Source of the DNA: an uncultured Paracoccus sp.
GTDB lineage: Bacteria > Pseudomonadota > Alphaproteobacteria > Rhodobacterales > Rhodobacteraceae
Length of the DNA stretch: 35,636 bases
Direction: 5' to 3'
Assembly: GCF_937873615.1 (NCBI RefSeq)
Contig: NZ_CALMYP010000061.1
Coordinates: forward strand, 1 to 35,636
Shown here: piece by piece, positions 1-35,636 of the stretch
How the letters are laid out: each line of letters starts with the position of its first letter
Position numbering within the stretch: the stretch's first letter is position 1
Position numbers and translations under genes: made by a program
The notes under the pieces: generated by a model
Told to the model about the DNA's origin: nothing
Database searches by the model: none
What the model saw: the letters and a program-made list of their open reading frames with translations, nothing else

Positions 1-2
1 AG

Positions 3-923
3 ATTTCCGCCACCGGCCTTTTCGAAGAGGACGGCGTGAGCACCACGCGCATCTCGATCGAGATGCGCGACGGGAAACTCTCGCTCGTGGAACCGACTGC
101 GCGCGGGGCATCCGGCGAGACGACGGACGATGAAAACCGCACCCGCATCCCCTTCGACATCGACCACTACCAGCGTGACGATTCCGTACTGGCCGACGAA
201 GTGCAGAACGTGCGGGCGTTCGGCACGACCGACACCCTCGAAACGATTCAGAACCGCGTCGAGCGCAAGGGTATGCGCCATGCGCAGGATCTGACCATGA
301 CGCTGGAGCATCAGCGTATCGGCGCGATCAAGGGGAACGTGACGTCGAAGAGCGGCAAGGTGCTGCATAACCTCTATAGCCGCTTCGGCATCCCGGTCCC
401 GTCTGCCGTCTCCCTCGAACTCGACGTCGACTCCACCATCGTCGCCAATGTCTTCCAAGACGTGATCTACTCGATCGAGGACGATCTGGACGAAACTTAC
501 GGCGGCCTTCACGTCTTTACCGGCCGCAGCTTCCACAAGGCGCTCTGGACGCACAAGTCGGTCAGGGACACCTTTCTCTATCACGGCGGGGCGGCGGTGC
601 TGCGGCAGGACGTGCCCGATACCTTCGAATTCGCGGGCGCGACGTGGGAGCGTTATCGCACCGGGGCGAAGGCAACGGCAGACCTCGGCTCGCCGTATAT
701 CGCGAACGACGAGGCTCGCGTGGTGGTCAAGGGCGTTCCCGATCTCTTCATCACCAGGTTCGCGCCGGCCGACTACGAGGAGACCGTCAACACGATCGGC
801 CTGCCGTTCTATATGCGGCAATACAAGAAGCCGAACGGCAAGGGCCGCGAGATCGAGGTGCAGATGAACGCCATCTCGCTCTGCACGAAGCCGAAGGTGC
901 TGCGCCGCCTGACGCTCACCTGA
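3..923 (+). CDS. Major capsid protein E family (5' end cut by window)
   Basis: Forms the icosahedral head shell. The frame is open from the first bases, so the GTG at 36 is probably internal and the true start lies upstream. The N-terminus reads as the family's opening (EEDGVSTTRISIE followed by DGKLSLVE), then IPFDIDHYQRDDSVLADEVQNVR and RAFG, all typical of the lambda gpE-like Phage_cap_E family. About 306 residues are visible against a usual 330-350, so only a short piece is missing. It is followed by a strong intrinsic terminator and then by neck and tail genes, the normal head-to-tail order. Family assignment is by recognition of these motifs. Confidence 0.88.
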   Translation: MSATGLFEEDGVSTTRISIEMRDGKLSLVEPTARGASGETTDDENRTRIPFDIDHYQRDDSVLADEVQNVRAFGTTDTLETIQNRVERKGMRHAQDLTMTLEHQRIGAIKGNVTSKSGKVLHNLYSRFGIPVPSAVSLELDVDSTIVANVFQDVIYSIEDDLDETYGGLHVFTGRSFHKALWTHKSVRDTFLYHGGAAVLRQDVPDTFEFAGATWERYRTGAKATADLGSPYIANDEARVVVKGVPDLFITRFAPADYEETVNTIGLPFYMRQYKKPNGKGREIEVQMNAISLCTKPKVLRRLTLT

Positions 924-943
924 TCCGCGCCGGAAACGACAAG

Positions 944-973
944 GGCGGCCCCTCGTGGGCCGCCTTTCGTTTT
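944..973 (+). terminator. Intrinsic terminator after the capsid gene
   Basis: A perfect 8-bp GC stem (GGCGGCCC at 944-951 with GGGCCGCC at 957-964) closes a 5-nt loop and is followed by the T-rich run TTTCGTTTT (965-973). It starts 20 bases after the capsid stop codon. It probably gives the capsid gene a high transcript share, with read-through or antitermination into the tail genes. Confidence 0.75.
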
Positions 974-1023
974 CCGCAAATCCTCGGGTCGAGGGTTTTC
1001 GCGAAACGAAAGGAGATTCCACC

Positions 1024-1371
1024 ATGTCCAAGGAAACCATGTGGATCGCGTTCCCGAACGGCGGAATCCTGCCCGCCGCCATCACGGGCGACAAGGATAA
1101 GGAGGTGCCCGCCCACGAGCCGGTGCCCGTCCCCGCCGACTACGGGAAGCACCTCGTTCACGACCGTTTTGCCTACGAGGCGAAGCCGAAGGGCAAGGCG
1201 GCCAAGGCTTCGGGCGGCGATTCCGCCGAGGCGCGGCAGCGGCTCGAAGCGACCCTCGCCGGCCTGCGCAAGAAGGTCGAGGAAACGCAGGACGTTGCGG
1301 ATAAGGCCAAGCTCGCCGAGCAGGTCGCCGCCGTCGAGAAGAAGATAGCCGACCTGGCTGCGGGCGCCTGA
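1024..1371 (+). CDS. Hypothetical phage protein, neck region
   Basis: A 115-residue protein. The ATG at 1024 is preceded by AAAGGAG and is preferred to the in-frame upstream start at 955, which would overlap the terminator region. The N-terminal half is a small globular part. The C-terminal half (about residues 65-110) is rich in Ala, Lys and Glu with heptad-like spacing (ARQRLEATLAGLRKKVEE), so a coiled coil is likely. Its position between the capsid and the connector candidates suggests a head-completion or head-tail joining role, but I do not recognise the family. Confidence 0.6.
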   Translation: MSKETMWIAFPNGGILPAAITGDKDKEVPAHEPVPVPADYGKHLVHDRFAYEAKPKGKAAKASGGDSAEARQRLEATLAGLRKKVEETQDVADKAKLAEQVAAVEKKIADLAAGA

Positions 1372-1375
1372 TCCG

Positions 1376-1756
1376 ATGCTGGCCGCGCGTCATCACCAGC
1401 TTCGCGACCGCACGCTCGCCATAGTCGACCGCTTCCGCGCGGAGCCGGTGAGGCTGTCCTTTTTCAATGATGGCGCGATCGACCCGGATCGGCCGGCGCG
1501 CGACATTGAAGCCATCCTTCGAGTCGACGCGGGCAAGGATACGATGGTCTCCGGCGGCATCGACCGCGACTGGCGCAGCCGTGTCGCCGCGCAGCCCTCG
1601 GAATTGCATATCGACCGCGCGAAGTATCCGGACCTCGTCTTCAGGAAGGGCGACAAGGTGAAGGCGCTGGCGCGGCCCGGTCAGCCTTGGTTCGAGGTGC
1701 TGTCGGCCGACGACCGGGGCCAGCCGCGCCTCGTGCTGAAACTGGGTGAGCTCTGA
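1376..1756 (+). CDS. Putative head-tail joining protein
   Basis: A 126-residue protein starting four bases after the upstream stop. Its final codon overlaps the next start. The C-terminal part is a compact beta-rich stretch (residues about 85-126: LVFRKGDKV, WFEVLSADDRGQPRLVLKL) like small phage neck or head-tail attachment proteins (gpFII-type barrels). Size and position just before the tail genes fit a connector. The function is inferred from context rather than from a motif. Confidence 0.5.
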   Translation: MLAARHHQLRDRTLAIVDRFRAEPVRLSFFNDGAIDPDRPARDIEAILRVDAGKDTMVSGGIDRDWRSRVAAQPSELHIDRAKYPDLVFRKGDKVKALARPGQPWFEVLSADDRGQPRLVLKLGEL

Positions 1757-2532
1757 TGCTCGGCCGGATCGCCCTGCGCATCGCCACGGTCGAGGCCCTG
1801 AAGGGCAAGACGCTGGTCGACAAGAACGTGCTGGACAGCGAGATCGGCGCGCTCGACGTCGCGGCGGACGGGAGCCTCCGCTCCGATCAGGAAAAGCCGT
1901 GGATCGCCGTCTATACCGATGCGGCGAAGGTCGAGGAGCGGCTCGATCTGCGCGCGCTCCATCGCTCCGGCGCAACCGCCCTCACGATCGAGGTCGGCAT
2001 AACCGGGGCGATGACGGTAACGGATCCCGAGACGGGCGCCAGTGAGGTGCTGCCGGGCCTGTGCGCAACCGACCGTGCGCTGGAATTCTATCTCGACTGT
2101 GTCGGCAGGCAGATCGTGACCGCCCTGTCCGATCCGCTCAACCCTTGGTCGGAGATATGGCGCGATCTGTCCTCGGGCATCGTGAAGATCGAGCGGAAGC
2201 GGACGTCGGACGAAACGAGCGGCACCCGTATCGCCGCGCATCAGCTTGTCGTGACGGTCGATCTCCTGCCGGACCCGGTCTTCGGGGAGCCGGTCGCGCC
2301 GACGAGCATATGGGCGCGGTTGTTCGCAAGGATGGCCGCCGCCGATCACCCCTATCTCTCGACGATGCAATCGCTTGTCGGGATTCCGGACGGTATCCGC
2401 ATGCACGAAGCCCAGCGCCGGCGGTTCGGGATGACGCTCGAAGAGGCGCGTGCCTTGTTCGACATCGCCGTCCAGCCAGCCGAGGGGACCGAGCCGGATG
2501 TGCAGAGCGTCGCGGTCGAGCGGACGGAATAG
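1756..2532 (+). CDS. Hypothetical phage protein, possible tail completion protein
   Basis: A 258-residue soluble protein whose ATG overlaps the stop of the preceding gene (TGATG), indicating translational coupling. No signal peptide or membrane segment is visible. It contains ALTIEVGITGAMTV and KIERKRTSDETSGTRIAAHQL, features I cannot tie to a family. It lies between the head-tail joining candidate and gpV, where contractile phages often keep the tail terminator/completion protein. That role is contextual only. Confidence 0.5.
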   Translation: MLGRIALRIATVEALKGKTLVDKNVLDSEIGALDVAADGSLRSDQEKPWIAVYTDAAKVEERLDLRALHRSGATALTIEVGITGAMTVTDPETGASEVLPGLCATDRALEFYLDCVGRQIVTALSDPLNPWSEIWRDLSSGIVKIERKRTSDETSGTRIAAHQLVVTVDLLPDPVFGEPVAPTSIWARLFARMAAADHPYLSTMQSLVGIPDGIRMHEAQRRRFGMTLEEARALFDIAVQPAEGTEPDVQSVAVERTE

Positions 2533-2536
2533 CGCC

Positions 2537-3058
2537 ATGCCGGGGATTCTGGATCGCATCGTCGAGCTTGAGCGCAAGGTCGCCGAGCAGGAGCGCCGCA
2601 ACCGCAACCGCCGGCGCACCGGGACGATCAAGGAGGTCGATCACGGTAAAGGCCAGTATCGCGTCAAGATTGCGGAAGAGGACGGCAACGAGTTCATCAC
2701 GGACTGGATCAAGCCGCGCGTCAATGCCGCCGGCGGCGTGAAGGTCGACGTGCTTCTCAACGAGGGCGAGCAGATCGACGTCGTGAGCGAAAGCGGGGAC
2801 ATGACAGACGCCAGAATCGAGGGCTGCGACTATTCCGACAGCAACGCCCGCGAGAACAGCGCGACGCCGTATCACATAAAGATCGGGGATACGGTCCTCG
2901 CCATGACCGGCGGCGAGATCACCCTCAAGGCTGGAACGATCCGGCTCGAAGGCGACGTCGTGATCGAAGGGCCGGGCGTGACGCACAACGGCAAGAATAT
3001 CGGCGACACCCACGGGCACGTAACCGCCCCGCCGGGACCGCCGGGACCGCCAGTCTAA
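2537..3058 (+). CDS. Baseplate assembly protein V (tail spike, P2 gpV-like)
   Basis: The central membrane-piercing spike of the contractile tail baseplate. The ATG at 2537 gives 173 residues starting MPGILDRIVELERKV. An upstream in-frame start would run deep into the preceding gene. A short N-terminal helix leads into an OB-like region (residues about 30-85). The C-terminus carries beta-helix-like repeats (ITLKAGTIRLEGDVVIEG) and ends HNGKNIGDTHGHV followed by PPGPPGPP. The HxH in DTHGHV matches the iron-binding tip motif of P2 gpV-type spikes. It is followed by gpW, gpJ and gpI in the canonical P2 order. Confidence 0.9.
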   Translation: MPGILDRIVELERKVAEQERRNRNRRRTGTIKEVDHGKGQYRVKIAEEDGNEFITDWIKPRVNAAGGVKVDVLLNEGEQIDVVSESGDMTDARIEGCDYSDSNARENSATPYHIKIGDTVLAMTGGEITLKAGTIRLEGDVVIEGPGVTHNGKNIGDTHGHVTAPPGPPGPPV

Positions 3059-3082
3059 ACACCAACCGAAAGGGGCATCCCC

Positions 3083-3274
3083 ATGAAAGTGATCGTGAAC
3101 ACGGCCGGCTTCTACGGCGGCACTTGGTACGAATCCGGCCCGGAAGAGCGGGAGATTCCCGACAAGGTGGCCAAGCCTTTCCTCCCGCCCTACGGGAATC
3201 AGCTTTCGACGCCGTCGACCAAGAAGTCGACGCCGGCAGGCGGGGCGAAGCCGGACGACAAGAAGGGGGACTGA
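3083..3274 (+). CDS. Small hypothetical phage protein between gpV and gpW
   Basis: A 63-residue protein with a good AAAGGGG ribosome site before ATG 3083. The first 40 residues look folded (MKVIVNTAGFYGGTWYESG). The tail is a Ser/Thr/Lys/Pro/Gly-rich low-complexity stretch. It is one base away from gpW and clearly in the baseplate operon. Function unknown; proteins like it occur at this site in related phages as accessory or decoration proteins. Confidence 0.6.
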   Translation: MKVIVNTAGFYGGTWYESGPEEREIPDKVAKPFLPPYGNQLSTPSTKKSTPAGGAKPDDKKGD

Positions 3275-3275
3275 C

Positions 3276-3662
3276 ATGACCTCGACCGGCCTCAACCGCG
3301 AGACCGGCGCCCCCCTCGCGGGGTTCGATCATGTCAGGCAGTCGATCGGCGTCATCCTGACGACGCCGATCGGCAGCCGCGTCATGCGGCGCGAGTTCGG
3401 ATCGGAGGTTTTCGACCTGATCGACCGCCCCATGACGGACCAGGTCATCCTCGCGATCTACGCGGCGAGCGTGATGGCGATCGCCCGATGGGAACCCCGC
3501 TATGAGGTTTCCGGATGCCAGATCGTGAAGACCGAGGCGGACGGAACTATCGAGATCGAACTCGCCGGGACGTATTTTCCGCGCGGCCACCTTGGCGATT
3601 TCAGCGTCGCCGAAAGCGCCTCGCTGATCGTGCCTTTCGTGCGAACAGGAATTGAGCGATGA
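3276..3662 (+). CDS. Baseplate protein W (gpW/gp25 family)
   Basis: A baseplate wedge component with the T4 gp25/P2 gpW fold. The 128-residue length fits the family (about 110-130). Diagnostic segments are VRQSIGVILTTPIGSRVMRREFGS near residues 20-45 and the C-terminal IEIELAGTYFP region. The ATG at 3276 lies one base after the preceding stop, and the end overlaps the gpJ start. It should sit between the spike and gpJ in each baseplate wedge. Confidence 0.92.
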   Translation: MTSTGLNRETGAPLAGFDHVRQSIGVILTTPIGSRVMRREFGSEVFDLIDRPMTDQVILAIYAASVMAIARWEPRYEVSGCQIVKTEADGTIEIELAGTYFPRGHLGDFSVAESASLIVPFVRTGIER

Positions 3663-4636
3663 CCCGACGCTTTCAGGATGTCGACCTTTCCCGGCTTCCG
3701 CCGCCGGCGGTCGAGACGCTCGATTACGAGGCTATTTTCGCGGCCCGCATCGCCGAGTTCAAGGCGCGATGGGAAGAGGTTCGGACCCGCTACCCGACCC
3801 TGCCGCCGTTCGACGTGGAGATGCTCGAAACCGATCCCGTCGTGATCGTCGAGCAGGCGGACAGCTATCACGAGATGCTGATGCGCGGTCGCGTGAACGA
3901 CGCCGTCCGTGCCGTCCTGCTCGCGACAAGCTGGGGGGCGACGCTCGATCATCTCGGCTCTCGCGTGGGGACGGTCAGGTTCGATGGCGAGGCCGACGAG
4001 CCGTTCCGCCGACGCATCCAGATTGCCTATGAGGCGCTTTCGACCGCCGGCCCATATGGTGCCTATGTGTGGCACACCCTGTCGGCTTATCCCGGCATCA
4101 AGGATGCGGTCGCCTACGGGCCGGAGGAAGCCTTCGTCTCGCCGGGCGAGGCGTGGGTGTCCGTTCTTTCGGATGCGGGGAACGGGACGCCCTCGCTGGC
4201 CATGCTGCACGCGGTGGCGGAGCGGCTCGGCGCGTGGGAAATCCGCCCGGCCGGTGGATCGCCGATCAACGTCTGGGACCGGGAAAACGCAACCGCCCAG
4301 CGTGCGCGTCCGCTGACCGACAAGGTGATCGTCGCCGCGGCGCAGATCGTGCCCTACCAGATCAAGGGCACCCTCTTCATTCGGCCGGGGCCGGATCGCA
4401 ATGTCGTGTTTCAGGAGGCCGTGTCGCGCATCAACGCCATGGCGCTCGATCGCCACCGGATCGGCTCGGCCGTGCCGATCTCGCTGATCCTCTCGGCCGC
4501 GCATGCGGTCGACACGACCGGGCGGTCGGAAATCGAAGAGGTCGAAATCGAGACGCCGGCGAACGACGTCGGCGGCGTCGCACATATCGCGCCGTGGTGT
4601 ACCGGCATAGAGCTTGAGATAGGGACTCCGACGTGA
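3659..4636 (+). CDS. Baseplate assembly protein J (P2 gpJ-like)
   Basis: A baseplate wedge/rim protein of 325 residues, normal for gpJ. Family marks include the N-terminal RLPPPAVETLDYEAIFAAR, ALLATSWGATLDHLGSRVG-like helices near residue 90, and the later block MAYEALSTAGPYGAYVWH-like region with DAVAYGPEE (residues 120-150). It overlaps gpW by four bases and gpI by four bases, so the three are translationally coupled. Together with gpI and gpW it builds the wedge that triggers sheath contraction. Confidence 0.9.
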   Translation: MTRRFQDVDLSRLPPPAVETLDYEAIFAARIAEFKARWEEVRTRYPTLPPFDVEMLETDPVVIVEQADSYHEMLMRGRVNDAVRAVLLATSWGATLDHLGSRVGTVRFDGEADEPFRRRIQIAYEALSTAGPYGAYVWHTLSAYPGIKDAVAYGPEEAFVSPGEAWVSVLSDAGNGTPSLAMLHAVAERLGAWEIRPAGGSPINVWDRENATAQRARPLTDKVIVAAAQIVPYQIKGTLFIRPGPDRNVVFQEAVSRINAMALDRHRIGSAVPISLILSAAHAVDTTGRSEIEEVEIETPANDVGGVAHIAPWCTGIELEIGTPT

Positions 4637-5679
4637 CCATCCTGCCGCCCAGCGCCGTCGATCTGGAGCGGGCGCTCGTCGAGGTCGACGGGCGCGTGCT
4701 GCGCATCGACGCCGACGTCGTTCGGCGGGCGAAAGACCCGATGCTCTGCCCGGAAGAATTGCTTCCGTGGCTCGCATGGGAAGAAGGCGTCGACCTCTGG
4801 GATCCGGACTGGCCGGTCGAGAAGAAGCGTCAGGTGATCGCCCAAAGCTGGGAGATGCACCGGGCGAAGGGAAGCCGGCAGGGCCTCGTCGACGCGATCA
4901 ACCTCCTGAATTTCGGGGCGGTCGTCGAGGAATGGTTCGAATATGGCGGTCAGCCTTATCACTTCCGCCTGACCATTGATCTCAACGAGACGGATATTCA
5001 GGGCGAGCCGAACTCGACGGTCGATCTTGCCCGGCACAACGCCGCGATCCAGTATCGCGGGACAGCCTATTACGGCTGGCACTCGACCTCGGTGGCCAGC
5101 CAGTTGACGCCGGTGCTGCTGAAGCGCGCCGTGATGGAACATAAGAACGTCCGGTCGCATCTGGAATCGATCCATTACACGACGGACTTCCTCGACGACA
5201 TCGAAACGGACGATGCCGATAAGCTCGCCGTGGTGCATGGCGCGGCGGAGGTCTATCCGTGGGGTCGGCGCTACGACGCCTCGATCAACCATGATCACGC
5301 CGTCCGCCATCTGCATGACGGGAGCCTCAAGCACGGCGGCCAGGTGCGCTATAACGGCTGGGGGGCGACCGGCGAAACCTATGGCAACGAGCGCGTCCTT
5401 CTGACGACGGGCGTGCGCCATGCCGTGACGGATCGCCTCGGCGTCCGCCTTTCTTACGATGGCCGCCATCGCCACAATGCGATCTTCAACCATGGCGATT
5501 TGCAGCCATCGGTGGCCGATGTCGACATGCCGATCATCGTCCGGCGCAACGTGTTCTATGACGGATCGCGCCGCCATGGCGGCGACATCTACGACGGCTC
5601 GATCAGCCATGCCGGGTCGGCGAAGTATTTCGCCGGCGCGTTCTACAACAGCCCGGTCGAGACAATCCTAACAGCTTGA
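4633..5679 (+). CDS. Tail protein I (gpI-like) with long repeat-bearing C-terminal extension
   Basis: The first about 200 residues are a gpI baseplate protein: LPPSAVDLERALVE, LLPWLAWEEGVDLWDPDWP and the helix KGSRQGLVDAI are typical. P2 gpI is under 180 residues. Here 348 residues are encoded, and the extra C-terminal about 150 hold a degenerate repeat of the form YDGS-x-x-HGG (LHDGSLKHGG, YDGSRRHGG, YDGSISHAG) rich in His, Gly, Tyr and Asp. This looks like a fibre-like or host-contacting appendage fused to gpI. The start is GTG at 4633 in a GTGA overlap with the gpJ stop. Confidence 0.85.
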   Translation: MTILPPSAVDLERALVEVDGRVLRIDADVVRRAKDPMLCPEELLPWLAWEEGVDLWDPDWPVEKKRQVIAQSWEMHRAKGSRQGLVDAINLLNFGAVVEEWFEYGGQPYHFRLTIDLNETDIQGEPNSTVDLARHNAAIQYRGTAYYGWHSTSVASQLTPVLLKRAVMEHKNVRSHLESIHYTTDFLDDIETDDADKLAVVHGAAEVYPWGRRYDASINHDHAVRHLHDGSLKHGGQVRYNGWGATGETYGNERVLLTTGVRHAVTDRLGVRLSYDGRHRHNAIFNHGDLQPSVADVDMPIIVRRNVFYDGSRRHGGDIYDGSISHAGSAKYFAGAFYNSPVETILTA

Positions 5680-5687
5680 GGTGTGAC

Positions 5688-6125
5688 GTGATTATCACCG
5701 ACCCGATCCTCCTTCGGGGGGAGTTGCTCGTGCGCGTGCTTCGCGACGGGGAAGTCATCCAGACGTTGCGCGACGAAAACATGATTATGACCGTCGCGCG
5801 CGTCGCCTTGGCCTATCTCATCGCCGGCGACGGCGCGGGGAAGGTTATCAACCGCATCGGCATCGGCACGAACGGCAACGGCCCGACGCCCGACGACACC
5901 GCGCTCACATCGGCCTTCATCAAGGCCATCGCGAGCCATTCCTACCCGGCCGCCGGACAGGTCCGCTTCAACTGGTCGATCGGCACCGGCGAGGCGAACG
6001 GCATGGCAATCCGCGAGTTCGGCCTCATCACGACCGACAGCACCCTCTTCGCGCGCAAGACCCGCGCCCCGATCGAGAAGGGGAGCGACATTTCCCTTGA
6101 GGGGTCTTGGACCATCATCTTCTAG
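5688..6125 (+). CDS. Putative tail fibre/baseplate-associated protein
   Basis: A 145-residue protein. GTG 5688 preceded by GAGG at 5678-5681 is preferred to the TTG at 5676 that overlaps the gpI stop. The sequence (RVLRDGEVIQTLRDENMI, INRIGIGTNGNGPTPDDTAL, GMAIREFGLITTDSTLFAR) resembles the conserved N-terminal/collar segments of phage tail fibre-associated proteins that often follow gpI. No membrane segment. It likely attaches fibres to the baseplate. Family assignment is by pattern and position only. Confidence 0.6.
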   Translation: MIITDPILLRGELLVRVLRDGEVIQTLRDENMIMTVARVALAYLIAGDGAGKVINRIGIGTNGNGPTPDDTALTSAFIKAIASHSYPAAGQVRFNWSIGTGEANGMAIREFGLITTDSTLFARKTRAPIEKGSDISLEGSWTIIF

Positions 6126-6142
6126 GCCAAAGGAGCACGGGC

Positions 6143-7150
6143 ATGGCGAACCTGCCAGAACAGAACACCTATCCCGCCGGCGTTTACCAGATCGAGACGA
6201 CCGATCCGGTCGTCGGCGGCGTCGACGGCATCTCGAACATTCAGGCGCGGCAGCTTGCGAACCGCACCCGCTGGCTCAAGGGCATCGCGGACGACGTGAT
6301 CGAGGCGCGCGCCGGCAGGCCCACCCTTGCCGAAAGGATGCAGGGCTTCGACGCCCTGTCGCCGGAAAGCCAGAACGCGCTCCTCGCCGCGGTGCAGGAG
6401 GCGCTCAACCTCGGCGGCGCGCTCACCAAGGAGATGCAAGTTCTTCGCGGCTTCGACGGTATTTCCGTCGCCGCAGGCATCCTCGAGGCGCACTCGCTTG
6501 CCGGCCTGTTTTCGCGCTCGCTCGATACGCTTCGCCAGCGCGTTCTCGCGCAGGGAAGCGCCGTCCTGAAGAACAAGCACGTCATCACCGGCATGGTGTT
6601 GACGAAGAGCGACATTCGCGCGCTGCACCTGTCGCAGAGCGGCACGGTCGGCGCCGGGATGTCGCGCGCCAAGATCGACGGTCGGATCATCAGCCTGCCG
6701 GACGACGACTACCACGTCTCGATCCCGACGAACGAAAGCGCGCAGGCGCGCTCCTATTTCGCCTTCCTCGTCAACACGGTCGGCTCGGCCTATGCGGTCC
6801 AGATCGCCGCCGAGGTTCCCGCGAACGGCCTGCCGCTCTACCGGCTGGACATCCCGGCCGGCAGCACCGGGAACAACATCACGGCGGTCACGCTGACCGA
6901 CCTCCGCGTGATCCAGTCGGCGAGCTCGTGGGTGACGAGTAGCAGCCCGTTCGTGACGGTCGCGTTCCCCGAGATTCTGCCGAACGCCGACTATGACGTC
7001 GCGGTCGAGGTGGAGAGCGCAACCGACGTGGCGGCCGTTGGCGCGGTGCAGGCATACGACCGCGCCCGGAACGGCTTCAAGATCCGGATGACCGGCAGCG
7101 CCGACAACGTCGTTCTGCGCTGGACGCTTCTCAACCCCCGTTACCAGTGA
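6143..7150 (+). CDS. Tail fibre protein
   Basis: A 335-residue protein with AAAGGAG upstream of ATG 6143. The N-terminus LPEQNTYPAGVYQIETTDP then GISNIQARQLANRTRWLK is the well-known baseplate-attachment motif of many contractile-phage tail fibres (P2 gpH-like N-terminal domain). The middle (residues 80-170) is helical/coiled. The C-terminal half is beta-rich with two Ig-like stretches. It stands at the P2 gpH position after gpI. It should present or carry the receptor-binding parts, possibly together with the DGR-diversified protein encoded just downstream. Confidence 0.82.
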   Translation: MANLPEQNTYPAGVYQIETTDPVVGGVDGISNIQARQLANRTRWLKGIADDVIEARAGRPTLAERMQGFDALSPESQNALLAAVQEALNLGGALTKEMQVLRGFDGISVAAGILEAHSLAGLFSRSLDTLRQRVLAQGSAVLKNKHVITGMVLTKSDIRALHLSQSGTVGAGMSRAKIDGRIISLPDDDYHVSIPTNESAQARSYFAFLVNTVGSAYAVQIAAEVPANGLPLYRLDIPAGSTGNNITAVTLTDLRVIQSASSWVTSSSPFVTVAFPEILPNADYDVAVEVESATDVAAVGAVQAYDRARNGFKIRMTGSADNVVLRWTLLNPRYQ

Positions 7151-7157
7151 GGCGGCG

Positions 7158-7508
7158 ATGAACATCATGCACATGAACGAGGGCGCGAAGGCAGCCTTCG
7201 AACTCGACGACTGCACCCTAATCCTCGGCAATCTTCTGATCGACCTGGGCGAAGAACAGGAGGACACCGAGCGCGTCCTTTCGGTCTTCACCGATGGCGA
7301 CGGCCAGTTGAGCTTCGAGGGCGACGTTTACGCGGCCGTCATCATCATTCCACCTCGCCGATATGCCGACGAGGAGATCACCGAAACGGTGGGGGGTGAG
7401 GAAGTCACCCAGACCGTCTCGGTGCCGCAGCCATGCCAGGCCGAGGCCGTGACGCTGCAACTGTGGGCGCTGCCCGAAAACCCTGCAACCCCTGAAGACG
7501 AGGAGTAA
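7158..7508 (+). CDS. Hypothetical protein between tail fibre and DGR variable protein
   Basis: A 116-residue acidic protein (many Asp/Glu; ends PATPEDEE). Its ATG is seven bases after the fibre stop, and its own stop lies six bases before the variable protein start. P2-like phages put a fibre assembly chaperone (gpG) here, so a chaperone or adaptor for the fibre or the variable protein is plausible. I see no motif that proves it. No signal peptide or membrane helix. Confidence 0.55.
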   Translation: MNIMHMNEGAKAAFELDDCTLILGNLLIDLGEEQEDTERVLSVFTDGDGQLSFEGDVYAAVIIIPPRRYADEEITETVGGEEVTQTVSVPQPCQAEAVTLQLWALPENPATPEDEE

Positions 7509-7514
7509 ATCCTG

Positions 7515-8594
7515 ATGACCGTCACGATTTCGATGCCGGATGCCCTGCGGCAGTCCGTTGAGGCCGCCTCGGGCGGCGTGAACACCGTCCTTTACGACAG
7601 CAAGGGCTATCCCTCGATCATGTGCGTGGTGCCGCGCTTCAATATCGAGGACATCGACCCGGCGCTGGGGACCGGCACCCATCCCGCCTTCCTCGTCGGC
7701 GGCATCCAGAAGAGCGAGATTTTCGTGGGCAAGTATCTCGCCCGCATCCATGACAATCACGCCCTGTCGCTGCCCGGCCAAGACCCCAGCGCGTCGATCA
7801 ACTTCGACAACGCGAACGCACGCTGCTCGGCGAAGGGGCCGGGCTGGCACATGATGACCAATGCCGAATGGTCGGCGGTCGCCCTGTGGTGCTGGAAGAA
7901 CGGCTTCATGCCGCGCGGCAACACCAACTACGGCCGCGACCATGCGCAGACCTACGAGACCGGCCGCCGGCAGGATGGCCTTGCGCCCGGCCTCGCCGAA
8001 GGCACCGCGCGCACGCTGACCGGCTCCGGCCCGGTAAGCTGGTATCACGACAACACGCCGGCGGGCATCACCGACCTCTGCGGCAATGTCTGGGAATGGG
8101 TGCGCGGCATGCGCATGGTCAACGGCGAAATCCAGATCATTCCCGACAACAATGCGGCCGAGACGGACGCTGATCATAGCGCCGCAAGCCCGCTGTGGAA
8201 GGCGATCCTGCAGAACGGCAATCTGGTCAATCCCGGCACGGCGAACACGCTGAAGTGGAACGCAACCGGCGTCGACGGGGCCGGCAACCCGCAGCTTGCG
8301 ACCTCGGTGACGAGCCAGTCGAACGGCGAAACGGCTGCGAGCCAGTTGTATAAGGACTTGACCGCCGCCGGCGGCGTCACCGTCCCGAACATCCTCAAGG
8401 TGCTGGGCCTCTTCCCGCATGCGACCAGCATCGACCGCGGCTATCTTTACCTGCGGAATCTGGACGAGCGCCTGCCGATCCGTGGGGGCTACTGGTACAA
8501 CGGCGTCACTGCTGGGGTGTTCTCCCTCTACTTGAACATCGCCCGCTCGTCCCCGAGTTCGACTATCGGCTTCCGGCCCGCTTTCGTCCTCTGA
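7515..8594 (+). CDS. DGR1 variable protein (C-type-lectin/FGE-sulfatase fold, probable receptor binder)
   Basis: A 359-residue target protein of the first diversity-generating retroelement. GAGGAG at the end of the previous gene serves as its ribosome site. The central region has the formylglycine-generating-enzyme-like CLec signature (TDLCGNVWEWVRGM, residues about 190-203) and blocks such as GWHMMTNAEWSAVALWCW. The C-terminal residues about 318-356 are the variable repeat; only three residues follow before the stop. Trp, Gly and Phe-Arg-Pro scaffold positions are kept while residues at template AAY codons vary. By analogy with BPP-1 Mtd it should be a tail-tip protein that binds a host surface ligand. 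Located at the P2 H/G site of the late operon. Confidence 0.88.
   Translation: MTVTISMPDALRQSVEAASGGVNTVLYDSKGYPSIMCVVPRFNIEDIDPALGTGTHPAFLVGGIQKSEIFVGKYLARIHDNHALSLPGQDPSASINFDNANARCSAKGPGWHMMTNAEWSAVALWCWKNGFMPRGNTNYGRDHAQTYETGRRQDGLAPGLAEGTARTLTGSGPVSWYHDNTPAGITDLCGNVWEWVRGMRMVNGEIQIIPDNNAAETDADHSAASPLWKAILQNGNLVNPGTANTLKWNATGVDGAGNPQLATSVTSQSNGETAASQLYKDLTAAGGVTVPNILKVLGLFPHATSIDRGYLYLRNLDERLPIRGGYWYNGVTAGVFSLYLNIARSSPSSTIGFRPAFVL
8466..8582 (+). repeat. DGR1 variable repeat (VR1)
   Basis: A 117-bp copy of the template at 9027-9143, offset 561 bases. I count 10 mismatches, and every one is at a position where the template has A (to T or C). None occur at the other 93 positions. Template AAC/AAT codons have become Tyr, Thr, Ile and Ser codons. 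The 3' end (ATCGGCTTCCGGCCCGCT) is identical in both copies and is the likely initiation-of-mutagenic-homing region. Confidence 0.95.
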
Positions 8595-8617
8595 AATCTG
8601 GCCGCCTGACAATCTGC

Positions 8618-8639
8618 CGGGCGGGCGATAGCCCGTCCG
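8618..8639 (+). other. DGR1 target-site hairpin downstream of VR1
   Basis: A 9-bp GC-rich stem with one G-T wobble (8618-8626 with 8631-8639) around the loop GATA, 35 bases after the VR end. Phage DGRs are known to carry a hairpin/cruciform with a GRNA tetraloop downstream of the VR that aids target recognition. GATA fits GRNA. There is no T tract, so a terminator is less likely. Confidence 0.75.
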
Positions 8640-8670
8640 TCATCCACCTGTAATAGCTGCGGAGCCTGAT

Positions 8671-9018
8671 TTGGACGATCTGAAAATTCGTCGGAAGTGC
8701 GAAGACATGATCGCCTATGGATATGTGGTTTTAAGGCAGTTTCCCAAAGCCGAACGCCACGTTCTTAATCAGGAAATCCGCAGCACCATGTGGTCGCTTC
8801 TCCGACTGATCATCATCTGCAATCGGAGATACTTCAAAAAGACCACAATGCAGGACTTGGACGCCGAGCTTGATCTGTTGCGAAGCCAGATCAGGATTGC
8901 CCAGCGCCTCGGTTATCTGTCGTTCAACAGCTACGAAGTCTGGACCCGTCATCTGGACGAAATCGGGCGCATGATCGGCGGATGGTTCAAGAGCTTGCAG
9001 GAAAAGGGACGCGGGTAA
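8671..9018 (+). CDS. avd: DGR1 accessory variability determinant (Avd)
   Basis: A 115-residue, very basic, all-helical protein. Avd forms a pentameric four-helix-bundle ring that binds the DGR reverse transcriptase and the template RNA. Family marks are the N-terminal helix CEDMIAYGYVVLRQFPKAERHVL, helix 2 with RSTMWSLLRLIIICNR, DLDAELDLLRSQIRIAQRLGYL, and the C-terminal LDEIGRMIGGWFKSL. The start is TTG 8671 with GGAG six bases upstream; the first ATG (8708) would remove part of helix 1. It ends nine bases before the template repeat, the normal DGR arrangement. Confidence 0.9.
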   Translation: MDDLKIRRKCEDMIAYGYVVLRQFPKAERHVLNQEIRSTMWSLLRLIIICNRRYFKKTTMQDLDAELDLLRSQIRIAQRLGYLSFNSYEVWTRHLDEIGRMIGGWFKSLQEKGRG

Positions 9019-9026
9019 AGTGGTTT

Positions 9027-9143
9027 GAGCGCCTGCCGATCCGTGGGGGCAACTGGAACAACGGCGTCAATGCTGGGGTGTTCTCCCTCAACTTGAACAA
9101 CGCCCGCTCGAACACGAGTACGAATATCGGCTTCCGGCCCGCT
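9027..9143 (+). repeat. DGR1 template repeat (TR1)
   Basis: The invariant donor for mutagenic homing. It lies between avd and the RT gene on the same strand. It is enriched in AAC/AAT codons in register with the VR frame (24 adenines in 117 bp, 10 of them substituted in VR1). AAY codons give wide amino-acid change without creating stops. The template RNA probably continues into the 170-base spacer before the RT gene. Confidence 0.95.
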
Positions 9144-9313
9144 CTCGGGGAAAGTCAGAAGTTGGGGCCTCACGGGGCCTCATCCCGCACACCCTCGAAA
9201 GGCCCCGCGTTCCTCGGCCAAGCGCCGAAAAACATGAACAGACCGGAGCGTTGCAGTAACCGCCTGCGCGCGGCGACCCTTCGCTCCGGTCGCCCTTACG
9301 ATAGCGAGATGCC

Positions 9314-10420
9314 TTGGCGAAGACCTACACCGACCTGTTTTCGGGCCTGTCGAGTTTCGAGGCCCTACATCGCGCATGGGGCCGCGTCATTCGCGGGCGG
9401 CGGCATCAGACGGACGTCCTGCAATTCGAGCGGGATCTGGAATCGAACCTGATCGACATCCAGAACAGCCTCATATGGAAGACGTATCGCACCGGGCCGT
9501 ATTACCATTTCCGGGTCTTCGAGCCGAAGGAGCGCGAGATTGCCGCGCTTCCGCTCAAGGACCGCGTCGTGCAGCATGCGCTTATCGAGGCTATCGAGCC
9601 GATCTGGACGTGCCGGTTCATTTCCGACAGCTATGCGTGCCAGACCGGAAAAGGGATGCACGCCGGCGCTGACCGGGCGCAGACGTTCCTTCGGGCGACG
9701 CTGCGCGAGCATGGCGCCATCTATGTGCTGAAGGCGGACATCGCGCGCTTCTTTCCGAGCGTCTGCCACGATGCGCTCAAGAGGATGATCGCGCGCCGGG
9801 TGGCCTGCAAGGACACGCTCTGGCTGATCGACAGCATCATCGACAGCGTCGCCGAGCCGGGCGCCACGTTGCCGCGCGGGATACCGATCGGCAATCTGAC
9901 GTCGCAGATTTTCGCGAACATCTACCTCCATGAACTCGACGAGTTCGTGAAGCACGAACTGCGCGAACGGCGATATGTGCGCTACATGGATGATTTCGCG
10001 ATCATCGGCGCGGACAAGGAGCATCTGCACCGGGTCCGCGTCGCGGTCGACGACTTTCTCTATGCGCATCTCGGGCTGCGTCTCAACCGGAAGACTCAAG
10101 TCTTTCCGGTCTCGGCGACGAACGGCCGGGCGCTCGACTTCCTCGGCTATCGCATCTGGCCGACGCATCGGAAGATCAGGAAGGACAGCGCCGGACGGAT
10201 ACGCCGGAAAATGAAGCGCATGGCGCGCCAGTATCACGAGGGCAAGATCACCCTCGACCAGGTCCGGCAGGTCGTGATGAGTTGGGTCGGTCACGCCGGT
10301 CACGCGAGCACTTACACGCTGCGCAGCCGAATCCTCGGCGACGCGGTCTTCATTCCCCCGCCTTCGGGGTCGTCCGCTTCTCGCCGCAGGAAGGCGAAGG
10401 ACGGCGAACCCTCGGCCTAA
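9314..10420 (+). CDS. DGR1 reverse transcriptase
   Basis: A 368-residue RT that copies the TR RNA with adenine-specific infidelity. The catalytic motif YMDD is near residue 224. Motif A reads KADIARFF (residues about 140-147). The DGR-type motif 4 is PIGNLTSQIFANIYL, with the SQ characteristic of DGR RTs rather than group II intron or retron RTs. The thumb region ends near GHAGHAS. The C-terminus has a basic Ser/Arg/Lys tail. The start is TTG 9314 (no better ATG upstream). Directly followed by the tail sheath gene, so it is embedded in the late operon. Confidence 0.95.
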   Translation: MAKTYTDLFSGLSSFEALHRAWGRVIRGRRHQTDVLQFERDLESNLIDIQNSLIWKTYRTGPYYHFRVFEPKEREIAALPLKDRVVQHALIEAIEPIWTCRFISDSYACQTGKGMHAGADRAQTFLRATLREHGAIYVLKADIARFFPSVCHDALKRMIARRVACKDTLWLIDSIIDSVAEPGATLPRGIPIGNLTSQIFANIYLHELDEFVKHELRERRYVRYMDDFAIIGADKEHLHRVRVAVDDFLYAHLGLRLNRKTQVFPVSATNGRALDFLGYRIWPTHRKIRKDSAGRIRRKMKRMARQYHEGKITLDQVRQVVMSWVGHAGHASTYTLRSRILGDAVFIPPPSGSSASRRRKAKDGEPSA

Positions 10421-10470
10421 ACCACAACCACCGCCAGCCGGCCCTCGGGCCATACAGAAAGGAGAGCCAG

Positions 10471-11901
10471 ATGGCTTCTGTATCCTTCCACCACGGCACG
10501 CGCGTCTTTCAGAGCGCGGAGACGCCGGTTCTTGTCCGCCTTGCCCAGACGGCCGTCATCGGCCTGATCGGCACGGCTCCCGATGCCGACGCCGTGAAGT
10601 TCCCGCTCAACAAGCCGATCCAGATCCTGCGCCCGCAGGACGCGGAAGGTCTCGGCGCCGAGGGAACGCTGGCCGACGCGATCGACAGCATCTTCGATCA
10701 GGTCGGTTGCCCGATCATCCTCGTGCGTATCGAGGACGAGCCGACGCTGCCGGAAATCTGGTCGAACGCGGTCGGCAACCAGATCGCCTTCAGCGGCGTT
10801 CACGCCTTCCGGCGCGCTTCGTCGGACGGCCTCTACAAGCCGAAGCTGCTGATTGCGCCCGGCCTTACCCAGACGTCGCCGGCGGACGGCATCGCCTCGG
10901 TGAACGTGACGGTCGCCGGCGCGGGCTACGACGCGGACAGCACGACGGTCACGATCACCGGGACCGGCGGCACCGGGGCCGAGGCCCGCGCGATCGTCGA
11001 GGGCGGCGCGATCACGAGCATCGTGGTCACGAAGCCCGGCTTCGGCTACACCGGAACCGTCACCGTCACCATCGCCGGCGCAGGCACCGGGGCCACCGCC
11101 ACCGCCAACAAGGGGTCGGTGATCAACCCGGTCGTCGCCGAACTGATGAGCGTGGCCGAGGGCCTGAAGGCGATGGCCTATATCGACGGGCCGGACACGA
11201 CCGATCAGGCCGCGGTGCAGTATCGCGGGCTGATCAATTCGGGCCGCATCTTCATCTGCGACCCGAAGGTGCTCAAGTGGGACACCGAGGATTCGGTCTA
11301 TGTCCCGAAGCCCTCCTCGCCGGTCTGGGCTGCGCGGCAGGCGCGGATGGACCTCGAACAAGGGTTCTGGTGGGCCGGATCGAACGTCGAGATCGCCGGA
11401 ATTGGCGGCGTGAATCGGCCGATCGAATACGGCGCACAGGCCAACTACCTCAACGAGAACCGGGTCAACACGATCGTCAACATCGACAATACCGGCTTCC
11501 GTCTCTGGGGCGTCTGGACCTGCGACAGCGACCTCATCTGGCAGTTCGTGTCGGTGCGCCGCACGGCCGACGCGATCAACGAGGCGCTCGAAAAGGCTTA
11601 CCTCGAATTCGTCGACCGCCCGTTCTCGAAGGCGAACCTCAAGTTCATGATCGAAAGCGGCAGGGCCTTCCTGCGGACGATGGAACTTGAGGGCGCGATC
11701 CTGCCGGGTTCCGACGTCTGGCTGCTCGACAGCAACACCGACGTCGAGATGGCGCAGGGCATCGTGAAGCTCGGCGTGAAGTTCGAGCCGCCGGCGCCGA
11801 TGGTCGACATCCGCATCACGTCGCACCGCAATCTCGTCGCCTACACGCTCCTGCTCAACCAGGTCGCGCAGGAGATCGGGGCCGGCTCGCTGGCGGCCTG
11901 A
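10471..11901 (+). CDS. Tail sheath protein (P2 FI-like) with inserted domain
   Basis: The contractile sheath subunit. ATG 10471 with AGAAAGGAG upstream gives 476 residues; P2 FI has 396. The N-terminus SFHHGTRVFQ and the block TAVIGLIGTAPDA are typical, as are the C-terminal segments FVDRPFSKANLKFMIESGRA and LVAYTLLLNQ. The extra length is an insertion at residues about 141-215 made of a Gly/Thr/Val-rich beta repeat (TVTITGTGGTGAEA, TVTVTIAGAGTGATA with GxGY turns), probably a decoration on the sheath exterior. Follows DGR1, precedes the tube. Confidence 0.93.
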   Translation: MASVSFHHGTRVFQSAETPVLVRLAQTAVIGLIGTAPDADAVKFPLNKPIQILRPQDAEGLGAEGTLADAIDSIFDQVGCPIILVRIEDEPTLPEIWSNAVGNQIAFSGVHAFRRASSDGLYKPKLLIAPGLTQTSPADGIASVNVTVAGAGYDADSTTVTITGTGGTGAEARAIVEGGAITSIVVTKPGFGYTGTVTVTIAGAGTGATATANKGSVINPVVAELMSVAEGLKAMAYIDGPDTTDQAAVQYRGLINSGRIFICDPKVLKWDTEDSVYVPKPSSPVWAARQARMDLEQGFWWAGSNVEIAGIGGVNRPIEYGAQANYLNENRVNTIVNIDNTGFRLWGVWTCDSDLIWQFVSVRRTADAINEALEKAYLEFVDRPFSKANLKFMIESGRAFLRTMELEGAILPGSDVWLLDSNTDVEMAQGIVKLGVKFEPPAPMVDIRITSHRNLVAYTLLLNQVAQEIGAGSLAA

Positions 11902-11968
11902 CGACGGCTAGACACGGCGGCGTTACCGCGCCGCCGTCCACCCTCACAAAGACAGAAGGAAAACGGCC

Positions 11969-12475
11969 ATGTCCGACATGCCGCGCTATATCCTGCGCAA
12001 TTGCACCATCTTCGCCGACCGGGTTTCCAAGCTCGGGCAGGCGAGCGAGATTTCCCTCCCCGTGCCGACCGAGAAGCTGGAAGAGCTTCGCAATGCCGGC
12101 ATGGTGCTGCCGATCGACATCCCCATGGGATACGAGAAGCTCGAAGCGTCGTTCAAGCTGACGGCCTTCGACCCGCAGGTGATCACCCTCTTCGGCCTCG
12201 CCGTTGGCGTGGAGAAGGAATTCATGGTCACGGGGGCGCTGGTCCACGAGGACGGCACCATCATCAACGCGACCGCCTATATCCGCGGCCGCCTGATGAA
12301 GAACGACCACGGCGATTGGAAGCCCGGCGAGATCGGCGAGAACGAATTCTCGATCACGCTGCGCTACTACCGCCTCGAGGTCGAGGGCCGGACGCTGATC
12401 GAGGCCGATCCCTTCAGCGTCTCGATCGGCGGCGCATCGCAGACCGGCGGCATCCGCGCCGCGCTGCTCGTTTAA
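11969..12475 (+). CDS. Major tail tube protein (P2 FII-like)
   Basis: Forms the inner tube of the contractile tail. The 168-residue length is usual for FII. The sequence MPRYILRNCTIFADRVSKLGQASEISLP and the later IRGRLMKNDHGDWKPGEIGENEF are strongly family-like. AGAAGGAAAACGGCC precedes ATG 11969. It sits between sheath and gpE exactly as in P2. The 67-base gap after the sheath gene contains no visible promoter or terminator. Confidence 0.93.
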   Translation: MSDMPRYILRNCTIFADRVSKLGQASEISLPVPTEKLEELRNAGMVLPIDIPMGYEKLEASFKLTAFDPQVITLFGLAVGVEKEFMVTGALVHEDGTIINATAYIRGRLMKNDHGDWKPGEIGENEFSITLRYYRLEVEGRTLIEADPFSVSIGGASQTGGIRAALLV

Positions 12476-12487
12476 GGGGAAGATTCC

Positions 12488-12802
12488 ATGTCGGACAAGA
12501 AGACCATCACGTTCACGCTGGAAGCCCCCGTCGAACATGACGGCCAGACCTACACGACGCTCACGCTTCGCAAGATGAAGGCGAAGGATCTGGTCGCGGC
12601 CGACCTGGTCAACGGCAACCTCCGCAAGTCCCTCGCCATCTTCGCTTCCATGGCCGGCGTGCCGATCATGGTCATGGAAGAGCTGGACACCGACGACTTC
12701 AACCGGCTGGGGCGTGAGGCTGCGCCCCTCATGGGAAAGTTGGCGGTCAAGGCCATGGCGAAGCTGGAGCGGGAAGAAGCGGGGAACCTTCCTCTGCAAT
12801 AG
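12488..12802 (+). CDS. Tail assembly protein gpE (0-frame product)
   Basis: A 104-residue tail assembly chaperone of the P2 gpE type (TFTLEAPVEHDGQTYTTLTLRKMKAKDL at the N-terminus, close to the family pattern). P2 makes gpE and, by -1 frameshifting, gpE+E'. Here the canonical slippery heptamer GGGAAAG lies in frame as G GGA AAG at codons 83-84 (12733-12739). The short form ends at 12802. The ratio of short and long forms should control tape-measure coating and tail assembly. Confidence 0.88.
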   Translation: MSDKKTITFTLEAPVEHDGQTYTTLTLRKMKAKDLVAADLVNGNLRKSLAIFASMAGVPIMVMEELDTDDFNRLGREAAPLMGKLAVKAMAKLEREEAGNLPLQ

Positions 12803-12945
12803 ATGCGGTCGCCACACTCGCCCGCCATCTTCACACCCCGATCAGCGAGATCGAGGAGATGGATTGGGACCGCTTCGATGCCTATACGGCGGCGCTGGGG
12901 CGCGTGCTGAAAGCTGAAAGCCCGAGAAAGGGAAAGGGCCGGTGA
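12488..12945 (+). CDS. Tail assembly fusion gpE+E' made by -1 frameshift
   Basis: Predicted join of 12488-12739 with 12739-12945 in the -1 frame, 152 residues (P2 E+E' is 142). The -1 frame is blocked by a stop at 12715 just upstream of the heptamer and is open from there to TGA 12943. It encodes VATLARHLHTPISEIEEMDW then DRFDAY, which matches the P2 gpE' (GpE family) pattern. It has no ATG before residue MDWDRF, so independent initiation would lose most of the domain. The slippery sequence is the one used in lambda gpG-GT. Confidence 0.8.
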
Positions 12946-12963
12946 TCACATCTCCGGCCCTTT
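12933..12963 (+). terminator. Bidirectional intrinsic terminator after gpE'
   Basis: A perfect 10-bp stem (AAAGGGCCGG at 12933-12942, CCGGCCCTTT at 12954-12963) with an 11-nt loop. T-rich ends occur on both strands. It overlaps the gpE' stop codon and lies five bases from the stop of the reverse-strand yccF gene, so it can end transcription from both sides. Confidence 0.75.
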
Positions 12964-12967
12964 TCGA

Positions 12968-13438
12968 TCATGCACCCCGATAGGCTGCGAGCTTCTCCGC
13001 CGCGTTCGTTTCGCGCGCTGCGCGTGCGAGTTCGACGGAAACAACTCGCCGGCCGACCGGCCATAAGGCGATGCCGGCGAGCTTGAACGATTGCAGCCCG
13101 AAGGGGATGCCGATGATCGTCAGGCAGTTGAAGATGCCGGCGATCAGGTGGGCGAGGAAAAGAACCACGCCAAAGGTCAGCGCCCAAATAATATTGAAGA
13201 TGAAACCGACCGTTCCTGTAACGGCGGTCGTTGCCGTAAGCCCTTTATTATCAAGTTCGCGAATGTGAACGACGTCCTTCCCGAAAGGAAAGGCGGACAT
13301 TTTCGCGATCTCGAAAGCAGATCGGCTAAGTGGAATTCCGACTATTGACAGAGCGAATACTGCGCCGCCGATCAACCAGATCAGCGCCGTTATTGCCCCG
13401 CCAAAGACAAACCATATCGCGTTCCCTGCGTATCGCAT
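12968..13438 (-). CDS. yccF: YccF-family inner membrane protein (cargo gene)
   Basis: A 156-residue membrane protein with two YccF domains. It has hydrophobic segments near residues 7-32 (IWFVFGGAITALIWLIGGA) and 75-110 (FIFNIIWALTFGVVLFLAHL) and the repeated motif IxGIPxxxxxFxxAxxxxxPxG (VGIPLSRSAFEIAKMSAFPFG and IGIPFGLQSFKLAGIALWPVG), characteristic of the family. It is the only reverse-strand gene in the 21-kb late region and splits gpE' from the tape measure. It looks less GC-rich than its neighbours and is closed by a bidirectional terminator. This is the signature of a moron, perhaps expressed in the lysogen. Molecular function of YccF is not known. Confidence 0.9.
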   Translation of the reverse strand: MRYAGNAIWFVFGGAITALIWLIGGAVFALSIVGIPLSRSAFEIAKMSAFPFGKDVVHIRELDNKGLTATTAVTGTVGFIFNIIWALTFGVVLFLAHLIAGIFNCLTIIGIPFGLQSFKLAGIALWPVGRRVVSVELARAARETNAAEKLAAYRGA

Positions 13439-13473
13439 GATTAATCCCCCGCTCCGAAGTGGTGTCTAGCCGA

Positions 13474-16400
13474 ATGACGATACTAACATCAAAGCTGATC
13501 GTCGCGCTAGTTGATCAGGTGACGGCCCCGTCGCGCGCCGTCTCTGCGGCGATCAACCGGATGACGGCCGCAAGCCAAGCGAACGCGGCGCGCATGGCGG
13601 AAGTGCGCGGGAAGATGCTCGACGCGACCGCTGCCGGCTGGGCGCTATGGCGCGGCCTTTCCGCCCCGGTGAACGCGGCCATGCAGTTCGAAAGCGCCAT
13701 GGCGGACGTGCGCAAGGTCGTCGACTTTCCGACGCCCGAGGCGTTTCAGGAGATGGGTGACGACATTCGGCGGCTTTCGACCGAGATGCCGATGGCCGCA
13801 GACGGCATCGCCGCCATCGTGGCGGCCGCCGGCCAGTCGGGCCTCGCCGTCGACGAGCTTCTTCCCTTCGCCGAGATGGCGGCGAAGGTCGGCGTGGCGT
13901 GGGAGGTCAGCGCCGACAATGCCGGCGAGGCTCTGGCGAAGCTCAAGACGGCGCTCGGCATGTCGGTCGCGGAGACCGGGCTTCTGGCCGACGCGATCAA
14001 CCATCTGGGCAACAATACTGCGGCATCCGCCCCCGATATTCTCGACGTCGTTCGCCGCGTCGGTGCGCAGGCCAGCCAGTTCGGTCTTTCGGCCGAGCAG
14101 GCGGCGGCCTTCGGCGCTGCCATGGTCGGCGCCGGCGCGGAATCGGAGGTGGCCGCGACCTCGTTCCGCAACATGGGCCGGGCGCTCACGCGCGGGGCGT
14201 CGGCCACCAAACGCCAGTCGGCCGCCTACAAGACGCTCGGCCTCGACGCGCAGAATGTTGCGGCCGACATGCAAAGGGATGCGGTCGGCACGATCACGAA
14301 TGTCCTTGAGCGCATCCGCGCGGTGCCCGCCGAGGCCCGCGCCGCGCTGATCACCGACCTCTTCGGCGACGAGGCGCGCGCCATCGGCCCGCTGATCACG
14401 AATACCGAACTGCTCGCCGATGCCCTTGGCCTCGTCGCGAACCGGGCGGAATATGCTGGCTCGGCCGCCGAGGAATATGCGATCCGCGCCAAGACGTCCG
14501 AGAACAACCTGCAGCTTTTCCGCAACCAGATCACCAGCTTGGCGATCTCGATCGGCAATGCGCTTCTGCCGGCGATGAACGATATTCTCGCGCTCGTCGG
14601 GCCGATGATCTCCTCTTTCAGTGACCTCGCCTCGCGCTTCCCGAACATCACGCGCGGGATTGTCGGGGTGGCGACGGCCCTGATCGGCTTCCGTGTTGCG
14701 GCCATTGCCGCGCAGTATGCCGGCCTGTTTCTCAAGGGTGCCCTCCTCGACGCCGGCATTGCCGCGCTCACGGCTGCGCGCGCGATCGGAAGCATGGCCC
14801 TCGCACCCGCCGGCGCGGCGATCATGGCCCTGCGCAATCCGCTCCGGCTCGTCACGGCGGCCTTCTATGCGCTGCGCGTGGCCATCATCAGCACCGGCGT
14901 CGGCGCCCTGCTTGCCGGCATCGCGCTCGCCGGGGCGTGGATCTACAACAACTGGACCGGCATCACGATCGCCTTCGAGGCGTTCAAGGGCGCCTTCCTG
15001 CGCGCCATCGCGCCGATCATGCCGGCGCTTCAGCCGGTCGCCGATGGGCTGGCATGGCTTCGCGATGCGGTGACGGCCCTCATCGCCCCCGTCGACGAGA
15101 TGGGTGGAAGCTGGGCGGCTGCGGGGATTGCCGCCGGCAAGTTCGTGGGCGAGGCGCTGACCGCCGTGGTCGGCTTCACCACGGACCTCGTCGCATCGGT
15201 GGCGAACGCATGGCAGACAATGAGCTGGTCCGAGATCGGACAGGCGGCGGCTCGCGGCATCGGTGACGGATTCCTATTTCTTGCGGGTTGGGTGGCTGAT
15301 CTCCTCGGATCGATCGACTGGCGGGCGCTCTGGGACGGCGCGACCTATGCGGCCGCCGCGGTGGTCGACGTCGTCGCCGGTTACTGGTCGACCATGGCCA
15401 CCTCGGTCGCCGAGTTCGTTCGCGGGATCGACTGGGCAGGCGCGCTCGCCGGGGTGCGAAACGCTGCCGCAGCCGCGGCGGGATGGATCGCCTCGGCCCT
15501 GTCCGCGATCAACTGGGCCGGGCTTCTTTCCGCAGGGATCGACCGGGCTGCTACGGCCTTTCAGGCCGTCGCCGCCTATGTGGCCTCGGCCCTCTCCTCG
15601 ATCGACTGGGCAGGGGTCTGGAACCGGGGCGTTGCCGTCGCGGCGACGGCGTTCGGCCAGATCGGCGCGACGGTATCCGCGGCGCTCGGGTCGGTCGACT
15701 GGACCGACCTCATCTCGGGCGCGAGCGACGCGATCGGCGGCTTCTTCAACCGCGCTGCCGACACGCTGCTTTCCGTGGACTGGGGGAGCCTCGGCTACCG
15801 TCTCGGCGAGATGATCGCCAGCGGCATCGCGGGAATCCTCAACATCGGCCGCATCCTTATGAATTCGCTGACCGGCGACGGTGCGTCGACCGCTGCCGGC
15901 CTTGGCGCGGCCATCGCGAACGGCATACTCGCCTTCGACTGGATTGGGGTCGGCTCGGCGATCCTGCGCTACATCGGTGCGGCCCTTCAGGCCGGCGGCG
16001 AGTTCATCCTCGGCGTAATCGGTGGGCTGATCGGCGTGGCCGATCTCGGGGGTGCCGCGACCAACATGGTCGAGCAGTTCCTCGCCGGTGCGGCCGCCAT
16101 GACCGACCGATTGATGGCGAGCGGGCAGGCCCTCGCGCAAGCGATGTGGGACGGCGTGATCGCGAAGATCGACGCAATGGTCGAATGGTTCAAGGGGTTG
16201 CCCGCGCGCATCGTGGCGGCCATCGGCTCGATCGACCTCGGATCGCTGATCACATGGCCGAAGCCGCCGGCATGGGTTTCGCGCCTATGGGGCGGCGGTC
16301 AGGAAGAGGAAGCGCCAGCACCGGCGGCTGATGCCGCGCAAGGGGCGGCCGGCGAAGCCGCTTCCCGGATCACCGCCGAGGCCGCCGCGGCGAACGACAA

Positions 16401-17106
16401 CGCGCAGGACGCGATCAACACGATGCTCGCAGGCATGGACCGCCTTGCTGGCGGCGTGGCGCAGGAAGGCGCCGCTGCCGTCACGGCGGCCGACGCGGTC
16501 GGTTCCTCGATCAGCGACAACATCAGCGTCACGGCCATGCCTGTGATCGACACGTCGAGCATCGACGCCGCGCGCACGAAGGTCGATGCGCTTTCGCGGT
16601 CCTTGCAGTCGATGCCCTCGACGGCCGTCACGGCGACGTCGTCGGCGCTCGCCGGCGCCCGTGCCTCCGGGGGGCCGGTAAAGGCCGGTGGTTCCTATCT
16701 TGTCGGCGAAGAAGGTCCGGAAATCGTCACCTTCGGACAGGACGGATTCGTCCACGACGCGATGAAGACGGCGCGGATCATCCGCAACGCCGCGCTCGGC
16801 GCTGCGGGCATGGCGTTCCCCGCTGCCGCTATGCCTGCCATTCCGGAAATCCCGACGATCGAGATCGCGATTCCCGAGGTCAGGCTTCCGGTGCCGCCGC
16901 AACTGCCGGCGACGCATCAGGCGCAGGAGGGCGGTCAATCCGGCGGCCGTGGCGTCGAGGTGTCCGTGGCGGCCGGCGCGATCAAGATCGAGGTAACAGC
17001 CGCCGCCGGCCAGTCGCCGGAGCGGGTCGCGGAAGAGGTCGAGCGCCGCCTGACGGCACGCCTCAACGCCCTGTCGCGCGGCGCGTTTTCAGATGGAGCG
17101 AATTGA
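13474..17106 (+). CDS. Tail tape measure protein
   Basis: About 1210 residues. It sets tail length and is ejected with the DNA. The N-terminus is typical (KLIVALVDQVTAPSRAVSAAINRM), followed by the phage TP901-type tape measure block with FESAMADVRKVVDFPTPEAF and EAGDDIRRLSTEMP-like helices, then hydrophobic helices (residues about 400-500). Residues about 610-770 hold six repeats marked by an I/V-D/N-W motif. A C-terminal GGPVKAGGSYLVGEEGPEIVTF motif is common in these proteins. ATG 13474 is preferred; GTG 13459 is an alternative. Its stop overlaps the gpU ATG. Confidence 0.93.
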   Translation: MTILTSKLIVALVDQVTAPSRAVSAAINRMTAASQANAARMAEVRGKMLDATAAGWALWRGLSAPVNAAMQFESAMADVRKVVDFPTPEAFQEMGDDIRRLSTEMPMAADGIAAIVAAAGQSGLAVDELLPFAEMAAKVGVAWEVSADNAGEALAKLKTALGMSVAETGLLADAINHLGNNTAASAPDILDVVRRVGAQASQFGLSAEQAAAFGAAMVGAGAESEVAATSFRNMGRALTRGASATKRQSAAYKTLGLDAQNVAADMQRDAVGTITNVLERIRAVPAEARAALITDLFGDEARAIGPLITNTELLADALGLVANRAEYAGSAAEEYAIRAKTSENNLQLFRNQITSLAISIGNALLPAMNDILALVGPMISSFSDLASRFPNITRGIVGVATALIGFRVAAIAAQYAGLFLKGALLDAGIAALTAARAIGSMALAPAGAAIMALRNPLRLVTAAFYALRVAIISTGVGALLAGIALAGAWIYNNWTGITIAFEAFKGAFLRAIAPIMPALQPVADGLAWLRDAVTALIAPVDEMGGSWAAAGIAAGKFVGEALTAVVGFTTDLVASVANAWQTMSWSEIGQAAARGIGDGFLFLAGWVADLLGSIDWRALWDGATYAAAAVVDVVAGYWSTMATSVAEFVRGIDWAGALAGVRNAAAAAAGWIASALSAINWAGLLSAGIDRAATAFQAVAAYVASALSSIDWAGVWNRGVAVAATAFGQIGATVSAALGSVDWTDLISGASDAIGGFFNRAADTLLSVDWGSLGYRLGEMIASGIAGILNIGRILMNSLTGDGASTAAGLGAAIANGILAFDWIGVGSAILRYIGAALQAGGEFILGVIGGLIGVADLGGAATNMVEQFLAGAAAMTDRLMASGQALAQAMWDGVIAKIDAMVEWFKGLPARIVAAIGSIDLGSLITWPKPPAWVSRLWGGGQEEEAPAPAADAAQGAAGEAASRITAEAAAANDNAQDAINTMLAGMDRLAGGVAQEGAAAVTAADAVGSSISDNISVTAMPVIDTSSIDAARTKVDALSRSLQSMPSTAVTATSSALAGARASGGPVKAGGSYLVGEEGPEIVTFGQDGFVHDAMKTARIIRNAALGAAGMAFPAAAMPAIPEIPTIEIAIPEVRLPVPPQLPATHQAQEGGQSGGRGVEVSVAAGAIKIEVTAAAGQSPERVAEEVERRLTARLNALSRGAFSDGAN

Positions 17107-17531
17107 TGGCGATCCCGATGGCGCTTGGCCCCTTCATGTTCCATAGCCTGCGGTTCGGGTTCAACGGCGTCGGCCGCGACCTGTCGACCAGGTGGGCCAG
17201 CATCCAGACGGTCGGCGGCCTCAACCGGCTGCAATGGACGGGCGGCGACGAGGACACGGTGCTGATCGAAGGCGTCCTCTTCCCCGAGGAGTTCGGCGGC
17301 CTTTCCAGCCTTGAGGGTATCCGCGGCGCGGCGCAATCCGGGCTCGTGCTGCCGCTGATCACGCTGGGCGGCAACGTCTACGGCATGCACGTCGTCGAGA
17401 TGGTTTCGGAGGACCAGTCGTTCCACGACCGTCTCGGGCGCCCGCGCAAGGACGTGTTTCGCATCGGGTTGAAACGCTACGCCGGCGGCGGGTTCTCGCT
17501 GATCTCGGTCGTGCAGACGCTTTTCGGGTGA
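17106..17531 (+). CDS. Tail protein U (gpU-like)
   Basis: A tail terminator/completion protein of the P2 gpU family, 141 residues. The N-terminus MALGPFMFHSLRFGFNG and the segment QWTGGDEDTVLIEGVLFPEEFGG are distinctive. ATG 17106 overlaps the tape measure TGA. The gene ends in a GTGA overlap with gpX. In P2 the order T-U-X-D is the same. Confidence 0.9.
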   Translation: MAIPMALGPFMFHSLRFGFNGVGRDLSTRWASIQTVGGLNRLQWTGGDEDTVLIEGVLFPEEFGGLSSLEGIRGAAQSGLVLPLITLGGNVYGMHVVEMVSEDQSFHDRLGRPRKDVFRIGLKRYAGGGFSLISVVQTLFG

Positions 17532-17749
17532 CGGCCATGGTGACGCGCTACATCACGAAGCACGGCGAGATGATCGACTCCATCTGCAGCCGCTTCTACG
17601 GCGACGAAAGCGGCTTCGTCGAGCAGGTGCTCGTCGCGAATCCGGGCCTCGCCGGCCTTTCGGTCCCGCTGCCGCCCGGCACCGAGGTCATGCTCCCGGC
17701 GATTCCGAAGTCGGCCGAGACGATCAAGCTCATCACCCTGTGGGACTAA
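17528..17749 (+). CDS. Tail protein X (gpX-like, LysM-type)
   Basis: A 73-residue LysM-like protein. It has the pattern YITKHGEMIDSICSRFYG, then EQVLVANPGLAGL and LPPGTEVMLP, the single LysM module of P2 gpX. It probably locates at the baseplate/tail tip and may touch peptidoglycan. GTG 17528 overlaps the gpU stop; ATG 17537 is a possible alternative start that removes three residues. Confidence 0.9.
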   Translation: MTAMVTRYITKHGEMIDSICSRFYGDESGFVEQVLVANPGLAGLSVPLPPGTEVMLPAIPKSAETIKLITLWD

Positions 17750-17760
17750 AGGAGATCGAA

Positions 17761-17928
17761 ATGATCAAGATCGGCATCCCCGTCCGCTATCGCGACGGGG
17801 CAAACCACCTGCGCACGGGCGTCGTCGACGCCTCCTCGATCGCGTCGGGCCGCCGCTTGTGGCGCGTTTCGGACAGGTGGTTCGAGGGTCGCGACCTCGT
17901 CGTGATCGACCCGGCAGCCATGCCGTGA
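17761..17928 (+). CDS. Small hypothetical protein between gpX and gpD
   Basis: A 55-residue protein with an excellent AAAGGAG site before ATG 17761. Basic and soluble, with no recognised motif (MIKIGIPVRYRDGANHLRTG). The stop overlaps the gpD GTG (GTGA), so it is translationally coupled to the baseplate hub gene. Function unknown. Confidence 0.55.
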   Translation: MIKIGIPVRYRDGANHLRTGVVDASSIASGRRLWRVSDRWFEGRDLVVIDPAAMP

Positions 17929-18893
17929 AGACCCCGCGCGCCGAGATCACCGTCAACGGGAAGCCGGTCGCTTCCGCCTTCAACGACCGGCTCATTTCCG
18001 TGACGATCGTCGACAAGGAGGGGGCTACCAGCGACACGATCTCGTGCGACCTGAATGACGGGATGCCATTCGCGCAGATCCCGAAGAAGGGCGACGAGAT
18101 CGGCGCGAAGCTGGGCTATCTCGAAACCGGCGTGGCCGATTTCGGAACCTTCATCGCCGACGACCCGGAGGTGCTTTGCCTTCCCTACGGCATGACCGTG
18201 AACGGCAAGGGCGCGAACGTGCGCGGGAAGGCCAAGCAGCACCGGTCGCGGCACTGGGACAACAAGACGGTCAAGCAGATCGTCGAGCAGATCGCCGGCG
18301 AGAACGGCCTTTCGCCGAAGGTGGACGACGAGGTCGGCTCGCACAAATACAAATGGTTCGCGCAACAGGACGAAAGCGATCTGCATGTCGTCGAGCGCCT
18401 CGCCCGTCGCCATGACGCGCTTTTCACGATCAAGAACAAGACCCTCATCTTCAAAAAGAAGGGCGAGGGCGTCGGCTCCATCGTGGCCTCGCCGGCCAAT
18501 ATCGTCGAAGGCACCTGCCGCACGGTCTTCGCGCACCGATACAAATACAAGAAGGTGAAGGCCCGCTGGCAGGATCGCAACGAGGCAAAGCTCAAGGAAG
18601 TCGAGGAAGACAGCGATTCCGAGGGCGAGGCGACCTATACGATCGCGGAATCCTTTCAGGACGAAGGCGAGGCCAAGAAGGCGGCGAAGGCCAAGGCGAA
18701 AGACCTCAAGCGCGAGACGATGCGCACGAGCGTCACCCTTTATGGCGACCCTGCCGTCCGCGCCGGCGCGAAGTTCGTCTATGCCGGCGTCCGCCCCGAG
18801 CTCGACGGCGTCGAGTTCATCATAGAAACCGCGACGCACAAACTGTCGAAGGCCGGATACACGGTCGACGTCGAAGCCAAACTGAAGGTCTGA
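17925..18893 (+). CDS. Late control protein D / baseplate hub (P2 gpD-like)
   Basis: A 322-residue protein of the phage late control D family. These are structural homologues of T4 gp27 and form the baseplate hub around the spike. Marks: EITVNGKPV at the start, RLISVTIVDKEGATSDTISC, GENGLSPKVDDEVGSH then KWFAQQDESDLHVVERLARRH, and the C-terminal THKLSKAGYTVDVEAKL. GTG 17925 in a GTGA overlap is the natural start; the longer open frame from 17859 lies inside the previous gene. Confidence 0.92.
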   Translation: MKTPRAEITVNGKPVASAFNDRLISVTIVDKEGATSDTISCDLNDGMPFAQIPKKGDEIGAKLGYLETGVADFGTFIADDPEVLCLPYGMTVNGKGANVRGKAKQHRSRHWDNKTVKQIVEQIAGENGLSPKVDDEVGSHKYKWFAQQDESDLHVVERLARRHDALFTIKNKTLIFKKKGEGVGSIVASPANIVEGTCRTVFAHRYKYKKVKARWQDRNEAKLKEVEEDSDSEGEATYTIAESFQDEGEAKKAAKAKAKDLKRETMRTSVTLYGDPAVRAGAKFVYAGVRPELDGVEFIIETATHKLSKAGYTVDVEAKLKV

Positions 18894-19011
18894 CCTTCCT
18901 CATATTCCGCAGCCCCGCGCCGCGAATTTGCCGCCCCGCCTGACGGGGCCACCGCTCGCCAACAATCGAAAACACGAACCGCCCGACGTCTGTCGGGGGG
19001 AAGGAGATGCT

Positions 19012-19716
19012 ATGTCCTTTGAAGCATGGCTTCAGGGCCGCCTTGTCGCGCATGGGTACAAGATCGCCGTGGACGGGGCGATCGGCGGGGAAACGACCCG
19101 CGCCCTGATCGCGTTCCAGCGCCAGAAGAAAATCAGGCAGACCGGGGTAGCCGATGCCGCCACCGTCGCCGCCCTGCGCGCCGAGCCAGGCAAGCCCAAG
19201 GCCGACACGCCCGAGCCGCCGGCCGAAACCCTTCCGCCATGGATGGCCGAGGCGCAGCGCCGCATGGGCCTGCATGAGCGCCGCGACAACGCGCTGCTCG
19301 CCGCCTTCCTGAAACTGGGGAAATATCTCGGCGACCCGGCGAAACTGCCGTGGTGCGGCGACTTCGTCGAAACCTGCATCGTCAAGACGCTGCCCGGCGC
19401 CGTGGTGCCGAACAATCCGTTCTGGGCGCAGGGGTGGAAGGATTTCGGCATTGACGCCGGCGGCCCCAAGGTCGGGTCGGTGGGCGTGATCCGGTGGAGC
19501 GCGTCGTCCGGCCATGTCGGCTTCGTTGCGGCTTATGACGCGGAGCGCCGCCGCGTTCTTCTGCTCGGCGGAAACCAGAGCGACAGCGTCAACCTCACAT
19601 GGTTTCCGCTCGACAAGTTCATCGCCTTCCGCTGGCCCGAGGTCTATCCGATCCGGGCCTTTCCGCCGCTCACGGGCGGGGCCTATTCGGCCGGCACCGC
19701 GGCGGGAACGCGATAA
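19012..19716 (+). CDS. Endolysin: peptidoglycan-binding domain plus CHAP/NlpC-type peptidase (TIGR02594-like)
   Basis: A 234-residue cell-wall hydrolase. Residues 1-60 are a PG_binding_1 domain (LVAHGYKIAVDGAIGGETTRALIAFQ). Residues about 85-215 form a cysteine peptidase/amidase domain with KLPWCGDFVETCI (candidate catalytic Cys), SGHVGFVAAYD (His) and LLGGNQSDSVN, the pattern of the TIGR02594 phage family. AAGGAG lies six bases before ATG 19012. There is no signal peptide, so export needs a holin. A short hairpin (18982-18997) lies just upstream of the ribosome site. Opens the lysis module. Confidence 0.88.
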   Translation: MSFEAWLQGRLVAHGYKIAVDGAIGGETTRALIAFQRQKKIRQTGVADAATVAALRAEPGKPKADTPEPPAETLPPWMAEAQRRMGLHERRDNALLAAFLKLGKYLGDPAKLPWCGDFVETCIVKTLPGAVVPNNPFWAQGWKDFGIDAGGPKVGSVGVIRWSASSGHVGFVAAYDAERRRVLLLGGNQSDSVNLTWFPLDKFIAFRWPEVYPIRAFPPLTGGAYSAGTAAGTR

Positions 19717-20060
19717 TGGCGGCGCGCGGCGTTCTCCGAACGGCCGAGGGTGGCCGGCTCATGTTCTGGTGTCCCGGCTGCGACGGCGCGCACCAGGTGC
19801 AGGTCGGCGTCGGGCCGGGGCCGCGCTGGGGCTTCAACGGCGATTATGACCGGCCGACGTTCACGCCGTCCGTTCTCGTGCGCGGCTCGCACCCCATCAC
19901 GGACGACGAGCGCCGCCGCATCATGGCCGGCGAGACAATCGAGCCGACGCCGACCGTCTGCCACTCCTTCGTGCGCGACGGACAGATCCAGTTCCTCGGC
20001 GACTGCACGCACGAGCTCGCCGGCCGAACCGTGCCCCTGAAACCCTTCGACGAGGCTTGA
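19716..20060 (+). CDS. DUF6527-like phage protein
   Basis: A 114-residue protein starting in a TAATG overlap with the endolysin stop. It has a CxxC pair (FWCPGCDGAHQV) and the segments WGFNGDYDRPTFTPSVLV, CHSFVRDGQIQFLGDCTHEL and AGRTVPL. These recur in a family of phage lysis-region proteins of unknown function, often annotated DUF6527 (older records wrongly call it ammonia monooxygenase). Cys and His residues suggest metal binding. No signal or membrane segment. Confidence 0.72.
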   Translation: MAARGVLRTAEGGRLMFWCPGCDGAHQVQVGVGPGPRWGFNGDYDRPTFTPSVLVRGSHPITDDERRRIMAGETIEPTPTVCHSFVRDGQIQFLGDCTHELAGRTVPLKPFDEA

Positions 20061-20061
20061 T

Positions 20062-20364
20062 ATGCGCCCATCTTGGAAAGTCCGCCGCCGGATCGTCGTT
20101 GCTGCCCTCGGCTTCTGTGCGGGCTGCATCGTCTATCTGATGATTTACGGGCAGGCCGACAGTCGCCTTCACGAGACGATCGCCTATGGCCTTTTCGGCA
20201 CGGCGATCTCGGTGATCGGCTCCTACGTCTTCGGTGCGGCGTGGGACGACAAGAACGTGATGAAGACCCTCGGGCGGGACGCCTATCGCGACCGGCCGGG
20301 CGTCCCCGATGGCTGGCCGTCCGACATCGCACCGCCAGCCGACGACGACGGGAGGGCAGGATGA
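20062..20364 (+). CDS. Small membrane protein, holin candidate
   Basis: A 100-residue protein with a basic N-terminus (MRPSWKVRRRI) and two hydrophobic helices at about 10-28 (VVAALGFCAGCIVYLMIYG) and 40-58 (AYGLFGTAISVIGSYVFGAA), ending in a charged tail. This fits a class II holin. It lies between the endolysin block and the spanins, where a holin is expected. The family is not certain. Confidence 0.6.
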   Translation: MRPSWKVRRRIVVAALGFCAGCIVYLMIYGQADSRLHETIAYGLFGTAISVIGSYVFGAAWDDKNVMKTLGRDAYRDRPGVPDGWPSDIAPPADDDGRAG

Positions 20365-20762
20365 TCACCGCTATCGCTCGCTTCACCGGAATCCCGACCC
20401 TCCTCGTCTGGGCGGCACTGATCGCGATCGCGGCCGGCGGCGTTTGGGCATGGGGAAGCTACCAGCACCACGCCGGCGTCCGCGAGGGCCGGGCGATCGA
20501 GCGCGCCGCATGGGAGAAGGCGATGCGCGATCTGCGCGAGCAGATGGACGCCGAGCGCCGGCAGGCGCAGGAGCGAATCGACAGGATTGAACAGGATTAC
20601 CTCGAAGGCCGGAAGCGCGACGCCGTGCTGATCGCCGACCTCGAAGCGGCAATCGTCCAGATGGAGACCGAAGATGCGGAAGATGACAACGCCGCTGGCC
20701 CTGTGTGCCGGCCTGCTATTCCTCGCGGGCTGTCAAAGCAGCTTGACGCGATCGGTCGCTGA
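20361..20762 (+). CDS. i-spanin (Rz-like)
   Basis: A 133-residue inner-membrane spanin subunit. It has one N-terminal membrane anchor (residues about 10-30, LLVWAALIAIAAGGVWAWG) and a long periplasmic coiled coil (residues 45-110, AAWEKAMRDLREQMDAERR and onwards). ATG 20361 overlaps the previous stop (ATGA). The o-spanin gene lies inside its 3' part in another frame, the classic Rz/Rz1 arrangement. It fuses inner and outer membranes at the end of lysis. Confidence 0.85.
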   Translation: MITAIARFTGIPTLLVWAALIAIAAGGVWAWGSYQHHAGVREGRAIERAAWEKAMRDLREQMDAERRQAQERIDRIEQDYLEGRKRDAVLIADLEAAIVQMETEDAEDDNAAGPVCRPAIPRGLSKQLDAIGR

Positions 20763-20958
20763 TCGGCCGGAACTGGCGCGCATACCCTCGCCCCTCAAGG
20801 AGCCATGCGCGGCCGTGACGAACCTGCCCGAGCGCGATCTGTCCTCGGCGGAGGTCGCCCGACTCTGGGGCGCGGATCGCTCGGCGCTGGGCGAGTGCGG
20901 CCGGCGGCATCGCGCCCTCGTCGACGGCGTCGCGGCGATCGAGGGGCAAGGCCGTTGA
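20674..20958 (+). CDS. o-spanin lipoprotein (Rz1-like), overlapping the i-spanin gene
   Basis: A 94-residue outer-membrane lipoprotein. The signal peptide MRKMTTPLALCAGLLFLAGC ends in a lipobox (LAGC, lipidated Cys 20). The mature part has several Pro residues and three further Cys. It begins 88 bases before the end of the i-spanin gene in the +1-shifted frame and extends about 200 bases past it, so it is overlapping rather than fully nested. It should pair with the i-spanin to span the periplasm. Confidence 0.85.
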   Translation: MRKMTTPLALCAGLLFLAGCQSSLTRSVADRPELARIPSPLKEPCAAVTNLPERDLSSAEVARLWGADRSALGECGRRHRALVDGVAAIEGQGR

Positions 20959-21026
20959 GGCTGGAATTCTGGACGATGTGGGCTTTGATCGCGGCGGCCT
21001 TCGCCGTGATCGTTCTGCTTTCATAG
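20955..21026 (+). CDS. Very small single-span membrane peptide
   Basis: A 23-codon frame beginning TTG 20955 (TTGA overlap with the o-spanin stop), or ATG 20976. It encodes a short basic/acidic start followed by one hydrophobic helix (MWALIAAAFAVIVLLS). It fills the gap before the next gene. Small lysis regulators look like this, but a peptide this short could be chance. Confidence 0.35.
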   Translation: MRLEFWTMWALIAAAFAVIVLLS

Positions 21027-21039
21027 AGAGGGGCGCATT

Positions 21040-21396
21040 GTGCCGACGAGCTTGAACGAAATATACAAGGCGATCGGCTCCCTGCAGTCGGACGTGAAGA
21101 ACCTCACCCGTCTTATAGAGGCGCAGGACCAGCGGTCGTCCGAGAGTCGCCGGCGCGTCTATGATCGGCTCGACGAACTGGGGAACGTCGTCGACAACAT
21201 AGAGGATCGCCTCAAGGCATCCGAGCAGGTGATCAAGGACATCGAGCCGCTTGCCCGCGACTTTGGTGCCGTGAGAGATAAGTCGAAGACGGTCCTTGCC
21301 GTGATCATTGCGGGCTGGACGCTCCTCGGCGGCTTCCTGATGTGGATCGGAAACAGCGTTCTGGAATGGGCGATCCAGCGCATCAGCGGGTCTTAA
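21040..21396 (+). CDS. DUF1515-like coiled-coil/membrane protein, possible holin
   Basis: A 118-residue protein with GTG 21040 after GAGAGGGG. Residues about 5-80 are helical and charged (SLQSDVKNLTRLIEAQDQR, DELGNVVDNIEDRLKASEQV), typical coiled coil. Residues about 85-108 form one membrane helix (VLAVIIAGWTLLGGFLMWIG). Similar DUF1515-type proteins occur in Rhizobium phages at the end of the lysis cassette. It may be a holin, antiholin or membrane adaptor. Last gene of the rightward unit. Confidence 0.65.
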   Translation: MPTSLNEIYKAIGSLQSDVKNLTRLIEAQDQRSSESRRRVYDRLDELGNVVDNIEDRLKASEQVIKDIEPLARDFGAVRDKSKTVLAVIIAGWTLLGGFLMWIGNSVLEWAIQRISGS

Positions 21397-21515
21397 TGGT
21401 GGGGCGGCCGGGCTAAAAAACCTTGAAGATCAGTAGAAAGAGAATGTCCCACCGGCTTTTTAGCCGCTTGATTTTCCGGGAAAATGGCGGTCCTCTTCTG
21501 GGCACCATCCGTTTC
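21397..21515. other. Candidate attP region between lysis genes and integrase
   Basis: A 119-base non-coding gap between two convergent units, clearly more AT-rich than its surroundings. It contains the inverted repeat GGCTAAAAA (21411-21419)/TTTTTAGCC (21457-21465), the small palindrome GGCTTTTTAGCC (21454-21465) and a 15-base palindrome ATTTTCCGGGAAAAT (21471-21485). The location beside int suggests the phage attachment site; some repeats could also act as converging terminators. No att core can be proved without the host junction. Confidence 0.45.
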
Positions 21516-22667
21516 TTATGTATTTGATTTTATTGCCTTTTTGGCGATTTTTGTCCCACTTTCCAGCAACCCTTTTTGCGGTGGGACAGTTTCGTCCGTT
21601 TTTTGTTCTGGCACGAGTTTGCGAATCGCCTCGCCCGCAAGGCGCTTTCGATCCGCCTTCTTCGTGTAGAGCGTGGTTTGCTTCTTCGTCGTCCAGCCGA
21701 AGATTGCCATAAGCTGACTATCAGTCGCCCCATTGTCGGCGGCGATGGTCGCGCCCGCCTTTCTCAATCCGTGCATCGAGCACTGGGGCAAGCCGGCCTG
21801 ATCGCACCATTGGCGCATCTTGTTGCCGAGGCCGTTCACCGTGAACGGACGGCCGAGGTCGGTGATAAGGAACGTCAGGTCTCCGGTCTCGGTAGCCTCG
21901 ATCGTCGCCTGAAGTTCGGCCAGCACGGGAATCTCCACAACGACGCCAGATGATTTCCCGGTCTTTCCGGGGCGCACATAAAGCCATCCGTCGCGGATAT
22001 GCTGCTTGCCCAAGGTCGCAAGATCGGACAGGCGCAGGCCGGTAAAGAGGCCGAGATGCAGCGCGAGCCGGGCCTTGCTCCCCTGCGGATGCCGCTCCTC
22101 GTATTGCCTCACCTCGTCGACGGTCCATGCGTGGAAACCGTCGCCGGAGTGAAGGTGCTCGATCCCGATCGCGGGATTGCGGTCGGCAAGGCCGACGCTG
22201 ATCGCCCATCCGAACATGGCGGAAACGGTCTTCACCACGTTATTCTGCGCGCCTGCGGTATCGCGAATCGTGTCCCGAATTTCGAGGACGTGCTTGCGCT
22301 CCATCAGCTTATAGGGGAGATCGCCCCGGCGCTTCTTTCCGCTTTCGCATATTTCCTCGAGGAGACGAACGCGCCGCGCAAGCTGGTCAGGGTTGAGCCT
22401 ATTCTTCGCCCGCTGCTTGTATTGCTGGACGAGCCAGTGAAAGCTATTTTCCTTGGCCGCCGCGCCGGGCTTTCGCGGCGCGGGCGCGGTCTTCTTCTCG
22501 TAGGGGATTCCGATTCGGGCGCAGGCGACCTCATCGTCAAACGCTTTCGTTCCGGGTTGCTCCCGAAGCCTGATCTTCGGACGGCCGGGCGCGCGGAAGT
22601 AGAGCCGGACATTCTTGTGCCGGTCCCGATCGACTGTAACTCCCTTGGGTAGCTTCTTAGGCATCAT
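21516..22667 (-). CDS. int: Tyrosine integrase
   Basis: A 383-residue site-specific recombinase. Catalytic motifs: FTGLRLSDLATL (Arg I), MHGLRKAGATIAADNG (HxxR) and TTLYTKKADRKRL (nucleophile Tyr), with FGWTTKK before it. The core-binding SAM-like domain spans about residues 90-180 (FHWLVQQYKQRAKNR) and the N-terminal arm-binding part precedes it. Start at 22667 (tandem ATG); the longer frame to 22751 overlaps the upstream gene. It is the last gene of the leftward unit and overlaps the end of the AlpA-like gene. Confidence 0.92.
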   Translation of the reverse strand: MMPKKLPKGVTVDRDRHKNVRLYFRAPGRPKIRLREQPGTKAFDDEVACARIGIPYEKKTAPAPRKPGAAAKENSFHWLVQQYKQRAKNRLNPDQLARRVRLLEEICESGKKRRGDLPYKLMERKHVLEIRDTIRDTAGAQNNVVKTVSAMFGWAISVGLADRNPAIGIEHLHSGDGFHAWTVDEVRQYEERHPQGSKARLALHLGLFTGLRLSDLATLGKQHIRDGWLYVRPGKTGKSSGVVVEIPVLAELQATIEATETGDLTFLITDLGRPFTVNGLGNKMRQWCDQAGLPQCSMHGLRKAGATIAADNGATDSQLMAIFGWTTKKQTTLYTKKADRKRLAGEAIRKLVPEQKTDETVPPQKGLLESGTKIAKKAIKSNT

Positions 22668-22917
22668 CCCAAGGATTCCCTTCCCCGGCGGCAACGTCAA
22701 CAGCTTGCGATCGGTGAGGCAGATTCCGGAAGGCGGCGGCCACCTCGGCAACGTCCCACACCCGGCGGCCGTAGATCATTCTCGCATCGGGCATGAGGCC
22801 GTCGAAGACCAGTCGGTCGAAGAGCGTCGCACTCACGCCGATCAGGGCGGCGGCCTGCTCTCGGTTGATTCCTACGGGTGCCAGGTTCTCGGGCAGAATT
22901 GCGGTTGCTCGCCTCAT
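22657..22917 (-). CDS. AlpA-like / excisionase-type DNA-binding protein
   Basis: An 86-residue protein with a winged-HTH of the AlpA/MerR-excisionase type: GINREQAAALIGVSATLFDR, LVFDGLMPDARMIYGRRVW, DVAEVAAAF. ATGA overlap with the DGR2 RT stop and 11-base overlap with the integrase start. Position directly upstream of int points to an excisionase/directionality factor, although AlpA-type proteins can also be transcriptional regulators. Confidence 0.75.
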   Translation of the reverse strand: MRRATAILPENLAPVGINREQAAALIGVSATLFDRLVFDGLMPDARMIYGRRVWDVAEVAAAFRNLPHRSQAVDVAAGEGNPWDDA

Positions 22918-23909
22918 GGCTTGCCCCTCCCGCCTGCCAGATTCAGACTCTCAAGCAGGTTGTGGCTGTCGGCCCATGACGCATGGCCGGTCCACGCCGC
23001 AAGGAACTGATCGAGCCGCTCGTGCTCGCCGGCGGCCCGATAGGCCCTGATCTTCCGCCGGGCGCGCACGACGCTGTCCCTGCGCAGGAGCTTGTGCGTC
23101 GTCCAGATGCGATAGCCGACGAAGTTGACGCCCCGGCCGGCGGGCTGGATGCTCCACTTCGAGAACCGCAGCCCCAGCCGATCCCGCGACAGATCCTCGA
23201 TCGACCCGCGCACCCTGCGCAGATGGTCGGACGAGCGGCCGAGGACGACGATGTCGTCCATGTAACGGAACCAATGCCGCTCGCCGAGCGTCTGCTGAAG
23301 GTGGCGGTCGACCACCCCGCCATACACATTCGCGAAAATCTGCGAGACGAGATTGCCGATCGGCAACCCTATCCCCTCTCGCGGGAGCATCGTTTCGATA
23401 AGCCGCAGGGTGCCGCGGCAGGAAATCTTGGCTTCGATAAGCCGCCAGAGCGCGCCGTGCTCGATGCTGGCGAAATAGGCCGAGAAGTCGGTCTTGAGGA
23501 CGTAGAGCGGCCCGCTGCGCGCCAGCCGGCGCATGTCGGCCTGCAATGCCGTCGCGGCCGCGTGAGTGCCCTTGCCGCGCCGGCAGGCATAGGTTCTCGG
23601 AAGAAGGGTCGCCTCGAAAATCGGGCCGATCACCGCGCATAGTGCATGCTGCGCCACGCGGTCCTCGAACGGCAGCGCCGAGATCAGGCGCACCTTCGGG
23701 TCGAAGATTCGGAACTGGCGCGGAGCGCCCGGCCGATAGGGCCCGTCGCGCATGGCCGAGGCGAGCTCGTGAAGATTGAGGATCGAGAACTCCTTGAACT
23801 CAAGGAAGCCCGGCGTGAGCCGCTTCCCGAGCGACGTCAGCCGGAAGGCCCGCCGCATGTTCGCGTCGGACGTGATGATGCTGATGAGGTTACGATGCTT
23901 CTTTCCCAT
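22914..23909 (-). CDS. DGR2 reverse transcriptase
   Basis: A 331-residue RT homologous to the DGR1 enzyme but clearly diverged. Motif A is KTDFSAYFASI, motif 4 is LPIGNLVSQIFANVYG with the DGR-type SQ, and the catalytic box is RYMDDIVVLG. The thumb ends GHASWADSHN. Shared segments with RT1 include LP-x-x-DRV-x-QHAL and TYAC-x-x-GKG-x-HA. The start ATG 23909 (MGKKHRN) is chosen. The open frame continues upstream to 24515 only by reading through TR2 and avd2 in another frame. Co-directional with avd2, TR2 and the variable protein. Confidence 0.95.
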   Translation of the reverse strand: MGKKHRNLISIITSDANMRRAFRLTSLGKRLTPGFLEFKEFSILNLHELASAMRDGPYRPGAPRQFRIFDPKVRLISALPFEDRVAQHALCAVIGPIFEATLLPRTYACRRGKGTHAAATALQADMRRLARSGPLYVLKTDFSAYFASIEHGALWRLIEAKISCRGTLRLIETMLPREGIGLPIGNLVSQIFANVYGGVVDRHLQQTLGERHWFRYMDDIVVLGRSSDHLRRVRGSIEDLSRDRLGLRFSKWSIQPAGRGVNFVGYRIWTTHKLLRRDSVVRARRKIRAYRAAGEHERLDQFLAAWTGHASWADSHNLLESLNLAGGRGKP

Positions 23910-24101
23910 GATCTGAATACCCGCCTGCCGGTCGCGGGTTTCGACGGCTGGGCCGCTACTCCCCGCTTCACCGGACCCTGCTATGTGTTCGCCGAAGCCG
24001 GACAGTCGGGCCGACCACCCTGGCACGGCCCGCATGAATACGGCCGCGCCGGTGGAAGATTGCCGGCGCGGCCGTGACCGTCGCCGAGCTATGAAAGGGT
24101 C

Positions 24102-24220
24102 GTCGCCGCCGCCGCGCGCCGAGAGATTCTCGTTCGAATTCTCCGGCCAGTTGCCCAGATTCGCGTAGCGCGAGCCGGCGTTGTCGCCGTTGATCCACGA
24201 ACCCCCGATGATGGACGGGC
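24102..24220 (-). repeat. DGR2 template repeat (TR2)
   Basis: A 119-bp donor on the minus strand, nine bases after the avd2 stop and 192 bases before the RT start. It holds 22 adenines on the minus strand, mostly in AAC/AAT codons in register with the VR frame (INGDNAGSRYANLGNWPENS-type reading). The 3' end is the GC-only stretch reading GGCGCGCGGCGGCGGCGAC, followed by one mismatch; this is the likely homing-initiation end. Confidence 0.95.
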
Positions 24221-24229
24221 ACCGCAACG

Positions 24230-24607
24230 TCATACCCCCGACCGCCCGTTGCCCTTCGCGGTCTTGATCCATTGCCCGAGCATCGCCCCCGTCTCCGCGA
24301 TGGTGCGGAGCGCCACGGCATGCTGCCGAGGCGTGACGATTTTCAGCGCCGGATCGGCCGCGAAACGCAACCAGAACCGCAGCGTCGCCATGTGAGCGTC
24401 CGCCGCGTAGAGACGGGAAGGCTGCTTGCTCTTCGCCGCCTGATAGAGAAGGCCGACCTGATCGAACAGCAATCCGATCAGCCGGTCGCGCAGCGCGCCA
24501 TGGCGGCGCGGGCATCGCTGGAGGATCGGATAGAGATAGGTCACGACGGCCTCATATTTTTCGACGATCGCCAGGTCTTGAGCTTGCACAAATTCGTCGC
24601 GTGTCAT
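24230..24607 (-). CDS. avd: DGR2 accessory variability determinant (Avd)
   Basis: A 125-residue, all-helical, basic protein of the Avd/four-helix-bundle type: IVEKYEAVVTYLYPILQRCP in helix 1, HGALRDRLIGLLFDQVGLLY in helix 2, HMATLRFWLRFAAD in helix 3, and TIAETGAMLGQWIKT in helix 4. Only distantly similar to the DGR1 Avd, so the two are not a recent duplication. It lies between the variable protein and TR2, as in DGR1. Expected to bridge RT2 and TR2 RNA. Confidence 0.88.
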   Translation of the reverse strand: MTRDEFVQAQDLAIVEKYEAVVTYLYPILQRCPRRHGALRDRLIGLLFDQVGLLYQAAKSKQPSRLYAADAHMATLRFWLRFAADPALKIVTPRQHAVALRTIAETGAMLGQWIKTAKGNGRSGV

Positions 24608-24632
24608 GGCTGGCGATCGTCCGTTTCACTCG

Positions 24633-24652
24633 GCCCGCGCTTCCGCGCGGGC
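24633..24652 (-). other. DGR2 target-site hairpin downstream of VR2
   Basis: A perfect 8-bp stem (GCCCGCGC/GCGCGGGC) closing the loop GGAA on the minus strand, beginning 17 bases after the VR2 end and touching the stop codon of the variable protein. GGAA fits the GRNA tetraloop described for phage DGR target hairpins. There is no T tract after it. Confidence 0.8.
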
Positions 24653-25581
24653 TATGCAGGATTCAGGTGGTCGCCGCCGCCGCGCGCCGAGAGATTCTCG
24701 TACGAATGCACCGGCCAGAAGCCCAGGCGCGCGAAGCGCGAGCCGGCGTCGACGCCGACGAACCACGCACCCCCGAGGATGGACGGGCGAGGCTCGTCGG
24801 GATCGCCATCCGTGGCCCATTGCCAGACGGTCCCGGTGATGTCGAAGACGCCGCGCTGGCTGATGAACCGCTCGGCGCCGTCCTTGAGGACGCCGGTCAC
24901 GACCGGGTCGCCATCGCGCGAGCATCGCTCCTGCACGCCGAAGCCGGCGGCGAAGAACTCTTCGACCGTGAGGAGGCGCTTGCCGTGATAGGCGAGGAGT
25001 TCGACGGCGGCGGCATAGTCGAACCGCTTGAAGCGCGTCTTGCCGTCCGGGCGCATGGGAAGGTCGCGGCCGTCCGCGATCGTCGCCCCGCAGCGGCTCG
25101 TGCCGTGCTCATGGTGATCGACGCCGGGGAGATAGATGTCCACCCATGCCTTGCGGCCGCCGGCGAGCTCGATCATCGTCATGCCGCGCGGGTCCGGTCC
25201 CGCGAAGCGGAAGTCCGCGTCCCAGAGCGAGAAGGGATTGATCGACGGGGTCGTGTCGCCGCCGGCGCGGGCCTGCGCGCAGCCGCCGGGCGCGAAATGG
25301 AAGCCGGCGAACCATCTGTCCCCGAGAGGGTTCGACGCAACCGGCTCGGCGAAGGGCTTGCCCTCCCCGTCGATGGAGACGCCGTAGTCGCGGCCGGGCG
25401 TCAGATCGCCGAGGCCGACCGGCGTGTCGGCGTCGAAGGCATGCGTGCGGCCCTCGATCTGGATCACCGTGCCGGCCCTGATGCCGATTTCCGTCCGGCT
25501 GGGCGCAAAGAGAATCGGCGCAGCCAGGTCGGCCCGGTCAATGGTCATGGGGGAAGTCTTCACTGCAGTAGCAATGTTCAT
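24652..25581 (-). CDS. DGR2 variable protein (C-type-lectin/FGE-like fold)
   Basis: A 309-residue target protein. The C-terminal half is CLec/FGE-like: KRLLTVEEFFAAGFGVQERC, FDITGTVWQWATDG, then the variable repeat at residues about 265-304 (GGAW core, AGSRF, ending ENLSARGGGD). Only five residues follow. The N-terminal half is beta-rich (GTVIQIEGRTHAFDAD, DYGVSIDGEGKPF) and recalls other DGR target proteins. No signal peptide or membrane helix. Its ATG overlaps the upstream gene (ATGA), so it is translated as part of the leftward early operon. That is unusual for a virion receptor binder. Its ligand is unknown. Confidence 0.88.
   Translation of the reverse strand: MNIATAVKTSPMTIDRADLAAPILFAPSRTEIGIRAGTVIQIEGRTHAFDADTPVGLGDLTPGRDYGVSIDGEGKPFAEPVASNPLGDRWFAGFHFAPGGCAQARAGGDTTPSINPFSLWDADFRFAGPDPRGMTMIELAGGRKAWVDIYLPGVDHHEHGTSRCGATIADGRDLPMRPDGKTRFKRFDYAAAVELLAYHGKRLLTVEEFFAAGFGVQERCSRDGDPVVTGVLKDGAERFISQRGVFDITGTVWQWATDGDPDEPRPSILGGAWFVGVDAGSRFARLGFWPVHSYENLSARGGGDHLNPA
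24670..24788 (-). repeat. DGR2 variable repeat (VR2)
   Basis: A 119-bp copy of TR2, offset 568 bases. On the minus strand I count 16 mismatches. Fourteen are at template adenines (to T, C or G) out of 22 adenines; two are at template T (T to G in a Ser/Ala codon, T to C at the third base of a changed AAT codon). The distal GAGAAT adenines near the 3' end are unchanged, as expected close to the homing-initiation end. Confidence 0.95.
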
Positions 25582-25787
25582 GGTCTAACTCCATCGGGTT
25601 GCTTGGAAGTTCTGGAATTCCGAGAGGCCGGGACGGCCTTCCGGATGGCGTTGCCGGACGTGATCATCACGAAACCGTCCGCGAACTCGACGCGAATCGA
25701 GTTCATCTTGCCGCGCGCCGTAAGCCGGCACGGCTGGCCTTTCCGGCCTTGTCGATTCCACCGGAAAATGTAGGGGAAGTCCGTCAT
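25578..25787 (-). CDS. Small conserved-type phage protein
   Basis: A 69-residue basic protein from ATG 25787, in ATGA overlap with both neighbours. It reads MTDFPYIFRWNRQGRKGQPC then RGKMNSIRVEFADGFVMIT, compact and beta-rich. I have the impression of similar small proteins in Rhizobiales phage early operons, but no function is known. Its stop is coupled to the start of the DGR2 variable protein. Confidence 0.65.
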   Translation of the reverse strand: MTDFPYIFRWNRQGRKGQPCRLTARGKMNSIRVEFADGFVMITSGNAIRKAVPASRNSRTSKQPDGVRP

Positions 25788-26257
25788 AAGAGACTCCCCT
25801 GCGGAGACGACGGCGGCGTGCTGGGGCGCATCCACCTTGCCGTCTCTGGCACCTCGTCAGTCCGCCCGCGCTCCCACTCGAAGAAGCCCAGCGCGCCCGA
25901 GCAAGGAATGAACTCGATCGGGGCGGCCTCGGCAACCACAAGCCCGCGAGGCCCGAAGAACCACGGGCTGTCGAAGGTCTTCACGATGTCGACGATGACG
26001 CCGACGCCGACAATTCCGCCGCGCGGAAGGTCGCCCGGCGCAGGGCACTCGAACCCCATCTCGTCGAAGAATTCGGCGGCATCTTCATATTCGTGCCGCG
26101 TCATGCCGCGCGAGGCGTGGATCGCGAAGGGACCGCGAAACTTGAGCGCGGGGTTCGGCGCGCGCCACGACCGATTCTCGACGGGCTTCCAGCCCATTAC
26201 AAGGGCATGCGCCCAAGGCTGGCGCACCGAAAGGGCAAGGCGAGGCAGGAGCATCAT
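25784..26257 (-). CDS. ASCH-domain protein
   Basis: A 157-residue protein. RLALSVRQPWAHALVMGWK, PVENRSWRAP, RGPFAIHAS and GGIVGVGVIVDIV form the ASCH (PUA-like) fold, residues about 6-110. ASCH proteins bind RNA or modified nucleosides, and some hydrolyse N4-acetylcytidine. Phages often encode one next to nucleotide-metabolism genes, as here beside DHFR. Tandem ATG at 26257/26254; the first overlaps the DHFR stop. The specific substrate is unknown. Confidence 0.85.
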   Translation of the reverse strand: MMLLPRLALSVRQPWAHALVMGWKPVENRSWRAPNPALKFRGPFAIHASRGMTRHEYEDAAEFFDEMGFECPAPGDLPRGGIVGVGVIVDIVKTFDSPWFFGPRGLVVAEAAPIEFIPCSGALGFFEWERGRTDEVPETARWMRPSTPPSSPQGSLL

Positions 26258-26688
26258 GCAGCACCTCCCCAGCGAAACCCATAGGCGTCGAACGGGAAGA
26301 ACGCATGGTCGCGATCCTCCTCGGGCGCACTGTCGTAGGGAATGGCGCTGATCAGCTTGAGGCCGTCGACGAAAGGCGCGAACGTCCGATAGGTATGCGC
26401 GCCGCCCGCGATCCAGATCGGCCGTCCCGGCCACTCCTGCCCGCAGGTTTCGATCACCTCGGCCGGGTCGCTGCCCGCCCATTCATAGACGCATCGGCCT
26501 TCGAGCCGCGGCATGCCCCGCGCCGTCCGCCGGCCGAGGATGACGACGCCGCCCATCGTGAGTCGCTGGAAGCCGGCGAGGTCCATCTTCATCACGGCTT
26601 CCAGATCCGGGTCGCCCCGCCATGGCAGGTCGCCGGCGCGGCCGATCTGGCCTCGGCGGCCGCAGGCCGCGATCAGATGCACCGTCAT
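26254..26688 (-). CDS. Dihydrofolate reductase-like protein
   Basis: A 144-residue DHFR. ACGRRGQIGRAGDLPWR (residues 8-24, Met20-loop region), MDLAGFQRLTMGGVVILGRRT (catalytic acidic residue about 36 and the NADPH-binding GRRT) and PIWIAGGAHTYRTFAP (second GG motif) are present in order. Slightly short against 155-165. Would regenerate tetrahydrofolate for thymidylate or modified-pyrimidine synthesis. No thymidylate synthase is visible in the window. Coupled by overlaps to Gp37/Gp68 and ASCH genes. Confidence 0.88.
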   Translation of the reverse strand: MTVHLIAACGRRGQIGRAGDLPWRGDPDLEAVMKMDLAGFQRLTMGGVVILGRRTARGMPRLEGRCVYEWAGSDPAEVIETCGQEWPGRPIWIAGGAHTYRTFAPFVDGLKLISAIPYDSAPEEDRDHAFFPFDAYGFRWGGAA

Positions 26689-27773
26689 GGCCGCACCCTC
26701 GGCAGGCCGTTGTGCTCGACCCCGTCGAGCAGCCGTCCCGCCGCCTTCTTGCCGACATTGCGCACGGCCACGAGGCGCTCGCCGTGGAAGCCGATGCCGC
26801 CCGCCAGATTGTGAAACCGGGTCGCGCCGAGGCCCATCTGGCCGTCGACCTTGGGCGTCGAGCGCCAGTCCGGATCGTCGACGTCGCGATCGTAGAACGC
26901 CGACCATGCGCCCCATTGCTTGAACAGGAACGCGATCTCGTGCGCGGCGCAGAAGTCCCGCGTGGTGCGGTGCCATTCCGGATGGGTCGGCCGGGCGCCG
27001 TCGCCGCTTTCGCCGCCGGACACGATCCAGCGGGCAAATTCCCATCCCTTCCAGTCGACCGGGCCGAGGGCCGGCTCATAACTAACCCATGTCAGCCAGC
27101 CCATGTCGGCGAGCGCCGCCATCGTGGCCCGCCGCTGATCGGCGCGGGACTGATCCTCGACCGAAACGCCGAGCCATATGTTGCGGAAGGAATCCGGCCA
27201 TCTGGCCATGCCGCCGGCCCAGTCGAACAGCGGATAGGCGCAGCCTGCAGGCGGCGTCCCCATGGCGTCCAGCATGTCGGCGAAGAGCTGGCCGCGCCCG
27301 CTGGGGTGTGCAGCGCGCACTTCGGCCGGGCCGCGCGCGCCCTTAAAGTCCAGATCCTGCTCGGCGTTCACGTCCCCCCAGCGGCGGAAGAAATCGAGCA
27401 TCCTGTCCGGGCGCTTGGTGAGCACCTGAAAGGTGTGGCGCTGCGCCTGCGCCATGACGTCGAGGACGCGCATGATCCAGCCGTCCGGCACGCCCTCGGC
27501 AAAGAGGTCGCCATGCGCGCAGACGAAGATCATGCGCGGCTTCTGCCACCGCAAGGGCTGGTCGAGCCATTGCTCGTTGAACCGGACCTCGCCGTTCCAG
27601 ACCGGCCCGGCCTTCGTGTCGACGGTCAGGCCGGCGCGGCTCGGATGATGCTTGAGGCGCGTTCCGGCCAGCCGCATCGCGTAGCAGTTCGTGCAGCCGG
27701 GCGAGACGACCGAGCATCCGGTGATCGGATTCCACGTCGCGTCGGTCCATTCGATCAGGGAATGGTCAGCCAT
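26685..27773 (-). CDS. Phage Gp37/Gp68 family (DUF5131) radical-SAM-like protein
   Basis: A 362-residue protein. The opening IEWTDATWNPITGCSVVSPG followed by CTNCYAMR gives the Cys20-x6-Cys27-x2-Cys30 cluster of the Gp37/Gp68 family, thought to hold an iron-sulfur cluster like radical-SAM enzymes. Further family blocks: RMIFVCAHGDLFAEGVP, FQVLTKRPDRM, NIWLGVSVEDQ, VSYEPALGPVD and WIVSGGESG. Common in alphaproteobacterial phages; the substrate is not established. Lies among nucleotide-metabolism genes, so a nucleic-acid substrate is plausible. Confidence 0.9.
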   Translation of the reverse strand: MADHSLIEWTDATWNPITGCSVVSPGCTNCYAMRLAGTRLKHHPSRAGLTVDTKAGPVWNGEVRFNEQWLDQPLRWQKPRMIFVCAHGDLFAEGVPDGWIMRVLDVMAQAQRHTFQVLTKRPDRMLDFFRRWGDVNAEQDLDFKGARGPAEVRAAHPSGRGQLFADMLDAMGTPPAGCAYPLFDWAGGMARWPDSFRNIWLGVSVEDQSRADQRRATMAALADMGWLTWVSYEPALGPVDWKGWEFARWIVSGGESGDGARPTHPEWHRTTRDFCAAHEIAFLFKQWGAWSAFYDRDVDDPDWRSTPKVDGQMGLGATRFHNLAGGIGFHGERLVAVRNVGKKAAGRLLDGVEHNGLPRVRP

Positions 27774-28284
27774 GATCGCCTCCGGTTTCGGTGAGCGAGC
27801 GACCGTCTGCCGACACGGTGAAGGCGACGCCCTCGTGCCAGAAGCCCATAACGACGGTCAGCCGTTCGCCCTCGGGATCGGGCATGTCGTTCGCCACCCA
27901 GTTCCGGGCGAAGCTGTCCATCGAATCGGACATCGTCTCGTAGTCGCTCGCCTCGGCGAACCAGTTCGCCTCGTCGACCCGAGCCGCCGGCGCCAACGGC
28001 ACGGCTTCGCCGGTGAACATATCGACGGTGCCGCCGTCGCGCGGGTCTTCGAGGTTCCACGACCCGTCCGGCATGACGGTGATCGTGACGCTGCCGCGCT
28101 CCTCCCACCACATGAAGGAGACGGTCTCGCCCGGCGTGATGGTGCCGGCGACCGACCAGCGGATCGTCGTCACGCCGGCAGCATCGGGGGAAAGCCAATC
28201 CTCCGGGCGCTCGCGGCCGGGCGGCATGATCTCGTCGACGAGGCAGGCTGGCCACCATCGGCGGGTGTGCGCGAAATCAGCCAT
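27766..28284 (-). CDS. Hypothetical phage protein
   Basis: A 172-residue acidic soluble protein with many Trp (FAHTRRWWPACLVDEIMPPG, VSFMWWEERGSVTITV). No motif that I recognise. It overlaps the Gp37/Gp68 start by eight bases and begins two bases after the pyrophosphohydrolase stop, so it is in the same translation-coupled chain. Confidence 0.6.
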   Translation of the reverse strand: MADFAHTRRWWPACLVDEIMPPGRERPEDWLSPDAAGVTTIRWSVAGTITPGETVSFMWWEERGSVTITVMPDGSWNLEDPRDGGTVDMFTGEAVPLAPAARVDEANWFAEASDYETMSDSMDSFARNWVANDMPDPEGERLTVVMGFWHEGVAFTVSADGRSLTETGGDHG

Positions 28285-28286
28285 CG

Positions 28287-28946
28287 CTACCTCCCGACGC
28301 CGGCGGCGGCGAGAACGGCCCGCAGATCGCCCAGACGAACCGCCACGCGCGTCTTGTCGCCGTTGCGCATGAACTCTGCCGCGATCTTCTTGAGGCGCTC
28401 GGCGGCTTCGCCATCAATCGCTGCGGCCTCGCCGCTCCGGTCGTGCTCAATCGCCTTGTCCGGATCGGCCGTCCGCCAGTCCGGCCACCGGCGCTTTTCG
28501 TTCTTCGTCTGCTTGGCGACGATGGCCTCGACGATGCGGGCCGGATCGAACCCGGCGCGCCATGCGCCGTCGAAGGCCAGAATGATGACGTCGATCCATT
28601 CCTCGACGTCGGTGGGGTCCGCCTCGATCTCGCGCAGTTCCTTGCGGATATGGTCGATCACGCCGGCGGCGCGCGTGCCGGGGCCGAAGGTCTTCAAGGA
28701 GAAGGCCCGCTGCCGCTCAAGATGCGCAACCAGGTCGAAGCGCGCCTTCGCCGCCGCCCGCAGATCGCGCGCGTCCTGCTGATAGCGGTTGTTTGCTTCG
28801 AGCAGATCGGTGACGCGCTGGACCCGCAGCCGCTCGCTGTCGTCGCGGCAGTCGAGCAGGTGCATGATCCAGCGCGCCAGATCGTCCTTGCTCTTGTTCA
28901 TCAGCGAGCGGTGGGTGACGGTGGAAACGACGGTGAAGGTGGACAT
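28287..28946 (-). CDS. DUF550-type dATP/dGTP pyrophosphohydrolase-like protein
   Basis: A 219-residue protein. Residues about 75-165 match the DUF550/MazG-like helical NTP pyrophosphohydrolase: RQRAFSLKTFGPGTRAAGVI, KELREIEADPTDVEEWIDVI (metal-binding E-x-x-E and E/D residues), GFDPARIVEAIVAKQTKNEK and RRWPDW. Such enzymes cleave dNTPs to dNMP plus pyrophosphate. An N-terminal helical extension and a C-terminal tail are unexplained. An internal ATG (about 28901) is an alternative start. Adjacent to the beta clamp. Confidence 0.82.
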   Translation of the reverse strand: MSTFTVVSTVTHRSLMNKSKDDLARWIMHLLDCRDDSERLRVQRVTDLLEANNRYQQDARDLRAAAKARFDLVAHLERQRAFSLKTFGPGTRAAGVIDHIRKELREIEADPTDVEEWIDVIILAFDGAWRAGFDPARIVEAIVAKQTKNEKRRWPDWRTADPDKAIEHDRSGEAAAIDGEAAERLKKIAAEFMRNGDKTRVAVRLGDLRAVLAAAGVGR

Positions 28947-28949
28947 CGG

Positions 28950-30104
28950 CTAGATCCTCATCGGCATGAGAACGAAAAGCGTCTCGCCGCCCTGCGCCGG
29001 GCGGACGAGGGCCGGCGCACCGGCATCGCCCAGTTCGAAGATCACCTCGTCGCCGCCGGCGGCGGACAGGAGGTCGAGGCAGTATTTGCCGTTGAAGCCG
29101 ATCTCGACGGGGTCGCCATCGGCGCCGGCGATCTCGATCTGATCTTCCGCACTGCCGGCATCCGGGCTATGGGCGGTGACGGTCAGGCCGTCGCCCGCGA
29201 AGGCGTATTTGACGGCATTGCCCTTGCCGGTGGACACTGTCAGGACGCGGTCGATGGCATCCGCCAGCGGCGCGCGGGCGAGCGTGTAGCGGTTCGGGTT
29301 GCCCGCCGGCACCACGCGCTTGTAATCGGGGAAGGTGCCGTCGATCAGCTTCGAGACCAGCGTCACGCCGGTTTCGTCGCCGCCCATGGAAATGCGGAAC
29401 TTCACGTCGGAGATGTCGAGGCGGACAGGCCCCTTGTCCGGCAGCATTTTCAGCACGAGATCGACCGTCTTCCTCGGGATGATGATCGCCGGCAGGCCCG
29501 CCGCGCCGTCCGGAAGCGGCAGGGTCGACTTCGCGAGGCGATGCCCGTCCGTCGCCACGGCGATCAGCACCGCCGCCCCGTCGACTTCGTCCTCGTGCCA
29601 GTGGATGCCGTTGAGGTAGTAGCGGGTTTCCTCGCTCGAAATCGCGAAGCGCACGGTTTCCAGCATCGCCTTGAGCGTGGCGGATTCCATGTCGAAACTA
29701 CAGGTGAACTCGCCGGCCGACAGTTCGTGGAAATCGGAGGCCGGCAGGGACGGCAGACGGAAGCGCGAGCGCCCGGCCGAGATGGTCCACATGCCGCCGT
29801 CGTCCTTGGCATCGCCGCTGCCGGCGATCCTGACCTCGCAGCCCTCGGGCAGCTTGCGCACGATGTCGTGCAGATTGTTCGCGGGAAGCGTCACCTCGGC
29901 CGCGCCGCCCTCGATCGCGCATTTGCGCGAGACGACTATCTCGGCGTCAAGGTCGGTGCCGGTAATCGCCAGCCTCCCGTCGCTCGCCCGGATCAGGACG
30001 TTCGACAGGATCGGGATCGTGTTGCGGCGCTCGACCACGCGCACGGCGAGCGCCAGGGCGGGAAGCAAAGCCTCCCGCCCGATGGTGATCGCGCCCGCCG
30101 TCAT
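28950..30104 (-). CDS. dnaN: DNA polymerase III beta subunit (sliding clamp)
   Basis: A full-length 384-residue phage-encoded DnaN. Three clamp domains can be followed: REALLPALALAVRVVERRNT with IPILSNVLI at the start, the domain 2 segment VRFAISSEETRYYLNGIHW with ATDGHRLAKS near residue 180, and the C-terminal end TLFVLMPMRI that matches the conserved VLMPMR clamp terminus. A homodimeric ring that tethers polymerases. Expressed with SSB and nucleotide enzymes. No polymerase or helicase gene is in the window. ATGA overlap with DUF2303. Confidence 0.95.
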   Translation of the reverse strand: MTAGAITIGREALLPALALAVRVVERRNTIPILSNVLIRASDGRLAITGTDLDAEIVVSRKCAIEGGAAEVTLPANNLHDIVRKLPEGCEVRIAGSGDAKDDGGMWTISAGRSRFRLPSLPASDFHELSAGEFTCSFDMESATLKAMLETVRFAISSEETRYYLNGIHWHEDEVDGAAVLIAVATDGHRLAKSTLPLPDGAAGLPAIIIPRKTVDLVLKMLPDKGPVRLDISDVKFRISMGGDETGVTLVSKLIDGTFPDYKRVVPAGNPNRYTLARAPLADAIDRVLTVSTGKGNAVKYAFAGDGLTVTAHSPDAGSAEDQIEIAGADGDPVEIGFNGKYCLDLLSAAGGDEVIFELGDAGAPALVRPAQGGETLFVLMPMRI

Positions 30105-31066
30105 ACCCCCGTCTCCGGCTTGCCCTCATAGGCCGGCAGGCCGGTCTTTTCGCGGGCGTCGAAGAGGGCATGGCGGACGTGTTCGGTGATGAACTGGTCC
30201 GGGCGGTAGATCTGATAAAACCAGACCACGGACCCGCCGGCGGCGCGGTAGCGCAGGCGGACGGGGATGCGCATCTTGTCGCCCATGAAGAAGGGCGGCA
30301 CGGACAGGATGAAGATGCCGGGAACCTTGAGCGGCTGGCCGTTCGCGTCCTGATGGCTTTCTTCCCAGACGATTTGTCCCTCGCCGTTGGCAAGGGTGTG
30401 CGCGGCCTTCACCTTGCTCGCCACGTTGACCTGAAGGCCGCGCGACAGTTCGACAAGCTGGCTGGGCGTGGCGACGGTCGTCGCGAAGTCGCGTTCGAGC
30501 CAGATGCGCTCCTCGTCGGTCGGCGCGGAGAGTTCCGCGACGCGGTCCTCGAGGAAATAGGCGAAGTCCTCCTGCGTCATCTTCTGGCCGTTCATCTTGT
30601 TCCACGCCTGCCACTCCTCGGAGAGCGGGAAGGCGTAATGAACGCGGTGCTTGCCGTAATCCGGCTGACCGTCGACGCCGAGATGGTGGTAGTCGATGAC
30701 GGCGGTGAAGGACGGCTTGCGCCAGTCCGCGTCGGCGAAGATCACCGAGTGCTCGGACTTGTGGCGGTTGATCAGTTCGCAGAAGGACTCGAAGGTCTGC
30801 GCCTCGGCGGTGCCCTGCTTGCGCTTCGGGTGCAGGCGGTAGCTTTCGAGCACGTTCGCGAGCGCATTGACCGCCGGCTGATCGCCGCGGTGCAGCGCGA
30901 CCGGCACCTTCGCCGGCAGGCCGGTGAAGCCCTCGGGCGTGTCGATCTGGACGATCTCGATCCCCTTCGCCTCCGCCCCGAGACGGGCGGCTTCGGCCAG
31001 GTCGATGCTGAAGGGGGTGGCGATGGCTTCCGCGGCGTCCGCCGCGGGGGTGACAGTTTTTGTCAT
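30101..31066 (-). CDS. DUF2303 family phage protein
   Basis: A 321-residue protein with family blocks VALHRGDQPAVNALANVLES, SVIFADADWRKPSFTAVIDYH, QEDFAYFLEDRVAEL, WFYQIYRPDQFI. DUF2303 proteins are frequent in replication or recombination regions of temperate phages and often lie near SSB, but no activity is established. Start ATG 31066 with GAAAGG upstream. A 61-base gap separates it from the previous gene. Confidence 0.88.
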   Translation of the reverse strand: MTKTVTPAADAAEAIATPFSIDLAEAARLGAEAKGIEIVQIDTPEGFTGLPAKVPVALHRGDQPAVNALANVLESYRLHPKRKQGTAEAQTFESFCELINRHKSEHSVIFADADWRKPSFTAVIDYHHLGVDGQPDYGKHRVHYAFPLSEEWQAWNKMNGQKMTQEDFAYFLEDRVAELSAPTDEERIWLERDFATTVATPSQLVELSRGLQVNVASKVKAAHTLANGEGQIVWEESHQDANGQPLKVPGIFILSVPPFFMGDKMRIPVRLRYRAAGGSVVWFYQIYRPDQFITEHVRHALFDAREKTGLPAYEGKPETGV

Positions 31067-31127
31067 GGTTCGACCTTTCTCTGTTTTGCGCGCCTGCGGC
31101 GTCGCGGCTGGGTTCGAGGGGAGCGGA

Positions 31128-31472
31128 CTATTCGGCGGCGCGGGGGCGTGCCTCGCGCGGGCCGTTGAACATGTCGGTCTGCTGGGGGTGCTCGGTGGAG
31201 AGCGAGCCGTCGTCGAGCACCCAGTAGAAGGACGAGCCGCGCTGCGGCTTCGGGCGCTTGGAATCGATGTCGCAGGTGATCGTGGCCGTGCCGGCCTCGA
31301 CTTCCAGATTGATCTTGAGCGTGACGCTGCCCTTGACCTTCGACTTCGGGCGGTCGCCGGAAAGCTCTTTCAGCTTCGACAGCGTCTCGGTGATTTCGCT
31401 GCCGAGAACGGCCGCGACTTCGCCGCCTTCCAGCATGCCGATGATCGTTTGCGCGTCGCGGATTCGTTTCAT
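31128..31472 (-). CDS. Hypothetical phage protein, DUF2303 neighbour
   Basis: A 114-residue protein. It starts MKRIRDAQTIIGMLEGGEVA, has a central beta-rich stretch (GSVTLKINLEVEAGTATITCD) and ends FYWVLDDGSLSTEHPQQTDMF. Similar proteins accompany DUF2303 in alphaproteobacterial phages. No catalytic motif is visible. ATG 31472 follows AGGACAAG. Confidence 0.65.
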   Translation of the reverse strand: MKRIRDAQTIIGMLEGGEVAAVLGSEITETLSKLKELSGDRPKSKVKGSVTLKINLEVEAGTATITCDIDSKRPKPQRGSSFYWVLDDGSLSTEHPQQTDMFNGPREARPRAAE

Positions 31473-31523
31473 CTTGTCCTCACGGGTGGGTTGATCCGCC
31501 GGGTTGGGCGGCGGCGTGGATGG

Positions 31524-31829
31524 TCAGAAGGGGATGTCGGAAGCCATGTCGCAGATGCGCGCCACGCGCTGCTCGATCTCGGCATGCCGGGCGTCGGCGA
31601 TCACGAGGGCCTGCGCCTTGATCACGCGCTGCGCGTCCTCGAACATGATCACCTTGCGGGCGAGCTTCCGGTCCAGATTTTCGGCGCGCCGCTCCGAACT
31701 CTCAAGATGCCCCATCAGGGTATTGATCCGGTCCAGATGCTTCGCGATCTCGCGTTGAAGCTCGGCGATCTTCTTCGCCTCGGCGGATTGCTCGGGCACG
31801 GGCGGCTTGCGGCTGGCTTTCGCGGCCAT
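31524..31829 (-). CDS. Small coiled-coil protein
   Basis: A 101-residue, mostly helical protein from ATG 31829, preceded by GAGGAGAAGACC. Residues 20-90 have heptad character (AEAKKIAELQREIAKHLDRI, SSERRAENLDRKLARKV). It ends in ASDIPF, like the acidic-hydrophobic tip of the adjacent SSB (DDEIPF), which may be a partner-docking tail. Function unknown. Confidence 0.6.
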   Translation of the reverse strand: MAAKASRKPPVPEQSAEAKKIAELQREIAKHLDRINTLMGHLESSERRAENLDRKLARKVIMFEDAQRVIKAQALVIADARHAEIEQRVARICDMASDIPF

Positions 31830-31845
31830 GGTCTTCTCCTCGATT

Positions 31846-32337
31846 CTAGAAGGGGATTTCGTCGTCGAGTTCGCGCCCGTAGGAGCGGTCGTCATTGTCT
31901 CGGGACGTTTCGGAAGATCGGTCGGAACGGCTGCTCTCGCGGCCGTAATCGTCAGGTCCGCCCGCGCCGGGGCGTCCGCCGGAACCGTTGCCCTGCGGCA
32001 TGAGGACGAGATCGCCGGCGAAGGCTTTCAGAACGACCTCGGTCGAATACCGCTTCTGGCCGCCCTGATCTTCCCACGACCGGGTGCAGAGCATGCCCTC
32101 GACATAGACCAGATGGCCCTTCTTCAAGTATTGCTCGGCGACCTTGCAGAGATGCTTGTTGAAGATGACGACGGTGTGCCACTCGGTGCGCTCGCGCTTC
32201 TCGCCCGAATTCTTGTCGCGCCAGACCTCGGACGTCGCCAGCCGCATGTTGACGATCGGGTCGCCGCTGCTCATGTGGCGGATTTCAGGGTCGGCGCCGA
32301 GCCGGCCCATGATCTGCACCTTGTTGATCGACGACAT
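31846..32337 (-). CDS. ssb: Single-stranded DNA-binding protein
   Basis: A 163-residue SSB. The OB fold spans residues 1-110 (INKVQIMGRLGADPEIRHMS, REEWHTVVIFN-like segment, YLKKGHLVYVEGML, TEVVLKAF). A Gly/Ser/Arg-rich linker follows and ends in the canonical acidic tail LDDEIPF that recruits partners. Coats ssDNA during phage replication or recombination. ATGA overlap with the gene upstream. Confidence 0.95.
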   Translation of the reverse strand: MSSINKVQIMGRLGADPEIRHMSSGDPIVNMRLATSEVWRDKNSGEKRERTEWHTVVIFNKHLCKVAEQYLKKGHLVYVEGMLCTRSWEDQGGQKRYSTEVVLKAFAGDLVLMPQGNGSGGRPGAGGPDDYGRESSRSDRSSETSRDNDDRSYGRELDDEIPF

Positions 32338-32531
32338 CAGACCAGACCTTTCTCGATGGCGAGCCATTCGGGCATTGTGATTTCGGCATTGCCGCCGGGG
32401 CGCTTGACGACCTCGACCTGCGAGATCGGGATCCAGACCGCGTCCTTGCTTTCGCCCAGCGGGGAAACCTTGATGGCGCGCTCGGTGATCGCGTGCAGGG
32501 CGACGGTGACGTCGACGAGGTCGGATTTCAT
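32337..32531 (-). CDS. Small hypothetical protein upstream of ssb
   Basis: A 64-residue protein (MKSDLVDVTVALHAITERAI, WIPISQVEVVKR). ATGA overlaps on both sides couple it to the HD protein and to ssb. Phage proteins of this kind are common beside ssb, with no assigned role. No membrane segment. Confidence 0.6.
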   Translation of the reverse strand: MKSDLVDVTVALHAITERAIKVSPLGESKDAVWIPISQVEVVKRPGGNAEITMPEWLAIEKGLV

Positions 32532-33187
32532 GCCGGCCTCACCACGATTCCGAGATACCGCTCCAAGCGGTCGATGAAGGCCATTTCGGCCTTCGCTGCG
32601 CCCCACGGCTCGATCGGCGAGGTGAGCTTCGGCGCGGGCCTGCGCGCCGCAGGCAGATGGGCGGCGGCCTTGCGGCCGAACAGCGCCAGTCCTTCCGCGC
32701 GCAGCATGCGCTCGTCCATGTCGTGAACCTGCCGCACATAGGCGGGATAGAGGCGCGGATAGCCGACGCCGGCGGCGGCGAAGACCGCATCGTCGATCGC
32801 CGCCTTCGCGACGCGGATCGCCTCGGCGACGGCCCCGCTCGCGCGCTCGGCGATGTCGGGGGCGAATCCCCCGTCGCGCAGGATGGCGGCGACATTGACG
32901 GCGATCAGCGAGGCGAAGGGCCGCGTCAGGTCGCCGATCAGGTATTCGTGCCCGTCATGCAGGAGACCGCAGCCGGCCAGCACGGCGTCGCCGGTTTCGG
33001 CATAGAGCGCGTCGGCGCAGAAAACCGAGTGCTGCGCGTCGGAATAGGCGGCGCAGGCATAGCGTCCGTTGAAGCGGGCGATCTTGGAAAGACCCGCGGC
33101 CATTTCCGCGAAGTCGATGTCGGAAACCTGCGGGGCCGCGAGGTTCATCACCGTGCCGTCACGGCGGAAGGAGGGAACGATGGTCAA
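32528..33187 (-). CDS. HD-domain phosphohydrolase
   Basis: A 219-residue protein of the phage HD/YfbR-like class. His53 (SDAQHSVFCAD), His77-Asp78 with His80 (GLLHDGHEYLIGD) and Asp86 form the metal-binding HD array. These enzymes dephosphorylate nucleotides (5'-nucleotidase or dNTPase). TTG 33187 in a TTGA overlap with the previous stop is the likely start. Together with DUF550 and DHFR it marks a nucleotide-pool module. Confidence 0.85.
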   Translation of the reverse strand: MTIVPSFRRDGTVMNLAAPQVSDIDFAEMAAGLSKIARFNGRYACAAYSDAQHSVFCADALYAETGDAVLAGCGLLHDGHEYLIGDLTRPFASLIAVNVAAILRDGGFAPDIAERASGAVAEAIRVAKAAIDDAVFAAAGVGYPRLYPAYVRQVHDMDERMLRAEGLALFGRKAAAHLPAARRPAPKLTSPIEPWGAAKAEMAFIDRLERYLGIVVRPA

Positions 33188-33669
33188 TGCCGCGCCCCCA
33201 TCGTCTTCATGCACTCGGCCATAAGGTAGTCAATGGTGGACGGCCCCGCCGGCGTCTGTACGAGGAAAGCCTTGAGGAGCTTGGCGCATCGCTCGCGCTG
33301 CCCTTCCCAAGCATCCAGCCGGTAGGCGTCCCGAGCCAAGCAATAGCGATTCCACGCGACGACCATCGCCTGCGTTTCCCGCAGACCCTTCGGCATCGGC
33401 ATGTGCGCAGGTATCGCCGCGTTGGCCTTGTCGATCATTTCGGAGAGTCGGTCGGCAAAGTGCTTCGCCTGCTCTGTGGGCAAAGACTGGGCCAAGGATC
33501 GCGCCGGTTCGTAGAGCTTCGCGATCTCTGTTGCAGCGAACCCCGCTCCGGTTAGGGCGCGGAAGGTGGCGCGGCCTTTGCGTATGGCTTCGGCCATCTC
33601 GACGATGCGGGGGTGTTTTGCCGGGTCGAAACCAAGGTCCGGGCCGGCGGTTCGGTCGGAAGCCGTCAT
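33184..33669 (-). CDS. Hypothetical phage protein
   Basis: A 161-residue helical soluble protein from ATG 33669 (overlap with the upstream stop). An upstream frame extension lies over the previous gene. Segments such as VEMAEAIRKGRATFRALTGA, AKHFADRLSEMIDKANAAIP and GLRETQAMVVAWNRYCLARD give no family. Composition appears slightly less GC-rich than its neighbours. Confidence 0.6.
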   Translation of the reverse strand: MTASDRTAGPDLGFDPAKHPRIVEMAEAIRKGRATFRALTGAGFAATEIAKLYEPARSLAQSLPTEQAKHFADRLSEMIDKANAAIPAHMPMPKGLRETQAMVVAWNRYCLARDAYRLDAWEGQRERCAKLLKAFLVQTPAGPSTIDYLMAECMKTMGARH

Positions 33670-33908
33670 CACTTGCTCCAATAGAGAAGGTAGAGAAGGA
33701 AGGCGCAGAACAGATGCGCCGGCACGCATGCGAGCGTGAGGTGGAAGAGGAAGAGGTAAAGCTCCCGCTTCCGGCGCCGGTATTCACGGCGGTCCTCGTC
33801 GCTCAAATCCTCGGGGCGCAGCCCCCACGGATTGAGGGCGCGCTGGTCCGGCCTCGCCCCGTAGGGTTCGCCGAAGGAATGAACCGGGACGCGCGCGCGG
33901 TCAGGCAT
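33669..33908 (-). CDS. Small membrane protein with C-terminal anchor
   Basis: A 79-residue protein from ATG 33908. Polar N-terminal 50 residues with a very basic stretch (DRREYRRRKREL), then one strongly hydrophobic helix (LFLFHLTLACVPAHLFCAFL) ending YWSK. By the positive-inside rule the N-terminus is cytoplasmic. Overlaps genes on both sides. Possibly an early host-takeover membrane protein; function unknown. Confidence 0.6.
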   Translation of the reverse strand: MPDRARVPVHSFGEPYGARPDQRALNPWGLRPEDLSDEDRREYRRRKRELYLFLFHLTLACVPAHLFCAFLLYLLYWSK

Positions 33909-34350
33909 CGTCGCCTCCGAACGCGCTGGCGCTGGCGGCGTCGATCCGCGCGACCATGTCGCGCAGCGCCGTGAAAGAGCGGTTCCACGCCTCCCATTCC
34001 GGGGTCGCGTCCTCGGCAATGCCGGGATTGGCGGCAAGCCATGCGTCGGCGGTCGAAACCGTGTCGCGCATCGCCTCGACCATTTCGGAGATGTCGGGGA
34101 ACTCGGCCTCGCCGGCGTCCTCTTCCTGCGCACCGTCGAAGGCGTCCGCTACGGCCATCTCGGCGCGGGTGAGCGCGTCCTCGCGGTTGGCGGCGTCGGT
34201 GATGTTGCGGATGATGGTCCGCAGTTCCTCGTCGGTCAGCCGCTCGCGCCAGTCGGCCCAGTCCTCGCGAACGCCGGGCATCGTGTCGTAGCCAAGCTCT
34301 TCGAGTTCCGCGATCAGTTCCTCGCGGTCGTTGCGGGGCGCGCCGTTCAT
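33901..34350 (-). CDS. Acidic hypothetical protein
   Basis: A 149-residue, very acidic (Asp/Glu-rich), helical protein (ELIAELEELGYDTMPGVRED, LTDEELRTIIRNITDAANRE, ending SAFGGDDA). Such acidity recalls DNA-mimic or inhibitor proteins of phage early regions, but nothing specific supports that. Overlaps the membrane protein genes on either side. Confidence 0.55.
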   Translation of the reverse strand: MNGAPRNDREELIAELEELGYDTMPGVREDWADWRERLTDEELRTIIRNITDAANREDALTRAEMAVADAFDGAQEEDAGEAEFPDISEMVEAMRDTVSTADAWLAANPGIAEDATPEWEAWNRSFTALRDMVARIDAASASAFGGDDA

Positions 34351-34529
34351 ACCGGCATCCCCGGCCCGAAGGCGGCGGCCAGCACGAAGCCGAGCGACGC
34401 CACGAAGGCGATCATCGCGAACAGGCTGGCGAGGTCTTGGAAGAAGCCGCCGCTATCGGGGCGGGCGCGGCGGGCGGCGGCAAGGCGCTCGCCCTCGAAG
34501 GTGCCGAGATCGGTCTTTGGGAACTGCAT
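34347..34529 (-). CDS. Small membrane protein, first gene of the leftward operon
   Basis: A 60-residue protein. ATG 34529 (MQFPKTDLGTFEGE) with GGAGG six bases upstream is preferred over ATG 34541. A C-terminal hydrophobic helix (LASLFAMIAFVASLGFVLAA) anchors it. It is the first gene downstream of the candidate leftward promoter and operators, so it is likely among the first products after induction. Confidence 0.6.
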   Translation of the reverse strand: MQFPKTDLGTFEGERLAAARRARPDSGGFFQDLASLFAMIAFVASLGFVLAAAFGPGMPV

Positions 34530-34558
34530 AATTGCCTCCATCGGTGAGGATGGAGGAT

Positions 34559-34588
34559 ATTCAAGGACAATCTGTCCCTAATTGTCAA
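34559..34588 (-). promoter_or_regulatory. Candidate leftward early promoter (PL-like)
   Basis: On the minus strand a perfect -35 TTGACA (34588-34583) is followed after 18 bases by TTGAAT (34564-34559, four of six to the -10 consensus). The two operator palindromes overlap the -35 and the spacer/-10, so a bound repressor would block it. It faces the 34529-21516 operon. Confidence 0.6.
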
Positions 34589-34603
34589 GGACTATTTGTC
34601 CTT
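34563..34603. promoter_or_regulatory. Operator pair OL (two repressor-site palindromes)
   Basis: Two 17-base palindromes on the form AAGGACA-n3-TGTCCTT: AAGGACAATCTGTCCCT (34563-34579, one mismatch) and AAGGACTATTTGTCCTT (34587-34603, one mismatch). The centres are 24 bases apart. They lie downstream of the repressor gene and over the leftward promoter, like lambda OL. Confidence 0.75.
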
Positions 34604-34680
34604 AAAGAAGTCGCACGAAATGTGGCAGAAATGCCATCCGCGCGCGCAGGGTGCGCCGCAAGGATTCCGAATCGCGATGA

Positions 34681-35001
34681 TTACGCCGTTTTGGCCTCGG
34701 TGGATTGGCGTCTTGGTTTAGCCGTCTCTTGCCCGGTGATCAGCCATGATTCGGAGACGCGGGTCGCGGCGCAGAATGGCCCGATCAATCTATGGGGAAG
34801 AAGGCTGCGCGTCTCATACTGCTTATAGACGTCCTGCGTGATCTGAAGGATTCTCGCTATCTCTTCCTGAGTGAAGCGAGCGCCTTCCCGCGCCGTTTTC
34901 GTGCGCTTGAGGAAGTCCTGCTTGTAGTCGCTGCCAGATCCCTTTGCCATGCGGTGCTTGTCCGAAAAATCGGCCGTCAGGTCATGGGACACTTTGGGCA
35001 T
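34681..35001 (-). CDS. Small HTH repressor (CI-like)
   Basis: A 106-residue XRE-type protein. HTH residues about 35-75: AREGARFTQEEIARILQITQ, DVYKQYETRSLLP (recognition helix area), LIGPFCAATRVSESWLITG. No peptidase or C-terminal oligomerisation domain as in lambda CI, so it is unlikely to be RecA-cleaved. ATG 35001 gives the length used; ATG 34950 (MAKGSGSDYKQ) is an equally possible start, since the OR operator ends only seven bases from 35001. Flanked by operators and divergent from the Cro-like gene. Confidence 0.8.
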   Translation of the reverse strand: MPKVSHDLTADFSDKHRMAKGSGSDYKQDFLKRTKTAREGARFTQEEIARILQITQDVYKQYETRSLLPHRLIGPFCAATRVSESWLITGQETAKPRRQSTEAKTA

Positions 35002-35029
35002 TGACTTTAAGGACAATCTGTCCTTATCA
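35001..35029 (+). promoter_or_regulatory. Candidate rightward promoter (PR-like)
   Basis: TTGACT (35001-35006), 17 bases, then TTATCA (35024-35029). The operator palindrome fills the spacer. Only nine bases separate the -10 from the ATG at 35039 and no ribosome site is visible, so the message may be nearly leaderless. Confidence 0.5.
35008..35026. promoter_or_regulatory. Operator OR (perfect palindrome)
   Basis: TAAGGACA-ATC-TGTCCTTA, perfect 8-bp arms around a 3-base centre. It is the same motif as the two sites at 34563-34603. It lies between the divergent repressor and Cro-like genes, over the rightward promoter. Confidence 0.8.
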
Positions 35030-35038
35030 ATAGAAACC

Positions 35039-35347
35039 ATGATGAGCAGCTTTCGAAACGTGATCGACGAATGGGGTGGCCCGCAGCGCATGGCTGCGGA
35101 CATCGGCGCGTCGGTCTGGGCCGTGCGGAAATGGCATCAGCGCGACAGCATCCCCTCCGAATGGTGGATCGCTATCGAGGCGGCGTCCGAGCGACTCGAT
35201 CACCCCGTCACGGTCAAGGACTTGGCGGAGATTTCGGCCCGGAAGTTGCAGGAAACCTCCCACGACGTTGACCGCGTCGCGACTGCCGGCCCGGATGGCG
35301 GACCCTCTGAATCCGGGCCGGCTCTTTCGTGCGAGGCAGCGGAATGA
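35039..35347 (+). CDS. Cro-like HTH protein
   Basis: A 102-residue protein from the tandem ATG 35039/35042. HTH at residues about 10-50: DEWGGPQRMAADIGASVWAV, RKWHQRDSIPSEWW, then a second part LDHPVTVKDLAEISARKL. The GASVWAVRKWHQR pattern is typical of Cro/CI-type regulators in Rhizobiales prophages. Divergent from the repressor across one operator. It should shut off repressor synthesis in lytic growth. Confidence 0.75.
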   Translation: MMSSFRNVIDEWGGPQRMAADIGASVWAVRKWHQRDSIPSEWWIAIEAASERLDHPVTVKDLAEISARKLQETSHDVDRVATAGPDGGPSESGPALSCEAAE

Positions 35348-35359
35348 AGGGGCGCTGAC

Positions 35360-35636
35360 ATGATCGCTTACCAGCACACCCCATGGGGCAGGTTGCCGCT
35401 CGGCGCGAAGGGCGATCGTCAGACCGCGATCGAGGTCCATGTGCCGGACGTGGTCGCCGCGCTGCTCGCCATCGTCGCCACCCATGACGGGGTCGAGCCG
35501 GAGAAATTCGCCGCCGAGGCCGTTGCGCGCGCCGTCAACGAGCGCGCCGAGGCCATCGGCATTGCCAGGCTGGCCCAGCCAGCCGTTTACGATCTTTGCG
35601 CGGGTAGAGCAGCGGTAGCTCGCCGGTCTCATAAGC
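35360..35636 (+). CDS. Hypothetical phage protein, 3' end outside the window
   Basis: ATG 35360 with GAAGGGGC upstream, open to the window edge (at least 92 codons). It begins MIAYQHTPWGRLPLGAKGD and has helical Ala-rich segments (DVVAALLAIVATHDGVEPEK, AAEAVARAVNERAEAIGIA). Downstream of cro in the rightward early unit. Its last visible codons overlap a tRNA-like sequence, so either the ORF ends just beyond the edge or the true product is shorter or spurious. Confidence 0.5.
   Translation, partial: MIAYQHTPWGRLPLGAKGDRQTAIEVHVPDVVAALLAIVATHDGVEPEKFAAEAVARAVNERAEAIGIARLAQPAVYDLCAGRAAVARRSHK
35598..35636 (+). tRNA. tRNA with CAU anticodon (Met, possibly Ile2), truncated at the window end
   Basis: Acceptor 5' strand GCGCGGG (35598-35604), T8-A9, D arm GAGC-AGCGGTA-GCTC with the G18-G19 pair, G26, anticodon 5' stem CCGGT and loop CTCATAA (35628-35634, anticodon CAT at 35630-35632). 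The two last bases fit the 3' anticodon stem. The remaining half is outside the window. It could be phage-encoded or a host tRNA used as an integration target. Confidence 0.65.

Follow-up and report, generated by a model that had tools for sequence, protein, structure and literature searches.

Two DGR cassettes in one phage

The window, by which we mean the whole stretch of 35,636 nt (about 36 kb) that was analyzed, is, to judge from its sequence, a large part of the genome of a temperate myophage. The earlier note had claimed that this phage carries two DGRs on opposite strands, and both cassettes proved to be complete. DGR1 lies in the tail module, with the following features.

5676..7508, plus strand: block ahead of DGR1, made up of 5676-6125, a tail-fibre gene (6131-7150, matching tail-fibre PHROGs) and a gene for a small protein (7158-7508)
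7515-10420, plus strand: DGR1 cassette, beginning with the start codon of VP1 at 7515
7515..8594, plus strand: VP1, the variable protein of DGR1, an FGE-type C-type lectin homologous to TaqVP (FGE-sulfatase, E 1.7e-7)
8466..8586, plus strand: VR1 (repeat search, TR-adenine mismatches)
8618..8639, plus strand: hairpin/cruciform after VR1, with a 9-bp stem including one G-T pair and a GATA loop
8671..9018, plus strand: Avd1, start uncertain (bAvd, E 1.3e-31)
9027..9147, plus strand: TR1 (repeat search, TR-adenine mismatches)
9314..10420, plus strand: RT1 (RVT_1)
10474..11901, plus strand: tail sheath gene, the structural gene that follows DGR1 (Phage_sheath_1, E 5e-13)

DGR2 is read from the other strand, among replication genes and next to the excisionase and integrase genes.

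21490..21508: attP core, with 1 mismatch to the core found at both ends of the twin prophage described below (tRNA-Leu CAG)
21516..22751, minus strand: tyrosine integrase (Phage_integrase, E 5.5e-16)
22657..22917, minus strand: small regulator, probable excisionase (phrog_25900, E 4e-10; phrog_66, E 1.5e-4)
25581-22914, minus strand: DGR2 cassette, beginning with the start codon of VP2 at 25581
22914..23900, minus strand: RT2, of the BPP-1 Brt type (RVT_1, tree)
24098..24220, minus strand: TR2 (repeat search, TR-adenine mismatches)
24230..24607, minus strand: Avd2 (bAvd, E 6.6e-26)
24634..24651, minus strand: hairpin/cruciform after VR2, with a 7-bp stem and a GGAA loop
24652..25581, minus strand: VP2, an Mtd-like variable protein without the N-terminal region of Mtd (mtd_2nd, E 3e-7)
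24666..24788, minus strand: VR2 (repeat search, TR-adenine mismatches)
25578..25790, minus strand: gene whose stop (TGA) overlaps the ATG of VP2 (ATGA); homologues occur in L033 and L034
28950..30104, minus strand: phage DNA polymerase III beta clamp, in the replication module upstream of DGR2 (DNA_pol3_beta domains, E 9e-27)
31846..32367, minus strand: single-strand binding protein, replication module (SSB, E 1.6e-34)

A repeat search of the window returned two VR/TR families and one short pair at 73%. VR1 and TR1 (121 nt, 91%) differ by 11 mismatches, 10 of them at TR adenines (Fisher p 1.5e-7), and VR2 and TR2 (123 nt, 86%) by 17, 14 of them at TR adenines (p 4.5e-10). Both RTs carry YMDD and IGN..SQ; the YMDD and GN..SQ motifs are the mark of DGR-type RTs. 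Each cassette thus combines a DGR-type RT, an adenine-biased TR/VR pair, an Avd and, after the VR, a hairpin whose 4-nt loop fits the GRNA consensus of DGR hairpins (PMC3240598). The VR1-type hairpin recurs in at least 8 DGR1-type loci, three being identical there. Across the genome of the window, Pfam finds two RVT_1 and two bAvd matches and no more. The region 30101-31066, which by eye could pass for a RecT-like gene, is DUF2303 in Pfam.

VP1 matches TaqVP, the variable protein of a Thermus aquaticus prophage DGR (PDB 5VF4; PMC6328139), over its full length (residues 5-359, E 5e-112, phmmer). Residues 16-306 of VP2 align with residues 59-378 of Mtd (E 1e-44, phmmer), which covers the second and the C-type lectin domains. 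No MtdN match occurs anywhere in the window, VP2 lacks the N-terminal beta-prism by which Mtd attaches to the tail fibre, and its gene stands in a replication module, not in a structural cassette behind a tail-fibre gene. The structure of VP2 predicted by AlphaFold with 23 sequences has a mean pLDDT of 56.5, with residues 235-309 below 50. The stop of the preceding gene, which has no PHROG match, overlaps the VP2 start codon, and this makes translational coupling of the two genes probable.

Assembly, divergence and probable recent homing

A contig search with VP2, limited in its reach to close relatives, yielded one relative, a prophage in a Notoacmeibacter MAG that is 89-96% identical to the window in DNA and has both DGRs (hereafter the twin). 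Its contig C99 (12668-34174) corresponds to window 1-21511 at 94.6% and holds DGR1, its contig C103 corresponds to window 35636 to 21490 and holds DGR2, and both extend to one att core at a tRNA-Leu gene. When the twin's host flanks were joined in an empty-site comparison, meant to link C99 and C103 to a single prophage, the left flank and the tRNA-Leu matched relatives, whereas the adjoining right flank did not and showed no conserved order by tblastx with G1093, G1094 and G000. The att junction of the window is intact, so the window phage was probably unintegrated.

The two phages differ at 2 of 121 positions in TR1 and 5 of 123 in TR2, but at 19 positions in each of VR1 and VR2. All seven TR changes are found in the twin's own VRs; at these sites, the window VRs keep the window base at five and are mutated at two, both TR adenines. 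Because the TRs are nearly unchanged while the VRs differ and those of the twin carry the TR changes, both DGRs appear to have retrohomed since the window phage and the twin split.

Several other explanations for two DGRs in one contig were weighed. The window could be a chimeric assembly of two phages with one DGR apiece, and two close variants may indeed be mixed, given that the host assembly contains terminase/portal variants on both C60 and C48 (97.5% identical); however, both halves of the window recur in the twin, and a contig from a third source (L214, rearranged elsewhere) crosses the att junction (window 22167-19936, 94%). As the twin halves and this bridging contig cover the whole DGR1-DGR2 interval independently, the mis-assembly that the earlier note had named as a danger to its claim is very unlikely. 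If one DGR had recently been duplicated and the copies had then diverged, this would fit the gene order VP-Avd-TR-RT, which both cassettes follow along their own strands, but the VP bodies are unrelated, the best ungapped match between the TRs is 0.54, and the identities are 38% for the RTs and 26% for the Avds. In the RT tree, calculated without L097 and with several long branches flagged, none of them RT1 or RT2, RT1 groups with the twin RT1, L085-L087, L005 and L007 (100/99), whereas RT2 falls in a 57-row Brt clade (100/100) and there inside a 42-row clade (100/98). Because the RTs belong to different well-supported clades and RTs and Avds are so divergent, we reject the duplication as having virtually no likelihood, in agreement with the note's description of remotely similar Avds, unrelated TRs and diverged RTs with common DGR motifs. 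It is also improbable, if less extremely so, that a single RT/Avd pair works on both templates, with the other pair as a passenger. Since a GRNA-loop hairpin follows both VRs, target hairpins alone would not separate the two systems; yet both RT and both Avd frames are intact, VR1 and VR2 have both changed since the twin split, and neither TR resembles the VR of the other DGR (0.48 and 0.49), the only match of each being to its own. Most likely, the two DGRs run independently.

Known relatives and module exchange

DGR2 resembles the mtd-avd-TR-brt cassette of Bordetella phage BPP-1 in gene order, in the position of the VR at the 3' end, in sequence (RT2 54%, Avd2 48% and VP2 35% over Mtd 59-378) and in the GRNA-loop hairpin after the VR, which PMC3240598 describes for BPP-1. 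It differs in that mtd belongs to a structural cassette, where it comes after the tail-fibre gene bbp9, whereas VP2, shortened at its N-terminus, lies among early genes. DGR1 shares with Vibrio phage VP58.5 (Vhmlvirus), the source of the nearest named relative of RT1 (49%; Avd1, 50%), the order tail fibre, SUMF1-type variable protein, Avd, RT and tail sheath. Unlike the window, BPP-1 and VP58.5 each have one RT place. The TaqVP system belongs to another host and phage, and the excerpted text of PMC6328139 mentions no second DGR.

A search for paired DGRs found two RTs in none of 81 related viral records (0 of 50 and 0 of 31). The RT1 search gave 172 places in 171 phage records, so that one record has two, each of the records listed (not all 171) showing one place; at E 1e-20, it gave 87 places in 87 records. 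The literature searched contained no dual-DGR phage, and the earlier note knew of no described late-plus-early pair. In phages nd4 and nd12, two hypermutated proteins (tentaclins) occur in one phage, but the text seen of PMC10743442 assigns both targets to a single DGR with a single TR.

The block 5676-7508 travels with DGR1 between phage backbones: in L085, L086, L142 and L144, it is conserved at 57-72% and the DGR1 block at 57-89% (43-66% for 7158-7508 in both cases), whereas their other tail genes reach only 25-42%. These four yielded neither a second RT nor a second Avd. For DGR2 and the early genes, conservation is 35-84% in G412 and G406, which have one RT apiece. We favor, with considerable confidence, an overall account in which a temperate myophage has two separately evolved DGRs obtained by module exchange, both of which have homed, DGR1 acting late and DGR2 early.

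The early-module DGR2 and the possible role of VP2

According to this account, the phage would have gained two complete DGRs of separate origin. DGR1, placed in a VP58.5-type tail module, would be expressed late and diversify the virion's adsorption tip. DGR2 would be transcribed with the leftward early operon, as the overlap of the VP2 start with the preceding stop suggests, and for this reason its mutagenesis would occur at a different stage. Gene content supports the late-plus-early placement proposed in the earlier note, and gene context suggests different regulons. Without the N-terminal region of Mtd, VP2 would either attach to the virion in some other way or be a soluble binder in or at the cell, whether infected or lysogenic; for its clade, the soluble binder seems slightly more likely.

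In 64 VRs from 43 loci of the DGR2 clade passing the filter, 723 of 1497 A positions are mismatched, compared with 63 of 6444 non-A positions. The hairpin is present in 53 of 97 VP-like ORFs, some of them spurious, against 1.95 expected in shuffles, and 51 of the 53 loops are GRNA. The neighbours listed for these cassettes comprise a processivity factor, an integrase, RusA, a primase, a helicase, a methyltransferase and unknowns; the scans covered 119 (80 + 39) of about 182 listed ORFs, outside of which fell minus-strand ORFs, several short plus-strand ORFs and all of L014, L019 and L055. In two early-type relatives (L009 and L020), PHROGs shows the VP fused to an enzyme domain of nucleotide metabolism, the two being a MazG-like and a deoxyribosyltransferase domain. 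PHROGs detects an enzyme domain in none of ten other long early-type ORFs, the long N-termini of which were taken for over-extended frames, and with Pfam, a set of ten long early-type ORFs, L009 and L020 among them, showed no domain at the N-terminus. The fusion belongs to these two relatives; VP2 itself has no enzyme domain.

Both DGRs might nevertheless diversify receptor-binding proteins of one virion, with VP1 and VP2 on separate fibres, VP2 docking through its short N-terminus and the early position of DGR2 reflecting genome history only. This is a serious possibility, somewhat short of even: VP2 keeps the second domain of Mtd within its long match, PHROGs assigns it to a tail protein family (phrog_11262), and, in the portion of PMC8144416 that lists them, tail protein is the usual annotation for viral DGR targets in clades 1, 4 and 6. 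Against it stand the overlap of the VP2 ATG with the stop of an early-module gene, the two enzyme fusions, and the lack of any structural family among the neighbours listed for DGR2-clade cassettes (25 of 87 and 25 of 51). In addition, all 36 early-clade VPs aligned (ORFs of 280-330 aa only) cover residues 1-48 of Mtd with 3-15 residues, whereas L055 and L069, both late-type, have 36 and 38 residues there. It counts against our own account that in late-type relatives such as L055, the N-termini are long but not recognisably those of Mtd.

The DGR2 clade may diversify a non-virion protein. More tentatively, and as something possible rather than probable, the clade could be a widespread one in which an Mtd-type DGR moved from the tail to an early operon and its hypermutated protein lost the tail-anchor region and, in two relatives, gained an enzyme domain of nucleotide metabolism, the DGR then serving to diversify an intracellular early protein. 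Such a protein could, for instance, bind targets that vary in the host or in rival phages, and the phage would then have two hypermutation systems, one acting outside the cell through the tail and one inside.

Phage DGRs are usually understood as a means to alter tail binding. Two unrelated DGRs that look recently used, in tail and early modules, make it testable whether non-virion proteins are diversified too, and whether the timing of mutagenesis is set by the operon. The window and its twin also offer a natural experiment, in which a single genome carries two TR/VR clocks. Such a phage further makes testable the insulation of two RT/Avd/TR sets in one cell. At least two DGRs per genome are reported for Bacteroides sp. 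1_1_14, cyanobacteria and DUSEL4 nanoarchaea in the passages concerned of PMC3521204, PMC8867640 and PMC4372165, which place the Bacteroides DGRs in different RT clusters and describe those of cyanobacteria as apparently independent. These are cellular genomes and not one phage, and the DUSEL4 RTs look like duplicates of one source.

Two cassettes in one phage

Genes up to 21.4 kb of the window run mostly rightward and include those for head, baseplate, sheath, tape-measure and lysozyme (Pfam families Phage_cap_E, Baseplate_J, Phage_sheath_1 and PhageMin_Tail; PHROGs for tail and lysozyme). DGR1 stands among them, with a tail-fibre block on one side and the sheath gene on the other. Between 35 and 21.5 kb the genes run mostly leftward; SSB, DUF2303, a beta clamp and DUF5131 are among them, followed in the same half by VP2-Avd2-TR2-RT2, a small regulator and a tyrosine integrase. 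ARAGORN found no tRNA genes in the window.

7515-10420 (+): DGR1, with variable protein VP1, variable repeat VR1 (8466-8586), accessory protein Avd1, template repeat TR1 (9027-9147) and reverse transcriptase RT1
25581-22914 (-): DGR2, with VP2, VR2 (24666-24788), Avd2, TR2 (24098-24220) and RT2

The earlier note had proposed two DGRs in one phage, and each cassette bears this out: RT1 and RT2 both carry YMDD and IGN..SQ, a bAvd protein is present, the TR adjoins the RT, and TR adenines take 10 of 11 TR/VR mismatches in DGR1 and 14 of 17 in DGR2. Each VR forms the 3' end of its target gene, both targets are homologous to known DGR targets, and a hairpin lies past the stop codon of VP1 (9 bp, GATA loop) and of VP2 (7 bp, GGAA loop). 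Such hairpins, with 7-10 bp stems and 4-nt GRNA loops, were reported necessary for efficient homing in a study of BPP-1 (PMC3240598). A long hairpin with an 11-bp stem, seen by eye between TR2 and RT2 (24042-24073), is possibly part of the TR RNA.

Separate origins and rarity

The same note held that the pair is not a recent duplication, and we agree: RT1 and RT2 are 38% identical, Avd1 and Avd2 26%, VP1 and VP2 share only a 12-residue match, and the TRs are unrelated. An RT tree of 89 sequences (105 collected, 16 identical ones removed, two short ones excluded earlier) places the enzymes in different clades. RT1 groups with five relatives and the RT of a twin prophage from Notoacmeibacter sp. 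MAG_40 (support 100/99), the VP58.5 group standing beside them with modest support (87/83); RT2 shares a clade of 57 rows with BPP-1 Brt (100/100). VP1 resembles TaqVP across its length (E 5e-112), and VP2 resembles Mtd residues 59-378 (E 1e-44).

The window phage is a mosaic that combines a tail block bearing DGR1 with an early module bearing DGR2. The block at 5676-10420 is 57-89% conserved in four loci, L085, L086, L142 and L144 (43-66% at 7158-7508), and their other tail genes are 25-42% identical to those of the window; their records, that of L086 being a 10.8-kb fragment, showed neither a second RT nor a second Avd. The early module, DGR2 included, is 35-84% conserved in two genomes (G412 and G406), with one RT in each.

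Counting the host assembly (G000) each time, bAvd occurs in 4 of 394 genomes of the family, 2 of 390 of the order and 18 of 385 of the class, and G000 alone among those searched has two matches above the cut-off; G813 has two matches and G916 three, on different contigs, with one above the cut-off in each. RT1 or RT2 found 90 viral loci, and the records of 50 were searched: one RVT_1 was present in 50/50 and a second in 0/50, Avd in 47/50 and two complete Avds in 0/50. Among 31 further records, reached through VP2's family, 24 had one RVT_1, seven had zero and none had two. Many viral records are fragments, and the ones nearest the window may be absent from the set. Here, then, a single lineage, the window and its twin, shows the dual arrangement. 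The earlier note knew of no described phage with this late-plus-early arrangement, and none with two DGRs was found in the open-access literature searched (subscription papers and preprints lay outside it). In an analysis of more than 30,000 DGRs the targets of three viral clades are for the most part tail proteins (PMC8144416); "two DGRs", "multiple DGRs" and "more than one" are absent from its main text.

The twin prophage and recent activity

Searching genome contigs with VP2 turned up one locus, 94% identical, in the MAG of Notoacmeibacter sp. MAG_40. Its contig C99 matches the late half of the window (94.6% across 21,517 columns) and C103 the early half, in pieces at 88.8-95.6% DNA identity, with window regions near 25.8-26.3, 26.8-27.4 and 34.6-35.3 kb absent or weak; each contig carries one of the twin genome's two bAvd matches. 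The twin looks integrated, because the integrase side of C103 abuts tRNA-Leu(CAG) and the late end on C99 runs into an identical 3'-tRNA core, then other, host-like genes (flagellar by eye). In the window the core lies at 21490-21508, with one mismatch, in an intact att junction, and no phage stands beside G000's best tRNA-Leu match; the window phage is probably an unintegrated form, though tandem prophages may lie elsewhere. That att junction is also spanned at 94% by a third contig, L214 (window 22167-19936).

Window and twin are distinguished by 2 of 121 positions in TR1 and 5 of 123 in TR2, and by 19 each in VR1 and VR2; the twin's own TR/VR mismatches fall at A in 12/13 and 11/12 cases. 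All seven TR substitutions are also present in the twin's own VR. Five of those sites keep the window base in the window's VR; the remaining two are mutated there, and both are TR adenines. The simplest reading is that each TR has been copied into its own VR since the split.

Three side observations concern these assemblies. In L214 (IMGVR_UViG_3300010221_000021) the VP2-Avd2 segment is duplicated and RT2 is missing, suggesting either a decaying phage or an assembly artefact. The DUF5131 protein (window 26685-27773) is 49% identical to the twin's within flanking DNA that is 90-96% identical, the mark of a recent swap. G000, which holds the window as contig C61, comprises 3.86 Mb in 74 contigs; two of these, C60 (L201) and C48 (L202), carry 97.5% identical versions of the phage's terminase/portal region, which may reflect either a pair of phage variants or mixed strains.

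The targets and their possible roles

The DGR2 clade comprises 42 RT rows (100/98), with the late-type locus L055 as sister (100/99), and where a target was identified it is Mtd-like and about 300 aa long. The beta-prism of Mtd spans about residues 5-48. Over Mtd 1-48, all 36 aligned targets of the clade (VP2 plus 35 ORFs from listed loci, each of 280-330 aa) have only 3-15 residues; L055 and L069 have 36 and 38, within N-terminal regions totalling 197 and 121. Among 82 sequences searched with Mtd 1-58, only BPP-1, L078 and L080 matched, so these long N-termini cannot be recognised as the beta-prism. The beta-prism presumably attaches Mtd to the fibre (PMC10743442). A small gene upstream of the variable protein, at L078:6262-6495 and L080:2885-3112, carries the Mtd N-terminal sequence on its own (67-70% identity).

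In BPP-1, mtd comes after the tail-fibre gene, and in L055 the mtd-like gene lies between baseplate and sheath genes. The neighbours in the DGR2 clade (119 proteins, 28 loci) match a processivity factor, integrase, RusA, primase, helicase, methyltransferase, HNH and unknown families, with no structural family in the best 25 of 87 nor the best 25 of 51 families. A script filter found two Mtd-like genes, served by a single TR, in 21 of 45 loci of the clade (L008-L054, L058, L079); the window has one. VRs mismatch at 723 of 1497 A sites and 63 of 6444 other sites (64 VRs from 43 loci, some near-duplicates, targets outside the filter left out). The N-terminus of VP2 is not hydrophobic, and the VP2 start codon (ATG) overlaps the stop of the preceding gene.

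DGR1 most likely varies the adsorption protein of the virion. For VP2 we place a role outside the virion slightly above one as a second virion receptor-binding protein, to which the tail label of its PHROG and its homology to Mtd both point.

Enzyme fusions of Mtd-like proteins are rare, because among 184 close Mtd-like ORFs (from 118 loci, partly redundant) only two types have a long open extension with no ATG near the start; ten other long ORFs contained no fused domain. A deoxyribosyltransferase domain (E 4e-56) runs in frame into the Mtd-like protein at L009:6838-8259, with zero ATG/GTG/TTG within 20 codons of the Mtd-like start, and a MazG-like domain (E 1e-6) does so at L020:7024-8232, where the same interval holds two GTG/TTG and no ATG. 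The L020 fusion recurs in a second contig, L224, and both fused proteins (L009 and L020) carry an adenine-mutated VR.
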